NCBI RefSeq assembly: GCF_000738005.1
Contig: NZ_JHAL01000002.1
Span: 1-64,000, forward strand
Source: Bifidobacterium crudilactis
GTDB lineage: Bacteria; Actinomycetota; Actinomycetes; Actinomycetales; Bifidobacteriaceae
DNA: 64,000 nt
Direction of reading: 5' to 3'
The notes beneath the pieces were generated by a model that did no database searches, was not told the origin of the DNA, and saw nothing but the letters and a program-made list of their open reading frames with translations. Positions 1-64,000 of this stretch are shown piece by piece. Position 1 is the first letter of the stretch, and every line of letters starts with the position of its first letter. Both the position numbers and the translations under genes were made by a program.

Positions 1-137
1 AGTGGCTCAGCCGCGAGAACTGAGGGTGAGAGCTGACTGTGACGACTGGATGTGAGCAGTGACTGTGGAGATGACCGTGGGAACTGAGGTTTCGCCGCCG
101 GTGATGTGAGGCCAGCATCAGCTTCGGGAGTAAATAC

Positions 138-180
138 GAACATGCTGTACTATATTGTTCATCATGTTCGTCGCATGTTC
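138..180 (+). promoter_or_regulatory. Candidate promoter/operator of the fimbrial gene
   Basis: The heptamer GAACATG (138-144) is followed by two copies of its reverse complement CATGTTC (163-169 and 174-180). They flank a -10-like TATATT at 151-156. I see no convincing -35 hexamer. The dyad around the -10 box fits a repressor site controlling the fimbrial subunit gene downstream. The binding protein is unknown, and this is inference from repeat placement. Confidence 0.35.
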
Positions 181-223
181 CTTTCGCTGATTCCAGGCGT
201 TCCGCTGGGTTAAGAACGGTCGC

Positions 224-234
224 GGGGGGGGGGG
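224..234 (+). repeat. Homopolymeric tract of 11 G
   Basis: An uninterrupted run of 11 G lies between the putative promoter and the ATG at 265 of the fimbrial subunit. G tracts of this length slip readily during replication and are known contingency loci in bacterial surface genes, including bifidobacterial pili. Here the tract ends 30 nt before the apparent start. None of the three upstream frames gives an open path from an upstream start codon through the tract, so any effect would be on transcription, mRNA folding or initiation rather than a reading-frame switch. Confidence 0.85.
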
Positions 235-264
235 TGCTGTTTTCGCTTCGGTGGTGGTGCTCTC

Positions 265-3200
265 ATGGGTCGGTTGTATGCGTTTGTTGCTTTCTTTTCA
301 GTATCCCGGGGGAGCGAGTCACGTCGGGGTGTTCTTGCTGGTATTGCATTCGCGCTTTCCATCCTCATGCTGCTTACGGGGGTGATGGTGGCATTGCCGG
401 CAGAGCAGGCAGAGGCTGATTCGCTTGAGCTGGGGCCTGATGGATATTTCAGCACCTTGTCGGCTGGTGCGACACCCGTCGCTTCAAACGGTTGGGCGAA
501 TACGCGCCGTATAGAGTTTGGTAAACAAGGAACTTCTGGCACTTACGCAGGTGCTGAGGTGTCTGGCGGATATAAGACTTTGGGATACGGCGGGAACACA
601 GGTATTGCCAGTGTCATGGCCGATTTCAGTACGGTTGCACAAGGATCATATGCAGCAAGTGGGACGACATCGGTTGCTGCGGATGAAGTTTTGTTGTTCG
701 CGGAGGATGTAGTGACTCCTGGCGTACAGTTCGAAATTCCTAGATATTTTAGTTCGACTTGGGGTTGTACCAATAATTCTGGACCCTCATGCAACGTTTT
801 TGATTGGGCAGGTATTGGTTCGTCGTATCAATCACAACTTGCTATTACCTCGACAGCGAATAACAGCATAGATGGCTATGGGACAAAAACAGATATCGTC
901 GATTACAATTATTCCCCTATCGAGGTGTCACAGTTGCGTACGGCACCGATTGAGGGTGTTTGCACGGAGTCCCCGGCTGATGGATGTCTTAACGCCACCG
1001 CCCCAATCTTGAGTGATTCGAATTTTCAATACTCGGCATTCCCTCTATCTAGTGGTGATTTGGCTAAATATCTCGACCACACGACCGGGAATGATCATCA
1101 AAGCGACCCGAATTTGTCGTGTCCATCAGAGAATTGCGCAAATGAAACTGAAGGGTATTGGCTACGAACCGCTAATTACACGATGATTGTGGGATATTTT
1201 GTATTTGATGTGGAGCGGACGGGACATCCAGACGGCGGGGCGACGAATGAATCTGAGAACGGATTGCGTCCTGCTGTGCGAGTGCGTTTGGATAATCTGT
1301 TGTTGTCAGCGAACGGTATGAATCAAACCCAGGTTCTGTCCTCGTCAGATTCGTTGCGGTTGACGTTTGTGGATGGTGCAGCTGGTTCCTTGAGTAATGC
1401 ATCGGCCGTGGCGGTGAAGAGCAGGTTGACGTTGTCTGGTTCGCATGGCTTGCAGGATGGTTTCGGGTTCAAACTTGTTGATCCTGCTGAACCTACGAAG
1501 GTTGTGGCGTCCGGGTTGTCGGCTTCTGGTGTGGTAGACGTGTCCGAGCTGCCGGGTGTGGTGTCTGGTAAGGCGTATGACGTGTATTGGTGGGGTCAGG
1601 AGAACGGGAGCGCGGATACTGGTTGGTCGAACAGGGCTACCGAGCCGCAGATGACATCGCTGACGTTCACGATTCCTTCCTATGGTATCGAGTTGACGGG
1701 TCGGTCTGATGGTGCGTTGACGGCGTACAGAATCGGTGAGTACAGGGATGAGGTGTTCGACCAGACTGGTGCGCTCAAGAGTGTGATGTTGAATACGCCG
1801 TCTGGCTTAGGCACGGTGTTGAAGGATACTGCCGAGTCTGCTGGTGGTGGTGATGTGGATGCGGATAATCCTGTTGGTTGGGTGGCGTCTCGGTGGCTTG
1901 GGTATCCGACTGACCCGTTGTCGGATGATGTGACTTCGGCGTTTAGCCCGTATGCGGGGAGTTTGCAGGTGTTCGCCCAGGAGTTGGCGAAGGATACCGG
2001 GGGTTTGGGTGCTTCTGCGGGGAGTCTGCCTGCTGGCACGTTCTCGACGCTGAGGACGGAGACGCTTACGGTGTCTGGTCCGGGCTTGTATCTGATCGTG
2101 GATTCGACGCAGTCGTCTGGTGGTTCTCTGCCGATTATCGTGGGGTCGAAGGTGTTCAACGAGGCGTTGGAGGATGTGGTCGAGGACGGGATGGTGGATT
2201 TCGCTGACGCGGGTGTGAAGGGCAAGCCTCGATTGGGTCAGGCCGTGTTGAAGACGAGCGTCACGGATGTGTCCAAGCGTGTGGTGAATGATGCGGGGTT
2301 GGATGGTTTCGATGTGGGCTCAGAGGTGGAGTTTGAGATTGCGTTGCGGGTGCCTGATTTGAGTGGGTTGTCTGGTGTCACGTATGACGCGTATGAGTTC
2401 AAGGTCGAGGACACGGCTGCACCCGGGTTGACGTTGCCTGCCGCGTCCGGGGTGAAAGTGTTGGTGGATGTGCCGTCGCCGGACACCGATGTGACGAATA
2501 CGAGTGGGTTGTCTATCGGTGTGTCTGGTCAGATATTGACTGTAAACGGGTTGAAGGCCGTGTTCGCTGAGGATTCGGGTGGTCATGTGGCGAACATGGC
2601 CACGATTCCTGTGGGTTCCCTGATGCGCATCCGCTATGCGGCGGTGCTGAACACGGGCGCGTCGTTTTCCGCTCCCGGTGGTGGCGGGTTGGACCCGAAT
2701 GAGAACACTGTGACGCTGACGCGTTCCACGAGCGACGGTGATACGGAGTCGAGGACCGCGTCGGCGAACGCGTATGCGTTCAAAGTGGACCTGGTGAAGG
2801 TGGACAAGGACGACACCTCGACAGCTCTTGGCGGCGCGAAGTTCGAGGTGAGTCGTGGCGGGCAGGCGCTCAAGTTCACGAAGGTGTCTGCTGGCGTGTA
2901 TCGCTTGGATGCCTCGGGCGGTACCGAGGTGGTGACGCATACGGATGGCATGCTCACGTTGCTGGGTGTGGAGGCCCGTGAACTCTCCTTCAGGGAGACC
3001 CAGGCCCCGTCGGGCTACTTCACGGTGTCCGATTTCATGGTGGAGGTGGTGCCGGTGTGGAATGCGGATGCCAGCGAGGTGACGGTGGCCTCGTATCGCA
3101 CCGGTGGCACGAACCTCGCGTATGTGTCTCAGGATGGGCGCAGCGTGACGGTGGCCGACCCGTCGAAGAGTCTGACGAACCTGCCGTACACGGGTGGCGT

Positions 3201-3306
3201 CGGCATCCTGCTCCTGCTGATTATCGGCGGCGTGTTCCTGGTGTTCGCGGTACGCCCGTACTACCTGTCCCACCGGGCCGAAGCCACCGCCAACATCCTC
3301 ATATGA
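265..3306 (+). CDS. Sortase-anchored fimbrial subunit / adhesin (LPYTG)
   Basis: A surface protein of 1013 aa. The N-terminus has a basic stretch and a hydrophobic segment (about residues 22-45) as in a signal peptide. Residues about 55-340 form a separate domain ending in a GYWLRT...RPAVRVRL pattern, reminiscent of DUF6273/C-type-lectin-like domains. Residues about 470-670 and 670-830 look like the two pilin domains of Gram-positive fimbriae. Residues about 840-930 are a CnaB/SpaA domain with an E-box-like ETQAPSGY. LPYTG lies at residue 973, followed by a hydrophobic segment and a short tail containing R and H. The extra N-terminal domain suggests a tip adhesin rather than a plain shaft subunit. 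No sortase gene is in the window. The start ATG has only a weak GGTGGTGG-like ribosome site. The N-terminal domain is visibly richer in AT than the rest. Confidence 0.85.
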   Translation: MGRLYAFVAFFSVSRGSESRRGVLAGIAFALSILMLLTGVMVALPAEQAEADSLELGPDGYFSTLSAGATPVASNGWANTRRIEFGKQGTSGTYAGAEVSGGYKTLGYGGNTGIASVMADFSTVAQGSYAASGTTSVAADEVLLFAEDVVTPGVQFEIPRYFSSTWGCTNNSGPSCNVFDWAGIGSSYQSQLAITSTANNSIDGYGTKTDIVDYNYSPIEVSQLRTAPIEGVCTESPADGCLNATAPILSDSNFQYSAFPLSSGDLAKYLDHTTGNDHQSDPNLSCPSENCANETEGYWLRTANYTMIVGYFVFDVERTGHPDGGATNESENGLRPAVRVRLDNLLLSANGMNQTQVLSSSDSLRLTFVDGAAGSLSNASAVAVKSRLTLSGSHGLQDGFGFKLVDPAEPTKVVASGLSASGVVDVSELPGVVSGKAYDVYWWGQENGSADTGWSNRATEPQMTSLTFTIPSYGIELTGRSDGALTAYRIGEYRDEVFDQTGALKSVMLNTPSGLGTVLKDTAESAGGGDVDADNPVGWVASRWLGYPTDPLSDDVTSAFSPYAGSLQVFAQELAKDTGGLGASAGSLPAGTFSTLRTETLTVSGPGLYLIVDSTQSSGGSLPIIVGSKVFNEALEDVVEDGMVDFADAGVKGKPRLGQAVLKTSVTDVSKRVVNDAGLDGFDVGSEVEFEIALRVPDLSGLSGVTYDAYEFKVEDTAAPGLTLPAASGVKVLVDVPSPDTDVTNTSGLSIGVSGQILTVNGLKAVFAEDSGGHVANMATIPVGSLMRIRYAAVLNTGASFSAPGGGGLDPNENTVTLTRSTSDGDTESRTASANAYAFKVDLVKVDKDDTSTALGGAKFEVSRGGQALKFTKVSAGVYRLDASGGTEVVTHTDGMLTLLGVEARELSFRETQAPSGYFTVSDFMVEVVPVWNADASEVTVASYRTGGTNLAYVSQDGRSVTVADPSKSLTNLPYTGGVGILLLLIIGGVFLVFAVRPYYLSHRAEATANILI

Positions 3307-3330
3307 ACCGTTCCGGACGCGGCGCAAAGA

Positions 3331-3401
3331 GATAACTGCACTAAAAGGACAGCTTTTCCGGTGAATTATTGCCGAATTGCTGTCCTTTTAGTGCAGTTAT
3401 C
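3331..3401 (-). repeat. 71-bp hairpin element, copy 1 (loop inverted)
   Basis: A 23-bp arm beginning GATAACTGCACT (3331-3353) is repeated as a perfect reverse complement at 3379-3401 around a 25-nt loop. The arms are identical in the copies at 7042, 16333 and 20339. Only the loops differ, and in this copy the loop lies in the opposite orientation to the other three. It starts 24 nt after the fimbrial stop codon. Confidence 0.95.
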
Positions 3402-3416
3402 TGGAACTCACGGGTG

Positions 3417-3481
3417 AAACTGTGCAAAGCAGCACACAAAGCCAGCAAATCAGAGTGCTTCGCGTGCTCATATGCACAGTT
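3417..3481 (+). repeat. Inverted repeat with AACTGTGCA arms
   Basis: AAACTGTGCA at 3417-3426 faces TGCACAGTT at 3473-3481. Inside, CAGCACAC and GCGTGCTC give a partial second stem. The same outer 9-mers form the terminator-like hairpin at 36782-36851, so the two may belong to one small repeat family. There is no T-run here. Confidence 0.6.
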
Positions 3482-3819
3482 CTACTCATTCGCAGAAACG
3501 TGTCGCGTGCGCAACTACGGCACCGTATCAGCGATATGCGGGTGAATGTGGTCGCGTGGGTCTGGCGTATTACATGTATCGCCTAGGAGTGTGCGATACT
3601 AGATAGCGGTGGAACTGCAAAGCCACCACTAGCGATGGCGTCGATCCCCTTGCAACAGCCGCAATGAGCGTTTGCAAACGATGGTGTCCGCTTTCGCCTT
3701 AGATGACTTTTTTGTAGCCTGATGATGCAGCGCAGAGATGCGGCCACGGTGAGAGCGTGGTGTGAGAATGTATCGAAGGCCAGGATGACGGTACGTTGCA
3801 GCGTGCCGCAAGGAGCATT

Positions 3820-6819
3820 GTGCCCAAGGAACAGAACAACGGCCTCGGCAACGCTGACGCCAACAATATGAATGCCGATTCAGCAGGCAACGAATCCGTG
3901 AATGAAGCGAATTCGAACGCTGCTGCAGACTCCACGAATTCGGCGGCAACAGGAAGCAAACGACGCAGAACAGGACGACGCGTGGTGCGTGTGGCCGGGG
4001 CTGCAGGAGCCGCCGTGCCCGTTAAGGTCGAAGGTGCGCCGCATCCGAAGGCCGAACACGCGGAGAATTCCGACGCGACGCAGCAAGGCAGCCAGGCCGA
4101 CGGAAACGACCGTCATAGTGAGGGGCAGGCAGAAGCTCATGCGTCAGAGCCGAAGCGTCGTAGGAGCCGTCGAAAGACCTCATCACAGGTAAACGCGGAT
4201 AGCGATGCCGGGCGTAAAACCGATGCTCCATCAGCAGCGTCGGAGAGCAAGGATGATGAGCCCGGTCGTATCGATGCCACGGGCAGAAGCTCATCCAGAC
4301 GAGGAAAAAGCGCACAGAATCCGACATCAGGACGGCAGGCGTCGTCTTCGAAGAGCCGGGCACGCGCCGATATCGTGGAATTTGAAGAGCCCGTCGTCGA
4401 AGATGAAGAGTCCCGTGGCAGGCGTCGTGGCCGTGGCCGCGCCCACGAGCAGCAGACCGAAGACCCGCAGGACCGCAGTCAGCGGGCCGCCAAGGCTGTC
4501 GATGCCATCAAATTCCTGCAAGTCGACACCGCACACTCCGCAGACAAGCAGACCGACCATAAGGCTTCGCACAGCAAGCCGATGATCTCCCCGCTGTTCC
4601 AAGAACCCGTTCTGCCTGCCGCATCCAGCCACCCAGTCGACACTGACCACAGCGACAGCGACGACACTGAGGAAAGCCCTAGCGCTTCACGAAGGGGTAA
4701 CGCCAAACGAGGCAGGAATCACCGGCGTCATGAAACCACGATCGAAATCATCGAACGTGGAGGCAAGAGCATCCACGATTCAGCCGATGCCCGCGACTAC
4801 GACTCGACGGAGAACACCGACGAGGACGACAACAGGGACGAGGAGCATTCCGGGCATTCACGCCGTTCTCGCAGAATGAACGCACAGGAACGTCGTGCCG
4901 CAGCCGAGGTCGGGCAGATTGAGGACGACCTCGAATACGACGAGATACCATACGACCCCATCGATGACGACACCCGTGCGGCCAAACGATCCAGACGTTC
5001 GCGTACACGTTCCTCCGAAGCTGAAGAAAACACCACACGTCATGCTCGGCACTCTGAGTCCGAGCAGGATGAAGAACAAGGCGATGGCAGAAAACACCGC
5101 TCGTACAGCAGAGACACGGATGACGATGACAATGATTCCACCGTCACACGTCGCCGTCGTCGCCGCCGCGGCAGCGTGAAGGCGTCGGAAGAGGAAAGCT
5201 CGGAGCAGAGCGGTTCGAAACGCTCGCGCAAGCAGCAGTACATCGATGAAATCACCAACATCGAAGGGTCCACCCGTCTCGAAGCAAAACGTCAGCGCCG
5301 TCGGGACAACCGTCGCGACCGTTCACGGCAGACGCAGCTCATAGAACAGGATTTCCTAGCACGCCGCGAGAACGTCGACCGGGCCATGGTGGTGCGCGAA
5401 AAGGAACAGCACACCCAGATTTCGGTTGTCGAAGACAACATACTGGTGGAACATTACGTCTCGGACATCCAGGAAGTGGCCACGGTAGGCAACATCTATC
5501 TCGGTCGCGTGCAGAACGTCCTGCCGAGCATGGAAGCCGCCTTCGTGGACATCGGGCAGGCCCGCAACGGCGTGCTGTACGCCGGTGAGGTCAACTGGGA
5601 CAGCGCACGTCTTGACGGACAGCCTCGCCGCATCGAACTGGCGTTCAAATCCGGTGACCCTGTGCTCGTGCAGGTCACCAAAGACCCCATCGGGCATAAG
5701 GGCGCACGCCTGACTTCACAGGTGACGCTCGCAGGCCGCTTCCTCGTGTTGGTCCCCTCGGGAGGCATGACCGGCGTCAGCCGCAAGCTGTCCGAGCATG
5801 AACGTTCACGCCTCAAGGGCATCGTCACCAAGATCGCGCCCAAGGATATGGGTGTCATCATCCGTACGGCTGCCGATCACGCCAGCGAGGAAGCCATCAC
5901 CAAAGACCTCGAAAACCTGGTGAGGCAGTGGGAAAGCGTCGAAAGCAAGCGCGACTCGGCGAAGAACCATAAGAAGCCGAAACTCCTCAAGGGAGAACCG
6001 GATGTGGCCATCCGCGTCGTGCGCGATATTTTCAACGATGACTTCAACGAACTCATCGTCGAAGGCGACAAGGTCTACGAACGAATCAGCGAATATCTCG
6101 ATTCGATGGCTCCCGACTTGCGCGAGAAACTCACCAAGTGGGACCCGGCGGACCATGAGGGAGCAGATGTATTCGACCGTTGGCAGATTGACGGACAGTT
6201 GCGTAAAGGCATGGAACGTCAGGTGTATCTGCCCAGCGGAGGCTCGCTGGTCATCGACCGTACCGAAGCCATGACCACCATCGACGTCAACACAGGACGC
6301 TTCATCGGCAAAGGCAAGTCCCTTGAGGAAACGGTTACGCGCTGCAACCTCGAAGCCTCCGAGGAAATCGCCCGACAGCTCAGGCTCAGAGATATCGGCG
6401 GCATGGTCATGATTGATTACGTGGACATGGTGATGCAGGCCAACCGTGACCTCGTGCTGCGACGCCTGGTCGAATGCCTTGCACGAGACCGGACCAAGCA
6501 TCAGGTCGCCGAAGTGACCTCCCTCGGTTTGGTGCAGATGACACGCAAACGCGTCGGCCAGGGGCTTGTGGAGGCCTTCTCCGAGGAGTGCCCGACCTGC
6601 AAGGGACGTGGCTTCATTCTCCATGACGAGCCGACCATTTCCGCGTCGTCTGACGACCCGTATGCGGTGAAGGGTGGAGACCCCTTCATCAAGTCGACTC
6701 CCAAGCACCATGCGCAGCCCAAGGACAGCGCGGCCCCCAAGGGTTCGTCCCCTGACGTCAAGGCCAAGCTGGCAAAGATTGCTGCTGCGGCTCAGTCGTC
6801 ATCGGAGGATGCCGACTGA
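3820..6819 (+). CDS. rne: Ribonuclease E/G family endoribonuclease
   Basis: RNase E/G cleaves single-stranded RNA in mRNA turnover and rRNA/tRNA processing and scaffolds RNA-decay complexes. The 999-aa protein has an N-terminal half of about 530 residues that is charged, low-complexity and disordered-looking (Arg/Asp/Glu/Ser). The catalytic core follows: an S1-type RNA-binding segment (GNIYLGRVQNVLPSMEAAFVDIG), the metal-binding loops IDVNTG (about residue 820) and MIDYVDM (about 864), and the zinc-link motif CPTCKGRG (about 924). Actinobacterial enzymes typically carry the disordered arm at the N-terminus as well as, or instead of, the C-terminus. GTG 3820 is chosen because AAGGAG at 3810-3815 precedes it; an in-frame TTG at 3796 is less likely. 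The 3' end lies inside the first unit of a 108-bp tandem repeat. Confidence 0.95.
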   Translation: MPKEQNNGLGNADANNMNADSAGNESVNEANSNAAADSTNSAATGSKRRRTGRRVVRVAGAAGAAVPVKVEGAPHPKAEHAENSDATQQGSQADGNDRHSEGQAEAHASEPKRRRSRRKTSSQVNADSDAGRKTDAPSAASESKDDEPGRIDATGRSSSRRGKSAQNPTSGRQASSSKSRARADIVEFEEPVVEDEESRGRRRGRGRAHEQQTEDPQDRSQRAAKAVDAIKFLQVDTAHSADKQTDHKASHSKPMISPLFQEPVLPAASSHPVDTDHSDSDDTEESPSASRRGNAKRGRNHRRHETTIEIIERGGKSIHDSADARDYDSTENTDEDDNRDEEHSGHSRRSRRMNAQERRAAAEVGQIEDDLEYDEIPYDPIDDDTRAAKRSRRSRTRSSEAEENTTRHARHSESEQDEEQGDGRKHRSYSRDTDDDDNDSTVTRRRRRRRGSVKASEEESSEQSGSKRSRKQQYIDEITNIEGSTRLEAKRQRRRDNRRDRSRQTQLIEQDFLARRENVDRAMVVREKEQHTQISVVEDNILVEHYVSDIQEVATVGNIYLGRVQNVLPSMEAAFVDIGQARNGVLYAGEVNWDSARLDGQPRRIELAFKSGDPVLVQVTKDPIGHKGARLTSQVTLAGRFLVLVPSGGMTGVSRKLSEHERSRLKGIVTKIAPKDMGVIIRTAADHASEEAITKDLENLVRQWESVESKRDSAKNHKKPKLLKGEPDVAIRVVRDIFNDDFNELIVEGDKVYERISEYLDSMAPDLREKLTKWDPADHEGADVFDRWQIDGQLRKGMERQVYLPSGGSLVIDRTEAMTTIDVNTGRFIGKGKSLEETVTRCNLEASEEIARQLRLRDIGGMVMIDYVDMVMQANRDLVLRRLVECLARDRTKHQVAEVTSLGLVQMTRKRVGQGLVEAFSEECPTCKGRGFILHDEPTISASSDDPYAVKGGDPFIKSTPKHHAQPKDSAAPKGSSPDVKAKLAKIAAAAQSSSEDAD

Positions 6820-7041
6820 ACCGCAGCCTTCGCGCCCGTGGGGGCGCTCACCACACCTCAGTCAGGCACACCGTGCCTGTCTGTTGACGGTGTGGTGGCT
6901 CAGTCGTCATCGGAGGATGCCGACTGAACCGCAGCCTTCGCGCCCGTGGGGTCGCTCACCACACCTCAGTCAGGCACGCTGTACCTGTCTGTTGACGGTG
7001 TGGCGGCTCAGTCGTCATCGGAGGATGCCGACTGAACCGCA
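6791..7041 (+). repeat. 108-bp tandem repeat containing the rne stop codon
   Basis: The last codons of rne and the following untranslated sequence recur with a period of exactly 108 bp. Units start at 6791, 6899 and 7007, and the third is cut short by hairpin element copy 2. Each full unit holds a nested inverted repeat: CACCACACC against GGTGTGGTG outside, and CAGGCAC against GTGCCTG inside. The second unit has a few substitutions that weaken both stems. Copies 2 and 3 of the coding fragment lie after the stop codon and are not translated. Confidence 0.95.
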
Positions 7042-7189
7042 GATAACTGCACTAAAAGGACAGCAATATGGTAAAAAATTCTCCGGAAAGCTGTCCTTTT
7101 AGTGCAGTTATCCGCGTGAATGCTATCTGTGACCATCGTATTCACGACGAAACCTCCGGCGAAGTACGTCCGCTCGAAACCGTGCCCGG
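6820..7189. other. Gene-free stretch between rne and the DUF3800 gene
   Basis: These 370 bases separate two convergent genes. They contain the downstream part of the 108-bp repeat and hairpin element copy 2, then about 77 bases with no recognisable feature. An apparent open frame runs through the repeats (about 6674-7102), but it only mirrors the rne frame and is not a gene. Confidence 0.7.
7042..7112 (+). repeat. 71-bp hairpin element, copy 2
   Basis: It has the same 23-bp arms as copy 1 (7042-7064 and 7090-7112), with the loop in the common orientation and A-rich. It sits exactly where the third 108-bp unit breaks off, between convergent rne and the DUF3800 gene. No target-site duplication is evident. 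Confidence 0.95.
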
Positions 7190-7867
7190 TCAGCTGCGCA
7201 GTTTCTTCCTGACTGCTTTGAGATAGTTCATTTTGAATGCTCTTGCATTGCCGAAGATTTTGAGGTCCGTGGCGGTCTGTGTGTTGGCAGCGTATTTTAA
7301 GGCAGTCAGTTCCAATGTGCACAACAGGTCGGCCGACTGCTCCAGACGATAATCCCTGACACAAGTCTCGCGGTAGACGATTGCCTCTTTCGACAACGCG
7401 TAACTGATGGAGCTTTTCAACGCGTCGGTGACGACCTGCTGCCCGTTGTCGTAATACACTTTGACGGTTCCGTAGGTTTGGAAACGTTCGAGATGGGAGA
7501 GCAGATAGTCGGCGAGATCACGTTTCAGTTGCGCCTCGAAACGTTGTCTGTTGTCATCGAACTCGCTTTTCTTGTGGGCGAAGGTGACATAGGTGAAGGG
7601 CATGTTCCTCACCAGCGTAAGAAACGCCACCAACAGGCGCTTGCGTTCCCGCATCTGCATGCCCTCGTAGTCACCGTGCCCGTTGAGCAGGGGCCCCGCG
7701 TGAAAGGGAATATCCGGCAGACCCGCGTTGCCAAGGTGAGCTTCATACTTCGCTATATGGGTTCCCAAGTCATCGGATTGGTCATGAAACACCAGAGTGA
7801 TGAGATAATACTCCGAGAGCTTGCCCCATTCGCCTGACTCGTCACACATGATGCTCAGCTCGGACAT
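7190..7867 (-). CDS. DUF3800 domain-containing protein
   Basis: A 225-aa soluble protein beginning MSELSIMCDESGE. The early DESG motif, followed by a conserved hydrophobic strand and later acidic residues (YYDNG about residue 140, EQSADLL about 180), is characteristic of DUF3800, a family thought to have an RNase-H-like fold but without an assigned substrate. Members often sit in variable chromosomal sites and near phage or defence genes; no such partner is seen here. The start at 7867 is preceded on the minus strand by GAGGA at suitable distance; a longer in-frame start at 7954 is less likely. It is convergent with rne and divergent from rplU. Confidence 0.7.
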   Translation of the reverse strand: MSELSIMCDESGEWGKLSEYYLITLVFHDQSDDLGTHIAKYEAHLGNAGLPDIPFHAGPLLNGHGDYEGMQMRERKRLLVAFLTLVRNMPFTYVTFAHKKSEFDDNRQRFEAQLKRDLADYLLSHLERFQTYGTVKVYYDNGQQVVTDALKSSISYALSKEAIVYRETCVRDYRLEQSADLLCTLELTALKYAANTQTATDLKIFGNARAFKMNYLKAVRKKLRS

Positions 7868-8009
7868 GCTGCTTCCTCGCAGACAAAGAGATTGCCGGGG
7901 GAATACCCCCGGCGGCTTGGAGCCTTCCTTCGTTTCCAAGAGAAAGCTATTCAATTGTATGGCATTTCAGCGCTGTACGGAACGGTCCTGGTGTTTCAGG
8001 CGTATGGAC

Positions 8010-8055
8010 TTGACGGAACATGGACTTGACGGAAATCCATGGGAGCGTGTATGTT
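8010..8055 (+). promoter_or_regulatory. Probable rplU-rpmA promoter with duplicated -35
   Basis: A 16-bp unit containing ATGGACTTGACGGAA is tandemly repeated, giving TTGACG at 8010-8015 and 8026-8031. The second is followed after 18 bases by TATGTT (8050-8055), a reasonable -10. No comparable -10 pairs with the first copy. The assignment rests on position and hexamer match only. Confidence 0.5.
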
Positions 8056-8066
8056 GGATAGTCGGT

Positions 8067-8103
8067 GTCTAGCCATGCCTTTCGTCATGTCAGGATGCTA
8101 GAC
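8067..8103 (+). promoter_or_regulatory. Leader hairpin upstream of rplU
   Basis: GTCTAGC (8067-8073) and GCTAGAC (8097-8103) can pair in the untranslated leader about 40 nt before the rplU start. Leaders of L21 operons are often structured for autoregulation in other phyla. Whether this short stem does so is unknown. Confidence 0.4.
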
Positions 8104-8140
8104 CAACAAGCAGCTTTAAGAACACAGGCAAGGTAGGGCT

Positions 8141-8449
8141 ATGTACGCGATTGTGAAGGCCGGTGGCCATCAGGAAAAGGTCGAGGTCGGAGACGTTATC
8201 AGCGTCAATCGTCTTGACAGCAAGAACGGTGAGACCGTCGAATTCCCGGTCGCGCTGGTCGTTGACGGTGCCAAGGTGACGGTTGCCGCGAAGGATCTCG
8301 CCAAGATTTCGGTCAAGGCCGAGGTTGTCGACGACGAGGCCAAAGGCCCCAAGATCCGCATCCAAAAATTCAAGAACAAGACTGGCGTCGCTCGCAAGCA
8401 GGGCCATCGTCAGAAGCTGACGGTCGTCAAGATCACTGCGATCGCCTGA
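8141..8449 (+). CDS. rplU: 50S ribosomal protein L21
   Basis: L21 is a large-subunit protein that binds 23S rRNA with L20. The 102-aa product begins [18 protein letters not shown] and ends with the basic [24 protein letters not shown] segment typical of the family, at the family's usual length. It is followed 27 nt later by rpmA and then obgE, the rplU-rpmA-obg order conserved across most bacteria. An ATG preceded by AAGGTAGG gives a clear ribosome-binding site. Confidence 0.98.
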
Positions 8450-8476
8450 TACAAGACTTTCCGGAAAGGAACAGAC

Positions 8477-8728
8477 ATGGCACATAAGAAGGGAGCGTCC
8501 GCATCACGTAACGGGCGCGATTCAAATGCACAGTACCTCGGTGTGAAGAAGTTCGGCGGCGAGTCTGTCATCGCTGGCAACATCATCGTGCGTCAGCGCG
8601 GCACCAACTTCCATCCTGGTCAGAATGTCGGCATCGGCAAGGACCATACACTGTTCGCTTTGGCTGATGGCAACGTGCAGTTCGGCGTTCGCCGCGACCG
8701 CAAGGTTGTGGATGTCGTTTCCGCCTGA
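8477..8728 (+). CDS. rpmA: 50S ribosomal protein L27
   Basis: L27 sits near the peptidyl-transferase centre and contacts tRNA. The 83-aa protein begins [29 protein letters not shown], the classic actinobacterial N-terminus that needs no proteolytic trimming, unlike the extended Firmicutes form. It has the standard family length. The ribosome site GGAAAGGA lies just upstream. It is co-transcribed with rplU and ends at a strong intrinsic terminator. Confidence 0.98.
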
Positions 8729-8748
8729 ACCACAGTTGTAGCTTTGGC

Positions 8749-8785
8749 AAGCCGCGCCCTCTGAGGACGCGGCTTGTTTGTTTTT
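8749..8785 (+). terminator. Intrinsic terminator after rpmA
   Basis: AAGCCGCG (8749-8756) pairs with CGCGGCTT (8768-8775), followed by GTTTGTTTTT. This is a textbook stem plus U-run 20 nt after the rpmA stop. It should separate the ribosomal pair from obgE. Confidence 0.85.
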
Positions 8786-8925
8786 AACCCAAGATACTTC
8801 GTAATAGGCTCGAGGAGCTTCCCCGAGCCCAGTCTGCCGCGCGCAAGGTGCGGATGGAACATTCAGTGTGTGAAACTGCAGAGATTCCGCTGACCGCAAC
8901 AAATATTTCAGTAAGGTACATAAGT

Positions 8926-10653
8926 ATGAGTGCATTTGTAGACCGGGTTACGGTCCATGTTCGCGGTGGTGACGGCGGTAACGGCGCATCTTCGATCAGA
9001 CGCGAGAAATACAAGCCGCTGGCAGGTCCCGACGGTGGCAACGGTGGTGACGGCGGGTCGGTGATCTTCGTCGCCGACTCGAATGCCACGAGTCTTCTGG
9101 ACTATCGATTCCTGCCGCACCGTTCCGCGGATTCCGGCACGATGGGTCTCGGGGGAGACAAGGACGGCAGCAAAGGCGAGGACGTGCTGCTGCCCGTGCC
9201 GATCGGAACGGTCGTATTCGATGCCGGGGACGTGAAGGACGGCAGGAAAGCCAAGACGGCGAAACCGCTCGCCGACCTGCGTCACCCAGGAGAGCAGTTC
9301 ATCGCGGCTCACGGCGGCAACGGAGGTCTGGGGAACAGGTCTCTGGCCAATCGCACCCGAAGAGCACCCGGCTTCGCCCTGCTCGGTGAACCCGGCGAAG
9401 AACGGGATATTCTGCTTGAACTCAAATCCATCGCCGATGTGGCGTTGGTGGGATTCCCCAGCGCAGGCAAGTCAAGCCTTATCGCCGCGATGAGCTCGGC
9501 GAAGCCGAAGATAGCCGACTATCCCTTCACTACTTTGGTGCCGAACCTTGGCGTCGTCGAAGCAGGAGACCAGCGTTTCACCATAGCGGATGTGCCGGGG
9601 CTGATTCCCGGAGCGTCACAGGGCAAGGGTCTGGGACTCGAGTTCCTCAGGCATATCGAGCGCACCGAGATCATCGCGCATGTCATTGATTGCGCCACTC
9701 TTGAACCGGACCGCGACCCGATAGCCGACTACCACGCCTTGGAGAACGAGCTGTCAGCCTATGCGGATGCCTTGGATCTCCCGCTGGGAGTCATCCCCAT
9801 CGCCGACAGACCGCGCATCGTGGTGTTGAACAAATGCGATGTGCCCGAAGCGAAGGAACTCGCGGAATTCGTTCGTCCGGAATTCGAAGCCATGGGCCTG
9901 CGCGTATTCGAAGTGTCGACCGCATCCCATGAGGGTCTCAAAGAGCTGCGTTTCGCACTCTCCGAGCTTGTCTCCAAGTTGCGTGAGAAGCTCGCCGAGC
10001 AGGAGCGTGACCAGGAGCAGGAGCGTGTGGTCATACGTCCTCTTGAAACGGGTCGTCCACGCCGTAGAAACGACGAGACCGGATTCGCTTCGGAATTCTC
10101 CATCAAGCGCGAACAGGACCGGAACGGCAACCATTGGTTCGTCGTCACCGGCACCAAGCCAGAACGTTGGGTCATGCAAACGAACTTCGATAACGATGAG
10201 GCGGTCGGTTATCTCGGTGACCGACTCGCAAAGCTGGGTGTCGAGGATGCTCTGCGTCGCGCAGGGGCTCATCCCGGGGATGAAGTACATATTGGCCAGG
10301 GCAAGAACTCGGTCGAATTCGATTGGGACCCCACCATCATCGCCGGTGCGGAGATGCTGGACGGTGAGCCGATGGTTTCACGCGGCAAGGACCTGCGCCT
10401 GATGGACCAGGACGGGTACGCCCGCAGACGCAGCAACACCGAGCGCCGAGAGCAATACCACGAAATGATGGACGCCCGCCAGGCGGTCAGGGACGCGATG
10501 ATGGCTGAGCGGAAGGCCGGTCATTGGGCCGATCCCGCAGTCAAGGACGACCCTGAAGGCAAACATTTCGGCATCAAGGGCGCCGCCGGCACTGCGGATT
10601 CCAGCACCACGGATTCCGACCAGCAATCCGCGCAGGGCGACAGCGAAGACTGA
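8926..10653 (+). CDS. obgE: GTPase Obg (CgtA)
   Basis: Obg is an essential GTPase in 50S assembly and stress signalling. The 575-aa protein has the glycine-rich Obg fold at the N-terminus ([25 protein letters not shown]) and a GTPase domain with GFPSAGKSS (P-loop), DYPFTTL (switch I), DVPGL (G3) and NKCD (G4). An OCT domain follows (about residues 385-465), then a charged C-terminal tail of about 60 residues ending in a Ser/Asp/Gln-rich stretch. The ATG at 8926 matches the start of the conserved fold; the frame is open 26 codons upstream, but that part is unlike the family. It follows the terminator of rpmA, so it probably has its own promoter. Confidence 0.97.
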
Positions 10654-10738
10654 TATTGAGAGGCGGTAATGCCTCGACCTTTGTCAGCACAAGCGGCAAT
10701 ACCCGTGTCGGCATCATTCAGGGAAGGGAACGGGTCAT

Positions 10739-11872
10739 ATGGCGACCCCATCGCAACAGCAGATACGCTCACGCATCGCGCAGGCGCGCACAATCGTGGT
10801 CAAAGTCGGTTCCAGCTCTCTGACGTCCGCTACCGGGCATCTCGACGTGCAGCGTCTGACGAAGCTCACCGGCGCTCTGGCCCAGATGTCGATGCTGGGG
10901 GCCCGAGTGGTCTTGGTGTCTTCGGGTGCCATCGCCGCAGGCTTCGGCCCCCTGGGATTCCCCGCGCGGCCCACTGATGTGGCAACCCAGCAGGCTGCCG
11001 CCTCCGTGGGTCAGGGCCTGCTTATGGCCCATTACGAGTCTGCCTTCGGACGTTTCGGGATACGCGTGGGGCAGATACTCATCACCGCCCAGGACACCAT
11101 CAGAGCCACTCAGTACCGCAACGCGCAGCGAACCCTGGAACGTCTGCTCGATCTGTCGGTGGTGCCGATAGTCAACGAAAACGATGCTCTTGCGAGCAAT
11201 GAGATACGCTTCGGAGACAATGATCGGCTGTCTGCTCTGGTGGCCAATATCGTTCGTGCCGACGCATTGGTGCTCCTCACCGATGTTGATGGGCTGTACA
11301 CCGCCCCGCCATCGCATCCCGGAGCTACACGCATCTCCTACGTTCCGGATGTGCTGGGTGTCCTTGATGACATCGAGGTCGCCGGTTCCGGCTCGCATGT
11401 GGGTACCGGCGGGATGGTCACCAAACTCGAAGCCGTTCACGTGGCCACGGCCTCGGGCATTCCTGCCGTGCTGACATGCGCCGAAAACGCCGGTCCGGCG
11501 ATGCTGGGCGACCCCGTGGGCACGGTCTTCGCACCGGTGAAGCGTCGTGGTTCGTCCAGACGCCTGTGGATTGCCTTCGCAGCTTCGCCGAGGGGCGACC
11601 TCATTGTCGACGAGGGGGCGGCCAAGGCCATTCAGACGGGCCGCGCGAGTCTGCTGGCTGCAGGCGTCGTAGGTGTCGACGGCGAATTCTCGGCAGGTGA
11701 TCCCGTGTGGATCAGCAACGAGCAGGGTGCACATCTGGCCAAAGGTCTGGCGGGATTCGACTCCGAAGAGATACCGCCGATGCTGGGCGCGAACAGTTCG
11801 CGTCTGCGCAAGGAGTTCGGCAACGAGTATGCGCATCCTCTGGTCCACCGCGATGATTTGGTGCTGGTATGA
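10739..11872 (+). CDS. proB: Glutamate 5-kinase
   Basis: ProB phosphorylates L-glutamate with ATP to gamma-glutamyl phosphate, the first and feedback-controlled step of proline synthesis. The 377-aa protein has the amino-acid-kinase domain (VVKVGSSSLTS near residue 20; VNENDALASNEIRFGDNDRLSALVA with the substrate and nucleotide loops; LLTDVDGLY; GTGGMVTKLEA) and a C-terminal PUA domain from about residue 280. A GGGAAGGGAA ribosome site precedes the ATG. It lies 85 nt after obgE, the obgE-proB order common in actinobacteria, and proA is not adjacent. Confidence 0.96.
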   Translation: MATPSQQQIRSRIAQARTIVVKVGSSSLTSATGHLDVQRLTKLTGALAQMSMLGARVVLVSSGAIAAGFGPLGFPARPTDVATQQAAASVGQGLLMAHYESAFGRFGIRVGQILITAQDTIRATQYRNAQRTLERLLDLSVVPIVNENDALASNEIRFGDNDRLSALVANIVRADALVLLTDVDGLYTAPPSHPGATRISYVPDVLGVLDDIEVAGSGSHVGTGGMVTKLEAVHVATASGIPAVLTCAENAGPAMLGDPVGTVFAPVKRRGSSRRLWIAFAASPRGDLIVDEGAAKAIQTGRASLLAAGVVGVDGEFSAGDPVWISNEQGAHLAKGLAGFDSEEIPPMLGANSSRLRKEFGNEYAHPLVHRDDLVLV

Positions 11873-11932
11873 CCTGTTGCGTGTGCTGAACGGCGCGTCA
11901 CCTTTTCGTATGCAAGCGTTAGAGTGTAAGCC

Positions 11933-13147
11933 ATGAGCATGGCATCATGGCAAACCCTAAGTGACCGCATCAATATCGTCTCCCCAAGCGCAACCCTGGC
12001 TGTCGATTCCAAAGCCAAGGCTATGAAGGCTGCGGGTGTTGACGTCATCGGTTTCGGAGCCGGAGAACCGAATTTTCCCACCCCGCAGAACATCGTGGAC
12101 ACCGCCGCCACTGCCTGCCGTGACCCCAAAAATCACCGCTACACGCCTACGGCCGGATTGCCGGAGCTCCGCGAAGCGATTGCCGCCAAAACCCTGCGCG
12201 ATTCCTCCTATCAGGTGGATGCGAATCAGGTCGTCGTGACCAATGGCGGCAAACAAGCCGTGTATGAGGTCTTTCAGATTCTGCTCGATGAAGGCGATGA
12301 GGTCATCATCCCCGCACCCTTCTGGACCAGTTACCCCGAAGTGGTGAAGCTCGCCGGTGGAAATCCGGTAGAGGTATTCTCCGGCCACGAGCAGGGCTTC
12401 ATCCCTACGGTGGAGCAACTTGAAGCTGCCCGCACTCCCCGAACAAAGGCGATTATTCTCAATTCCCCCTCGAACCCCACTGGCGCGGTATGGGACGAGG
12501 AACTGGTACGTGAGGTCGGGAAGTGGGCGCTCGACAATCATCTTTGGGTGATTTCCGATGAAATCTATGAGCATCTGACCTATGACGGGGTGCGAACCTC
12601 GTATGTGGGCGAATTGCTTCCCGAATTGAGGGACCAGCTGATTGTGCTGAACGGCGTTGCCAAAACCTATGCGATGACGGGTTGGAGGGTCGGCTGGATG
12701 GTCGCTCCTGTTGACGTGGCCAAAGCCGCGTCCAAGTTGCAGGGGCATATGACGTCGAATGTTTCGAATGTTTCCCAACGGGCGGCTCTCTGCGCGGTTG
12801 CCGGTCCCTTGGACGAGGTCGGTCATATGCGAGAGGCGTTCGACGTGAGGCGTAAAGCGATTACGACTGCGTTGAACGCCATCCCCGGCGTGTCCTGTCC
12901 CACGCCGCAGGGGGCGTTCTATGCCTTCCCCAACGTCGAGGCGCTGTTGAACAGGGCTTTGGGGCCCAAAGGGAGCATCGCGGCGAGCTCCGCCGAATTG
13001 GCTGCCCTGCTGCTTGACGAGGCGCATATCGCCGCTGTGCCCGGTGAGGCCTTCGGCGCTCCGGGATATCTGCGTTTTTCCTACGCGCTTGCCGACGCCG
13101 ATTTGGCAGAGGGCATGCGGCGCATGCATGAGTGGGTCACCGCCTGA
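11933..13147 (+). CDS. Pyridoxal-phosphate aminotransferase, class I (aspartate type)
   Basis: A fold-type I aminotransferase of 404 aa, most likely interconverting aspartate and oxaloacetate with glutamate/2-oxoglutarate in the cytosol. Visible landmarks are [12 protein letters not shown] at the N-terminus, [17 protein letters not shown] (cofactor-binding Asn), [12 protein letters not shown], the Schiff-base lysine in [15 protein letters not shown] (about residue 240) and the C-terminal FRFSYA-like Arg segment. The subgroup I-gamma of AspC (thermophile/Bacillus-like) fits better than the E. coli form. An ATG six bases downstream (MASWQ) is an alternative start. It follows proB by 60 nt and may be co-transcribed. 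Confidence 0.9.
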
Positions 13148-13345
13148 CGGGGAGATTGCCGGGCCAGGAGCTTGGAGTGTCTGTTGAGTGTCTGTTGAGC
13201 GTCTGCCGAGTATGAGGCTGAACACTCGTATATGAGGCTGAGTGGACGAATTCACTCAGCCACGCTAGACTGTTCACTTGGCGGTTTTGCCCAGCTTCGT
13301 GAGACCGTTTTCGTGAGATGCGAGTACGATGGGCAAAGTTCTCCT
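13148..13345. other. Intergenic region with short direct repeats before tRNA-Trp
   Basis: Near 13176-13208 an 11-bp unit like GTGTCTGTTGA occurs three times, the third copy diverged. TATGAGGCTGA follows twice (near 13211 and 13231). No gene is seen. The tRNA-Trp promoter should be here but is not clear by eye. Confidence 0.5.
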
Positions 13346-13421
13346 AGGGAAGTGGCGCAATTGGTAGCGCAACGGTCTCCAAAACCGTAGGTTGTGGGTT
13401 CGAGTCCCGCCTTCCCTGCCA
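13346..13421 (+). tRNA. tRNA-Trp (CCA)
   Basis: A 76-nt cloverleaf. The acceptor arm AGGGAAG pairs with CTTCCCT, followed by G and an encoded CCA. The D arm is GGCGCAATTGGTAGCGC-like, the anticodon stem ACGGT/ACCGT carries loop CTCCAAA (anticodon CCA), and the T arm includes GTGGG-TTCGAGT-CCCGC. Its place before secE-nusG is the usual actinobacterial one. Confidence 0.97.
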
Positions 13422-13453
13422 ATGGATTGGCCACCAGCAAGCAAAGGACAGAT

Positions 13454-13684
13454 ATGGCGAAGGCAACTGGGTCCGATGAAAAGTCACTCAAGCCGAACTT
13501 CTTTATGCGCATCGGTCTGTTCATCAAGCAGATAATTGACGAGTTGCGCAAGGTGGTCACCCCGACCCGCAAGGAGCTCCTGCTCTGGTCGGTCGCCGTG
13601 TTCATCTTCGTGGTGCTGCTGATGCTGTTCGTTACGGCCATGGACTTCGGACTTGGCAAACTTGTGCTGTGGCTGTTCGGGTGA
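13454..13684 (+). CDS. secE: Preprotein translocase subunit SecE
   Basis: SecE is the clamp subunit of the SecYEG protein-export channel. The 76-aa product has a hydrophilic N-terminus, the conserved amphipathic FIKQIIDELRKVVTPTRKELL helix and one membrane helix (VFIFVVLLMLFVTAMDFGL), typical of the short single-span SecE. The ATG at 13454 follows AAAGGACAG. It lies 32 nt after tRNA-Trp and 29 nt before nusG, with which it is surely co-transcribed. Confidence 0.95.
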   Translation: MAKATGSDEKSLKPNFFMRIGLFIKQIIDELRKVVTPTRKELLLWSVAVFIFVVLLMLFVTAMDFGLGKLVLWLFG

Positions 13685-13713
13685 TATGCGATTTGTGCAA
13701 AGGGATTTAGATA

Positions 13714-14676
13714 ATGACTGATGATCAGAATGTTGAAGATACTTCGGCTGTGGAAGACGCAGTTGCAGGCGATGCTACGCCAATCGCCGACGAAGAACTC
13801 AACGATGCCGCACAGGTTGAGGCAGGGCTCGATACGCCTGTAGAACCGACGCCGGACCAGAACGCGCTTGGTGAGGTTGAAGGCACCGAGTCGGGTGATT
13901 TGGATGAGGACGTCATTTCGGATGCACAGTCCGAGAGCACTGCAGACAGCGATGTTGCGGATGCCGCCGTCGCCGACGAAACACAACCCGCAACCGATGT
14001 GAAGTCCGATGGCTCTGATGCAGACGCTTCCGACGACGTTGAAGATGATGAGGCTCAGGACGCCGGAGAACTCGCAGTCAAGGCCTTCTCGAAGCAGTTG
14101 CGCACGCTGGAGGGCAAGTGGTACGTTCTCCACACCTATTCAGGCTACGAAAAGCGCGTGAAAGCCAATGTCGAGTCCCGCGTGTCCTCATTCGGTCTTG
14201 AAGACAAGATCTTCCAGGTTGAGATTCCTATGGAAGAGGTCGAGAAGCACACCGACAAAGGCAAGAAGATTGTCACACGCGTGCGGATTCCCGGATACGT
14301 CCTCATTCGTATGTGGCCTGACGAGGATGCTCGTCGTATCGTTCGTGAGACCGAAGCCGTCACCGGATTCGTGGGCCCATCCCAAGAGCCGGCACCGCTC
14401 AGCCGCAAAGAAGTCGTGAACATGATGGCTCCTATGATTGCCTCCGAGGCTCTCAAAGAAGCCGGAGACAAGCCTGCTGCGGCCAAGAAGCGTCAGGTCG
14501 AGGTTTCCTTCGCCATCGGCGATCAGGTCACCGTTATCGATGGCCCATTCGCCACCATGCCTGCCGTCGTCTCCGACGTCGAGGCATCCACTCAGAAGAT
14601 CACCGTCCTCGTATCCATCTTCGGACGCGATACGCCGGTGGAGCTTAGCTTCGAGCAGGTCGAAAAACTCTCTTAA
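13714..14676 (+). CDS. nusG: Transcription termination/antitermination protein NusG
   Basis: NusG binds RNA polymerase and couples it to Rho or ribosomes. The 320-aa protein starts with about 125 residues that are almost entirely acidic and small (Asp, Glu, Ala, Ser, Thr). The NGN domain follows ([23 protein letters not shown] ... [31 protein letters not shown]), then a C-terminal KOW domain ([24 protein letters not shown] ... [17 protein letters not shown]). NusG in E. coli is near 180 aa; acidic N-terminal extensions are known in actinobacteria, and this is a long one. The stop is followed by the duplicated rplK promoter region. Confidence 0.95.
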
Positions 14677-15031
14677 ACACCTTCCGCGGTGCGTTGTCTG
14701 CCGCATGCCGCAGTCGATGTACCTTTGTACACCTTCCTTTGGCTTGCGTTGACACCGCACGCGCGGAAGGCGTTTAAGTGTGCATCTTCGGCGGTGGGTT
14801 GTCTGCCGCTTGTCGCAGTTGATGTACCTTTGTACATCCTCCTTTCGCAAGCGTTGACACAGCATGCGCATAAGGTGTGTAAGTGTGCGGCACTGGGTAT
14901 GTTGTCCGGTGCCTTTGGCACAATAAGAAAGCTTGTGACCAGCGGATGTTTCGCGGTTACAGAAGAACTATCAGTTGCGGGAGGAAGCAGCGCTTCCGTT
15001 CGCACCGCTTCACAGAAAGAAGAACCAGAAT
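14677..15031. other. nusG-rplK intergenic region
   Basis: These 355 bases hold two tandem copies of a 105-bp promoter-bearing unit (14681-14890). A short GTGCC-TTT-GGCAC hairpin lies near 14909, followed by the rplK leader. No open frame here resembles a gene. Confidence 0.7.
14681..14890 (+). promoter_or_regulatory. Tandemly duplicated 105-bp promoter region of rplK-rplA
   Basis: Unit A (14681-14785) and unit B (14786-14890) align over their length with scattered substitutions at an exact 105-bp offset. Each contains GATGTACCTTTGTACA and a perfect -35 TTGACA (14749-14754 and 14854-14859). An 18-bp spacer leads to TTTAAG (14773-14778) or TGTAAG (14878-14883) as -10. Retention of TTGACA in both copies suggests that both promoters work. 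The GTAC-containing dyad just upstream may be a protein site. Confidence 0.7.
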
Positions 15032-15463
15032 ATGGCTCCTAAGAAGAAAGTCTCAGCGCTGATCAAGCTCGAGATTCAGGCAGGCAAGGCCAATCCGGCC
15101 CCGCCACTGGGTCCTGCTTTGGGTTCGCATGGCGTAAACATCATGGACTTCTGCAAGGCATACAACGATGCCACGAAGGACAAGATGGGCCAGGTCGTGC
15201 CTGTTGAGATCACCGTTTTCGAAGATCGCAGCTTCACCTTCATCCTGAAGACCCCTCCGGCAGCGGATTTGCTTCGCAAGGCTGCAGGTGTTTCCAAGGG
15301 CGCTGGCAATCCTTTGACCACCAAGGTCGGATCCGTCACCAAGGCGCAGGTCAGGGAGATCGCAGAGATCAAGATGCCTGATTTGTCTGCACGCGACGTT
15401 GAAGCCGGAATGAAGATCATCGAGGGCTCAGCCCGCTCGATGGGAATCACCGTAACCGACTGA
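15032..15463 (+). CDS. rplK: 50S ribosomal protein L11
   Basis: L11 forms the GTPase-associated centre with 23S rRNA and is needed for RelA-type stringent signalling. The 143-aa protein begins [45 protein letters not shown], with the proline-rich hinge and the RNA-binding C-terminal domain ([40 protein letters not shown]). The ATG at 15032 is preceded by AGAAAGAAGAA. An open frame extends upstream to 14975 but is unrelated to the family. It is co-transcribed with rplA. Confidence 0.97.
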
Positions 15464-15529
15464 ATTTATTCGTAATGAGCGGAAGGGCAAACGCTTGCCC
15501 GCACCGCGACTGCTGAATAGGAGAAGCAG

Positions 15530-16222
15530 ATGGCAAAGCGTTCCAAGAAATATCGCGAGGCGGCCGAGAAGGTCGATCGCAACAACCTGTACACAGCGAA
15601 TGAGGCAATCGCACTGCTCAAGGGTCTGCCGAAGCGTGGCTTCGACGAGACCGTAGAGGCCGTGTACCGCCTTAATGTCGATCCTCGCAAGGCCGACCAG
15701 CTGGTACGTGGTACCGTCAACCTTCCTCACGGAACCGGCAAAACCGCCCGCGTGGTGGTCTTCGCTCGTGGTCCTCAGGCGACCGCAGCTCTCGAAGCAG
15801 GCGCCGACGAGGTCGGAGATGACGATCTGATCGCCAAGGTGGCCGACGGCTACACCGATTTCGATGCCGTGGTGGCAACACCCGACATGATGGGCAAGGT
15901 CGGTCGTCTGGGCCGTGTGCTCGGACCCCGTGGTCTGATGCCGAACCCGAAGACCGGAACCGTCACGATGGATGTCGCGAAGGCCGTAACCGAAATCAAG
16001 GGTGGAAAGATCGAGTTCCGCGTGGACAAGCACGGCAACTTGAGCTTCCTCATCGGCAAGCTCTCCTTCGAGGAGAGCGCTCTGGACGAGAACTTCAAGG
16101 CCGTTGCCGATGAAGTCAAGCGTCTGAAGCCCAGCACGGTGAAGGGCCGCTACATCACCAAGGCGACCATCACCTCGACGATGGGACCGGGAGTTCCTCT
16201 CGATCCTTCGATTCTCGGCTAA
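15530..16222 (+). CDS. rplA: 50S ribosomal protein L1
   Basis: L1 forms the mobile stalk at the ribosomal E site and often represses its own operon. The 230-aa protein shows the family signature [14 protein letters not shown] (about residues 140-155), [14 protein letters not shown] and the C-terminal [23 protein letters not shown] gives a good ribosome site. It lies 66 nt after rplK. A long perfect hairpin follows the stop codon. Confidence 0.97.
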
Positions 16223-16242
16223 TACCGAAACGCTGCAAATGC

Positions 16243-16274
16243 GAGGGCCCGGACGGTTTACCGTCCGGGCCCTC
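16243..16274 (+). terminator. 14-bp hairpin after rplA
   Basis: GAGGGCCCGGACGG and CCGTCCGGGCCCTC form a perfect 14-bp stem with a TTTA loop, 20 nt after the rplA stop. There is no U-run, so it may act as an RNA 3'-end stabiliser or a Rho-assisted terminator. Confidence 0.7.
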
Positions 16275-16332
16275 CTGCGTTCCCGGCAGTCTGGACCCTT
16301 GTACTAACTGTGCGCAACACCACGTCGAAATA

Positions 16333-16403
16333 GATAACTGCACTAAAAGGACAGCAATTGGGCAATAATTTCTCGGGAAAGCTGTCCTTTTAGTGCAGTT
16401 ATC
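16333..16403 (+). repeat. 71-bp hairpin element, copy 3
   Basis: It has identical 23-bp arms at 16333-16355 and 16381-16403. The loop resembles the reverse complement of copy 1's loop. It lies between convergent rplA and the PucR-type regulator gene. Confidence 0.95.
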
Positions 16404-16437
16404 GTATTAGGAGGGCTCTTTGCGAGTGCATCGTCGC

Positions 16438-18000
16438 TCAGCTCCGGGAATCCTCGATGAGCCCGATTTTCACTGCGGTGAGCAGCACATAGGCTTCCCG
16501 TGGATTCATCGGGTCCCAACCGGTGATTTCGACAGAGCGCTTCAACCGGTACCGCACCGTATTGGGATGGACGTTGAGTTCCCGTGCGGTGATTTCCAAC
16601 GAGCTCCCTGACAGCAGGAAGGTGCTCAGGGTTTTCAGCAGGGGATTGCTCGCATCTTCGCCACGGAGGCTCGCGTAGACGGAAGTGTAGAGTTCCTGTC
16701 TCGCGATAGCGTCCCCGAACAACGCACGTTCGGGAAGGACGTCGTCGGCGCGCAGAGGCCGAGGTATACCCGTGGACTCATTCAGCCCTGTCATCGCCGG
16801 AGCGGTCTGGTAGGTCATCAAGGCGGCACGGATGCTCTCGGCTGCGCCCGAGACCTGATGACGCAAGGGGCCCAGGCACAACGGTCCCTCGTCGAAGTAT
16901 CTCATCAGGGGTTCGAGGAATTCCTCGGCGGTGCCCTTGTCCCGCGGATCGACCAGCACTACAAGAAGGCCGTCATGGTTCGACAGCAGGCATTCTCCAC
17001 CTTGCGCACGGATGGTTCCACGTATGCGACGCTGGACCAGACCGGATTCCAGCTCTCTGCCGTCCGCGAGCTTTCCTACGACCGCGAAGCAACGATAATC
17101 ATTCGTCCAGCCGAGCATGCCCATGCGCGAGGTGACATGATGGTCGGTGACGTTGTCGATGAGGTCCTCGATGGTGAGAGTCTCGATGCGAGTGTCCCAA
17201 TCGCCGCGTGCCTCGGCGGAGGTGGCATACACGGATGCCGCGGAGAAGGCCACTTCGCGGGCGTAGTAGAGCATGCCGTTGCGTATTTCCTGCTCATCCT
17301 CGGGTTCGCTGAAGCCGGATATATTGCGCTCCAGAATATCGACTATGAGACGGGTGACTTCAAGAGCCTGCTTCAGACTAATCGCTTTGGTGAATTCCAA
17401 AGGGGCGACGAAGAAGATATGGTCCGTCGACGGGCGCGGCCCGGTGGAAGAATCGGTGCTTTTCCTGAATTCCTTCATCCAAGCCAGGAAATCGGATACA
17501 GCCGTTTCGATGATGAGGTTCAGCAGTTCCTTGTCCTGTGTGCTCAGATTGCTGTGCCAGGCTAGGTCGCGATCGAGATGCAGGATGGCCTTGTCGACGG
17601 CCTTCTGGACACCTTCAGGAAGCTCGGGAGAACTGTCATGCTGAGTTTTGAGACTCATGCGGTCGGCGACTTCCTGTGTGTCGCTCAAAGCCACAACATG
17701 GTCCAGCTGTGATTCGACGGTCTCCTGATTCTTGTCCTCGTCCGGTTGCGAAGCGGTATTGCGGCGTTTTCGCCGTCTTGCCGAAGTTGATTGCTCTTTG
17801 CCGGAGGTGCCGCCGCCTTCGCCATCGGACTTATGGTTGCCGGTGTCGCGGTGTTTGGCGCGTTCTTCATGCGCATCTGCCGAATTTTCTCCGGATCGAC
17901 GCAGCTCGGGGTTGAACAGGGCGACCGCATCATGGGCTACTTTCGCCAGGGTCCCGGCGTTGGACCGTTCTTTCGGCTTGGATGATTTGCTACGGCTCAT
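16438..18000 (-). CDS. PucR-family helix-turn-helix transcriptional regulator
   Basis: A 520-aa regulator. The first 150 residues are charged and low-complexity. A central region (about 200-420) resembles the GGDEF-like PucR/CdaR middle domain. The C-terminus (about residues 450-515) is the PucR-type HTH: LLKTLSTFLLSGSSLEITARELNVHPNTVRYRLKRSVEITGWDP. The overall shape resembles FasR of Streptomyces, which controls fatty-acid synthase genes, and the fas block lies about 9 kb away; regulation of fas by this protein is inference. Its ATG overlaps the stop of the upstream membrane-protein gene (ATGA at 17997-18000), implying translational coupling. Mycobacterial FasR is a different (TetR) protein. 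Confidence 0.75.
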   Translation of the reverse strand: MSRSKSSKPKERSNAGTLAKVAHDAVALFNPELRRSGENSADAHEERAKHRDTGNHKSDGEGGGTSGKEQSTSARRRKRRNTASQPDEDKNQETVESQLDHVVALSDTQEVADRMSLKTQHDSSPELPEGVQKAVDKAILHLDRDLAWHSNLSTQDKELLNLIIETAVSDFLAWMKEFRKSTDSSTGPRPSTDHIFFVAPLEFTKAISLKQALEVTRLIVDILERNISGFSEPEDEQEIRNGMLYYAREVAFSAASVYATSAEARGDWDTRIETLTIEDLIDNVTDHHVTSRMGMLGWTNDYRCFAVVGKLADGRELESGLVQRRIRGTIRAQGGECLLSNHDGLLVVLVDPRDKGTAEEFLEPLMRYFDEGPLCLGPLRHQVSGAAESIRAALMTYQTAPAMTGLNESTGIPRPLRADDVLPERALFGDAIARQELYTSVYASLRGEDASNPLLKTLSTFLLSGSSLEITARELNVHPNTVRYRLKRSVEITGWDPMNPREAYVLLTAVKIGLIEDSRS

Positions 18001-20258
18001 GATGCCAGCTTATCGTCGTCGGGCACGTCACGGTCGCTGAGTTCTCGAGATCGGCATTCCGGACGGTCGCATTCCGGGCTGTGGATGTCGCGGCTGCGAT
18101 TGTTTCCACATTGCTGTTCTCCACATTGCTGTTCTCCACATTGCTGTTCTCCACATTGCTTTTCTCCACATTGCTGTTCTCCACAGTGGCTTTCCTGCCA
18201 GAAGGCGATGGCGATGAACACGAAGGAGAATGCTATCGGCAGCATATGCCTCTCGAAGTTGTTCGCAGGGGCCACAACCATAACCCCCATCAGCAGCAGG
18301 AGTGGCAGCTGGTAGGCAAGGGAGCGCCATCGTCTCAGAAGCAGTTCGGAGCCGAGCATGACCAGAGTGAGAACCACCCAGAAATTGCCGTGCGTGAACC
18401 AGCCCCAGAAGGGCGTGTTTCCCCAGGCGGTGGTGTGTTCCGCGACGCTGTTTCGCCAATCGTGCGACCATCCTTTAATCCAGACCGTCGAATCCTGCAC
18501 ATAGGTGTTGTTCACGTAGTAGTTCATCGCCACATATGGTGGATCGGTCACATCGAAATACCCATAGGATTTGGCGAGGAAGGCATCAAGGTACAGCACG
18601 GGATTGCGCAAACCGATTTCCAGCCAAGCCTTGTTGAAGGCCTTCATATCGTGGGCGGTCACCGTGCGCCACTTGTACGTGGTGACCTTGCCCATGGTCC
18701 CTGAGGATTTCACGCGGTCGGCATCGTTGGGGAAGTACTCCTGTCCCATGGCTTGGAGGTCGAGTATCGGTTCGAGCGCCTTGCGGGCATCCTCGGGAAT
18801 GCCTTGCGGATTGCGCTGAGCGACGCGCGCTATCTGCTGCAATTGCACGCCTTTGCTCTCGATGGGGTCCCCGGTGATGATGGTTCCGGTGCCCACCAGG
18901 GTGTTGATCGTCACTTGAAACACCACGAGCGGCACGGCAAGGGAGACGATATAAAACCTCCAACGTTTTCTATCCGCAATCAGGAACACCAGCAACTGGA
19001 TGGCGACGATGTACAGCGCGTACTTCACGGAGATGAGCATGACCACCGTGGATACCGCCATCGCCAGAGTCAGACGTCCGGGAATGCGGTAGGTCGGCGT
19101 TCTGCGGCCCTCTCCGGAGTCATGTGCAGCCCGGCGTCGTTCATCCTTGGTGTCCTCCATGCGGTCAGACCTCATACGCAGCAGTTGGTACCAGATACCG
19201 AGCCACCACACGAAGGCGAAGGCGAACAGCGGCGATTTGGTGATCGAAATCGTGCTGAACACCACAAGCGGGCAACACAGCAGAAAGACCAGAATCAGGA
19301 TTCGCGGCAGCGCTCCCGCTTGCGCTTTCATGCTGTTGCCCTGGTGCCGGTATGGCTTGCCGAAGGTGAGTATCCGGTGTGCCGTGACCGAAAGGCAGAA
19401 AGCTGCGAAGAGATACTGCGTTCCTGCAAGGACTACCAGACCGAGGTCGTCGGAACCGCTGAGCGCACGGCAAACGGCCACGATGCCGCCGTAGACCATG
19501 GTGAGCACGATATTGTGCTGATTGGTGAGATACGTCGCCTGTTCAGGCCAGAGATAGTGAGCCGTGGGGTAGATGTCCATCTGCGTGAAGCCCTGCTTGT
19601 AGGGAAGCACGATGCCATGCAGATTCGCCCACCACAGGTTGAATTCGTTGACTTGTGCGCGCACATCCGCTCCGAAGGCGACCAGTAGGGTCACATAGGC
19701 CCAGAGCCAGCCGACGCAGAGGATGATGGCGATTTTCCACCACCGGTCTGTGCATCGGATGATGAGACGACTGGCATTCTGTCCGAAGCTGTGGAGCCGT
19801 GGATGATCGTGCGCAACATTCCTCATGCGTACTTCGAGGGCCTGAATACGAAGACGAAGTCCTGAGCTCGTTCGGCGCTCGCTCGGCGCTGCAGCGTTCC
19901 GGGGCCCTCGATGCGTCTCGTTTCCGTTGTGCTCTCGTTCACGCCGCCTGTGCTCGGCACGGCGTGCCCATAGGTATAGGACGACCATTCCCGCGAAGCA
20001 CACCGCGAAGGTGCAGATGAAGAGCAGCAGGTTATGCCAGGAGAAGTCGAGAATTGAAGCGTTGGCGCGATAGATGGGGCCGATGGCCGTGCACAGCGCA
20101 ATCCATGCGCAAGCCAGTACGCAGATTCCCCAACGGAGCGTTCCCGTGAAGGAAAGCGACCTCGAATGGAGTCTGTTGAGATGGTCCTGTTCGGTCGCCG
20201 CTTTCGTGACTGCTGTGACCTCGGCGTTGCCGGATTGCTGTCGTGCTGTCTTGATCAT
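17997..20258 (-). CDS. Large polytopic membrane protein (DUF6020-like)
   Basis: A predicted membrane protein of about 753 aa with many hydrophobic spans (for example WGICVLACAWIALCTAIG, LLLFICTFAVCFAGMVVLYLW and ILILVFLLCCPLVVFSTISI). Long soluble loops carry AHYLWPEQATYLTNQHN and NYYVNNTYVQDSTVWIKGWSHDW. The layout resembles DUF6020/glycosyltransferase-like membrane proteins of bifidobacteria; no enzymatic activity can be assigned. The C-terminal tail carries pentapeptide repeats with CGEQQ, encoded by a 15-bp tandem repeat. ATG 20258 is preferred; GTG 20294 is possible. It is coupled to the PucR regulator by a four-base overlap. Confidence 0.65.
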   Translation of the reverse strand: MIKTARQQSGNAEVTAVTKAATEQDHLNRLHSRSLSFTGTLRWGICVLACAWIALCTAIGPIYRANASILDFSWHNLLLFICTFAVCFAGMVVLYLWARRAEHRRREREHNGNETHRGPRNAAAPSERRTSSGLRLRIQALEVRMRNVAHDHPRLHSFGQNASRLIIRCTDRWWKIAIILCVGWLWAYVTLLVAFGADVRAQVNEFNLWWANLHGIVLPYKQGFTQMDIYPTAHYLWPEQATYLTNQHNIVLTMVYGGIVAVCRALSGSDDLGLVVLAGTQYLFAAFCLSVTAHRILTFGKPYRHQGNSMKAQAGALPRILILVFLLCCPLVVFSTISITKSPLFAFAFVWWLGIWYQLLRMRSDRMEDTKDERRRAAHDSGEGRRTPTYRIPGRLTLAMAVSTVVMLISVKYALYIVAIQLLVFLIADRKRWRFYIVSLAVPLVVFQVTINTLVGTGTIITGDPIESKGVQLQQIARVAQRNPQGIPEDARKALEPILDLQAMGQEYFPNDADRVKSSGTMGKVTTYKWRTVTAHDMKAFNKAWLEIGLRNPVLYLDAFLAKSYGYFDVTDPPYVAMNYYVNNTYVQDSTVWIKGWSHDWRNSVAEHTTAWGNTPFWGWFTHGNFWVVLTLVMLGSELLLRRWRSLAYQLPLLLLMGVMVVAPANNFERHMLPIAFSFVFIAIAFWQESHCGEQQCGEKQCGEQQCGEQQCGEQQCGNNRSRDIHSPECDRPECRSRELSDRDVPDDDKLAS
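18106..18180. repeat. Coding 15-bp tandem repeat (5 units)
   Basis: Five consecutive 15-bp units with plus-strand sequence CCACATTGCTGTTCT occur at 18106-18180; one unit has G to T at position 11. A degenerate sixth unit starts at 18181. On the minus strand they encode CGEQQ pentapeptides in the cytoplasmic-looking tail of the membrane protein. As 15 is a multiple of three, copy-number change would lengthen or shorten the tail without a frameshift. Confidence 0.95.
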
Positions 20259-20338
20259 CGCATCCGATTCTACTGCCTGCAGCAAAGGGTTCACAGGGTC
20301 ACCGGCTGCCCGGCGCTTAGCCTGGCGGATTGCGAGAT

Positions 20339-20409
20339 GATAACTGCACTAAAAGGACAGCTTTGGGGTAGGAATTTCCCGAAAAAGCTGTCCTTTTAGT
20401 GCAGTTATC
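20339..20409 (+). repeat. 71-bp hairpin element, copy 4
   Basis: It has identical 23-bp arms (20339-20361 and 20387-20409) and a divergent loop with GGGGTAGG and TTTCCCGAAAAA. It lies between the 3' end of ecfT and the 5' end of the large membrane-protein gene, the only copy located upstream of a gene on its own strand. Confidence 0.95.
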
Positions 20410-20451
20410 GTATTCGGTGGCCCGTGCACGCCAAATGCGCAGTGCTATGAG

Positions 20452-21048
20452 TCAGATGCCTCTCGCATCCATGGCGTCCGCGAGTTCATCGGCCTGTTTG
20501 AGACTGATGACCAGCAGCGGGACGGCCCATGCCATCACGCCGCCATGCCCGCCGCGGGCGATATGCGCTTCACGAACGGCACGCATATCGGCGCTTACCA
20601 GCGGGATGGCGCTCAAGGTCAGGGCGGTCACCAGGGCGATGGCGTCGGTGTTGACGCCCAGGCGGCTCAGAGGCCGTAACAATGAGAGCATCCCGTCGAG
20701 CAACTCGGATACGGGTGTGCTCAAAGTGACCAACGATGCGAGCAGCACCACGTCGAGCACTCGCAGGGTATTGGCGCTCATCCGTTGCCATGATTGGAAA
20801 AAAACCTGCGCGATGATGGTGAATGCCAGAATCCATCTCGCATTCCAGGCTTGTCTGAACAATTCCGTGATGCCGAATCCGCCGATGATGAATGCGATGA
20901 CGCACAGCACGCTCACCGCGCCCAGAACCCACCATCGCGCGAAGGGGATGGCCAGACTTACCCCGGCGACGAATAGGACGAGCAGTTTCCAGAGCGCGGG
21001 GCATCGGTGCAAGGGGCTGTCACCTGGGCGATAGAGCGAGGCAATCAT
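20452..21048 (-). CDS. bioN: ECF transporter T component (BioN/EcfT)
   Basis: This is the membrane coupling subunit of an energy-coupling-factor vitamin importer, joining the ATPase to the substrate-binding BioY. The 198-aa protein has four to five hydrophobic spans and ends ELADAMDARGI, which contains the Ala-Arg-Gly coupling motif of the family. It overlaps the stop of the ATPase gene by four bases (ATGA at 21045-21048). With bioY just upstream, the likely substrate is biotin. Confidence 0.85.
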   Translation of the reverse strand: MIASLYRPGDSPLHRCPALWKLLVLFVAGVSLAIPFARWWVLGAVSVLCVIAFIIGGFGITELFRQAWNARWILAFTIIAQVFFQSWQRMSANTLRVLDVVLLASLVTLSTPVSELLDGMLSLLRPLSRLGVNTDAIALVTALTLSAIPLVSADMRAVREAHIARGGHGGVMAWAVPLLVISLKQADELADAMDARGI

Positions 21049-21782
21049 CGGAAGACCTCGGGGGACTGGGCGGTGAATTGCCGGTACCGCTGTGCGCAGT
21101 CCTGACGATAGTGCTCGATGACCTCCTGCGCGGGACCTTCCTCCACGAGTCGGCCGTTTGCGAATCGCACCGCGTAATCACAACGTGAAGCCAGCGCCAG
21201 ATCGTGTGTGGCGATGATGACCGGACGAGCGAGATGGTCGATAAGATAGTCGCCGATCAGTTGTGCGTTCGGCAGGTCGAGCATGGTGGTCGGCTCATCG
21301 GCGATGACGAGTTCAGGGCCTCGCAGCAGCACCGAAGCCAGGGCGAGCATCTGCTTCTGTCCTCCGGACAGACTGTGCGCCGGCGTCTGCGCGTGTTCCG
21401 ACAATCCGAATGTGCGCAGACACTGCTCGACTCGGAGTTCGCCGGCCTCTTTGCTGAGTTTCATGCCGCGCAGGGAAAAGGCGACATCCTCACGAACCGT
21501 GGGCATGATGATCTGGGTGTCAGGGTTGGTGAACACGAAGCCTACGCGTCGGTGCAGGTCCTTGGCCTGTTTGGCAGGGTTGATGCCCATAACCGATATG
21601 GTGCCCGACGATGCCTGTTCCAGACCGTCGATGAGCCTCAGGAAGCTGGATTTTCCGGAGCCATTGGTGCCGAGCACGGCAAGTCGTGACACCTGCAGAC
21701 GACAGCTGAGATCAGTGATGATGCTGTTGCCGTCGACACGGTAACTGACGTCTTGGAACGCGATTTCTGCCGAGTTCATCAT
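21045..21782 (-). CDS. bioM: ECF transporter ATPase (BioM/EcfA)
   Basis: This is the ABC ATPase energising the biotin ECF transporter. The 245-aa protein shows Walker A GTNGSGKSS, the Q-loop in FVFTNPDTQIIMPT, signature SLSGGQKQML, Walker B LVIADEPTTMLD and the switch His in IIATHDL. The QIIMPTVREDVAF segment is typical of ECF/cobalt-type ATPases. It is translationally coupled to bioN and 133 nt downstream of bioY on the same strand. The start codon has ATGATGAA on the minus strand, so the second ATG may serve. Confidence 0.88.
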   Translation of the reverse strand: MMNSAEIAFQDVSYRVDGNSIITDLSCRLQVSRLAVLGTNGSGKSSFLRLIDGLEQASSGTISVMGINPAKQAKDLHRRVGFVFTNPDTQIIMPTVREDVAFSLRGMKLSKEAGELRVEQCLRTFGLSEHAQTPAHSLSGGQKQMLALASVLLRGPELVIADEPTTMLDLPNAQLIGDYLIDHLARPVIIATHDLALASRCDYAVRFANGRLVEEGPAQEVIEHYRQDCAQRYRQFTAQSPEVFR

Positions 21783-21915
21783 GCTCCTTTGAACTTGCGC
21801 AATACTGCGGCGGTGGCGTACGTTATCCCGAGCGTAGTCGGCCTGCGCTGAACATGCCGGAGGCAGAGACCTTGATGTATGCGCTTGCTCGGGATGATCG
21901 TAGCTGGTGATATGT

Positions 21916-22482
21916 TCAGGCGATGCGCCGACGCAAGGATGCCGGGAACGCCGAGGGATACGCCTTCCACAACGCTCCTGTGATCACCGTGGCCAGAACG
22001 ATTTTGACGATGTCACCGGGTACGAAGGCCGCCGCGCTCCAAGCAGTGTTGGCGATGTTCTGCCCGAGGACCGCGGCGGTGACCGGTATGCCGCAGAGAT
22101 ATGGAACAAGCATGCCTCCGCAGACGCAGGCGAGGGCCGTCTTCCACCATGTCAGACGGTGCCCCTGATGTGCGATGAGTCCCACGATCAGTGCTCCGAG
22201 CGCAAAACCGAGTAGATATCCGGCGGTTGGACCGACGAATACCGCGAAGCCTCCGTTGCCTCCCAGCAGTGGCAATCCGACGAGTACCAAAGCCAGGAAG
22301 AGTAGCACGGCCAAAGCACCGAGCCACGGTCCGAGAACAGTGCCGGCGAGCATTACGGCAAGATTCTGCATCGTGATGGGCACCGGTCCAATCGGGATGC
22401 GGATGAAGCTGAAGGCTGCGAGAATGGCGGTGAAGACGGCTATTCTGGCGAGATCTCGGTTGTCGAAACGGTGAGTGGTCAT
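21916..22482 (-). CDS. bioY: Biotin transporter BioY (ECF S component)
   Basis: BioY is the membrane protein that captures biotin. The 188-aa protein has about six hydrophobic spans and family landmarks: RIPIGPVPITMQNLAVMLAG, LGPWLGALAVLLFLALVLVGLPLLGGNGG, GPTAGYLLGF and the C-terminal FVPGDIVKIVLATVI. It is divergent from birA; the shared intergenic region holds a dyad that could be the biotin-responsive operator. With bioM and bioN it forms a complete tripartite uptake system. Confidence 0.93.
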   Translation of the reverse strand: MTTHRFDNRDLARIAVFTAILAAFSFIRIPIGPVPITMQNLAVMLAGTVLGPWLGALAVLLFLALVLVGLPLLGGNGGFAVFVGPTAGYLLGFALGALIVGLIAHQGHRLTWWKTALACVCGGMLVPYLCGIPVTAAVLGQNIANTAWSAAAFVPGDIVKIVLATVITGALWKAYPSAFPASLRRRIA

Positions 22483-22579
22483 GCGTGACGCTTTCTGTGA
22501 GTCGGGGCGTTTGGAAGTGTGCTTCCAAGCGATCGCCCCAATCCTAGAAGTTCATCGCAACGGCCCTTTTGTGGGATTG

Positions 22580-22605
22580 TACAAAATGACCCCACCTGAT
22601 TTGTA
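22580..22605. promoter_or_regulatory. Candidate biotin-regulon operator
   Basis: TACAAA (22580-22585) and TTTGTA (22600-22605) form an inverted repeat with a 14-bp spacer, flanked by two TTGTGGG direct repeats. A -10-like TATATT overlaps the right end. It sits between divergent bioY and birA. Arm plus 14-bp spacer geometry resembles known biotin operators, although the birA product here lacks an obvious DNA-binding domain. Confidence 0.35.
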
Positions 22606-22651
22606 TATTGTGGGCTTTCTCACGATTCCTCGAATTGATACTTTGGAATCT

Positions 22652-23581
22652 ATGTCTTATCAAGATCGAGTTATGGCCTCTGCGGCACCCCGGACGGCGG
22701 CGGTGGTGTCTTCGATCAAGGTGATGGACAGTGTCGATTCGACCAATTCACTGCTGCGTCGGGCCCTTACTCTGGGCGACCGCAGAGATGCCCGCTCGCT
22801 GATAGCCGGTCTGTTCGACCAGAGCGGGGAGGGTGCGGGAAGCACCCCGTCGGAGGATTCCCTGCCGATCAGTGTGGCGACTTCCGATGTGCAGACCCAA
22901 TGCCACGGACGTTTGGGACGGCCCTGGTCGAACAAGCCCGGTGAATCCTTCATGGTGTCCTGGGTGTTGCCCGCTCCCTGCTCAATAGTGCAGGGGGAAT
23001 ACGTCGGGTGGCTGACGATGATCGCCGGATTATCCGTTCAGGCAGGGATCAGAGAGGTCCTGAGCTCGTGCGGGGCGCAGGCCTTGCGCGAAGAATCCGA
23101 ACTGTCGTTGAAATGGCCTAACGACATTTTCGTCAACGGTCGTAAGTTGGGCGGTATCCTCAGCGAGATGGTGCCGATCGACGAACAATGGTCGGCGGTC
23201 CTCTTCGGCGTAGGTATCAACATGTTCATGGGCCAGGCCGATCTGCCGATTGACCTCGCCACATCCCTGCAGTTGGAATACGCGCCGCTGCCCGCTTACG
23301 AAGAGTTACGAGACAGGCTCGCTGCGGCGATCAGCGTGGAACTGCACAATCGACTCGCCGCATTCTATGACGATCCCGAGGGCTATGCCCTGCAGTCGCA
23401 CGACATGCTGAGTACGGAGAGCTGGACCATCGGGCGACAGGTGAAAGCCAGCCTTGCCTCCGGAGAAAGCGTTATCGGCAGAGCATTGCGCATTGACGAC
23501 GATGCTTCGCTGGTCATCAAGTGCCACGACGGGTCGGAACGCACGGTCACCACAGGCGATGTCGGGGTGCTGCCAGGGTGA
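22652..23581 (+). CDS. birA: Biotin-[acetyl-CoA-carboxylase] ligase
   Basis: This enzyme attaches biotin, via biotinyl-AMP, to the lysine of biotin carboxyl carrier domains. The 309-aa protein carries the ligase landmarks DSTNSLLRR, the biotin-adenylate loop CHGRLGRPWSN, SLKWPNDIFVNGRKLGGIL and FGVGINM, with a C-terminal SH3-like cap (VIGRALRIDDDASLVIKCHDG). There is no N-terminal winged helix, so it should be a ligase without repressor function. ATG 22652 is chosen because upstream in-frame sequence (from 22475) is intergenic-like. It lies directly upstream of its substrate gene, accBC. Confidence 0.93.
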   Translation: MSYQDRVMASAAPRTAAVVSSIKVMDSVDSTNSLLRRALTLGDRRDARSLIAGLFDQSGEGAGSTPSEDSLPISVATSDVQTQCHGRLGRPWSNKPGESFMVSWVLPAPCSIVQGEYVGWLTMIAGLSVQAGIREVLSSCGAQALREESELSLKWPNDIFVNGRKLGGILSEMVPIDEQWSAVLFGVGINMFMGQADLPIDLATSLQLEYAPLPAYEELRDRLAAAISVELHNRLAAFYDDPEGYALQSHDMLSTESWTIGRQVKASLASGESVIGRALRIDDDASLVIKCHDGSERTVTTGDVGVLPG

Positions 23582-23705
23582 CGGGCGAACAGGAATCTGC
23601 GGTTTTCAAGGGTCGTGCCGTGAATAATCGCACTCATGCATTCAAATCCAATGCCGAATATGAAGGGTCGAGGCTACCAGACGAGCGGAATCCAGAAAGG
23701 ATTGT

Positions 23706-25625
23706 ATGAAGAAGCTGCTAATTGCCAACCGAGGGGAAATCGCGTTGCGCGTCGTGCGCACCGCGCAGGAGATGGGAATCGCGACCGTGGCGGTGTACGC
23801 CGAACAGGATCGCAACGCGCCCTATGCGCAGATGGCCGATGAAGCCTATCTGCTGCCGGGTGACACGAATATCCAGACCTATCTCAACGAGGACCTGATC
23901 GTGTCGGTCGCCGATCGCGCCGGTGCGGATGCCTTGCACCCCGGGTACGGCTTCCTATCCGAATTCTCATCCTTCGCCGCCAAGGTGAAGAATGCCGGAA
24001 TCTCGTGGGTCGGCCCCGACCCGAGCGTGCTTGACGAACTGGGCGACAAAATCACCGCCTGCAAGGTGGCGGAACGGGCGAAGGTGCCTGTGGTCCCGGG
24101 CATCGCCGAGCCTGTCAGTAATATGCGCACATTGCTGGATTTCGCCAATACCAGCGGCTATCCGGTGATGATGAAAAAGGCCGACGGCGGCGGCGGACGC
24201 GGCATCACGCTGATTCGCAACGATGACGAGCTTCGCGCCTTCTACATGAATCACGATGCGCTCCAGGGCGGAGACCTGGGCGACTACTTCATCGAGAAGT
24301 TCGTCGACCGTGCACGTCATGTGGAAACCCAGTCGGGCAGGGATTCCCACGGCAACTTCACCGTGTACTCAACCCGCGACTGCTCGGTGCAGCGTCGAAA
24401 CCAGAAACTGGTCGAGGAGGCGCCGGCGCCCTTCCTCCCCAAAGACACCATCGCCCAGCTTGAGGGATTCTCGCATCGACTGTTCGACACGGTCGGCTAT
24501 GTGGGTCTGGGCACCTGCGAGTTCCTGGTCACTCCGGCGAACAAGGTCTACTTCATGGAGGTCAACCCCCGTCTGCAGGTGGAGCACACCGTGAGCGAAG
24601 AGGTGTGCGGTCTGGACCTGGTCCGTGAACAGCTGAACATCGCCGACGGCGGCAATCTGACGCAGGCTCCGGCACCACGCGGGCACAGCTTTGAATTGCG
24701 CATTACCAGTGAGGACCCGGCGACCAATCTGACGCCGAGCGCAGGAACGCTCGAAGGTATCAGCTGGCCTACCGGTCCCGGAATTCGCGTGGATTCGGGC
24801 GTCGAAGTGGGGGACACGGTCTCCCCGAAGGACGATTCGATGATGGGCAAGGTGATCATCACCGCACAGAACCGCTTGGCGGCTGTCGCACGCGTCCGTC
24901 GTGCGCTGCGAGAGATGAGCATAGAGGGCGTGCCCACACCGGCCAGCCTGTTCCAGAAGATTTTCACGAATCCCGAATTCACCGCCGAGGACCACTCCTT
25001 CGATGTGTCGACCAAATGGTTGGAGCGGAACTACCTCAACGTCGAGCCCAAGACGACCACGGCCGGGCAGCCTGCTTCGGTCAGCGGCGAAGGCGAGAGC
25101 CGTAACAAGGACAGCGTCGAGACCTTCACCATCGAAGTGGACGACAAGCGTGTGAAACTGGCGGTTCCCCAGACGATGTTCGCCGGTATGGGCGCTGGTT
25201 CCGCTTCGTCGCGTGGTGCCCGCCGACCAACGCAGCCTCTGCGCGGACATGGTCTGCACGACGTGGCCAAGCAGACCCAGCATACGGATTCCAGCCGGTC
25301 CGGGGTGATCGTCGCCACCATGCAGGCCGTCGTCACCAGAATCAATGTGGCACAAGGCCAGAAGGTCGACAAAGGTGATCTGCTGGTCGTGCTCGAATCC
25401 ATGAAAATGGAAAACTACGTCTACGCGCCATGCAGCGGCACCGTGAGCGAAGTCGAGATTTCCGTGGCGGACGGCGTCGACCCGGGCGAGACGCTGGTGA
25501 AGCTGGACGTTCAGGCCTCAGCAGCCGGCAAGGGAAGCGATGACGGCCAGACCGGCGACGGCAGCGACTCGCAGGAGCCGGCTTCGACCGAACAGGACGC
25601 GACAGAGGAAGGTGCAACAGCATGA
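23706..25625 (+). CDS. accC: Acyl-CoA carboxylase alpha chain (biotin carboxylase plus BCCP)
   Basis: It carboxylates its own biotin with bicarbonate and ATP for acetyl-/propionyl-CoA carboxylase. The 639-aa chain has the biotin-carboxylase domain (MKKLLIANRGEIALRVVRTAQEMGI; HPGYGFLSE; the ATP-grasp loop KKADGGGGRGI; MEVNPRLQVEHTVSEEVCG), a linker, and a BCCP domain whose target lysine lies in ESMKMEN near residue 567. The C-terminal tail is Ser/Asp/Gly-rich. Its stop overlaps the accD start (ATGA at 25622). In actinobacteria this subunit feeds malonyl-CoA to the type I synthase encoded next. Confidence 0.95.
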   Translation: MKKLLIANRGEIALRVVRTAQEMGIATVAVYAEQDRNAPYAQMADEAYLLPGDTNIQTYLNEDLIVSVADRAGADALHPGYGFLSEFSSFAAKVKNAGISWVGPDPSVLDELGDKITACKVAERAKVPVVPGIAEPVSNMRTLLDFANTSGYPVMMKKADGGGGRGITLIRNDDELRAFYMNHDALQGGDLGDYFIEKFVDRARHVETQSGRDSHGNFTVYSTRDCSVQRRNQKLVEEAPAPFLPKDTIAQLEGFSHRLFDTVGYVGLGTCEFLVTPANKVYFMEVNPRLQVEHTVSEEVCGLDLVREQLNIADGGNLTQAPAPRGHSFELRITSEDPATNLTPSAGTLEGISWPTGPGIRVDSGVEVGDTVSPKDDSMMGKVIITAQNRLAAVARVRRALREMSIEGVPTPASLFQKIFTNPEFTAEDHSFDVSTKWLERNYLNVEPKTTTAGQPASVSGEGESRNKDSVETFTIEVDDKRVKLAVPQTMFAGMGAGSASSRGARRPTQPLRGHGLHDVAKQTQHTDSSRSGVIVATMQAVVTRINVAQGQKVDKGDLLVVLESMKMENYVYAPCSGTVSEVEISVADGVDPGETLVKLDVQASAAGKGSDDGQTGDGSDSQEPASTEQDATEEGATA

Positions 25626-27271
25626 CCGACATCATCGATATGGCGAATACCAAACCCGCCGACCTTTCCGTATCCATCGCTCCCCGGCAGTCGGCGGCTC
25701 GGGGCGCCACGGCAGACGAAGTGAAAAAACAGCCGGTGCGCGAGGCCATCATCCGTGCCGCCGAATTGGCGCGCGGAGCAGAGGAGCACGCACGGGGACG
25801 TCAGCATGCCAAGGGCAAGCACACGGCCCGTGAACGCCTCGACCTGCTGTTCGATACAGACACCTTCCAGGAGATCGGTCGCTTCGCAGGCGGGGATATC
25901 GCCAAAGGCAAGGCCGGTTCCGCGGTCATCACCGGTTTCGGTGAGATATACGGACGCAAGGTGGGTGTGTACGCGCAGGACTTCTCCGTTCGCGGAGGCA
26001 CGCTCGGCACGGCTGAAGGCATCAAGATCTGCCATCTGATGGATATGGCCCTCGACATGAAGGTCCCTGTCGTCTCCCTGATCGATTCGGGCGGCGCTCG
26101 CATTCAGGAGGGTGTGGCCGCGCTCACGCAATACGGGCGTATCTTCCGCAAGACCTGCGAAGCCAGCGGGTTCATCCCGCAGATTTCCGTCATCCTCGGC
26201 CCCTGCGCGGGCGGTGCGGTGTATTGCCCGGCCTTGACCGATCTGATCGTAATGACCAAGGAAAACTCGAATATGTTCGTCACCGGTCCGGATGTGGTGA
26301 AAGCCGCGACCGGCGAGACCATCAGCATGGACGAACTCGGCGGCGGATATGTGCACAGCACGAAATCCGGTGTCGCGCATTACCTCGGCGAGGACGAGGC
26401 GGATGCCATCGACTATGCCAGAAGCGTCCTGGCGTATCTGCCGTCCAGCAGCGACCAACAGGCACCGACCTACGCCTACGCCTCCGGGCATGCCGAGCGA
26501 GAGGCCGCCAAACGGCTGAAAACCATCGTTCCGGAAAACGACAGGCAACCCTATGATGTGCTTGACGTGATTCGAGGCATCGTGGATTACGGCGAATTCG
26601 TCCAGGTCCATGAACTCTTCGCCCAGTCGGCGGTCGTCGGCTTTGCCTGCATCGCCGGGAAGCCCGTAGGCATCGTCGCCAATCAGCCTGCCGTCAGCGC
26701 GGGCATTCTCGATGTGGACGCCTCGGAAAAGGTGGCGCGTTTCGTCAGACTGTGCGACGCATTCAACCTCCCCGTGGTGACCTTGGTCGACGTACCCGGG
26801 TACAAACCGGGAAGCGACCAGGAGCATGCGGGCATCATCCGCCGCGGCGCCAAAGTCATCTATGCCTACGCCAACGCCCAGGTGCCCATGGTGACGGTGA
26901 TTCTGCGCAAGGCCTTCGGCGGCGCATACATCGTGATGGGTTCAAAGGCCATTGGCGCGGATATGAATTTCGCCTGGCCCACCTCCCAGATAGCGGTGCT
27001 TGGTGCGACGGGAGCCGTCAACATCATTCACCGTAAGGACATGCAGAAGGCCAAGGAAGCCGGACAGGACGTCGACGCTCTGCGTGACAGACTGGCGTCG
27101 GAATACGAGGCCAGCACGGTCAACGCCAACCTTTCCCTGGAAATGGGTGAGATTGACGCGATGATCGACCCCGAGCAGACTCGTGAGGTCATCGAGGAAT
27201 CGCTCGGCATGCTCGCCAGCAAACGGCGCATCAGGCGCACCGATAAGCACCACGGGAACCAGCCTCTATGA
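25622..27271 (+). CDS. accD: Acyl-CoA carboxylase beta chain (carboxyltransferase)
   Basis: It transfers the carboxyl group from biotin to acetyl-CoA (or propionyl-CoA). The 549-aa protein matches the AccD/PccB family: HTARERLDLLFDTDTFQEIG, the acyl-CoA pocket DSGGARIQEGVAALTQYGRIF, GPCAGGAVYCPALTD, FVTGPDVVK and, in the biotin half, FNLPVVTLVDVPGYKPGSDQEHAGIIRRGAK and RKAFGGAYIVMGSKAIGAD. It is coupled to accC by a four-base overlap, and its stop overlaps an upstream ATG of fas. The substrate preference is not readable by eye; position next to FAS-I argues for acetyl-CoA. Confidence 0.95.
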   Translation: MTDIIDMANTKPADLSVSIAPRQSAARGATADEVKKQPVREAIIRAAELARGAEEHARGRQHAKGKHTARERLDLLFDTDTFQEIGRFAGGDIAKGKAGSAVITGFGEIYGRKVGVYAQDFSVRGGTLGTAEGIKICHLMDMALDMKVPVVSLIDSGGARIQEGVAALTQYGRIFRKTCEASGFIPQISVILGPCAGGAVYCPALTDLIVMTKENSNMFVTGPDVVKAATGETISMDELGGGYVHSTKSGVAHYLGEDEADAIDYARSVLAYLPSSSDQQAPTYAYASGHAEREAAKRLKTIVPENDRQPYDVLDVIRGIVDYGEFVQVHELFAQSAVVGFACIAGKPVGIVANQPAVSAGILDVDASEKVARFVRLCDAFNLPVVTLVDVPGYKPGSDQEHAGIIRRGAKVIYAYANAQVPMVTVILRKAFGGAYIVMGSKAIGADMNFAWPTSQIAVLGATGAVNIIHRKDMQKAKEAGQDVDALRDRLASEYEASTVNANLSLEMGEIDAMIDPEQTREVIEESLGMLASKRRIRRTDKHHGNQPL

Positions 27272-27375
27272 CGCAGACCAACTCGGCAGATTCTTCACCC
27301 GCTTCAGCAAGGCCGTCCGACGGCATCACCCCAATCGACTTCTCTCAAGAGCAACCGAATAACAAAAGGAACACA

Positions 27376-30300
27376 ATGAGTAGCACCTTTTTCCTGAATC
27401 GTCTGGCATCACAGCCTCATGCCCTGGTATTCGCCGGGCAGTCAACGCCCTGGACCGTGGCGTTGTCCGAGCTGGTGGCAGACCCTACGATCGATGAAGC
27501 GCTGAGAGGACACATCGATTCCGCGACTCGTCTGCTCTCGCCGGTTGCCGCCGAGTTGCTCGCAACCACCGGCAAGCCCACCGACCTCTTCGCTTTCGCG
27601 CCGAATCCCGCAGCTCTGGGTGCCGCAGCAGCCGCCACGGTCAGTGTCCCCGGCATCGCGCTCTCTCAGCTGGGGGCTCTGCTGGATGCCGCGAATCTCG
27701 GATATGACGTCGCCAGCGTCACGCCGAAGGCCGTGCTCGGCCATTCGCAGGGCATTCTCGCGGCCCACATGGTCCATGACATCGCTGCTGCAGGGTCCTT
27801 CGCCAAGGCCGCCGCAGGAATCGATGAGATTCTGGCCGTCGCCACACTCATCGGAGCTGCCGGAACTCGTCAGACCAGACAGCTGGGTCTCATCGCACAA
27901 GGCGAGGCGACTCCGATGCTTTCCATCAAGGGTGCGACTCGCGCACAGGTGGACCAGCTCATTTCACGAGTCACCGATTCTCGCGGCCCCATCGCCATCG
28001 CGGTCACGAACGCTCCCCGCCACCACGTGCTGTCGGGCTACCCGGAGGATCTCGCCGCATTTTCGGTGGAGGTCGAGAAGGAACACCTTCGTCAGGCCAA
28101 GCTCCGTGAGGAGAAGGTCCGTGGTGGAGCGGTGTTCGCTCCCGTACTCGAATATCTTGAGGTCACGCTGCCCTTCCATTCGCCGTTGATGACGGACGCG
28201 GTAGAGCAGACGGTCTCCTGGGCCACCGAGTGCGGACTCGACTCCAGGCGCGCGCGTCTGCTGGCATCCGAAGTACTGCTCAACGAAGTCGACTGGGTCG
28301 GCCAGATTCAAGAGCTGCTCGACCAGAACGATCCCACCCAACTGTGGATCGTGGATATGGGTCCGGGCGTCACGCTCGGCAAGCTCGTCGGCGCTTTGGT
28401 GCAGGGCAGCGGCGTCGGCATCGTCGAGGCGGCATCAAGTGCCGACCGCGCCAAGTTGTCCACTCTGGAGGGTGAGCCTGCCCGCACACAGGACTGGAAG
28501 CGTTTCGCTCCAGGTGTGATCAGCACCCCGGCAGGGGACAAGATTCGTACACGATTCAGCGAGCTCACCGGCAAGGCTCCGGTGCTTCTCGCGGGCATGA
28601 CTCCCACAACCGTTGAGCCCGAGATCGTCGCCGCTGCGGCGAATGCAGGATACTGGGCCGAGCTGGCCGGCGGCGGTCAGGTGACCGCCGAGGTCTTCGA
28701 CCAGCATGTCGAGCGCCTGGAGCAGGAGCTTGAAGAAGGACGTACGGTCCAGTTCAACGCCATGTTCATGGACCGCTACCTGTGGAATCTGCAATTCGGC
28801 ACCCAGCGCATCGTGCCCAAGAAGCGTTCATCAGGCACGCCGATTGACGGCGTGGTGATATCCGCAGGCATTCCCGAGCTCGACGAGGCCAAGGAACTCA
28901 TCGCCTCGTTGCAGGCGGACGGATTCCCCTACGTTTCCTTCAAGCCCGGCACAATCGACCAGATTCGACAGGTCGTACGTATCGCCAAGGCCGTGGCACC
29001 CACCAAGATCCTCATCGAGGTCGAGGGCGGTGCCGCAGGTGGCCATCACTCCTGGGAATCGCTGGATGACCTGCTGGTCAGTACATATGCCGAGATGCGT
29101 TCCTGCGAGAACCTGGTCCTGGTGGTCGGCGGAGGCATCGGCACGCCCGAGCGCGCCGCAGACTATATTTCCGGTGACTGGTCGCAGAGCTACGGCATGC
29201 CGAACATGCCTGTTGACGGTGTGCTGGTCGGTACCGCCGCGATGACCGCGAAAGAGGCTCACACCAGTCCTCAGGTCAAGCAGATGCTCGTTGACACACC
29301 TGGAATCGTCGATACGGGCGTCGACGCCGACCCCTTCGCGCCCCTGGGCGAGAAGTGGGTGCCGAGCGGCCATTCGGTCGGTGGCGTGACCTCCGGTCTG
29401 AGCCATCTGCACGCCGACATCTATGAGCTGGAGAACGCTTCAGCACAATGCGGACGCCTGCTGGTGCGGATGATGAAGCACCCGGAGGAGATCGAGACCC
29501 GTCGTGACGAGGTCATCGAAGCGCTGGGCAAAACCGCCAAGCCGTACTTCGGGGATCTGGAAAGCATGACCTACCTGCAGTGGGCGCAGCGTTTCGCCGA
29601 ACTCGCCTACCCTTGGGCCGATGGCACCTACGTCGACCGATTCCTGCATCTGCTGCACCGCATCGAAGCCCGTGTCTGCGATCAGGAGAGCGGTGAATTC
29701 ACCTCGCTCTTCGCCGATCGCGCAGACGTGAGCGACCCGAACCAGGCCTTGGAACGTCTGGAAAGCACCTATCCGCAAACGGCGACCCTGCTCATCACTC
29801 CTACTGATGTGGCTTGGTTCCCGACGCTTGTACGCGAGTATCCCAAGCCGATGCCCTTCGTGCCTGTCATAGACAACGATCTGCTCCGCTGGTGGGGACA
29901 GGATCAGTTGTGGCAGTCGGAAGATCCTCGATACTCCGCCGATTCGGTGCGCATTATCCCCGGCCCCATCTCGGTCGGCGGCATCACCACGGTCGATGAA
30001 CCCGTGGCGAGCATTCTCGGTCGTTTCGAGCAGGCGGCGCTGGAACGCGTCCGTGAGGCCAGAGATGCCGAAGGCGATACGGCCGAAGGTGCCTCAGCCA
30101 ACAGCACCGAAGCCTTCTGCGAGCTTTCCTGCGCCGCAAGCGCAGAGGAATTCATTCGCCGCAGCCCGCATATCTCCTGGGTCGGCCATCTGATGGCGAA
30201 TCCCGCCTTCGGAACCGAAGTGGGTGATCCCTTCTACGAGATCACCAGAATCGGTCAGGACGAATCCGGTGAACTCTTCGATCTGGACCTGCACCTCGAC

Positions 30301-33300
30301 ACCTTCTGGGACAACGATCCGGACCATGGAGTCAGCAAGCACGCGGTGCGTGACATCGTGATTCCGCTGGTGGTCGACGGCACCCAGGCGGGGCTGTTCC
30401 CCGTCGTGGATCGCAACCGTCTGCCGCAGCACGTCTATGCGATGCTGGCGGCGACCGCTGGCATCGGCAACACCACCATCACCGGTGATGTGCTGAGCGA
30501 GATGCCGCAGATCGAAGCCGTCGAGGACACCGAAACATATCCCTTCGGCATGGCTCACACCTCGTACACCTTCTCGGCGAATCTTGGATTCGACCACGAG
30601 GCGGCCACGGGCGGCGCACTGTCTTCCGGTCTGGTGCCTTCACGCATCGCCCCGGACGCCTTGGTCGGTCCGGCATGGCCGGCCATTTATACGGCATTGG
30701 GTTCGGTGTATGTCAAGGGCTTCCCTGTTATCGAAGGTCTGCTCAACGCGGTGCATCTTGACCATCTGATTCGACTCGAGGTCACCGAGAACGAGCTGCT
30801 CGACCACGTCGGCGAGCAGATCACTCTGACCAGCTGGGCGGAGGATTATCTGGAATCCGCATCGGGACGCGTGGTGACCATCAATGTCGTCCACAGCGCT
30901 TTGGACGGTACGGTGCTCGCCCGTGAAACGGAGCGTTTCGCCATACGCGGCCGCGCCTACAGCGACGCGCTTCCTCCCGAGGCACCTGAGTACGGCGGCA
31001 TCGAAGAGGAGACCCTGGGCACGCCCCGTCGTCTGCTGCGTCGTGTCAAGGTCACTGCACCGCACGATATGACGGCCTTCGCAAGGACCTCAGGCGACTT
31101 CAACCCGATTCACACCTCGAAGCGCGGAGCGGCGGTATCCGGTCTGAGCGCGCCTCTGGTGCACGGCATGTGGCTTTCCGCCACCGCGCAACACATCGCC
31201 CAGGCCTTCGACGACACCGGCACGCATTACGAAATCGCCGGATGGACCTACAACATGTACGGCATGGTGCAGTTGGACGATCAAGTCGAAATTTCCGTCG
31301 AACGAGTCGGCAAGGTCAACCATGGCGGGCTCGTGCTCGAAGTCACCAGCCGCATCGACGGACAACTGGTGTCCCGCGGCACGGCCATCGCACTGGCACC
31401 CAAATCCGCATTCGTCTACCCCGGTCAGGGTATTCAGAAGCAGGGCATGGTCCTCGACGAGCGTGCCAAGTCGGCGGCCGCCCGCGAGACCTGGGAACGC
31501 GCCGATGCGCTGACCCGTGAGAAGCTTGGCTTCTCCATCCTCGCCGTGGTGCGCGATAACCCGAAGGAACTCACTGCCAACGGCGTGACCTACCGCCACC
31601 CTGAAGGACTGCTGAATCTGACGCAGTTCACCCAGGTGGCTTTGGCAACCGTCGCTTTCGCTCAGACCGCACGCTTGCGAGAGGCGGGTTCGGATATCTG
31701 GCCTGCCTACTTCGCGGGTCATTCCCTGGGAGAATACAATGCCCTGAGCTCCTTCGCGGGCATCATCCCTCTGGAGACCGTCCTTGAGCTGGTGTTCCAC
31801 CGTGGCTCCACGATGCATCACCTGATCGACCGTGACGAACGCGGCCGTTCCAACTACCGCATGGGCGCCCTGCGTCCTAACCAGTTCGGTCTGGGCGACG
31901 ACGGCATCAAGGATTACATCAAGAGCGTTTCCGACGCTTCGGGCGAGTTCCTGGAAATCGTCAATTACAACCTCGCAGGTCAGCAATACGCCATTGCAGG
32001 TACGATCGCGGGTCTCAAATACCTTCAGGCGGACGCATCGCGCCGTGCGAAGGAATATGGTGGCAAGCCGCCGTTCATGATGGTTCCCGGCATAGATGTG
32101 CCCTTCCATTCCACACTGCTGCGCAAGGGCGTGCCTGAGTTTAGGGACAAGCTCGATGCGCTGCTGCCGCAGCATATCGACTACGCCCGTCTGGAGGGAC
32201 GCTATATCCCGAATCTGGTGGCCGTGCCCTTCGCGATGACGAAGGACTTCGCCCGCAGGATTCTCGAAGTCGTGCCTTCCGAACGCATCCAACAGGCCCT
32301 TGATGACGACGCCGTGTGGAACGAATACGCCGCCGATGACCAGAAGCTCGGCCGTCTGCTGCTGACCGAACTGCTGTCATGGCAGTTCGCCTCACCGGTT
32401 CGTTGGATTGAAACGCAGGCGCTGCTCTTCGGAGCTGGCACGCAAGGCGGTCTGGGTGTTGAGGAATACGTCGAGGTCGGTCTCGGCAATGCCCCGACCC
32501 TGGCGAACCTCGGAGCCAAGACACTTGCGCTTCCTGAGTTCTCGGGTCGTCACGTGACGGTGTACAACGTCGGCCGTGACGAGGGTCGCGTATATATGAC
32601 CGATTCCGATTCATTGGCGCAGGATGTCGATGACGATGTGGTGGAGGATGCGGCCCCGACGCAATCGGCGGCACCTGCACAGAGCGCTCAGCCCGCAGCT
32701 GCGAGCCAGCCTGCTCAGTCCGCGGCTCCCGCAGCATCCGCTCCCGTCGCGGCAAGCGGCGAACGCCCGGCGGATATTCCGTTCAAGGCCTCCGATGCCA
32801 TAGCCACGCTGCTCGCTTACTCCGCCAAGGTGCGACTCGATCAGATCGGTGAGAACGACACCACCGACACCTTGACCAACGGCGTATCGTCACGACGCAA
32901 CCAGCTGCTGATGGACATCAGCTCCGAACTGGGCGTTGCCAGCGTCGACGGTGCCGCCGAAGCTGATATCGCTGCCCTGAATGCTCTGGTGAACAAGGTC
33001 GCACCGAATTACAAGGCCTTCGGGCCGGTGCTCGCGGACATCGTGCGTGACCGTCTGCGCGCGCTCTTCGGCGCCGCCGGGGTGAAGCTTCAGCAGATCG
33101 AGAAGCGCGTCACCGATGTGTGGCAGCTCGGCTCGGGATGGGCGTACTTCACCGTTGCCGCACTGCTGCTCGATACCCGCGAAGGGGCGTCCTCACGTGG
33201 TGGCGATCTGGCGACGCTGTCATCCGACCCGGTTTCCACGGTCGCAGCCGCGAACGACCTCATCGACCAGGCGGTGCAGAAGGTCGCACAGGCGCATGGC

Positions 33301-33465
33301 GTGAGTGTGGGTCTGCCGAACGCCGGTGGTGCGGCCGGTGGTGCGGTCGTCGACTCGGCGGCTTTGGATGCCTTCGCCCAGCAGGTTACGGGTTCGAAGG
33401 GCGTCCTCGCCTCGACCGCACGCTTCGTTCTCAGTCAGCTCGGTGTGCAAGGCACTCTGGTCTGA
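27376..33465 (+). CDS. fas: Type I fatty-acid synthase, N-terminal part (AT-ER-DH-MPT-ACP)
   Basis: The first 2029 residues of the multifunctional FAS-I that makes acyl-CoAs in the cytosol. Domains in order: acetyltransferase (GHSQG about residue 122), FMN enoyl reductase (LLAGMTPTTV about 403), MaoC-like dehydratase (SGDFNPIHTS about 1240), malonyl/palmitoyl transferase (YPGQGIQKQG, GHSLGEYNALSS about 1448), an Ala/Pro/Gln linker (about 1760-1795) and ACP with the phosphopantetheine Ser in NGVSSRRNQLL (about 1838). The frame ends abruptly after FVLSQLGVQGTLV, just before the ketoreductase, whose frame is shifted by one. ATG 27376 has AAAAGGAA at ideal spacing; ATG 27268, overlapping the accD stop, would add 36 residues. 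Confidence 0.93.
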   Translation: MSSTFFLNRLASQPHALVFAGQSTPWTVALSELVADPTIDEALRGHIDSATRLLSPVAAELLATTGKPTDLFAFAPNPAALGAAAAATVSVPGIALSQLGALLDAANLGYDVASVTPKAVLGHSQGILAAHMVHDIAAAGSFAKAAAGIDEILAVATLIGAAGTRQTRQLGLIAQGEATPMLSIKGATRAQVDQLISRVTDSRGPIAIAVTNAPRHHVLSGYPEDLAAFSVEVEKEHLRQAKLREEKVRGGAVFAPVLEYLEVTLPFHSPLMTDAVEQTVSWATECGLDSRRARLLASEVLLNEVDWVGQIQELLDQNDPTQLWIVDMGPGVTLGKLVGALVQGSGVGIVEAASSADRAKLSTLEGEPARTQDWKRFAPGVISTPAGDKIRTRFSELTGKAPVLLAGMTPTTVEPEIVAAAANAGYWAELAGGGQVTAEVFDQHVERLEQELEEGRTVQFNAMFMDRYLWNLQFGTQRIVPKKRSSGTPIDGVVISAGIPELDEAKELIASLQADGFPYVSFKPGTIDQIRQVVRIAKAVAPTKILIEVEGGAAGGHHSWESLDDLLVSTYAEMRSCENLVLVVGGGIGTPERAADYISGDWSQSYGMPNMPVDGVLVGTAAMTAKEAHTSPQVKQMLVDTPGIVDTGVDADPFAPLGEKWVPSGHSVGGVTSGLSHLHADIYELENASAQCGRLLVRMMKHPEEIETRRDEVIEALGKTAKPYFGDLESMTYLQWAQRFAELAYPWADGTYVDRFLHLLHRIEARVCDQESGEFTSLFADRADVSDPNQALERLESTYPQTATLLITPTDVAWFPTLVREYPKPMPFVPVIDNDLLRWWGQDQLWQSEDPRYSADSVRIIPGPISVGGITTVDEPVASILGRFEQAALERVREARDAEGDTAEGASANSTEAFCELSCAASAEEFIRRSPHISWVGHLMANPAFGTEVGDPFYEITRIGQDESGELFDLDLHLDTFWDNDPDHGVSKHAVRDIVIPLVVDGTQAGLFPVVDRNRLPQHVYAMLAATAGIGNTTITGDVLSEMPQIEAVEDTETYPFGMAHTSYTFSANLGFDHEAATGGALSSGLVPSRIAPDALVGPAWPAIYTALGSVYVKGFPVIEGLLNAVHLDHLIRLEVTENELLDHVGEQITLTSWAEDYLESASGRVVTINVVHSALDGTVLARETERFAIRGRAYSDALPPEAPEYGGIEEETLGTPRRLLRRVKVTAPHDMTAFARTSGDFNPIHTSKRGAAVSGLSAPLVHGMWLSATAQHIAQAFDDTGTHYEIAGWTYNMYGMVQLDDQVEISVERVGKVNHGGLVLEVTSRIDGQLVSRGTAIALAPKSAFVYPGQGIQKQGMVLDERAKSAAARETWERADALTREKLGFSILAVVRDNPKELTANGVTYRHPEGLLNLTQFTQVALATVAFAQTARLREAGSDIWPAYFAGHSLGEYNALSSFAGIIPLETVLELVFHRGSTMHHLIDRDERGRSNYRMGALRPNQFGLGDDGIKDYIKSVSDASGEFLEIVNYNLAGQQYAIAGTIAGLKYLQADASRRAKEYGGKPPFMMVPGIDVPFHSTLLRKGVPEFRDKLDALLPQHIDYARLEGRYIPNLVAVPFAMTKDFARRILEVVPSERIQQALDDDAVWNEYAADDQKLGRLLLTELLSWQFASPVRWIETQALLFGAGTQGGLGVEEYVEVGLGNAPTLANLGAKTLALPEFSGRHVTVYNVGRDEGRVYMTDSDSLAQDVDDDVVEDAAPTQSAAPAQSAQPAAASQPAQSAAPAASAPVAASGERPADIPFKASDAIATLLAYSAKVRLDQIGENDTTDTLTNGVSSRRNQLLMDISSELGVASVDGAAEADIAALNALVNKVAPNYKAFGPVLADIVRDRLRALFGAAGVKLQQIEKRVTDVWQLGSGWAYFTVAALLLDTREGASSRGGDLATLSSDPVSTVAAANDLIDQAVQKVAQAHGVSVGLPNAGGAAGGAVVDSAALDAFAQQVTGSKGVLASTARFVLSQLGVQGTLV

Positions 33466-33490
33466 GCAGGATGAGGATGAGAGCGCAGCG

Positions 33491-36400
33491 GTGGTGGAAG
33501 CGGTGCAAAGCGAGTTGGGAGCCGACTGGCCTCAGCAGGTGGCTCCGCGTTTCGACGACCGCAAGGCCATATTGCTCGATGACCGGTGGGCCACCGCCCG
33601 CGAGGATCTTGCGCGCATCTTCTACAACCGAGACACCACGGTCGGCTCGCTGAGCTTCCTCGGTGCCGGTCAGCAGGTGCAGGAACAAGCGACATGGTAT
33701 GCCACCAAGTCCCGCAAGTCCGGTGACGACGACTTGGCGCAGACCTTCATGCGTATCGCTCAGGAGGCCGGACAGTCCACATTGCAGGATGCCTCGGCTT
33801 CACGATTCGCCAAGGACGTCGCGGTGGTGACGGGCGTTGCACCGAACTCCATCGCCGCCCAGGTGGTCGCAGGATTGCTGGCCGGAGGAGCCACCGTCGT
33901 GGCGACCTCGCACAGCTTCAAGCCTTCCATCGTCGAATGGGCGAAGCGCACATACCGCGACCATGCGGTCGGCGGAGCCAAGCTCTGGATCGTCCCGGCG
34001 AATCTTTCGAGCTATCGCGATGTGGATGCCTTGGTTTCCTGGGTCGGCAACGAGCAGAAGAAAACCACAGGCGCGACCACCACGATTCTCAAGCCCGCCT
34101 ACGAACCAAGCCTGTTCTTCCCCTTCGCTGCACCTCCGGTGCACGGCACCTTGGCCGATTCGGGAGAGCTCTTCGAATCCCAGGCAAGGCTGATGCTGTG
34201 GGGCGTCGAGCGCGCGATCGGCGGCTTTGCGGCCCTCGGTTCAAGCATCGACGTTCAGCACAAGATGCATGTGGTGCTGCCCGGGTCTCCGAACCGTGGC
34301 ATTTTCGGCGGTGACGGCGCTTACGGCGAGGTCAAGTCGGCCTTCGATGCCATCGTGAATCGTGCTCGTGCCGAAAAGAACTGGTCCGACCGAGTGACCT
34401 TCGCCCATCCGAGAATCGGCTGGGTACGCGGCACCGGACTGATGGGCGGCAACGACCCATTGGTCGAGGTCGTGGAACGCCATGGATTGAAGACCTACTC
34501 CACGGAGCAGATTTCCTCCGAACTGCTTGATCTGTGCACGGTGGACGCCCGCATCAAGGCCATCAATGGGCCATTGAACGTGGACCTCACCGGTGGTCTC
34601 GGCGATGCCCCGATTGATATCAAGGCGCTTCGTGCGGAGGCCATGGCGGATGCCGCACACGATGAAGCCGCACGATCCTCGACAGGGGAGCATGTGCAAG
34701 GCTCGTCCGAGAACGACGCTTCGCTGGGCGATGCCCCGGAGGCAGTCATCAAGGCTCTGCCGACACCGCATGTGCCAAGCCAGCCGCATGTGAATCTCTC
34801 CGAGTGGAAGCGCGTGAGCGCCAAGCCCGAGGACGAGATAGTCATCGTTTCCGTGGGCGAGCTCGGCCCCTGGGGTTCGGGGCGTACTCGCTTCGAAGCC
34901 GAGTTGGGCATTCACTCCGACGGACGGGTGGAACTCACCGCGGCCGGCGTGCTTGAACTCGCCTGGAACATGGGTCTGCTCGTATGGCAGGACAGCCCGA
35001 AGGCCGGTTGGTACGACGCCGATGGCAATCTGGTCCCCGAAGAGGACATCGCCGAGCGCTATCACGACGAAGTCGTGGCACGCTCCGGTATTCGTCCCTT
35101 CGAGGAAGGCATGGGCAACGACTACAAGGACGGCACCGATGAGGAAGAGGCAGATGTCTTCCTCGACCACGATGTGGAGTTCTCGGTACCGACCGAGGCG
35201 GTCGCCAGGGAGTATGTGAAGCTGGATGAATCCCATACCTCCATCCGTCCGGATGACGAGTCCGGCGAATGGGTGGTCACCCGTCATCAGGGTTCCGTGG
35301 TGCGCGTTCCTCGTCGTGCGACGATGAGCAGAACGGTCGGCGGACAGTTCCCGAAGGGCTTCGACCCGCTCAAGTGGGGTATTCCCGCCTCGATGGTCGG
35401 TGCTGTCGACAAGATTGCACTGTGGAATATCGTCACCGCAGTGGATGCCTACATCTCCGCAGGATTCTCGCCTGTCGAGATTCTGCAGGCCGTGCATCCG
35501 TCAATGGTCGCCAGCACGCAGGGCACCGGTTTCGGCGGTATGTCCTCGATGCGCAAGCTCTATCTCGACCGTTTCCTCAACAAGGAGGTCCCGACGGACA
35601 TCCTGCAGGAAGCGCTGCCGAACGTGGTCGCCGCGCATGTGATGCAGTCCTATATCGGTGGTTACGGCAGCATGGTGCAGCCCGTATCCGCCTGCGCCAC
35701 CGCCGCGGTCTCCCTTGAAGAGGGTGTCGACAAAATCGCTCTGGGCAAGGCCGACTTCGTGGTGACCGGCGCGATAGACGACATCGGCGTGGAATCGGTG
35801 ATCGGCTTCGGCAACATGAACGCCACCGCCGATGCCTCCGAGATGCTGGCGAAGGGCATCAGCCCGCGCTTCTTCTCACGCGCCAACGATCGCCGTCGCG
35901 GTGGATTCCTCGAATCACAGGGTGGCGGCACGATTCTGGTCACTCGTGGCGACATTGCGCTGCGCATGGGATTGCCCGTCGCCGGAGTCGTCGGATACAT
36001 CCACTCCTTCGCCGACGGTGGTCACACCTCGATTCCCGCCCCCGGGTTGGGTGCGCTCGCAGCGGGTCTCGGCGGCAAGGATTCCAAGCTGGTCCGCGAC
36101 CTGGATGCGCTGGGCGTTTCACCCGATGAGATCGGCGTGGTATCGAAGCATGACACCTCAACGAACGCCAACGACCCGAACGAGTCCGAACTGCACAACA
36201 CCCTGGCTCACGCCATCGGTCGTGCCGACGGCAACCCGCTCTTCGTGATTTCCCAGAAGAGCCTTACCGGCCATGCCAAGGGCGGTGCCTGCATCTTCCA
36301 GATCAACGGTCTGACCCAGCTCTTCAAATCGGGTGTGATTCCTGCGAATGCCTCGCTGGACTGTGTCGACCCGAAGCTGCGGCGAGACGACCACATGGTC

Positions 36401-36757
36401 TGGCTGACCAAGCCATTGCACGTCGGTACGGTCAAGGCGGGTCTGGTCACCTCTCTCGGCTTCGGTCACGTCTCCGGTTTCGGAGCCATCGTCAACCCGG
36501 GTGCTTTCGAAGCCGCAGTGGCGAACACCGCAGGCAAGAAGGCTTTGGAGGAATGGCGCGAGAAGGCGAATGCCCGTCTGGCATCCGGTCAGCGTCACTT
36601 CATCGAAGGTATGATGGGCCGCGCCGAGCTGTATACGCCGATTGACAACCGTCGTTTCCATGAGGACGGCCACGGTTACGACGGTCACGAGGTCGAGAAG
36701 GCCATGTTGCTCGACCCCGAAGCCCGTCTGGGTGACAGCGGCTACTACGAGCGCTGA
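33491..36757 (+). CDS. fas: Type I fatty-acid synthase, C-terminal part (KR-KS), out of frame with the N-terminal part
   Basis: The rest of FAS-I, about 1088 residues. The beta-ketoacyl reductase has VVTGVAPNSIAAQVVAGLLAGGATVVAT near residue 112. The ketoacyl synthase has the nucleophile in QPVSACATAAVSLEEG (about 734), the catalytic His in SKHDTSTNANDPNE and the Lys/His of SLTGHAKGGA (about 925). Homologous actinobacterial synthases are one chain, so this should be the same protein. The reading frame is +1 relative to the N-terminal part, and coding in this frame becomes meaningful around 33455. GTG 33491, with GAGGATGAGAG before it, could allow reinitiation 26 nt after the first stop. Otherwise a one-base indel near 33451-33460 explains the break. 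Confidence 0.85.
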   Translation: MVEAVQSELGADWPQQVAPRFDDRKAILLDDRWATAREDLARIFYNRDTTVGSLSFLGAGQQVQEQATWYATKSRKSGDDDLAQTFMRIAQEAGQSTLQDASASRFAKDVAVVTGVAPNSIAAQVVAGLLAGGATVVATSHSFKPSIVEWAKRTYRDHAVGGAKLWIVPANLSSYRDVDALVSWVGNEQKKTTGATTTILKPAYEPSLFFPFAAPPVHGTLADSGELFESQARLMLWGVERAIGGFAALGSSIDVQHKMHVVLPGSPNRGIFGGDGAYGEVKSAFDAIVNRARAEKNWSDRVTFAHPRIGWVRGTGLMGGNDPLVEVVERHGLKTYSTEQISSELLDLCTVDARIKAINGPLNVDLTGGLGDAPIDIKALRAEAMADAAHDEAARSSTGEHVQGSSENDASLGDAPEAVIKALPTPHVPSQPHVNLSEWKRVSAKPEDEIVIVSVGELGPWGSGRTRFEAELGIHSDGRVELTAAGVLELAWNMGLLVWQDSPKAGWYDADGNLVPEEDIAERYHDEVVARSGIRPFEEGMGNDYKDGTDEEEADVFLDHDVEFSVPTEAVAREYVKLDESHTSIRPDDESGEWVVTRHQGSVVRVPRRATMSRTVGGQFPKGFDPLKWGIPASMVGAVDKIALWNIVTAVDAYISAGFSPVEILQAVHPSMVASTQGTGFGGMSSMRKLYLDRFLNKEVPTDILQEALPNVVAAHVMQSYIGGYGSMVQPVSACATAAVSLEEGVDKIALGKADFVVTGAIDDIGVESVIGFGNMNATADASEMLAKGISPRFFSRANDRRRGGFLESQGGGTILVTRGDIALRMGLPVAGVVGYIHSFADGGHTSIPAPGLGALAAGLGGKDSKLVRDLDALGVSPDEIGVVSKHDTSTNANDPNESELHNTLAHAIGRADGNPLFVISQKSLTGHAKGGACIFQINGLTQLFKSGVIPANASLDCVDPKLRRDDHMVWLTKPLHVGTVKAGLVTSLGFGHVSGFGAIVNPGAFEAAVANTAGKKALEEWREKANARLASGQRHFIEGMMGRAELYTPIDNRRFHEDGHGYDGHEVEKAMLLDPEARLGDSGYYER

Positions 36758-36781
36758 TCTGACCGGTCCGAGTGTTTTCTG

Positions 36782-36851
36782 AAACTGTGCACACCCGCAC
36801 GCAAGACACCTGTTGTTGAGGTGTCCGCGTGCCGATGTGCACAGTTTTTTT
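36782..36851 (+). terminator. Long nested hairpin terminator after fas
   Basis: AAACTGTGCACA (36782-36793) pairs with TGTGCACAGTTT (36836-36847). Inside, GCACGC pairs with GCGTGC and GACACCT (36805-36811) with AGGTGTC (36819-36825). The right arm runs into seven T. Together this is an elongated stem with small internal loops between fas and acpS. The outer 9-mers recur in the hairpin at 3417-3481. Confidence 0.85.
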
Positions 36852-36906
36852 GTGGTGTTGCCGTTTGCATAGTGATTCTTGCTGCGCGTGGCGGGAGAAT
36901 GGAATT

Positions 36907-37401
36907 ATGAGCATTGACGATCTGCCCGCAGCGCGGGTTCTCGGACTGGGGCATGATGTGGTGGATGTGCAGGCCTTCGGAGAGCAACTCGATATGCCTG
37001 GTTCCACGTTCATGGCACTGTTCTCGGTGCGTGAACGCAGGCAATGCGCCATGCGTGCTCAACTCAAGGGAGACGGTGAAGCATGCCATCTTGCAGCCCG
37101 CTGGGCGGGCAAGGAGGCCGTCATCAAAGCCTGGGACGAAGCTCTCGGGGAGCTGCCTGCGCCATATGACGTCGAATCCATTCCCTGGTCGCGCATCGAG
37201 ATTCTGGATGATTCCAGGGGGCGTCCGCATGTGGTGCTTTCCGATGGTGTGGAGCGACGGTTGCATGAATCCTTGGGTTGCGGCAGCGGCTCCGGCGAGG
37301 ATGGCCGCATTGCCGGGCAGGCAGACATCGTCTGGCATCTGTCGCTCAGCCATGACGGTCCCATCGCTTCCGCGGTCGCCCTGTGCTGCCGGAACGCCTG
37401 A
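36907..37401 (+). CDS. acpS: Holo-ACP synthase (phosphopantetheinyl transferase)
   Basis: It transfers 4'-phosphopantetheine from CoA to the ACP serine of FAS-I. The 164-aa protein has the AcpS magnesium-binding GLGHDVVDVQAF at the N-terminus and the second motif ARWAGKEAVIKAWDEALG (about residues 63-80). It also has RPHVVLSDG and the C-terminal WHLSLSHDGPIASAVALC strand. Like other partners of type I synthases it carries a longer middle region than E. coli AcpS. The ATG at 36907 follows GGAGAATGGAA. It is separated from fas by the terminator-like hairpin, so expression may depend on read-through or its own promoter. Confidence 0.92.
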   Translation: MSIDDLPAARVLGLGHDVVDVQAFGEQLDMPGSTFMALFSVRERRQCAMRAQLKGDGEACHLAARWAGKEAVIKAWDEALGELPAPYDVESIPWSRIEILDDSRGRPHVVLSDGVERRLHESLGCGSGSGEDGRIAGQADIVWHLSLSHDGPIASAVALCCRNA

Positions 37402-37428
37402 GATTTTCGGCGGCACAGGGCTCGGAGC

Positions 37429-38376
37429 TCAGGGCAATCTCCGCAGCTCCTCGTCGCTGAGCGTCAGCTGTGTGGCAGCGAAGGAATCCCGTATCTCATG
37501 AGGGTTGCGTGCGCTGGGAATGGTGATCAGTCGGTCGTATTTCGACAGCTCCCAGGCGAGCACCACGCGCTGATATGAGACACCACATTCCGCGGCGATG
37601 GCCTTGAATGCTTCGTAGGCCTGCGCGTCCACCGGGTCGAGGAATCCTCCCAGGGGAGACCAGCATACGAAGGCCAGGTCGTGTTTCTCGCAGTGCTCCA
37701 TGGTGTGCAGAGGGTCGGGATATGACGGTGAGAACTGGTTCTGTACGGCGATGAGGTCCTTGCCGAGAACGCGCAGGGCTACGTCGATATCGGCGTTATC
37801 GACTCTTGAGATACCGATGGCGCGGGCCACGCCCTCATCGACCAAGCGGCGAAAGGCCTCCATCTGCTCGTCATAGGGGACCTGCGGGTCGTTGCAATGT
37901 GAATACAGCAGCCCGAAGCTCTCCACGCCCAGACGATGCGCCGATTCCTTCGCCTGCGAGATAATCGTTTCCGGACGCGCGTCGGCTTTCCAGCCGTACC
38001 GGCCTTGGGCGTCCACGGTTCGGGACCATCCGATTTTGCTCGCCACCAGAACCTCGTCCTGCGCGCCCTTCCATGTGCTCAGCGCGTCGTGCACCAAGCG
38101 CTCGCCGTAGTCCGAACGATAATCGTTTCCCCCGCTCGTAGCCGGGGATTGATGCCAGGATGGCGTCTGAGCGGACCGGGCCGGACGGTATTCAGGCAGG
38201 TAGTATGACCAGGCGGTGTCAAGATAACGCACTCCCGCATCCAGAGCGCTGTGGATGGTGGTGATGGCGGTGTCTCGTTCGGGGCGTCCTTCGATGGACA
38301 GCGCCATGCATCCCATGCCCAGACGTGGGATGTCGACTCCCGCGAAGTTCATCCTATGCATTGATGACGTGGCCAT
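37429..38376 (-). CDS. Aldo/keto reductase
   Basis: A 315-aa NADPH-type oxidoreductase of the AKR superfamily with a TIM-barrel pattern. GLGMGCMALSIEG is followed by DAGVRYLDTAWSYY (catalytic Asp and Tyr), VLVASKIGW (catalytic Lys), LLYSHCNDPQ (the His position), IGISRVD, AVQNQFSP and the C-terminal cofactor loop ITIPSARNPHEIRDS. The substrate is unknown. An insertion of about 25 residues after the catalytic Tyr (PEYRPARSAQTPSWHQ...) is missing in the paralogue at 61946. It follows the NTF2-like gene with a one-base overlap (TGATG). Confidence 0.85.
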   Translation of the reverse strand: MATSSMHRMNFAGVDIPRLGMGCMALSIEGRPERDTAITTIHSALDAGVRYLDTAWSYYLPEYRPARSAQTPSWHQSPATSGGNDYRSDYGERLVHDALSTWKGAQDEVLVASKIGWSRTVDAQGRYGWKADARPETIISQAKESAHRLGVESFGLLYSHCNDPQVPYDEQMEAFRRLVDEGVARAIGISRVDNADIDVALRVLGKDLIAVQNQFSPSYPDPLHTMEHCEKHDLAFVCWSPLGGFLDPVDAQAYEAFKAIAAECGVSYQRVVLAWELSKYDRLITIPSARNPHEIRDSFAATQLTLSDEELRRLP

Positions 38377-39005
38377 CAGCGACCTGCTATATGAGTTTGC
38401 GAAGCATCTTGAGTGGAAGCCTCTCCAATGGAAACATCCGGAGTGGATTCGGCAACGGGGGAATCGCCTTGCGGGAAATCACCGAGCTCTATGCTGGGCG
38501 TCTGCATACCCAGAGCCTTCATCTCGGTGATGGGATTCATGAATTCGCGTTCTCTCGCAATCCTTCCCGCGCGCATTTCGAAGGAGTAGATGAAATGGTT
38601 CTGGTACGGAACGGCTTCATGACCGGGGAGCATCAGCGTTCCGCCGCCGTCGCATTCCGCCCAGAACTGGTTGACGTCGTCGGTCGACCATATGCGGATA
38701 TTGCTCCACTGCCAATCCGGGAAATGCTCGGACGACCACACGTCGTAGAGGGCGATGTCGTCCCGGCCCTGTGCGAACACCGGTTCACCGCTGTCGGATG
38801 TCCAAAGACCGGCTATGCCGTCCTCGCAGAAGAGTTCGTGTCGGCGCAGCAGAGACTCGCCGTGTCCCGAATGCAGAAAACGCTCGACCACCTCGCGGTT
38901 GCGGATACGCTGCTCTTCGACGGAAGGGGATGCCTCGGCGGAAGGGGATGCGGAATCGTCGCGGCCGGTGGTCCCGGTGCTGCCTGATGCGGGTGCTGTG
39001 CTCAT
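38376..39005 (-). CDS. NTF2-like (SnoaL/PhzA-B type) protein
   Basis: A 209-aa protein. Residues about 30-165 have the cone-shaped NTF2-like pattern: a helix RNREVVERFLHS, then YDVWSSEHFPDWQWSNIRIWSTDDVNQFWAECDGGG, then NHFIYSFEMRAGRIAREREFMNP. It resembles PhzA/PhzB-type proteins. Both ends are Ser/Thr/Ala-rich and look disordered. These folds bind small molecules, sometimes with isomerase or cyclase activity; none can be assigned here. It shares a one-base overlap with the downstream aldo/keto reductase, suggesting they act on related substrates. Confidence 0.65.
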   Translation of the reverse strand: MSTAPASGSTGTTGRDDSASPSAEASPSVEEQRIRNREVVERFLHSGHGESLLRRHELFCEDGIAGLWTSDSGEPVFAQGRDDIALYDVWSSEHFPDWQWSNIRIWSTDDVNQFWAECDGGGTLMLPGHEAVPYQNHFIYSFEMRAGRIAREREFMNPITEMKALGMQTPSIELGDFPQGDSPVAESTPDVSIGEASTQDASQTHIAGR

Positions 39006-39460
39006 GCTTACATCTTGCCAAGGCGCGGGACATTGCGGATTCGTGTGTTGTCTTCTGGATGTCGCGTCCGTGCCGCAGAAGTATGCCTTTGCTCGAATGT
39101 CGACGCGTGAGGCGAATATCAGACTTGTAATCGAACGGGAGCCTGAACAGGCTGAGAGGAAGTCTCTGACTTCGACCGAGAACTTGATGCGGGTAATGCC
39201 GCCGTAAGGACATGGTTATTCGACGTCTCATGACGTCAACTCTTGTATCCCGTCGTTCGACGTAGGTGACACGAAACTCCCGTCGATGCTCCATCATGCC
39301 GATGGACGTCATGACCGAAGAGCTTCATATCGCTCAAGCCGTCCGACGGGCTTGCTGTCAGTGCTCGCGTTCCCGTGATTCGGTACCGATTGCGCGCCAT
39401 CCTTGGGGATGCGCACGCGCCGCTATCGAGCGCACTCTTCGGGAATAGGGGGAGACAGCA
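39006..39460. other. Gene-free stretch before the thi genes
   Basis: This 455-base region between divergent genes carries the TPP riboswitch and about 240 bases of leader with several short GACGTC-type inverted repeats (39225-39330). I see no coding sequence. Confidence 0.7.
39131..39223 (+). ncRNA. TPP (THI-element) riboswitch
   Basis: The sequence contains the pyrimidine-sensor motif CTGAGA (39152-39157) after GCCTGAACAGG and the pyrophosphate-sensor half CTTGATGCGGGTAATGCCGC ending CGTAAGGA (39183-39210). TCGAA and TTCGA can close P1. It precedes the thiazole genes by about 240 nt on the same strand. A CAAGCC/GGCTTG stem near 39338-39356 may belong to the expression platform. Thiamine pyrophosphate is expected to shut the operon off. 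Confidence 0.93.
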
Positions 39461-39654
39461 GTGATTGTCAATGGAAAGCAGTGCACGCAGACCGGTGAGG
39501 TCAGTGTGTCCGACCTGCTTCGTGAGCGTGGGATGCAGGCGCAACGAGTGGCGGTCGAGGTCAAGGTGATATCGTCCCGCTGCGCAGGCACGCCGAAACG
39601 ATGCTCCGAGACGGCGATAGCATCGAAATCGTCACCTTCGTTCAAGGAGGCTGA
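39461..39654 (+). pseudogene. thiS: Sulfur carrier ThiS, interrupted by a one-base frameshift
   Basis: ThiS carries sulfur as a C-terminal thiocarboxylate for thiazole formation. From GTG 39461 the frame reads MIVNGKQCTQTGEVSVSDLLRERGMQAQRVAVEV, a normal ThiS N-terminal half. The remainder, DIVPLRRHAETMLRDGDSIEIVTFVQGG and stop (39654), is intact in the frame shifted by one, including the essential C-terminal Gly-Gly. One base is missing at about 39563-39566, where AAGGTGAT would be expected as AAGGGTGAT or AACGGTGAT. With that base restored the protein is 64 aa, the family size. Otherwise the upstream frame runs into unrelated sequence to about 39700. It overlaps the thiF ribosome site. Confidence 0.85.
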
Positions 39655-39656
39655 GG

Positions 39657-40379
39657 ATGGGTATCCAGGAAGCTCAGAACGTCGCTGCGGCACGACGTGA
39701 GGAGACGCGGTGCAGGGCGGTGCGCGACGCCGGGAATCCCAAAGACATGGTGGATAGGCAGGAGCTGTATGACGCCCTGTATGAGCGCCATACCAAGCAG
39801 GTGCAGGATAGGCTTGACGCGGCCCATGTGGCCATTGCTGGCCTTGGTGGTCTGGGGTCGACCATTGCGGTCGCATTGACCCGCATCGGCGTCGGGCATC
39901 TGCATCTTGTGGACTTCGACCGGGTTGACATGTCGAATCTCAACCGGCAGCAGTATTTTCTCAGGGATCTCGGCCGTTTGAAAACCGAGGCTCTGCAAGG
40001 CAATCTTGCCCAGATAAACCCTTTCATCGATGTGCGGATTGATTCCGTGGCCGTCGATGAGCATAATGTCGCCTCCTTGTTCGCCGATGACGACATCATT
40101 GCGGAGGCTTTCGATGTGCCTGAAAACAAAAGCATTCTGGTGAACGGTGTTTTGGAGCATTTGCCCGCTGCAAAGCTGCTGTCCGCATCGGGCATGGCCG
40201 GTTTCGGCAGTGCCAACAGCATCGTTACCAGGAGGGTTTCCGAAGGCTTCTATTTCTGTGGCGACGGTGTGACCGCACCCACGCCGGGCAACGGGCTTAT
40301 GGCTCCCAGGGTCGGCGTGGTCGCATGCCATGAGGCCAATATGATCACCAGACTCATCCTCGGACAGGATGAAGCCTGA
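39657..40379 (+). CDS. thiF: ThiS adenylyltransferase ThiF
   Basis: ThiF activates the ThiS C-terminus by adenylation before sulfur transfer. The 240-aa protein has the Rossmann ATP site [44 protein letters not shown], a conserved NINPFI-like stretch ([12 protein letters not shown]) and AFDVPENK. It has the shorter form found in anaerobes, without the clear CxxC zinc pairs of long ThiF/MoeB. The ATG lies three bases after the thiS stop, with AAGGAGG inside the end of thiS as the ribosome site, so the two are tightly coupled. Confidence 0.9.
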
Positions 40380-40387
40380 ATGTCGAT

Positions 40388-41383
40388 ATGACCGTTGATG
40401 GCATCTTCGGTCGAAGAGAAAGCATGATGATGAACAGTATGACTTCGGAACACACCACGGCGCAGGCTGATGTCGCTAGCTCCTGCGCGCAGGGGACCTC
40501 CTCGGGCGCGTTGCAGCTCGACGAACTCGTCGGCTCGGCCACCAACACCGCTCTGCTGCCCGCACCGAACAAACACGCCTTCGATGATCTGGCGACAGGG
40601 GAGCAGGATCCGCTGATGCTCGGCGGCCACGCATTCTCCAGCCGCTTCATTCTCGGTTCCGGACGCTATGATCTTTCCCTGATCGAGGCGGCCATCGAGA
40701 ACGCCGGGACGCAGATCATCACGATGGCCTTGCGTCGCTGCAGGACTGCGGAGAACAATCTGCTTGACTACATCCCGGACGGCATCACGCTGCTTCCCAA
40801 CACCTCCGGTGCACATGATGCAGGTGAGGCGGTTCGCATAGCCAGACTGGCCAGAGAGGTGTGCGGCACGGATTTCATCAAGGTCGAAATCGAGCATGAA
40901 AGCAGGTATCTTCTGCCGGACAATGCCGAGACGATTAAGGCGACCGAGATACTCGCGGCCGAAGGCTTCGTGGTGATGCCCTATATGCTTCCCGACCCTT
41001 TGGCCGCGACGCAACTGGAGGATGCCGGTGCGGCGTGCGTGATGCCTTTGGGGTCGTTGATAGGGTCGAACAAGGGTCTGGGAGCGCGTGATCTCATCGA
41101 GGTCATCATCGACAACGCTTCTGTTCCGGTGATTATCGATGCGGGGATAGGCCGTCCCAGCCAGGCTGCTCAGGCCATGGAAATGGGTGCCGACGCCATT
41201 ATGGCGTATACGGCGATTGCCAGCGCGAGGAATATCCCGGTGATGGCCCGAGCGTTCAAACATGCCGTGCAGGCGGGGAGAGAGGCCTACCTTGCGGGCC
41301 TGGGCATAGTCACGCACGGTCATGCGGTCGCGTCGAGTCCGACCGAGGAATCCGATTATCTGGGGGCTTCTTCGGCATCCTGA
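40388..41383 (+). CDS. thiG: Thiazole synthase ThiG with N-terminal extension
   Basis: ThiG builds the thiazole phosphate of thiamine from 1-deoxyxylulose 5-phosphate, ThiS thiocarboxylate and dehydroglycine. The core starts near residue 76 ([20 protein letters not shown]). Landmarks are the Schiff-base lysine region [56 protein letters not shown] and [30 protein letters not shown]. The first 75 residues are absent from typical ThiG (about 255 aa); part may be untranslated, as ATGs at 40424-40430 are alternative starts. No thiH or thiO, the dehydroglycine suppliers, lies in this window. Confidence 0.9.
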
Positions 41384-41507
41384 GCAGATGGCTGCGATAG
41401 CGGTGGAGGTGATTGCGTGCAGGAATGCGGAGCAGCTCCGCTGGTGCCGCAGTTATCGCAGCTATCGCAGGTGTCTCAGCCATCGCAGATGTCTCTGTGA
41501 AGCGGGC

Positions 41508-42509
41508 TCAATCCTGAACCAGAGCGTTGGCGCTGGCCCGGATGATGGCTTGGGCCACCGTGTCGAGTGCGGGTGACGAGAGTTTCCACTGCTGCCAGAA
41601 CAGGGGGAGCAGCAATGGTTCCTGTGGGGACAGCCGGACCAGGGTATTGCGCGGGTATGCTGCGAAACTGGTGGATGGAATCAATCCCCAGCCGAATCCG
41701 AGCGACACGGCATCGTTGTAGCCCGTGGATGTGGGCACGAAGTGCATCGGCGGATGCACTTTGGCTCGGGTGATGCGCCGGATGAAATGGTATTGCAGCT
41801 GATCGTCGCGGTCGTATTGCACGAGTGGCGCGACTTCAAGCGACTCGCGTGTGAGCCCTTCGGGGAACCAGCGTTCGGCGAATTCCGGAGTGGCTGCGGC
41901 GAAATAGGCCATCGAACCGAGTTTGGTCATCGTGCAGCCCTGCACGGGCGTGTCTTCGGCGGTGATGGCCGCCATCGCCTCTCCGGAGCGCAGCAGCCGT
42001 GTCGAGATGTGCTCGTCCTGACGTTTGATGTCGATGGCGATGGACTGTTTGACCACGGGAGCGAGGGCGGGCAAGACCCAGCCTTCCAATGAATCCGCAT
42101 TGACGGCGATGCGGATGTTGACGGTGCTGCTGCGTTGTTCGCTTTCGATGCGTTGCGCGGCTTCCTCCTGGGCCAGGGTGATTTGCCGAGCCAAACGCAG
42201 CAGGAGCTGGCCCATTGCCGTTGCCTGCACCGGTTTGCTCCTTTGGATGACGATATGGCCGACTTGGGATTCCAGTGATTTGATGCGTTGGCTGATGGCA
42301 GACTGCGAGATGTGCATGACGTCGGCGGCGGCGTCGAAGCTGCCTTCCTCGATGATGCTTTGGAGCGCCATCAGCTGTTCGATGGGTATGGCCCTGATGC
42401 GTGCGGAAAGGTCGTGGGCTTCCAGCAAGGAGATGCCGTCGGTGGGGGAGCTGCCGGCTCCGGGGATGTTTGCGGCAGAGTTCGGTGAGTCTCCGCGATA
42501 TTCGTTCAT
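41508..42509 (-). CDS. lysG: LysR-type regulator, LysG/ArgP group
   Basis: A 333-aa LysR-family activator. The HTH is at about residues 38-100 (IPIEQLMALQSIIEEGSFDAAADVMHISQSAISQRIKSLESQVGHIVIQRSKPVQATAMGQLLLR), followed by the effector domain. The HTH sequence and the divergent lysE-type exporter are hallmarks of LysG/ArgP, which switches on basic amino-acid export when lysine, arginine or histidine build up. An extra 30-residue Ser/Gly/Pro-rich N-terminus precedes the HTH; a later start at the conserved IPIEQLMAL segment is possible. Confidence 0.88.
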   Translation of the reverse strand: MNEYRGDSPNSAANIPGAGSSPTDGISLLEAHDLSARIRAIPIEQLMALQSIIEEGSFDAAADVMHISQSAISQRIKSLESQVGHIVIQRSKPVQATAMGQLLLRLARQITLAQEEAAQRIESEQRSSTVNIRIAVNADSLEGWVLPALAPVVKQSIAIDIKRQDEHISTRLLRSGEAMAAITAEDTPVQGCTMTKLGSMAYFAAATPEFAERWFPEGLTRESLEVAPLVQYDRDDQLQYHFIRRITRAKVHPPMHFVPTSTGYNDAVSLGFGWGLIPSTSFAAYPRNTLVRLSPQEPLLLPLFWQQWKLSSPALDTVAQAIIRASANALVQD

Positions 42510-42579
42510 ATAAGCAATACTAATATAATATAAATATATTTACTTGGACTTACCTGTCGCGCGAAGCTATTCTCCAAGT
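42510..42579. promoter_or_regulatory. AT-rich divergent promoter/operator between lysG and lysE
   Basis: A block at about 42510-42545 is almost pure A/T (AATATAATATAAATATATTT within it), in sharp contrast to its GC-rich surroundings. It offers several overlapping T-N11-A half-sites and -10 boxes in both directions, as expected for a LysR-type regulator acting on a divergent exporter gene. Confidence 0.6.
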
Positions 42580-43314
42580 ATGAATTCCTTGTTCCTCCCG
42601 ATAATCATCTCGGGTTTCCTCAGCCAGGCAGGTCTGATAGTCGCGGTCGGTGCACAGAACACCTTCATCATCCGACAGGGCATCGCCCGCTCGCATGTGC
42701 CCGCAATCCTGATGATTTGCATCGCCGCCGACCTGCTGATGATTACCTTGGGAACACAGGGCATGGGTCAGATCGTGCAGAGCCACCCTCTCGTCATCAA
42801 GGGGCTGACCTGGGCGGGAGCGGCCGTGCTGTTGCTCTACGGCATCTTCGGATTCCGAAGAGCGTGGATACAGCTGAGAGCCATGCGAGCGGAACGTCGC
42901 AGGATGCCTGGCGAAGCCACGGGGGATGGTTCCACCGTCGAACAGGCCGGGAACGACGGCGCGCCGGTCGGTGCTTCGGAGCAGGGCGGCTCTTCCTCGA
43001 CGGTGGCCATGAAGCCAGCGCAAACATCCCTGAAAAAGAGTGTGCTGTCCTGCCTGGGGTTCACTTTCCTCAACCCAAGCGTGTATCTGGACTCTATCGT
43101 GCTGCTGGGCAGCATCGCCGCGACCTACGGCAGCGACCTGCGGTGGTCCTTCGCCACAGGTGCGATGCTGTGCAGCATCGTATGGTTCCTGCTGCTTGGT
43201 TTCGTATCGAGCAAAATGGCGAAGCTCTTCAACAACCGTCTCGCCTGGATTGCCCTCGATACGACCATCGGCATCGTCATGGTGTTGCTTGCCGCGCACC
43301 TGGTACTGCAATAA
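42580..43314 (+). CDS. lysE: LysE/ArgO-type amino-acid exporter
   Basis: A membrane exporter for basic amino acids. The 244-aa protein has the RhtB/LysE signature SGFLSQAGLIVAVGAQNTFIIRQGI at the N-terminus and about six membrane spans, with the conserved FLNPSVYLDSIVLLGSIA after the central loop. That loop (about residues 105-160) is expanded by a hydrophilic Gly/Ser/Glu-rich insert. ATG 42580 fits the family's N-terminus; an upstream in-frame ATG at 42544 falls in the AT-rich operator. It is divergent from lysG. Confidence 0.9.
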   Translation: MNSLFLPIIISGFLSQAGLIVAVGAQNTFIIRQGIARSHVPAILMICIAADLLMITLGTQGMGQIVQSHPLVIKGLTWAGAAVLLLYGIFGFRRAWIQLRAMRAERRRMPGEATGDGSTVEQAGNDGAPVGASEQGGSSSTVAMKPAQTSLKKSVLSCLGFTFLNPSVYLDSIVLLGSIAATYGSDLRWSFATGAMLCSIVWFLLLGFVSSKMAKLFNNRLAWIALDTTIGIVMVLLAAHLVLQ

Positions 43315-43463
43315 GGCCTGCGATACGGCACTGATGCGAGTGTTATCGACAGGTGCCTCGATGATGGCGGCGTGCAGTGGCCCAAGCGCTGTACTCGAGT
43401 GCCACGCGCCCTGGAGATTTGCAGAGGATTGCATGGTCGCTGGGGTTTGGTCGTTGCATTGTG

Positions 43464-43469
43464 TATAAT
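43464..43469 (+). promoter_or_regulatory. -10 box of tRNA-Gly
   Basis: A perfect TATAAT preceded by GTG lies 30 nt upstream of the tRNA. The -35 element is poorly matched. Confidence 0.6.
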
Positions 43470-43499
43470 GACTCAGGTTGTTTATGAACAACACGCCTC

Positions 43500-43573
43500 G
43501 CGGGCGTAGCTCAATGGTAGAGCCTCAGTCTTCCAAACTGATTACGCGGGTTCGATTCCCGTCGCCCGCTCCA
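43500..43573 (+). tRNA. tRNA-Gly (TCC)
   Basis: A 74-nt cloverleaf. The acceptor GCGGGCG pairs with CGCCCGC. The D arm is GCTCAATGGTAGAGC, the anticodon stem TCAGT/ACTGA carries loop CTTCCAA (anticodon TCC), the T arm has CGGGTTCGATTCCCG, and CCA is encoded after T. Confidence 0.97.
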
Positions 43574-43904
43574 CTCACGGAGCTGCAACGCTGCGGCATT
43601 CCAATGTTCTACGCCAGGCTATTGCAGAAATTCCCCTCGTCGGGTACATGCGGCGTATCTATGTCGTGACTGTTCCTCACGCCGTCGGCTCATCACATCG
43701 TTGGCCATCTCGACCTCAGAGAGTCGATAATCACGCGACGCGTAACAATCAGGAAACAGAAAAAATCATCGCCTGAAACTTGCATACATCATTGTATACA
43801 TCATTACATACACCGGTACATACAGTGCCGAAGCTTACGGGGAGTAGCCTTCCCACGGCTTCGGCCTGCGCGTCTCCACGCTTCCGTGAGAAAGTTTGCA
43901 CAAT
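43574..43904. other. Intergenic region before gntR
   Basis: This stretch of 331 bases has no gene. Its distal part carries the TACAT-rich operator region; the part just after tRNA-Gly shows nothing recognisable. Confidence 0.6.
43791..43801. promoter_or_regulatory. Probable GntR/FCD operator
   Basis: ATTGTATACAT is a close match to the TTGTATACAA-type palindrome recognised by many FadR-subfamily GntR proteins. It lies among further TACAT repeats (43780-43825), about 105 nt before the gntR start, suggesting autoregulation and control of the amidase/ABC operon. Confidence 0.55.
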
Positions 43905-44624
43905 ATGACACAAGAGAATCCCAGGACTCGCACCTCGGATACATCGTCCCGTGTGGTTCACGCGGATGCGATTTACGCCGACCTGCGCGACCGTTTGATG
44001 CAGGGGAAGGTGTCTCCTCTGGAGCGCATCACTGAAATCGCGCTTGCGGACCGTTATGAGGTCTCTCGCACCCCGGTGCGTGAGGCGATTACGCGACTCG
44101 TGTCCGACGGTCTGCTGATGCGCAGGAACTCCGGTATCTATCCGTATGTGCCGAGTTACGGGGACCTGAAGGAATTGTACGAGCTGCGGATTCTGCTCGA
44201 AAAGCAGGGGATTCGCCGTATTCAGGAGGGTTTGGGCCGCTCCGACCTCACTCTGCTCACTCAGATTCACGAGCACTGGGAAAGCCACCGGAATGACAGG
44301 CCCAGACCAGATGCGAGCTTTGTATCGGAAGACGAATCCTTCCACGTCATGACGCTCCAATCCGCAGGCAACGCCTCGCTGGTGACGGTGCTCAAGGACG
44401 TCAACCGCAAAATCAGACCGGTGCGCATGTTCGATTATCTGAGCGAGGACCGCATGCAGGCCACGGTTGACGAGCACCTGGCCATCATCGACCTCATCGT
44501 GTCCGAGCGCTACGAGGAAGCAATCGAAGCCTTGTCCACACACATCATGGTCTCTGAACAGGTGGTGCTCGAACAATCAAGTCACGCCTTGTCGTTGCCG
44601 CGTCTTTTTGGGGAGGGAATCTGA
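43905..44624 (+). CDS. GntR-family regulator (FadR subfamily, FCD domain)
   Basis: A 239-aa transcription factor. The winged HTH is at residues about 20-85 (VVHADAIYADLRDRLMQGKVSPLERITEIALADRYEVSRTPVREAITRLVSDGLLMRR). An all-helical FCD effector domain follows (LKELYELRILLEKQGIRRI ... DESFHVMTLQSAGNASLVTVL ... DEHLAIIDLIVSERYEEAIEALSTHI). FCD domains usually bind carboxylic acids through a metal. ATG 43905 is chosen over TTG 43896. The stop is one base before the amidase ATG, so it is the first gene of the amidase/ABC operon. Confidence 0.9.
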   Translation: MTQENPRTRTSDTSSRVVHADAIYADLRDRLMQGKVSPLERITEIALADRYEVSRTPVREAITRLVSDGLLMRRNSGIYPYVPSYGDLKELYELRILLEKQGIRRIQEGLGRSDLTLLTQIHEHWESHRNDRPRPDASFVSEDESFHVMTLQSAGNASLVTVLKDVNRKIRPVRMFDYLSEDRMQATVDEHLAIIDLIVSERYEEAIEALSTHIMVSEQVVLEQSSHALSLPRLFGEGI

Positions 44625-44625
44625 A

Positions 44626-46332
44626 ATGGATAGAACGTCGTTGGAGCACAAGGCCCGAAGCCTGATGTCCCGTATCGGGGCGCAACAGGAATCGCTGGGC
44701 AGTGAGGTCTGGATATCCTTGACTTCGCAGGAGCGTTTGGAACAGGAGATAGCCAGAGTCGGTGACGCTTTGGATTCGGGCGAGTCGATGCCGCTGGCCG
44801 GGCTGTTCTTCGCCGCCAAAGACAATATCGACGTCGCAGGCTTCGCTACGACTGCCGCCCACCCGGACTTCAGTCATATGCCAGAGCGCTCCTCCGCAGT
44901 CGTGGCCGCTCTGGAGCAGGCCGGCGCAATCGCCCTCGGAAAGACCAACATGGATCAGTTCGCCACCGGACTGACCGGGTCGCGAAGCCCATATGGCGCG
45001 GTGCACAGTGACACCTTCCCCGACAGGGTCTCGGGGGGTTCCTCATCGGGTTCCGCAGTCTCCGTCGCCAAGGATTTCGTTGATTTCTCGCTGGGGACGG
45101 ATACCGCCGGTTCGGGTAGGGTGCCTGCGGCGTTCAACCACATCTACGGCTTTAAACCCACGTGTGGAGTGACGGTGGTTGAGGGTGTTGTGCCAGCCTG
45201 CGAATCATTCGATTGCGTATCGGTGTTCGCCAAGGATTTCGCAACGGGGTCTCTGGTGTACAGAACCCTGTTGGACCCGAAGTTCCCGGCAAGGGGACGT
45301 GGTGACGAGGCAGCCATGGCGCCGATACATCGGACGCGTCGACTGGCCGTACCCCGCGAGGAGGATCTCGCCTCTCTCAGCCCAATATTCAGGGAAGAGT
45401 TCGAGAAATGCCTTGCAGACGTTCAGAGCCACGGCTACCAGTTGGTGCCCGTCGATATGACGCCCTTCTTCGAGAGCGGCAAGCTGCTGTATGAAGGCGC
45501 GCTGGTGGCGGAACGCTATGCGGCCGTCGGGGAGTTCATGGAGCATCATCATGAGCACGCGGACCCCAGCGTGGAGCATATCGTGCTGAATGCCAAGGAG
45601 CCGCCCGCATACCGATACGTCCGGGAGAAGGACTTGCTTGCCCGTCGCATCGGGGAGACCCTGCCCTTGTTCTCCGAGTGCGAAGGCCTGCTGGTGCCTA
45701 CGACAGGCAGACATCCCACGATGTCGGAAGTCGCCGCGCAGCCGATTGCGGTGAACTCCGAACTCGGGCTGTTCACGACATTCGTCAATCTGCTCGATAT
45801 GGCGGGAATTGCTTTCCCGGTGGCTTCGACTGCGGAAGGGGAGTGCGGTGCCACGCTTCTGGTGCCCGCACTGCACGATGCCGAGGCCATTCGTATCGTG
45901 GCTGAACTCGCGGATGAGCAGCTTCCCGAATCGGATATCGAACAGGGGTCTGTGCCCATCCTGGTTTTCGGCGCTCACAGACGGGGGCAGGCGTTGAATT
46001 CGCAGCTTACGCAGCTGCAGGCACGATATCTCAGCACCGTGAGCACCGCTCCGCATTACGTGATGGGGGTTATGCCCGGGACAGGGTATCCCCGTGTTCG
46101 ACTTGTCGAAGGCGAGGCCGGCGAATCGATAACCGGCGAGCTCTGGAACGTTCCCGTGAATGCCTTCGCTCGATTCGCACAGATGGTTCGCCAGCCTCTG
46201 TCTATCGGTCCTGTCGAGTTGAGCGACGGGAGGTATGTGCTCGGTTTTCTCTGCGGCAGCGTGATTCCGGGGGAGGAGACGAATATCTCCGAACTGGAGG
46301 ATTGGCTGAGCTACGCAGAAGCGGCCGGATGA
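44626..46332 (+). CDS. Allophanate-hydrolase-family amidase (AtzF-like)
   Basis: An amidase-signature enzyme of 568 aa. The catalytic triad is visible: Lys in FFAAKDN (about residue 66), the cis-Ser in VSGGSSSGSAV (about 138) and the nucleophile in GTDTAGSGRVPA (about 161). Residues about 475-555 form the C-terminal domain special to allophanate hydrolases (YVMGVMPGTGYPRVRLVEGEAG ... ELWNVPVNAFARFAQMVRQPLSIGPVELSDGRYVLGFLC). True AtzF enzymes hydrolyse allophanate to ammonia and carbon dioxide. No urea carboxylase or cyanurate/biuret hydrolase is nearby, so the substrate could be another small ureido or carbamoyl compound delivered by the adjoining ABC importer. GGGGAGGG precedes the ATG. Confidence 0.85.
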   Translation: MDRTSLEHKARSLMSRIGAQQESLGSEVWISLTSQERLEQEIARVGDALDSGESMPLAGLFFAAKDNIDVAGFATTAAHPDFSHMPERSSAVVAALEQAGAIALGKTNMDQFATGLTGSRSPYGAVHSDTFPDRVSGGSSSGSAVSVAKDFVDFSLGTDTAGSGRVPAAFNHIYGFKPTCGVTVVEGVVPACESFDCVSVFAKDFATGSLVYRTLLDPKFPARGRGDEAAMAPIHRTRRLAVPREEDLASLSPIFREEFEKCLADVQSHGYQLVPVDMTPFFESGKLLYEGALVAERYAAVGEFMEHHHEHADPSVEHIVLNAKEPPAYRYVREKDLLARRIGETLPLFSECEGLLVPTTGRHPTMSEVAAQPIAVNSELGLFTTFVNLLDMAGIAFPVASTAEGECGATLLVPALHDAEAIRIVAELADEQLPESDIEQGSVPILVFGAHRRGQALNSQLTQLQARYLSTVSTAPHYVMGVMPGTGYPRVRLVEGEAGESITGELWNVPVNAFARFAQMVRQPLSIGPVELSDGRYVLGFLCGSVIPGEETNISELEDWLSYAEAAG

Positions 46333-46409
46333 GCTGTTCTCAACGCTCATTGCTGTGCTGCTGTCTGAAATGTCACGCGTAATTGGAAAAGGTTATAAGG
46401 AGAAACATC

Positions 46410-47381
46410 ATGAAGAAGGTACACAAGCTCTTGGCCGCTGTGGCGGCAGCCTCACTGCTGGTATTGGGGGCAGGTTGCTCTCCCGATTCCGCGGCTACTT
46501 CCACGTCATCCAGCGGGGAAACCACGACGGTGAAAATCGGCACTCTGAAGAACCAGCCGCATTTGTACGAGCCTTACTATTACGAGAAATATGCGCCCAG
46601 CGGCGTGAAGTTCGAAACGGTGCTCTTCGATTCCTCGCCAGACATCAAGAACGCCGTGGTCAGCGGTGCCATCGACTTCGGCGTCGAAGGGGCGTCGTCG
46701 GCCATCTCCGGTGCCTCATCCGGTCAGGATATCGCCATCGTCGCCAGTGCGACGAACGGAGGAACCGCCATCGTAGGCAAGCCGGACATCACTTCGCTCG
46801 CGGATCTCAAAGGCAAGAAGGTCGGATATCCGAAGGGCTCCACACAGGAGATACTGCTGTACTTGACCCTGCAGAAGGCCGGAATCGACATGAACAAGGA
46901 CGTGACTCTGGTCAACCTGCCGTTCTCGGATATGGCGACCGCATACGAGTCCGGTCGTGTCGATGCCTTCATCAGCGCCGAGAACGGTCCCTCAATCGCC
47001 AAAACGAAGGGAGCGCACGAAATCGCTTCCGCATATGACACCGACCTCGGCAAGTCCAACATCGTGCTGACCACGACCAACGCGCTGATCAAAAAGAATC
47101 CGGAGCTGGTGCAGAAAGTCGTGGAAACGCATTCCAAAGCCGTCGACTACATGAAGGACCACCCGGAGCAGGTCGCCGCAGATGTATCCAAGACCTTCGG
47201 TGTCGACAAGGATGTGGTGGATCTTGCGGTCAAGAACATCTGGCCCAGCTGGACCATCGACGCCGCATACAAGAAGCAGCTTGAGAGCACGGTTTCAGAG
47301 ATGGTGGAATTCAAGCAGATCGACAAGTCGGTTCCCGTCTCGACCCTGGTGAACGACACCTTCGTCGCCAAACTGTCATAG
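46410..47381 (+). CDS. ABC transporter substrate-binding lipoprotein (NitT/TauT, NMT1-like)
   Basis: An extracellular solute-binding protein of 323 aa. It has a lipoprotein signal peptide MKKVHKLLAAVAAASLLVLGAGC with a lipobox at LGAGC (Cys about residue 23), a Ser/Thr-rich linker and a periplasmic-binding-protein fold of the NMT1/SsuA type (VKIGTLKNQPHLYEPYYYEKYAPSGVKFE ... AVVSGAIDFGVEGASSAIS ... LKGKKVGYPKGSTQEILLYLTL). Relatives bind sulfonates, nitrate, pyrimidine thiamine precursors or ureido compounds; the neighbouring allophanate-hydrolase-type amidase favours the last. AAGGAGAAA gives a strong ribosome site. Confidence 0.9.
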   Translation: MKKVHKLLAAVAAASLLVLGAGCSPDSAATSTSSSGETTTVKIGTLKNQPHLYEPYYYEKYAPSGVKFETVLFDSSPDIKNAVVSGAIDFGVEGASSAISGASSGQDIAIVASATNGGTAIVGKPDITSLADLKGKKVGYPKGSTQEILLYLTLQKAGIDMNKDVTLVNLPFSDMATAYESGRVDAFISAENGPSIAKTKGAHEIASAYDTDLGKSNIVLTTTNALIKKNPELVQKVVETHSKAVDYMKDHPEQVAADVSKTFGVDKDVVDLAVKNIWPSWTIDAAYKKQLESTVSEMVEFKQIDKSVPVSTLVNDTFVAKLS

Positions 47382-47391
47382 TCAATCACCG

Positions 47392-47454
47392 ATGCCACCT
47401 CATAGTGGCATGGCAAACGCACATCAGTGCCGGGCCGAGATGGATCGGCCCGGC
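47392..47454 (+). promoter_or_regulatory. Two intercistronic hairpins between binding protein and permease
   Basis: ATGCCAC/GTGGCAT (47392-47411) is followed by a 10-bp stem GCCGGGCCGA/TCGGCCCGGC (47429-47454). Such stems after a binding-protein gene usually protect its mRNA or attenuate read-through, giving more binding protein than permease. The second stem ends directly before the permease ribosome site. Confidence 0.65.
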
Positions 47455-47468
47455 AGGGGGGAAGAACC

Positions 47469-48314
47469 ATGAGCGCATCGACAAAAACCATGGGCGCACC
47501 GCTGAAGGCGGCGGGTCATGTGTTGCGGCAAGCGCTGCTGGCACTGCCGATACCACTGCTAATACTGTATTTGTGGCATCTTGGTGTCGCGCAGAAGTGG
47601 GAGCTCCCGATGGGCATCAAAATGGCCTATCTCTCGTCTCCCGGGGAAGTGGTCAAGCGAATCTACGACCTGGCGTTCGGAGGAATATTCGACGACACCT
47701 TCAGCCATACCTTGATTCTGCATCTGTGGGCGAGCACGCAGCGAGCGTTGAGCGGCTTCCTCATCGCCACCGTTATCGCCGTGCCACTGGGCATCATCAT
47801 GGGGCGCGTGGCTCTGGCGAACGACATGCTCGACCCGCTGTTGAATCTGCTGCGTCCGATTCCCGTCACCGCATGGGTTCCCCTGGCGCTGCTGATCATA
47901 GGCTTCGGCGACAAGGCCACGATATTCCTGGTGTTCATCGCGTGCTTCTTCCCGATTCTGATCAATACCATCGCAGGGGTGAAACAGGTTCCCGAACGCC
48001 TGATTGAAGCGTCGTCGATGCTGGGAACCCCAAAATTTCAGCAGCTCTACAAAGTCGTCTTCCCTGCGGCGTTGCAATCCATCATCAGCGGTCTGCGCCT
48101 TGCGCTGGGGCAGGCTTGGGTCATTCTGGTCGTCGCCGAACAGGTGGGCATCAGCATCGGTCTGGGGTCGTTGATTACACAGGCGAGGGATATGTCGAAA
48201 ACCGATTTGGTCATAGCCACCATGCTGATCATCGGTCTGGTCGGTTTTCTGGCCGATCGTGTGCTGTTGCTGCTGATGAAGGTCGTCACACGCAACCGCC
48301 CCACACTGACCTGA
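47469..48314 (+). CDS. ABC transporter permease (NitT/TauT type)
   Basis: A 281-aa inner-membrane subunit with about six spans. The EAA-type cytoplasmic loop (LIEASSMLGTPKFQQLYKVVFPAALQSIISGLRLALGQAW) couples to the ATPase. It belongs to the SsuC/NrtB/TauC group. The ATG at 47469 follows a GGGGGGAAG ribosome site; an in-frame ATG at 47427 lies inside the upstream hairpin. Confidence 0.92.
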   Translation: MSASTKTMGAPLKAAGHVLRQALLALPIPLLILYLWHLGVAQKWELPMGIKMAYLSSPGEVVKRIYDLAFGGIFDDTFSHTLILHLWASTQRALSGFLIATVIAVPLGIIMGRVALANDMLDPLLNLLRPIPVTAWVPLALLIIGFGDKATIFLVFIACFFPILINTIAGVKQVPERLIEASSMLGTPKFQQLYKVVFPAALQSIISGLRLALGQAWVILVVAEQVGISIGLGSLITQARDMSKTDLVIATMLIIGLVGFLADRVLLLLMKVVTRNRPTLT

Positions 48315-48372
48315 GCCGTCATCCACTCGCAGCACTCGGAAGAACCGACGAATCGTGAAAAAGGAGAGCATC

Positions 48373-49275
48373 GTGGCCGTACATATCGGAGAGGTGCGTC
48401 AGAACACCCCGGCAGCCATTGACATCAAGGGGCTGAGCAAGGAATACACCACGGCCCGTGGCACAGTGAAGGCGATGGCCCCGATGGATTTGTCCATCAA
48501 GGCCGGAGAGTTCATCTGTGTCGTAGGGACCAGCGGATGCGGGAAGAGTACGCTGCTCAGGCTCGTCGCGGGCTTTGAGAAAGCGACGACCGGCAGCATC
48601 GCCGTCGATACGGAGGAAGTGCTGGGGCCGAGTCCCTCGCGAGGTGTGGTGTTTCAGGATTACGGGCTGTTCCCATGGCTGACGGTGCGCGAAAACGTCG
48701 CCTGGGGGCCCAAGCAGGCTCACCTGAAAACCAGTCTGGTGAAGGAGCGTTGCGACAAGTACATCGGCGCGGTCGGTCTTGAGCTGTTCGCCGATCGTTA
48801 CCCGCATGAGCTGTCCGGCGGTATGCAGCAGCGGGTGTCTATCGCTAGGGTACTGGCGAACGAACCCTCGGTGATGCTGATGGACGAGCCCTTCGGAGCC
48901 TTGGATGCTCTGACGAGACGCGGCATGCAGGAGCAGCTGTCGCACTTGCATCGTGACATCAAGACCACGGTCATATTCATCACCCACTCCATAGAGGAGG
49001 CCGTGCTTCTGGCGGACAGGGTCGTGGTGATGACCGGCGGAGCCGCGAAGAACGTTCCGGGTCATATCAGAGAAATCGTCACCATTGATCTTCCCGAGAA
49101 CAGGGATGTGAACAGCGAACATTTCAACGACCTCGAACGCAGCATCTCGCGCTTGGTGAACACCGAGGAGGACGATTCCTCGCACGGTGTCGACGCTGAC
49201 GCCTCCGCCGAGGTTCAGGCTGGCGAAACCAATGCCGAGGACGAGCACAAGCCCGTCGCGGTTCCTCGGGCTTAA
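48373..49275 (+). CDS. ABC transporter ATPase (NitT/TauT type)
   Basis: The energising ATPase, 300 aa. It has Walker A GTSGCGKST, Q-loop VVFQDYGLFPWLTV, signature ELSGGMQQRV, Walker B SVMLMDEPFGALD and switch His FITHS. The FPWLTV and SGGMQQR wording is that of SsuB/TauB/NrtD. A C-terminal tail of about 40 residues is acidic and disordered-looking. GTG 48373 is preferred because AAAGGAG lies six bases upstream; GTG 48355 has no such site. It is the last gene of the gntR-amidase-ABC operon. Confidence 0.92.
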   Translation: MAVHIGEVRQNTPAAIDIKGLSKEYTTARGTVKAMAPMDLSIKAGEFICVVGTSGCGKSTLLRLVAGFEKATTGSIAVDTEEVLGPSPSRGVVFQDYGLFPWLTVRENVAWGPKQAHLKTSLVKERCDKYIGAVGLELFADRYPHELSGGMQQRVSIARVLANEPSVMLMDEPFGALDALTRRGMQEQLSHLHRDIKTTVIFITHSIEEAVLLADRVVVMTGGAAKNVPGHIREIVTIDLPENRDVNSEHFNDLERSISRLVNTEEDDSSHGVDADASAEVQAGETNAEDEHKPVAVPRA

Positions 49276-49285
49276 CTGAGGTGAC

Positions 49286-49319
49286 GGGATGTGGCGACAC
49301 TGAAGTCGGACCACATCCC
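49286..49319 (+). terminator. Hairpin after the ABC operon
   Basis: GGGATGTGG (49286-49294) pairs with CCACATCCC (49311-49319), 10 nt after the ATPase stop and between convergent genes. There is no U-run on either strand. Confidence 0.55.
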
Positions 49320-49373
49320 CAGAGCGGCGGCGGAGATTGACGAGCGGCGGTGCGTACCCTGGAAGCCCGCCGG

Positions 49374-50612
49374 TCAGCGGGCTGCTTTGATGACGGTGAC
49401 GATGATGCCGCTGACAATCACCAATAGTCCTGATGCGATGAATACCGCCGAATATCCGGATATGGCGATTCCGACGGCGGCGATGATGGGTCCGAGCGCT
49501 ATCGAACTCAGATCGGCCACATTGATGAGGCTCAAATCGCTCGCCCTCCTGTTGTCGTCGGGCAGCAGATGAACGGCCAGGGCGGTGCTCGCCGACGCGT
49601 ATGCGCCGTAACCGATGCCTGTGAGAACCGCCAGTGTGAGGACTCCTGTCCAGCTGCCGGTGACGGCGCCGAGAACAGCGCCGATGGCGAAGACGAGTGT
49701 CGCCGACACCAGATTCCATTTGAAGCGGCGTGTGCGGTCGGTCATCCCACCTGATACCACTGCGGCGACCACAACGCAGGGCGCGTAGACAGCGGTGAGT
49801 ATCAGCACGCCGTCATCGGTGGATTGCCCGGGATGCCGGTCGGCGTAGTGAATCACATCCTGCAGGTAGTAGAAGAGATACGCCAAGGCCATGTTCTGCC
49901 CGAGTCCGAAGAGAATTCGATGCAGGCACACCAGCCAGAAATCGGAGTTGTGTGCGGCGATATCGCGCAGTTTTCGCCTCTGCCGAATCCTTGCCTGAGG
50001 TTGGATGCGGTCGCCTCGTAATGTGACGATGAACAGCATCTGCGTGACGGCGATCAGGACGCCCAGAATCATATAGACGCTGGCAGGGGATGAAACCCAG
50101 CTTTGCACGCCGGTGCCCAGTACGGGCGCCACGGCGGCCGCTATCCCCGTGCATGCCGAAGCCATGCCTCTTCTTCCCTCGGGAACGACGTCGGCGATGG
50201 TGGCCGATGTCGGTGCCAAGAGCATGTTGGCGCCCACTTGCAGCAGTGCCCACCACAGGGCGAGTTCGCCGATGGATTGCGACTCGCCAATCATGACGCA
50301 TACGGGGAGGATGACCGCCGTTCCTGCGATGAGCCAGGGAATGCGTCTGCCGAATCGGGTTCTGGTGATATCGCTGAGATGGCCGATTAGGGGATTGGTG
50401 ATGATGCCGATTGCTCCGGCGACCCCGGTCACGAGGGCCAGGGCATAGACTTTGTTCGTCGGTGCCAGAGTGTTGACCTGGGTGGGGATGGTGCTGAGGA
50501 CGGGGCCCAGAATGATTGCCCACATGGCCGTGCTGGCGGCGACGAGGGCGGGGTAGTAGCCGCGACCGATGGCGGGCCGGTCGGTGACGGCGCCTTCGAT
50601 GGCCGCGCTCAT
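49374..50612 (-). CDS. Major facilitator superfamily transporter
   Basis: A polytopic permease of 412 aa with about 12 hydrophobic spans. The intracellular loop motif DITRTRFGRRIPWL follows span 2, and TPLIGHLSD-like wording (TNPLIGHLSD) precedes it. A second GGMTDRTRRFKW loop marks the second half. It resembles sugar/cation-symporter-like or SLC45-type MFS proteins; the cargo is unknown. Its promoter region holds a near-perfect 28-bp palindrome that also occurs before the neighbouring tetR/amidinohydrolase pair, so all are probably one regulon. Confidence 0.85.
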   Translation of the reverse strand: MSAAIEGAVTDRPAIGRGYYPALVAASTAMWAIILGPVLSTIPTQVNTLAPTNKVYALALVTGVAGAIGIITNPLIGHLSDITRTRFGRRIPWLIAGTAVILPVCVMIGESQSIGELALWWALLQVGANMLLAPTSATIADVVPEGRRGMASACTGIAAAVAPVLGTGVQSWVSSPASVYMILGVLIAVTQMLFIVTLRGDRIQPQARIRQRRKLRDIAAHNSDFWLVCLHRILFGLGQNMALAYLFYYLQDVIHYADRHPGQSTDDGVLILTAVYAPCVVVAAVVSGGMTDRTRRFKWNLVSATLVFAIGAVLGAVTGSWTGVLTLAVLTGIGYGAYASASTALAVHLLPDDNRRASDLSLINVADLSSIALGPIIAAVGIAISGYSAVFIASGLLVIVSGIIVTVIKAAR

Positions 50613-50654
50613 GCGTGCCCGATTCGAGCTGTCGAAGAAGCAAAGGATGCAGAT

Positions 50655-50682
50655 TTTATATTGACCATATGGCCAATATAAA
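50655..50682. promoter_or_regulatory. TetR operator 1 (28-bp palindrome)
   Basis: TTTATATTG and CAATATAAA flank a central ACCATATGGC; only one symmetric pair is mismatched. The site begins about 43 bp upstream of the MFS start codon, where it would cover the promoter. A 24-bp version recurs at 51400-51423. Confidence 0.85.
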
Positions 50683-50725
50683 TCACCTGTCCGGTGCCTG
50701 GTCGCTTCTTGACACTGAATTAACC

Positions 50726-51331
50726 TCAGTGGTCGTTGTCTGTAACGAAACCGAAACCGGCCAGGGTCGCATTCATGATGGCGAACATGCGGTCAGAGGA
50801 TATGCGGTCGGGGTACAGCGCCACCTGAGCTCCCAGTCCATCGAGCGTGCAGATGATGGTTTCGGCGATCAGGGACGGGTCCGGAGCGCTGAGGTGCTGC
50901 TCCGCCTGGGCTCCTCTGATGAGGAGTTCAAGTGCTCTGCGCCACTCGGTATACGAGCGCCAGCGTTCCTCGGCTATGTCATGGTTCCCTAGACCGTATG
51001 CCCAGAATGCCAGTTCTATCTGCTCGCCGATGCGTCCCTCCTCGTCGTTGGGAAGCGCGTCGTGTATGGCCTGCCGCAGGGCTTCGGTGCCTGACAGACC
51101 ATTGAGGTTCGCGTCTATGCGTTCGGCGAGCTGCTGGTACGAGCGTTGCAGCGCCGCTCGCAGGATGTCGTTCTTGCTGTTGAAATAATGGGCGATGATG
51201 CCGTGCGAGACGCCTGCCTCCTTGGCTATCTCGCGAGTCGTTGCACCGGACAGACCGGCACGGGATACGACGGCGAGACAGGCATCGGCGATTTCCAGAC
51301 GGCGCTCCGCATGATTCACGATCTTGCTCAT
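50726..51331 (-). CDS. TetR-family repressor
   Basis: A 201-aa one-component regulator. The N-terminal HTH is RRLEIADACLAVVSRAGLSGATTREIAKEAGVSHGIIAHYFNSKNDILRAAL (residues about 10-60), with a BetI-like all-helical ligand domain after it. ATG 51331 (MSKIVNHAERR) is preferred; an in-frame ATG four codons upstream is possible. It is divergent from the amidinohydrolase gene, with operator 2 between them, and upstream of the MFS gene, which has operator 1. Confidence 0.9.
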   Translation of the reverse strand: MSKIVNHAERRLEIADACLAVVSRAGLSGATTREIAKEAGVSHGIIAHYFNSKNDILRAALQRSYQQLAERIDANLNGLSGTEALRQAIHDALPNDEEGRIGEQIELAFWAYGLGNHDIAEERWRSYTEWRRALELLIRGAQAEQHLSAPDPSLIAETIICTLDGLGAQVALYPDRISSDRMFAIMNATLAGFGFVTDNDH

Positions 51332-51399
51332 GAATGTAAGCATACTGAGTGGGTATCACCGGGTGTGCGAATGAGCTTGACGTGATTTCGCGTTTCATT

Positions 51400-51423
51400 T
51401 ACATTGGACAAATGGCCAATATA
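51400..51423. promoter_or_regulatory. TetR operator 2
   Basis: TACATTGG and CCAATATA surround ACAAATGG. It aligns without gaps to operator 1 (50657-50680), differing at only four of 24 positions. It lies between divergent tetR and the amidinohydrolase gene, so one bound dimer could control both. Confidence 0.8.
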
Positions 51424-51512
51424 CGTTATCGGCCATCTCGTCAGCACTCATATGCGCCGTAATGGCAACATCGCGGATCGCCCACACGGAAGCAAAGGAT
51501 GGTAAGCATTTC

Positions 51513-52391
51513 ATGATCCAGATTTCCAATCCCAGTGATATCGCGGAACTCCGGGAAGTCATCGTCGGCCCATACAAAACCTTCAACTGGTGGAATCTCA
51601 TATGGGGTTCGCTGCGTTACCCCGATCTCGCCAGCCTGAGATATGTGGAGAACAACACCGTCAAAGTACCCGATCACCGAATTGCCCGTCGCCAGCACGA
51701 ACGGCTGGTCCAGACGCTTGTGGATGCCGGTGCCGAGGTGCATGCCCTGCCCTCGGTTCCCGACGTGGACATACAGCTGTATCCCAGGGACATCGCCTTC
51801 GCCGTTGACGATACGATTTTCCTGTCTCGCTCCCGCGATCCCATCAGGCAGAAGGAGCAGAGGGCGCTTGAGTCCTTCCTCCCGCGCTTCTCGAAAGTGG
51901 AGCGCATTGCCTCCGGCCATATCGAAGGCGGTGACGTGATGGTCACCGATGATGTGGTGTTCGTGGGGTTGAGTGAAGCGACCAACCTCCAGGGTGTCAG
52001 CGCGCTCCGTGAATGCTTCGTCCATGCCGGCATCGACAGGGAGATTGTGCCCATCGAGTTCTCCGGCAGGGGAGTGGTGCATCTGGACACCAAGTTCACG
52101 ATGGTCGGGCCCAGGCTCGGCTATATCCATTCCGCCGCGCTGACTCCGTATTCGCGCAGTCTGATTGCCGCCCGCTTCGATCTCATCGAAGCGGATGTCG
52201 CAGAAGCCCGGTCGCTGATGGTCAATACCGTCGCGCTTGCTCCTGACAGAATCATCATCGACGCTAGGGCAACCCGCTTGGCCGAAGCATTGCGTGCGCA
52301 CGGCGTGGAGCCGGTGCCGCTCGATTTCTCCGAAGTGACGAAGTTCCCCGGCGGATTCCGCTGCGCCACGCTTCCTCTCCGCAGAGGCTGA
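51513..52391 (+). CDS. Amidinotransferase-superfamily hydrolase (DDAH-like)
   Basis: A guanidino-group-modifying enzyme of 292 aa. Superfamily landmarks are YPRDIAFAVDD, the acidic HIEGGDVMV (about residue 147), the catalytic His in VVHLDTKFTMV (about 190) and the C-terminal nucleophile Cys in GGFRCATLPL (about 287). This set fits dimethylarginine dimethylaminohydrolases and their relatives, which turn substituted arginines into citrulline. The actual substrate is not determined. ATG 51513 has AAAGGATGG upstream; a start at 51462 is possible. Shared operators tie it to the TetR regulator and MFS permease. Confidence 0.82.
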   Translation: MIQISNPSDIAELREVIVGPYKTFNWWNLIWGSLRYPDLASLRYVENNTVKVPDHRIARRQHERLVQTLVDAGAEVHALPSVPDVDIQLYPRDIAFAVDDTIFLSRSRDPIRQKEQRALESFLPRFSKVERIASGHIEGGDVMVTDDVVFVGLSEATNLQGVSALRECFVHAGIDREIVPIEFSGRGVVHLDTKFTMVGPRLGYIHSAALTPYSRSLIAARFDLIEADVAEARSLMVNTVALAPDRIIIDARATRLAEALRAHGVEPVPLDFSEVTKFPGGFRCATLPLRRG

Positions 52392-52564
52392 GATTCTGCG
52401 AGACTGCCGCCCGCCCTTTTCGTCTTTCGTTGTGTCTGGAAGACTATCGGGCGGGCATTGTCGTCTATGGCTGGTCGGCGATGGCTAAATTCCGGCGTTG
52501 CGAGTGACGGTCTTGTGAAATGTCGTCATCTCGGTGGGGGGCAATTGCGACAGCCGAAGTGCTT

Positions 52565-53311
52565 TCAGATTCTCAAACCCATCCAGCTCGCTGACAGTGC
52601 GATGCCCAGGAAAGCGAGTAGAGACCACAGGATTATCCACGCCAAGGCGGGAATTCGGGTCAATTCTGCAAGCTGGTCCGCGTCGGAGCGTCCAGCCTGG
52701 CCTTTGGCGCGTTGGGATTGCAGTTCCAGTAGTGGCCGTATCGAGCCGAGTTGAAGAAAGAATGCCAGACTGGTGGCGCTGAGCAGGCGAAGTTGCGGCG
52801 AGCCCCACCAGGACAGTGCGATAACCGCCGCCAGAACGCAGATGATGCAGAACGCTCCATATATATTACGAATTCGGGTAAGCATCAGCGCCAGGAGCAG
52901 CACCAGCAGCCACAAAGCGCCGGTGGCGTACCCTGATGACACCAGGGCGGCGCAGCCCAGGCCCCACAGCATCGGTGCGAGATACCCCGAGAAGCAGGTC
53001 AGCCAAAAGCCGAATCCTCGGGTTCTGCCGTAGCTGACGGTGAGTCCTGAAGTGTCGGAATGCAGTTGAATGCCCGAGAGCCGTCTGCCGGTAAGGAGTG
53101 CCGCGACGGCATGGCCTCCCTCATGGGCGATGGTGATGACATTGCGAGCAATCCGCCATAGAGGCCGTAGCAGAATCAGTATCAGGCTTATGGCAAGGGC
53201 GATGAGCATTGTCCGGGAATCCGGCTGTTCAAGTGCGGTCGTCGAGGCAGTCCATATGGTGCCGAAGATTGTCGACAGGTCGTCACCCGTGCTTGCGGCG
53301 GTCTCAACCAT
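52565..53311 (-). CDS. M50-family membrane metalloprotease-like protein
   Basis: A 248-aa integral membrane protein. The zinc site HEGGH (about residue 64, within NVITIAHEGGHAVAALLTGRRLSGIQLHSDTSGLTVSY) follows the first span, and four or five further spans come after. This is the M50B-type layout of a regulated intramembrane protease, but the usual second metal-ligand motif (NxxPxxxLDG) is not obvious, so its activity is uncertain. Genes of this type occur widely in actinobacteria without known substrate. Confidence 0.7.
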   Translation of the reverse strand: MVETAASTGDDLSTIFGTIWTASTTALEQPDSRTMLIALAISLILILLRPLWRIARNVITIAHEGGHAVAALLTGRRLSGIQLHSDTSGLTVSYGRTRGFGFWLTCFSGYLAPMLWGLGCAALVSSGYATGALWLLVLLLALMLTRIRNIYGAFCIICVLAAVIALSWWGSPQLRLLSATSLAFFLQLGSIRPLLELQSQRAKGQAGRSDADQLAELTRIPALAWIILWSLLAFLGIALSASWMGLRI

Positions 53312-53627
53312 TATGCGTGTTCCTTCTTGCCTGCGATGCGGGTGTAGCGAGTGCGGCCTTGGCGTTTATGGTCAGCGATGGTGATTCCGGGCCGATGTCG
53401 GCGGCCACGGCGGTTGCCTGTTCCGGATTGTGCATCATGACTTCGCAAGTGTGTCATGGCTGTCTGATGTTTTTCTGTGTAGGTCGCTGCGGTGCTTTCC
53501 ACGCAGCGGCGGTAGGGAAAAACTAGCTCCGTTCGGGTACGATAGGAGCACGAGGTCCGAGCATTGGGGGAACGATTCGTCGCTTCCCGTATGTCTAGGG
53601 CAACAACGCAAGGGAGAGAGGTACAAG
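53312..53627. other. Gene-free stretch
   Basis: These 316 bases lie between divergent genes. I find no convincing gene; open frames here are short and not conserved-looking. A possible -10 (TACGAT near 53537) precedes the next gene. Confidence 0.5.
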
Positions 53628-54131
53628 ATGACTGAAGGGCAAACGCCTATTCCTCAGAACAACCAGGGGGGCAATGTCTCAGGAGCCAATCAAGGCAACA
53701 CCAATCCCAATCCTTCGGGGTATCGGCAAAACGGGCAGCGTCCCGTCGCGAATCCTATGAACACGAACGCGGGAGCCAGACCCATGTATGCGCCGCGTCC
53801 GGCCGGAGCTCCGATTCAGCCGCAGGCACCGCTGATGCCGGTTCAGTATGAGAAGGCCAAGGGCAGCGCGGCCAAGGGATTCGCCATCGCAGGCTTCATC
53901 CTCGCACTCATTGGTCTGTTCGTGGTGGTCTGGCAGTACAACAGGTATCTCAACCCATTCGGCACGGTCGGATTGGTGATGTCGGTGGTCGGGTTGCTGA
54001 TTCCCGAAAAAGGTGAGGACCGTAACCGAATCACCTACATCTTCGCTGTTGTGGGCATCATCATCTCGGTGCTGGTGCTCATTGCCACGCTGATCATCGG
54101 CATTTTCGATTTGCAACCATTCGTGTACTGA
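53628..54131 (+). CDS. Small membrane protein with Pro/Asn/Gln-rich cytoplasmic domain
   Basis: A 167-aa protein. The first 80 residues are rich in Pro, Asn, Gln and Gly (QNNQGGNVSGANQGNTNPNP) and probably disordered. Residues about 85-160 contain three hydrophobic spans (FAIAGFILALIGLFVVVWQ, TVGLVMSVVGLLI and YIFAVVGIIISVLVLIATLIIGIF). DUF4190-like small membrane proteins share this build. No function can be given. GGGAGAGAGG precedes the ATG. Confidence 0.75.
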   Translation: MTEGQTPIPQNNQGGNVSGANQGNTNPNPSGYRQNGQRPVANPMNTNAGARPMYAPRPAGAPIQPQAPLMPVQYEKAKGSAAKGFAIAGFILALIGLFVVVWQYNRYLNPFGTVGLVMSVVGLLIPEKGEDRNRITYIFAVVGIIISVLVLIATLIIGIFDLQPFVY

Positions 54132-54154
54132 GGGTTGCCGTCCAACATGGTTCC

Positions 54155-54182
54155 GGCCCTGTCCTCTGCTGAGGACAGGGCC
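54155..54182 (+). terminator. 12-bp hairpin
   Basis: GGCCCTGTCCTC and GAGGACAGGGCC form a perfect stem with a TGCT loop 24 nt after the preceding stop, followed by GCTTCGTTTG. It is a likely terminator with a weak U-run. Confidence 0.7.
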
Positions 54183-54397
54183 GCTTCGTTTGACGACTTG
54201 AGTATGAGACGGACACTCATGCGGCGTTTGCCGGCTTGGCGATGCAGCTTTGCCGTGGCAGTGCAGATGACGTTCGGTATCTGTGAGATATGAGCCGTCG
54301 AATGCTCATTTTCCTTCCCGGAGCTCGTGGTAGTCTGTCTGCGAATGCGCGCTGCGCGAATGAGTGTGGTTATGGACAATCGGGTTGGTGAAAAGAT

Positions 54398-55111
54398 ATG
54401 ACACGGAATGAGGGTGATGTCTTGAACGATGCCCATGGAGCGACCGGAACCCATATGCAGGAATCTTCCGGCTCGAAACGACAGGAAAGTTCCGGCGCGG
54501 AAGACTCTTTTTCCGCTGAGCAGATGACGGATCGCAAACTTTCCCTTGCCGATATCGAGCGTAGGCGCTCCAAGCCTCTGGGCTGGGTGTTCTTCATCAT
54601 CGGATTGCTGATCGCCATCGTTGCTCCATACGGCGTAGGCCGATTCCTGGCGGTGAGGCACACGGGGATGCTGGTTCGCTACCTCGACGTCTTCGAACCT
54701 CGCGGCATCGCCCTGATAGCTTGGGTCGCGGCATTCCTCGCCATCGTGAGCATAGCGATGTGCATCATCGAGGCACGTTCCTGGACATGGCGGATACTCC
54801 TGCTGGTCACCGTCTCGGCGGAACAGTTCATCGCCGGGCTGTGTCTGTTGAAGATGTCCTTCTGGTACAGCACCTATGTGGTTTTCGGCGACAAGGCCTA
54901 CCTGGCCAACGCCGCCAATCTGGGAATCATCGCCGCTGGTCTCGGCGCGGCGGTGTTCGCGGTGCTGTTCGTCGCGATTCTCGTGCTGGTGAAGAAGGAC
55001 TCTCCGCTGAACATCCTGACCCGCAGCTGGGTGGCGTTGTCGGTATTCACCGTTATTGAGGTTCTTGCGCTGCTCATTGTCCTTTTTGGAGGGCTGTTGA
55101 CGGTCGTTTGA
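54398..55111 (+). CDS. Hypothetical four-span membrane protein
   Basis: A 237-aa protein with a hydrophilic Ser/Glu-rich N-terminus of about 60 residues. Four or five hydrophobic segments follow (WVFFIIGLLIAIVAPYGV, IALIAWVAAFLAIVSIAMCII, LGIIAAGLGAAVFAVLFVAILVLV and VFTVIEVLALLIVLFGGLLTVV). I do not recognise the family. A helix-rich loop with the charged motif DIERRRSKPLGW precedes the first span. The isolated location between rpsO and the DUF4190-like gene gives no functional hint. Confidence 0.7.
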   Translation: MTRNEGDVLNDAHGATGTHMQESSGSKRQESSGAEDSFSAEQMTDRKLSLADIERRRSKPLGWVFFIIGLLIAIVAPYGVGRFLAVRHTGMLVRYLDVFEPRGIALIAWVAAFLAIVSIAMCIIEARSWTWRILLLVTVSAEQFIAGLCLLKMSFWYSTYVVFGDKAYLANAANLGIIAAGLGAAVFAVLFVAILVLVKKDSPLNILTRSWVALSVFTVIEVLALLIVLFGGLLTVV

Positions 55112-55402
55112 GGCCCAATGCGCGTTTGTGTAGGGATGTCTAAGTACAACCCCGCAAGATGGGGCGAATTTCCGCGGAATTCCGTCAAGGTGAGTCTTGC
55201 GTGCGGTATCTCATCGTAGAAATCCCTACACAAACGAAGCCGCTGGCCTGAAACGTGGTCTCCGGCCTGCTGAATTCAGATTCCATCCCCCGAATATGGT
55301 GAGGGGTTGTGTGTATACTGGCGGGTGGCGTGTTTCCGCCCGCGGATACAGAGCGTTTCGGCATTGGGCCGTGGCACCGCGCAGCAGATATAAGGAGGAG
55401 TC

Positions 55403-55672
55403 GTGGCACTTACGACCGAAGAAAAGCAAGAGATCGTCACCAAGTATGCGACGCATGAAGGCGACACGGGTTCTCCCGAGGTTCAGGTTGCGTTGCTGAC
55501 TAAGCGCATCACGGATCTCACCGAGCATCTCAAGGAGCACAAGCACGATCACCACTCACGTCGTGGTCTGCTGCTCATGGTTGGCGATCGTCGTCGTCTG
55601 CTTGATTACCTCAAGCGCGTTGACATCGAACGCTACCGCTCGCTGATTGAGCGTCTCGGTTTGCGCCGATAA
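55403..55672 (+). CDS. rpsO: 30S ribosomal protein S15
   Basis: S15 binds the central domain of 16S rRNA early in 30S assembly. The 89-aa protein has [68 protein letters not shown], the full family signature. GTG 55403 follows AAGGAGGAG. It is followed by an intrinsic terminator and then pnp, an order conserved in most bacteria. Confidence 0.98.
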
Positions 55673-55683
55673 TTGAAATCTTC

Positions 55684-55711
55684 CGCCCGGGCCTTGTGCT
55701 CGGGCGCTTTT
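55684..55711 (+). terminator. Intrinsic terminator after rpsO
   Basis: CGCCCGGGC and GCTCGGGCG pair (one G-U) around CTTGT, followed by CTTTT, 12 nt after the stop. It may be leaky, giving partial read-through into pnp. Confidence 0.75.
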
Positions 55712-55956
55712 GCATGCTGGCATTCAGACAGGTGAACACAGGTCATGAGGGCCAACGACGAATTACAACAGATTCACGAGGAATCTCCGGCGAGGATTAC
55801 GCGGCCAGGTATGCCGCGCCCAGCATGTCGGGCACATTCGGTGAATATGCCCGTTGGACGGTAGGCAAGCAATCCGTCCGTTGCAAGAGCAGCTTATGGA
55901 CACGGGGTTCATAGGCGATGGAATAGATGATTGCACAGTTATAGAAGGAGGAACCC

Positions 55957-58617
55957 GTGGAGGGTCCCGAAATCAAGGCCGTAGAGGCCGTTATTGACAA
56001 TGGTTCATTTGGCACGCGCACATTGCGCTTCGAGACGGGTCGTCTCGCCCAGCAGGCGGATGGGGCAGTTGCCGCTTATCTTGATGATGATTCGATGGTG
56101 TTGTCCACCACCACGGCCGGTTCAAGCCCGAAGGCGAATTACGACTTCTTCCCGCTGACCGTCGATGTGGAAGAGAAGATGTATGCCGCGGGAAAGATTC
56201 CGGGTTCGTTCTTCCGTCGTGAAGGTCGTCCTTCGACCGAGGCCATTCTGGCATGCCGTATCATCGACCGTCCGCTTCGTCCGCTCTTCCCGCATACCCT
56301 GCGCAATGAGGTTCAGGTCGTGGAGACCATCCTCGCGCTGGACCCTGAAGACTCCTACGACATGATCGCCCTGAACGCCGCTTCCGCGTCGACTCTGATT
56401 TCCGGACTGCCCTTCAGCGGCCCGGTCTCCGGTGTCCGTCTGGCACTGATCAACGGCCAGTGGGTCGCCTTCCCTCGCTGGAGCGAGCGTGAACGCGCAG
56501 TATTCGAAATCGTCGTCGCCGGTCGTGTGGTCGAAGGCGGAGATGTCGCCATCGCCATGATCGAGGCGGGTGCAGGCAAGAACGCCTGGACGCTGATTTA
56601 CGACGAAGGTCAGATCAAGCCCGACGAAGATGTGGTCGCCCAGGGTCTTGAGGCCGCCAAGCCTTTCATCAAGGTCATCTGCGAGGCTCAGGACGAACTC
56701 AAGTCCAAGGCCGCGAAGGACACCAAGGACTTCCAGCTCTTCCCGGAGTACACCGAGGACCTCTACAACCGCATCGACCAGATCGCCCATGGTGATTTGG
56801 ATGAGGCGCTGTCCATCGCGGAGAAGCTGCCTCGGCAGGAGCGCATCAGCGAGATCAAGTCCGTGGTCAAGGAGACGTTGGCCGGCGAGTTCACCGATAT
56901 GGACGATGCCGAGAAGGACAAGGAAATTGGCAATGCCTTCAAGGAGCTGCAGCGTCAGATTGTTCGTCGCCGCATCCTGACCCAGGATTACCGCATCGAC
57001 GGTCGTGGTCTGCGCGACATTCGTACGCTGTCCGCCGAGGTCGACATCGTTCCGCGCGTTCACGGTTCCGCGCTCTTCCAGCGCGGTGAGACCCAGATTC
57101 TGGGTGTCACGACGCTGAACATGCTCAAGATGGAGCAGCAGGTCGATGCGCTTTCCGGCCCGACTTCCAAGCGCTACATGCATAATTACGAAATGCCGCC
57201 GTATTCGACCGGTGAGACCGGTCGTGTGGGTTCACCGAAGCGCCGCGAAATCGGCCACGGTGCATTGGCCGAACGTGCCTTGCTCCCCGTGCTGCCTAGC
57301 CGCGAAGACTTCCCATACGCCATCCGTCAGGTGTCTGAGGCCATCGGTTCGAACGGTTCCACATCTATGGGCTCCGTCTGCGCCTCGACGCTGTCGCTGC
57401 TCGCCTCCGGCGTGCCGCTGAAGGCTCCCGTCGCGGGCATCGCCATGGGTCTGGTCTCGGGTGATGTCGACGGACAGCACATCTTCAAGACCCTCACCGA
57501 TATCCTCGGTGCAGAGGACGCCTTCGGCGATATGGACTTCAAGGTCGCCGGAACATCCGAGTTCATCACGGCCCTGCAGCTCGACACCAAGCTTGACGGC
57601 ATTCCTGCCGACATCCTTGCGGCGGCCCTGCAGCAGGCCAAGGAAGCTCGTACGACGATTCTCGAGGTCATCAACGAGTGCATCGACGAACCTGCCGAAA
57701 TGAACTCCACCGCTCCTCGCATCATCACCACCAACGTTCCTGTGGACAAGATCGGTGAGGTCATCGGGCCCAAGGGCAAGATGATCAACCAGATTCAGGA
57801 AGATACCGGCGCCGATGTCAGCATCGAGGATGACGGTACGGTGTTCATCTCCTCCGAAGGCGGCGAAGCCGCACAGAAGGCCAAGGAGATCATCGACCAG
57901 ATCGCCAACCCGCATGTTCCTTCCGCAGGTGAAACGTACAACGGCAAAGTCGTGAAGACCACGAGCTTCGGCGCTTTCGTGAACCTCACGCCAGGTACCG
58001 ATGGTCTGCTGCACATCTCGCAGATTCGCAACCTCACCAACGGCGAGCGCGTCGATGCCGTCGAGGATGTGCTCAAGGAGGGCGATGCCGTCGAGGTGGT
58101 CGTCCAGGGTGTGGACGACCGTGGCAAGATTTCCCTCGCCATTCCGGGATTCGAGGATCAGGAAAGCTCTCATGCTTCCTCGGGTCGTGGCGGCCGTGAT
58201 CGTGATGATCGCCGTGATGACCGTCGTGGCGGGCGTGGTCGTGACGACCACCGTTCAGGTCGTGGCGAGCGTTCAGGGCGATATGACGACCGTGGTGGCC
58301 GTGACGATCGTCCGCGTCATCGTCGTGATGACCGCGATTTCGACCGTTCGGACCGTTCTGAGCGTTCCGACCGTTCGGAGGGTTATGACCGTCGTGATCG
58401 CAATGAGCGTTCCGAGCATGCCGACCGTCGTGACGACCGCCGTGGCGGACGTGATGAGCGTCGCGGTTCTGACCGTGGCGGTTACCGTGGTCGTCGCGAG
58501 AATGTTCACTATGCCGCTGATGAGCATTATGACGAGTACCGTGCGGACCGCGAAGAGCGCAGCGAGCGCCCGCGTCGTCGTGTACGCCGTGACTTCGATC
58601 CCTTCGACAACGAGTGA
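55957..58617 (+). CDS. pnp: Polyribonucleotide nucleotidyltransferase (guanosine pentaphosphate synthetase type)
   Basis: PNPase degrades RNA 3' to 5' with phosphate; actinobacterial forms have also been called GPSI. The 886-aa protein has two RNase PH-like cores: the first has the degenerate site, the second [23 protein letters not shown] and [26 protein letters not shown] domain follows ([30 protein letters not shown]), then an S1 domain ([35 protein letters not shown]). The last 150 residues are an Arg/Asp/Gly-rich low-complexity tail. GTG 55957 has AAGGAGGAA. Tail composition resembles the RNase E arm seen at 3820, suggesting shared RNA-granule or degradosome contacts. Confidence 0.96.
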
Positions 58618-58653
58618 GCTGAATACCTCTCGCTGAGGTATTAGCAATAACGT

Positions 58654-58706
58654 GCGAACAGGCACGTGGCAGGCCGAACATTCCGGCGCGCCACGTGCCT
58701 GTTCGC
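58654..58706 (+). terminator. 17-bp hairpin after pnp
   Basis: GCGAACAGGCACGTGGC (58654-58670) and its perfect complement (58690-58706) enclose a 19-nt loop. A smaller AATACCTC/GAGGTATT hairpin (58622-58642) precedes it directly after the pnp stop. No U-run follows; the pair probably blocks 3' exonucleases and ends transcription. Confidence 0.75.
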
Positions 58707-58769
58707 TTGTCTGCAGCAGGGTCGGGCGATGCCGCCCGAATCGGGCTATGAGACAAGGGGTATGAGACA

Positions 58770-59357
58770 ATGGGGGGTATGAACGGATTAACCATTACAC
58801 TCATCGTCATCGTCGTGCTGATAGTCCTCGTGGTTCTGTGGGGTGTCGGAGCGTATAACTCTCTCGTGGATCTGCGCAACCGCGTCGCCAACGGCTGGGC
58901 TCAGATCGATGTCCAACTCAAGCAGCGAGCCGATCTCGTTCCCAACCTTGTGGAGACGGTAAAAGGCTATGCCGGTCACGAGTCCGAGGTCTTCCAGAAA
59001 GTGACTGAAGCCAGGTCTCATGCGGTTGAAGCCGCGCAGAACGGCAACCCGGAGCAGCGTGCGCAGGCCGAAGGCGAACTGAGCAGGGCTCTGGTCAACC
59101 TGCAGGCGACCGCCGAAGCTTATCCGCAACTTCAGGCGAATCAGAACTTCATGGATCTGCAGAATCAGCTCAACCAGTTGGAGCAGAAAATCGCGTACGC
59201 CCGTCAGTTCTACAACGATGTGGTGCAGAAGTTCAATACGAAGATTCAGAGCGTGCCCAGCAATATCATCGCCGGTCTCTTCCATTTCAAGGAGGCGCAG
59301 TTCTTCGAGGCCGCCGAACAGGATCGCGCGGTGCCGCTGGTCAGCTTCGCCAAGTAG
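58770..59357 (+). CDS. lemA: LemA family protein
   Basis: A 195-aa protein with one N-terminal membrane span ([24 protein letters not shown]). The LemA helical domain follows ([40 protein letters not shown] ... [56 protein letters not shown]). LemA proteins are anchored helical bundles facing outward; the biochemical role is unsettled. It precedes a DUF2207 gene, a widespread pairing. An in-frame ATG nine bases downstream is an alternative start. A 15-bp direct repeat overlaps the ribosome site. Confidence 0.93.
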
Positions 59358-59547
59358 CGCAATGCCGTGGCGGTCAGGGAAGCCTGAATACGGTGGAGGG
59401 CACACGGCCGTGTGCATCAAGGTCTGCACCCTTGCGTGTCGGGACGGTGCGGGGGAGATGAGGAGTCTCTCGCGGGTGCAGGCCTGAGGACGAAGAGCAG
59501 ACTTGAGGGCCTCCTTCCTGGCGGAATGCGAGGAGAGGTTGTCGAAT

Positions 59548-61824
59548 ATGGGGAGGCAGAGGATGCCAGCGACGAAGGATTCAACAGGGGATGCAGGCCG
59601 ACCGGTGCACAAACGGGGTCTGACGTGGAATACGGGACGGTTCATCGTCAGCGCCGTAATCGCGCTGGTGGTCGCGGCAGTCCTGTCCGTGCTGGCCCTG
59701 GGCATCAGTGCAGGCGGTGTCGGCAACGGGGACATGAGCTACACCTCGCTGGACTATGACACCCAGGTGTTGAAGAACGGCGACCTGCGAATCAAGCAGC
59801 GAATCAACATCAGGCTCGGTCATCGTGAAGATGATGACGGCGACACCAAACCCTGGCGTCAGCTCTACCAGCAATATACGATCAATCCCGACAACCTCAC
59901 GTCGATTTCGGACGTATCCGTGCGCAATGTCAGCGACAACCAGACGTATACGCAGACCGACCCGATAGCACCCAGCCAGGTCCAGAGCACTGCGGATTGG
60001 GATCAGCAGCAAGCAGGGCACTGGTATATCGCCGATGTCAGCGATTCGAGCAATCCCAGCTCATACACTCCCGGCACCAGCGGCGACAACGGCAAATATC
60101 CGGTTGAAATCGGGTGGAACATCCCGCAGACCGACGAGGCCGACAGCCTGGTATTCGATGTCTCCATGACCTTCCACGGCGTCAGCACGGCGCATCCTGA
60201 TGTCACCAGCTTCCAATGGGAACCTTTCGGAGCCAGCAACCAGATTCCGATAGAGAAGGTGTCCGCATCCGTACGATTCCCCGATGGCATCGATGCGGAC
60301 AATTCCTGGGCATGGTTGCACTACGCAGGAGTCTCGCAAACGTCCCGGGCATCGGACGGCACGCTGAAGCTCACCGCGCAACAGGTGAGTCCAGGCGAGC
60401 ATCTCGATGTCGTCGCGATGTTCGACTCCTCCGCGAGCGATCAGGTGGAACGCACCAGCAACACGAATGCGAAACAGCGCATCATCGACGATGAGACCCA
60501 GCAGGAGACGAAGGCAAGGAATTCGGCTCGTACACGCGCACGCGTGATAATCGCCGTGTGGATTATCTCCGCCATTCTCGCCCTCTTCGTGGGATACAAA
60601 GCCGTCCGTTCGGCATTCGTCACCTATCGTAAATCCCGGTACAGCGGAGACGTGGAATACTGGCGAGACCCGCCTGAGATGAGTCCTGCATCGGCCGCTC
60701 AACTCAACGACATGCTGCAAGGCTCCGCAAGCAACCAGTCATCCAGACAGATGGCGGCAAGCGTGCTGTCATTGGCATCGAAGCGGGCCATTTCGATATA
60801 TCCCGGTCCGGTGTCGTCATATTTCGGCGTTGATCTGCTCAATACGCCCGACGCGAGCATCTCGGGGATGCTGTCGAACCAGGACCAGCGTTCCCAGAAG
60901 GCTTTCAACTCCACCTCCACCCTGGTCATACGGCCGGTATGCTCCGAGAACCGAAGCTCCCTGAATCTCAGCGCTTCCGAGGACGCCGCCCTGCGCCTGC
61001 TCGAGGTCGCCGCAGGACGATTGCAGTCCCCGGTGTTCGACCTCAAGCAGATGCAGCAGAGTTTCAAGAAGTGGGAATCCGGGTACAAGGAGCAGGAACG
61101 TCTCTCCAATGCGATGGCGAGTGAATTCCTTCAGTTGAAAGCCACCTACCCCTTGATGTCCTCGGTTGGCTGGGGCGTCACCGGTGTGGCACTCGGTGTT
61201 CTGGCGCTCGCTTTCGCCGTGTTCACGGGAGGGGGGACCCTCGGGGTCGGTCTGCTCATAGGCTTCGTGTTGCTGCTGACTTCGTCCTTCGCTCTGGCTT
61301 ACGGCAAATCCACGGGTTTGAGTGAGCGTGGCCAGGAATATGCCGGTCAGGTTCAGGGTCTGCGACGCTATCTGTTGGAATTCAGCGCCTTCCAGGAACG
61401 CGGGGTGGATGATCTCACTCTCTGGGATCGTTACCTCGTCTACGCGGCGGCCTTTGGCATCAGCAACCAGGCTCTCAAACAGTTGGCGCTGGCATACCCG
61501 CAGCTGAGCGACCCCCAGTGGCTCGATGCCAACGCCTCGGGATCGCTGCTGTACTGGACGTACCGGCCTTGGGCATTCGCCGGAGCCGCATATGGATACG
61601 GCATGGGAGGGGGCGTGGACCGGACGCCGGGCGCAATGGCAGCCGGTACCGCCTTCGGTGGTGGTTTCGGCGATTTGGGCGGACAGTTGACGTCAAGCTT
61701 CGCTTCCATTCATTCCACCATCCAGGCTGCGGCACCATCCTCGTCCTCCGGGGGCTCCTTCGGTGGCGGTGGCTTCGCCGGCGGTGGCGGTGGTTCGGGC
61801 GGTGGCTCCTTCGGTGGTCGGTGA
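59548..61824 (+). CDS. DUF2207 domain-containing membrane protein
   Basis: A 758-aa protein: an N-terminal membrane span (about residues 30-55), an extracytoplasmic beta-rich DUF2207 domain (about 60-310; YDTQVLKNGDLRIKQRINIRL ... WEPFGASNQIPIEKVSASVRFP), a span near 330-350, a cytoplasmic region, two further spans (about 535-580), and a Gly/Ser-rich C-terminus (SGGSFGGGGFAGGGGGSGGGSFGGR). This tail is a hallmark of the family, which pairs with LemA and may act at the envelope; the function is unknown. ATG 59548 has GAGGAGAGG upstream. Confidence 0.88.
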   Translation: MGRQRMPATKDSTGDAGRPVHKRGLTWNTGRFIVSAVIALVVAAVLSVLALGISAGGVGNGDMSYTSLDYDTQVLKNGDLRIKQRINIRLGHREDDDGDTKPWRQLYQQYTINPDNLTSISDVSVRNVSDNQTYTQTDPIAPSQVQSTADWDQQQAGHWYIADVSDSSNPSSYTPGTSGDNGKYPVEIGWNIPQTDEADSLVFDVSMTFHGVSTAHPDVTSFQWEPFGASNQIPIEKVSASVRFPDGIDADNSWAWLHYAGVSQTSRASDGTLKLTAQQVSPGEHLDVVAMFDSSASDQVERTSNTNAKQRIIDDETQQETKARNSARTRARVIIAVWIISAILALFVGYKAVRSAFVTYRKSRYSGDVEYWRDPPEMSPASAAQLNDMLQGSASNQSSRQMAASVLSLASKRAISIYPGPVSSYFGVDLLNTPDASISGMLSNQDQRSQKAFNSTSTLVIRPVCSENRSSLNLSASEDAALRLLEVAAGRLQSPVFDLKQMQQSFKKWESGYKEQERLSNAMASEFLQLKATYPLMSSVGWGVTGVALGVLALAFAVFTGGGTLGVGLLIGFVLLLTSSFALAYGKSTGLSERGQEYAGQVQGLRRYLLEFSAFQERGVDDLTLWDRYLVYAAAFGISNQALKQLALAYPQLSDPQWLDANASGSLLYWTYRPWAFAGAAYGYGMGGGVDRTPGAMAAGTAFGGGFGDLGGQLTSSFASIHSTIQAAAPSSSSGGSFGGGGFAGGGGGSGGGSFGGR

Positions 61825-61897
61825 GGCCACGATGCCTCCTCTTTCCCAGAAGGATAACCGCAGCCGCCCTGAGGAATTTTCCGACACAATAGTTGTT

Positions 61898-61935
61898 AGG
61901 AATCGTCAACTCGAATAGGAATCGTCAACTCGAAA
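61898..61935 (+). repeat. Direct repeat upstream of the second aldo/keto reductase
   Basis: AGGAATCGTCAACTCGAA occurs twice, 19 bp apart (61898-61915 and 61917-61934). The second copy runs into the GAAAGGGA ribosome site. Direct repeats spaced by about two helical turns can be regulator sites. Confidence 0.8.
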
Positions 61936-61945
61936 GGGAATGCTG

Positions 61946-62812
61946 ATGACATTGCTCGCCAGGAATCTTGGACCATACACCACCACGGCCGTGGGTCTCG
62001 GTGAAATGCCGCTGACCATCGAAGGTAAACCGGATTTGGAGCAGGCAATCGAGACCATCCATGCCGCTCTGGACGCGGGATGCCGACATATTGATACCGC
62101 TTGGGCGTATTACGAGTCGGGTGGTGAGGAACAGACCGGTGAAAAGTTGGTGCATCAGGCCCTCCAATCCTGGAGCGGTCCGCGGCAGGACGTGCTGGTG
62201 GCAACCAAAGTCGGGCATTTCAGGAACTTCACCGACGGCAGACCTACGTGGGATGTGGACGGCAGTCCCGAGAACCTGATTCGACGAGGCAAGGAGTCGG
62301 CGAAGGCTCTCGGTGTGGACAGCATCGATCTGCTGTACTTCCATCGGCCCGACCCCAAAGTGCCATACGAACAATCCATCGAGGCCATGAAGCAGCTCGT
62401 CGATGAAGGTGTTGCCAAAACCATAGGCATCTCCAATGCGAGCGTTGACCAGATCGATATCGCGCTCGGTATTCTCGGCGATGACCTGGTTGCCGTGCAG
62501 AATCAGTATTCCCCGGTATTCCGTGAAAGCGAGGACACCTTGGCGTATACGGCCGAAAAGGGTCTGGCATTCGTGTGCTGGAGTCCTCTGGGCGGTTTCC
62601 GCAAGGCCAAGGACGATACGGTGTTCGAAGTGTTCCGGCAGGTCGCCCGGCAGCATGGGGTCAGCTACCAGCAAGTAGTGCTTGCATGGGAGCTCAGCAA
62701 GGGCAGGCACGTCTTCGTCATACCCGGTGCGCACCGTCCTGCGACGATTCTCGACTCTCTGCAGGCGGGCGAGCTTGAATTGACCATAGACGAATTGGCG
62801 AAGCTCGGCTGA
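61946..62812 (+). CDS. Aldo/keto reductase
   Basis: A 288-aa AKR-superfamily oxidoreductase. Landmarks are TTAVGLGEMPLTIEG, DAGCRHIDTAWAYYESGGEEQTGEKLVHQAL (Asp and Tyr), VLVATKVGHF (Lys), LLYFHRPDPK (His), IGISNASVDQIDIAL, AVQNQYSPVF, VCWSPLGGF and IPGAHRPATILDS (cofactor phosphate loop). It is a clear paralogue of the gene at 37429-38376 but shorter in the loop after the Tyr. ATG 61946 has GAAAGGGA at the right distance; ATG 61940 is too close to it. The substrate is unknown. Confidence 0.87.
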   Translation: MTLLARNLGPYTTTAVGLGEMPLTIEGKPDLEQAIETIHAALDAGCRHIDTAWAYYESGGEEQTGEKLVHQALQSWSGPRQDVLVATKVGHFRNFTDGRPTWDVDGSPENLIRRGKESAKALGVDSIDLLYFHRPDPKVPYEQSIEAMKQLVDEGVAKTIGISNASVDQIDIALGILGDDLVAVQNQYSPVFRESEDTLAYTAEKGLAFVCWSPLGGFRKAKDDTVFEVFRQVARQHGVSYQQVVLAWELSKGRHVFVIPGAHRPATILDSLQAGELELTIDELAKLG

Positions 62813-62888
62813 GACAGATCTTGACCGCGACCGTATATCGGTCGTGGAAGGCGAAGGAAAACCTGACGAGCGGAAAGCGGCGGCGATT

Positions 62889-63764
62889 ATGAATTCCAGG
62901 CGTTCTCGCGCATTGATTATCGTGGATGTGCAACCAACCTTTTGCGAAGGCGGTGAACTGGCCGTCGAGGGTGGTAACGAGACAGCGCGGCGTATCGCGC
63001 AGTATGTACGCGAGAGTGGGGGCTCCTACGATTTCGTGGCGACCACGCAGGACTGGCACATCGAGCCTGGCGAGCATTTCTCCGCGACCCCCGATTTCGT
63101 GGATAGCTGGCCTCCGCACGGAGTGGCCGGCAGCGCGCAGGCGCGCCTGCACCCGGAGATAGAGGCTTTGGGCATCAGCAACCACTACAAGAAGGGCCAG
63201 TATGCGGCCGCCTACTCGGGTTTCGAGGGTGTCTCGCTGGTGGATGATGTGGATGTGCCTTCGCGTGAAGCGGTCGAAGACGCGTGGGAACAGCATCGCA
63301 ATCTGGAAGATGCACTGCGCCGGCACGGGATCACCGAGGTTGATGTGGTGGGGATTGCGCTGTCTCATTGCGTGAAGGAAACCGCCGTGGACGCGAACAG
63401 GATGGGATTCCGTACCAGGGTGTTCAGAGACCTCAGCGTTCCGGTCAGTGAGGAGCTGGGAGTGCAGGCGTGCGAGCAGATGACCGCCGAGGGCATCACG
63501 ATTGAAGATTCGACTGGCGGTCCTGAAGGCGACCACGGCGATGCGGAGATTCTCGACGACAGCACCGTGCCAAGCCATCATCAGGACGGCACCCCCGTGC
63601 CGGTGACCATTCCGATTGACCTCGCGCCCGGTATCAAGGTCGTCTACACGACCAGACTCGGCGGCGGCTCCCACGGCGATTTCGCTTCCTTGAATCTTGG
63701 GGCAAAGGCGGCGATGATTTGCTCAATGTGGTTGCCAACCGTATGGCGCTCGCTCAGGAGATAG
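62889..63764 (+). CDS. pncA: Nicotinamidase fused to the start of a PgeF-like domain
   Basis: The first 195 or so residues are an isochorismatase-fold nicotinamidase, which converts nicotinamide to nicotinate for NAD salvage. The catalytic Asp is in IIVDVQPTFCEGGEL, the metal ligands in TTQDWHIEPGEHF, the Lys in HYKKGQYAAAYSGFEG and the Cys in GIALSHCVKETAVDA. After an acidic linker, VVYTTRLGGGSHGDFASLNLG matches the start of the PgeF/YfiH (DUF152) family. The frame then turns to unrelated sequence because of a one-base shift near 63705-63709. Before the shift the two domains are continuous. ATG 62889 is chosen; a GTG at 62844 is in frame. Confidence 0.82.
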   Translation: MNSRRSRALIIVDVQPTFCEGGELAVEGGNETARRIAQYVRESGGSYDFVATTQDWHIEPGEHFSATPDFVDSWPPHGVAGSAQARLHPEIEALGISNHYKKGQYAAAYSGFEGVSLVDDVDVPSREAVEDAWEQHRNLEDALRRHGITEVDVVGIALSHCVKETAVDANRMGFRTRVFRDLSVPVSEELGVQACEQMTAEGITIEDSTGGPEGDHGDAEILDDSTVPSHHQDGTPVPVTIPIDLAPGIKVVYTTRLGGGSHGDFASLNLGAKAAMICSMWLPTVWRSLRR

Positions 63765-64000
63765 GCAGAGACCTGTCCTTGGTGAGCCAGGTGCATTCGG
63801 GCAAAGCGATAGATGCTGACGAGGTATGGGAACGTAACGCCCCCTATGGCTTTGACGCCAGTGGCTCGTCCTTGCTAACGCAGCTGGAAGGCGGTCTTCA
63901 GGAGAATCTCGGCGATGCCGCGCAGCAGGCGGAGGCCTATACGATTGCCGCCGACGGTCAGGTGTCTGCCAGCAGTCATGTTGCGGTCGGTGTGTTTGCG
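63710..64000 (+). pseudogene. PgeF-like domain continued in the shifted frame, cut by the window edge
   Basis: From 63710 the frame offset by one reads GDDLLNVVANRMALAQEIG ... LSLVSQVHSGKAIDADEVWE, the normal continuation of PgeF/YfiH proteins, including the conserved metal-ligand His of QVHSG. It stays open to the window end. PgeF enzymes are cytosolic peptidoglycan-precursor editors that remove L-Ser wrongly attached to MurNAc; the older name is polyphenol oxidase/laccase-domain protein. Adding one G at 63707-63708 (GG to GGG) would join it to the nicotinamidase frame. Confidence 0.75.

Follow-up and report, generated by a model that had tools for sequence, protein, structure and literature searches.

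The four hairpins near the start of the window (the whole 64,000-nt stretch of Bifidobacterium crudilactis DNA analysed here) raise the question of how the arms of an element stay alike across copies while the enclosed loops differ. Each element is exactly 71 bp long, as an earlier note on this DNA had claimed, and none is assigned to a strand. The eight arms, 23 nt each, have the same sequence or its exact complement, and the 25-nt loops differ from copy to copy. Copy 1 (3331..3401; arms 3331-3353 and 3379-3401, loop 3354-3378) follows a SpaA-domain surface-protein gene (265-3306), the stop of which lies 24 nt before the hairpin. Copy 2 (7042..7112; arms 7042-7064 and 7090-7112, loop 7065-7089) separates an RNase E/G gene (3796-6819, + strand) from a convergent ORF of 254 aa (7190-7954, - strand). 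Copy 3 (16333..16403; arms 16333-16355 and 16381-16403, loop 16356-16380) lies between rplA (15530-16222, +) and a convergent gene for a PucR-type regulator (16438-18000, -), and copy 4 (20339..20409; arms 20339-20361 and 20387-20409, loop 20362-20386) between the tandem genes for a CbiQ-type protein (20452-21048, -) and a DUF6020 protein (17997-20294, -). A one-sided tail (20410..20444, +) adjoins copy 4. A decayed family member, likewise without a strand, occupies 41387..41457 and retains 20 of 23 stem pairs. The loop of copy 1 had been read as inverted relative to the rest, and this holds against copies 2 and 3. The reported lack of a nearby transposase was also borne out: none of the eight neighbouring window proteins scanned has a transposase domain, and the 7190-7954 protein has no Pfam match whatever. 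Rfam covariance models run on positions 1-24000 of the window left the four copies unmatched up to an E value of 1.

The hairpins consist of a near-invariant foot of 9 bp (GATAACTGC/GCAGTTATC), a covarying stem of 14 bp and a loop of 24-25 nt whose letters vary freely. We found that the source genome (2.36 Mb) holds about 119 of them, including the four window copies. The arm was detected with ≤3 mismatches 119 times in forward and 118 times in reverse orientation, and the reversed-letter control gave no match. Of the roughly 119 copies, 97 were gathered through the arm and used for the analysis of gene context. A search requiring exact feet retrieved 106 copies from this genome (one of them decayed), 30 from the whole sister genome G024 (29 by a looser rule on fetched stretches), and none from the other 25 genomes of the genus; copy 598126, one of the 97, failed the foot rule. 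Across the family Bifidobacteriaceae the foot pattern was present in 2 of 189 genomes and absent from the other 187. The exact arm was absent from viral contigs, plasmids gave no match, and a degenerate hairpin pattern retrieved nothing from a collection of genome contigs that may lack near relatives. Judged by the foot pattern in the genomes searched, the hairpin family appears limited to a lineage of two Bifidobacterium species, with most copies in B. crudilactis. The suspicion of a spreading family was thus well founded.

The stem carries the signature of paired change. Across 118 elements of 71 nt (91 from the source genome, one of them decayed, and 27 from G024, with 15 and 2 elements of other lengths excluded, respectively), 97.4% of stem cells are paired. 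In this set 161 stem cells changed on both sides, compared with at most 33 in slid controls. Among 105 copies of the source genome, the arms match perfectly in 64 and differ from one another in 41, and 26 copies share a departure from the consensus between both arms. Two copies may have the same loop and yet be set apart by a change made alike in both arms. The hairpins of G024 have the same 9-bp feet, although this invariance is partly built in because these copies were found through the foot; nearly all are 71 nt long, and their inner stems are different, matched via two-sided changes. These changes agree with the earlier proposal of selection or conversion acting on the stem. Folded as single-stranded DNA, copy 2 reached z-scores of -11.7 and -10.3 on the two strands, with none of 200 shuffles as stable; single 23-nt arms folded no better than shuffles (z of 0.11 and 0.20). 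Loop length varies far less than loop sequence (25 nt in 91, 24 nt in 14 and 23 nt in 1 of 106 collected copies). Pairing within the loop was rejected as a family feature, as the loop columns of the 118 elements show no general pairing excess. As a side observation, the loops of the source genome fold slightly better than shuffles (-2.5 versus -1.1 kcal/mol).

Duplicated loci allowed the rates of change within and around the hairpin to be compared. In 21 paralogue pairs from seven paralogous loci, mean divergence was 12.6% in the flanks, 7.2% in the loops and 1.7% in the arms. The earlier note had offered recent spread as one cause of the identical arms. The spread itself stands, but arm identity is not merely due to youth, because the arms of duplicated loci diverge far less than their flanks and loops. 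Loop inversion through the arms, suggested from copy 1, was observed in place at two of the seven loci. In one pair of paralogues the flanks are 93% identical and the loops are 1 nt apart only once one is inverted. The tree of these loci has no supported fork, and the inverted loops fit either one flip or two.

We lean towards a lineage-limited, REPIN-like interspersed palindromic repeat, with arms kept alike and loops flipped by template switching, and with copies tolerated at the 3' ends of genes. On this reading, a hairpin of about 71 nt would have multiplied in the two-species lineage and persisted mainly a short way past stop codons and in the gaps of convergent gene pairs. Switching of DNA polymerase between the arms would keep both arms of a copy alike and would sometimes flip the loop; the stem letters would be free to change provided both sides change, and the foot would hardly change. 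The two-sided changes can also be explained by selection on pairing, so that template switching is not the sole reading of them. Passages of a study of template switching describe both the homogenisation of short inverted repeat arms and the inversion of spacers (PMC8604942). The cases in those passages are single loci in yeast genes, whereas here both signs occur in a multi-copy bacterial family (PMC8604942). The family documents, in many natural copies within a bacterium, how stems are homogenised and loops inverted. A further study of template switching reportedly found arm homogenisation together with spacer inversion. We consider doubtful an extension in which the multiplication itself needs no transposase and template switching at forks between hairpins copies arms, flips loops and swaps hairpins between sites, leaving a species-specific stem type.

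An ordinary MITE in a recent burst would account for the family differently: the arms, or arm plus tail, would be the ends of a transposon, mobilised in trans by a DDE transposase (of the ISL3 type, for example), and arm identity would reflect the youth of the copies. High copy number in one species fits this account, as does the near absence of the foot pattern elsewhere. Some orthologous gaps in G024 and in the genome G023 are free of the hairpin, including the gap of copy 3 in both. The tail also points this way. Tails adjoin 28 of 106 copies on one side, with identities there that carry no random baseline, and their consensus (GTATTGGGTCCTTACACGCCAAAATGCGAAGAGCC, drawn up by eye), to which the tail of copy 4 is related, matches the terminal inverted repeats of the single ISL3 element of the genome at 17 and 18 of 25 bases. 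The two best matches coincide exactly with the two termini of the element and are inverted relative to each other; none of 1000 shuffled tails matched these ends as well. This match raised our estimate for the MITE and lowered that for the preferred reading. The likeness to ISL3-family elements is confined to the tail (up to 18 of 25 bases), which those 28 copies carry on one side only; the arm was not found within the ISL3 locus (at best 9 mismatches of 23). The ISL3-like outer end of the tail points away from the hairpin. Two-ended elements were not seen, however: beside 22 copies with an inward tail (≤7 mismatches), a second, facing tail (≤9) occurred once. The tail was rejected as an independent repeat, since 384 kb yielded 8 matches beside hairpins and 2 weak ones elsewhere, with a mean of 2.65 and a maximum of 8 for shuffled tails.

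The earlier note had proposed to look for target duplications. No clear one was found; flush duplications of 4-9 nt showed no excess at 105 own and 29 G024 copies. At the best of 16 offsets there were single cases only (k = 5 in the source genome, p = 0.025; k = 6 in G024, p = 0.045), and values at 2-3 nt were marginal (for k = 3, flush, in the source genome, 4 versus 1.2 expected, p = 0.015, one among many tests). Insertion into palindromic targets was discarded, as the sequences on either side of a copy resemble each other no more than shuffled flanks do. The 1.7% divergence of arms against 12.6% of flanks counts against a young MITE, and so does site sharing. In 400 kb compared, 8 of 13 hairpins of G024 share their gap with a copy in the source genome. 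A site was counted as shared when the same orthologous genes border it in both genomes; the test was made after the fact, and the count includes the G024 hairpin 695473, the counterpart of which falls outside our contig, before its start. Many sites are therefore either ancient or reused. The decayed member at 41387 shares its gap with G024 hairpin 736599. Orthologous sites do not always carry the same loop: in nine own/G024 pairs that share a gap, homology of the loops can be recognised in just one or two (99777/831644, clearly, p = 0.001; 344005/1059509, weakly and inverted, p = 0.01). The other seven have none, and in-place descent of the shared hairpins was set aside for most pairs on this ground. 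We judge a recent MITE burst unlikely. Under the preferred reading, an older form with the tail may have been mobilised by a transposase of the ISL3 type. What survives of the suggested non-autonomous mobile element is an ISL3-like end on one side of some copies; neither an autonomous partner nor a clear target duplication was found. Genome-wide scans covering Y1 transposases in 27 genomes and ISL3 in the source genome revealed no mobilising enzyme.

The position of the copies agrees with the earlier suggestion of a terminator or 3'-end role. Using genes from a simple in-house codon-usage caller, we placed 40 of the 97 copies in convergent, 51 in tandem and 4 in divergent gaps, with 1 copy inside a called gene and 1 unclassified, compared with 14 convergent, 99 tandem and 21 divergent among 134 hairpin-free gaps (Fisher tests, p = 4e-8 for convergent enrichment and p = 0.009 for divergent scarcity). 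The median distance to facing stop codons was 35 nt (131 distances). A bidirectional transcription terminator serving the host, in which selection on the RNA hairpin preserves the pairing and copies are retained at 3' ends for stopping both convergent genes, would explain this enrichment and these short distances. It also fits the letters: GGACAGC/GCTGTCC followed by TTTT is present in most copies, CTTTT comes after the inner stem in most copies, in G024 as in the source genome, and on either strand the inner stem is bordered by AAAAG/CTTTT. In the gap at 171422, G024 has an apparent canonical terminator and the source genome the hairpin instead; the gaps at 16333, 332720 and 125564, in contrast, keep an apparent canonical terminator beside the hairpin. 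A loop of 25 nt is long for an intrinsic terminator. Selection for termination needs neither identical letters in 100 copies nor an invariant foot. A strand test for selection at the RNA level was negative, with no G-U bias (on the strand transcribed in tandem copies, 9 mismatches are G-U and 11 are A-C). We hold a host-serving terminator as the origin of the family to be quite improbable. On the preferred reading, judging from position and sequence, copies would be tolerated, and may be useful, at gene 3' ends as two-way terminators or 3' stabilisers. An attC-like recombination site, carrying cassettes of a gene plus hairpin, is very improbable. Near-identical hairpins do flank genes at 201827/206053 and 154109/155752 that are missing at that spot in G024, which has one hairpin. 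Yet hairpins occur in 10 of 42 gaps bordering genes absent from G024, as judged by tblastn, versus 29 of 168 gaps between shared genes (p = 0.38), which leaves no excess for gene cassettes, and the foot letters presumably do not match the attC core.

We compared the family with known repeat systems. As passages of PMC3116915 describe them, the REPINs of Pseudomonas are doublets of REP sequences that form a hairpin and are associated with RAYT transposases; they are extragenic, with near-invariant inverted ends and a less conserved spacer of which the length and hairpin capacity are apparently critical, compensatory changes are common, and GI doublets likewise have a spacing of 71 bp. The family described here shares the two inverted near-invariant ends, the variable spacer of near-fixed length and the hairpin capacity. 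Its arm differs in lacking a palindromic core of its own, and the RAYT transposase (Y1, PF01797, E 0.001) is absent from all 27 genus genomes, with the control positive in 5 of 14. A REPIN proper with its RAYT is ruled out on these two grounds, and the family represents REPIN anatomy in a genus in which no REPIN-type transposase was found (27 genomes). GTAG- and CGTC-tagged REPs, according to parts of PMC3733652, are interspersed palindromes, often paired, with spacers that vary in sequence and have similar lengths. Their stems of 5-13 bp and loops of 2-20 nt (PMC3733652, same parts) contrast with 23 bp and 25 nt here, and by eye the consensus arm contains neither GTAG nor CGTC. The mobile integrase cassettes of B. 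longum, presented in passages of PMC2430713 as mobile elements with inverted repeats and palindromes, were dismissed by eye, as the palindrome and inverted-repeat letters printed there are unlike the arm. In the main text of two repeat surveys (PMC12306157, PMC2267715), a word search found no mention of Bifidobacterium. The two sister species, with different matched stems at partly shared sites, offer a test of joint template switching versus successive selected compensation. No such bifidobacterial hairpin family was found in the literature searched. The nearest lead is a motif of B. animalis lactis AD011, GGGACAG(N)15TGTCCC, described in sections of PMC5217627 as an intergenic palindrome of 21 copies, mostly nearer the 3' end of a gene. 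Its spacing is shorter and those sections report no long arm (PMC5217627). Compared by letters only, the AD011 motif as printed there has the GGACAG/TGTCC core in common with the family described here.

We examined the four 71-bp hairpins that the earlier note had described in the window, and they are real: copies 1 to 4 (3331-3401, 7042-7112, 16333-16403 and 20339-20409) each measure 71 bp, with 23-nt arms that are exactly complementary and the same in all four and 25-nt loops that differ. Folded as single-stranded DNA, copy 2 reached -25.3 and -24.4 kcal/mol on the two strands, and none of 200 shuffled sequences was equally stable. The finding is genuine and bigger than first reported. Searching the 2.36-Mb genome for further copies, we detected 119 arm matches (≤ 3 mismatches) on one strand and 118 on the other (control, 0). 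On contig C2, 32 of the 49 exact plus-strand arms listed fall within 0-600 kb and the rest within 600-1717 kb. Two sets of copies with flanks were assembled: 97 via the whole arm (≤ 6 mismatches, within stretches picked from prior arm searches) and 106 via a foot rule (one of the 106 is decayed). Loops in the latter set are 25 nt (91 copies), 24 nt (14) or 23 nt (1) long, and 85 loops of 25 nt differ pairwise at 0 to 18 positions.

Among 27 genomes of the genus, arms at ≤ 2 mismatches occur only in B. crudilactis and in G024, a sister-species genome. The foot pattern, made of the outermost 9 bases of both arms, was found 106 and 30 times in these two and not at all in the 25 remaining genus genomes, including the near relative G023, which has no hairpin copies; family-wide, 2 of 189 genomes were positive. 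The G024 copies have the same feet, and 27 of the 29 collected are 71 nt long. Their inner stems read, e.g., GTGGAGC, GTGGGGA, GTGCAGA or AAGGCAGC, and the opposite arm is usually altered to match. Two G024 hairpins 4.2 kb apart (C1:105002 and 109237) are identical over 71 nt; the other listed G024 copies are diverse.

The arms of one copy change together. In the 118 elements of 71 nt from both genomes, pairing holds in 97.4% of stem cells, and both sides are altered in 161 cells, compared with at most 33 in slid controls. Stem pairs 7-9 are invariant, and we note that foot invariance in G024 is partly built in because the foot was the search key there. Arm pairing exceeds the maximum obtained when arms were redealt among copies, both in B. 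crudilactis (0.980 versus 0.958) and in G024 (0.953 versus 0.894). The loops of the 118 elements show no general excess of pairing, with a few column pairs somewhat over expectation. In B. crudilactis the two arms match perfectly in 64 of 105 copies; 26 copies share a departure from the consensus between both arms, and 41 have at least one mismatch between arms. Joint two-arm changes also separate copies with identical loops: 407093 differs in this way from 96463 at position 10 and from 1105418 at position 14. Asymmetric arm changes are also numerous, with a few positions hit repeatedly, so the arms are not fully homogenised.

Loops can flip without leaving their site. Seven hairpins lie 26 nt downstream of paralogous surface-protein genes, with flanks 79-93% identical over 380 nt, and window copy 1 is an eighth, behind a more distant paralogue (265-3306). 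Each of the eight paralogues, the others being on C1 and C2, is followed by a hairpin, and homology extends past the hairpin in one pair only. In two of the seven loci the loop has the opposite orientation with respect to the gene. Between 1251729 and 351212, whose flanks are 93% identical, the loops differ at 18 positions as they stand and at 1 once inverted. Because the flank tree has no supported fork, one flip and two are both possible. Over the 21 paralogue pairs, mean divergence is 12.6% for the flank, 14.5% for the final 26 nt ahead of the hairpin, 7.2% for the loop (either reading direction) and 1.7% for the arms. Genome-wide arm identity is therefore not just youth, and recent spread, which the earlier note had offered as one possibility, fails as its sole reason.

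We compared the family to known systems. REPINs (paired-REP hairpins) have inverted invariant ends and a spacer that matters by length and hairpin capacity; compensatory changes are common, and the GI class has a spacing of 71 bp (PMC3116915). The bifidobacterial family works in this manner. Unlike REPINs, its arm has no REP palindrome, and no Y1 transposase, and hence no RAYT (the associated Y1 enzyme), was detected in the 27 genus genomes; we therefore do not class the family as REPINs. Template switching between short inverted repeats homogenises arms and inverts spacers (PMC8604942), and the hairpins show both signs; PMC8794818 is on template switching that maintains RNA hairpins. In the literature searched, the only lead to a bifidobacterial counterpart is a motif of B. 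animalis whose core is similar and which occurs in 21 copies, mostly nearer 3' ends (PMC5217627). A REPIN-like repeat whose arms are homogenised and whose loops flip is a reasonable explanation of the hairpins.

As for a mover, a one-sided tail of ~35 nt lies beside 28 of the 106 copies. The outer part of the tail agrees with the terminal inverted repeats of the single ISL3 element in the genome at 17 and 18 of 25 positions, and 0 of 1000 shuffled tails matched these ends as well, so an ISL3-type enzyme may, judging from this resemblance, have mobilised an older, tail-bearing form. This element (L108, C3, about locus 1425-2753) has two 25-nt ends that are tail-like and differ from each other at 1 position. 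Of 22 copies with a well-matching tail, only 1 has a second tail facing it, and no tails standing alone were found beyond chance in 384 kb. The loop side toward the tail is AAA in 14 copies, AAT in 7 and not orientable in 7. Tail similarity is uncorrelated with loop similarity among tail-bearing copies (rho -0.06, p 0.29); in nine pairs with loops 0-1 apart the tails are 43-77% alike (mean 62%), and other bins give 54-57%, values that have no random baseline. Hairpins might conceivably have been swapped for one another later beside old tails. Flush target duplications of 4-9 nt were absent, and neither the four of 3 nt in B. crudilactis (1.2 expected, p 0.015) nor a few marginal values among 16 tested offsets make a convincing excess. 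By eye, no transposase was seen among the multi-copy families of 206 hairpin-adjacent proteins, and with Y1 transposases missing from the 27 genus genomes we found no mover.

G024 gaps matching 16333, 109217, 118630, 223198 and 332720 are shorter by 51-143 nt and have no hairpin. Eight of 13 G024 hairpins (400 kb) lie in gaps also holding a B. crudilactis copy (chance P 0.0007, post hoc). In shared gaps the B. crudilactis copies carry the B. crudilactis stem type or one close to it, the decayed 41387 excepted, and the G024 copies carry the G024 type or an older one; clearly homologous loops occur in the pair 99777/831644 only. Shared sites may reflect descent with conversion, or the same 3' ends may have been used repeatedly. 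At C2:201827-206122 and C2:154109-155822, genes absent from the syntenic G024 spots lie between two hairpins with near-identical loops; each G024 counterpart has a single hairpin. A 254-aa ORF at 7190-7954, with no Pfam match, is missing from the orthologous rne-rplU gap in G024 and, by gap length, in G023.

The 97 copies comprise 40 in convergent, 51 in tandem and 4 in divergent gaps, 1 within a gene call and 1 unclassified, versus 14 convergent, 99 tandem and 21 divergent among 134 hairpin-free gaps from the same stretches (convergent enriched, p 4e-8; divergent depleted, p 0.009). Across 131 distances between hairpins and stop codons the median is 35 nt, and in five cases the distance is -5, where by coordinates the hairpin's own GATAA provides the stop. 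Some gaps also contain a sequence reading as a canonical terminator beside the hairpin, and gap 171422 holds a hairpin in B. crudilactis and an apparent canonical terminator in its place in G024. Directly 3' of the RNase E/G gene, a near-perfect 108-bp tandem repeat (6787-7042) runs up to copy 2. A 15-bp tandem repeat (18090-18203) in the 3' portion of the DUF6020 gene gives a repeated GEQQC-like tail.
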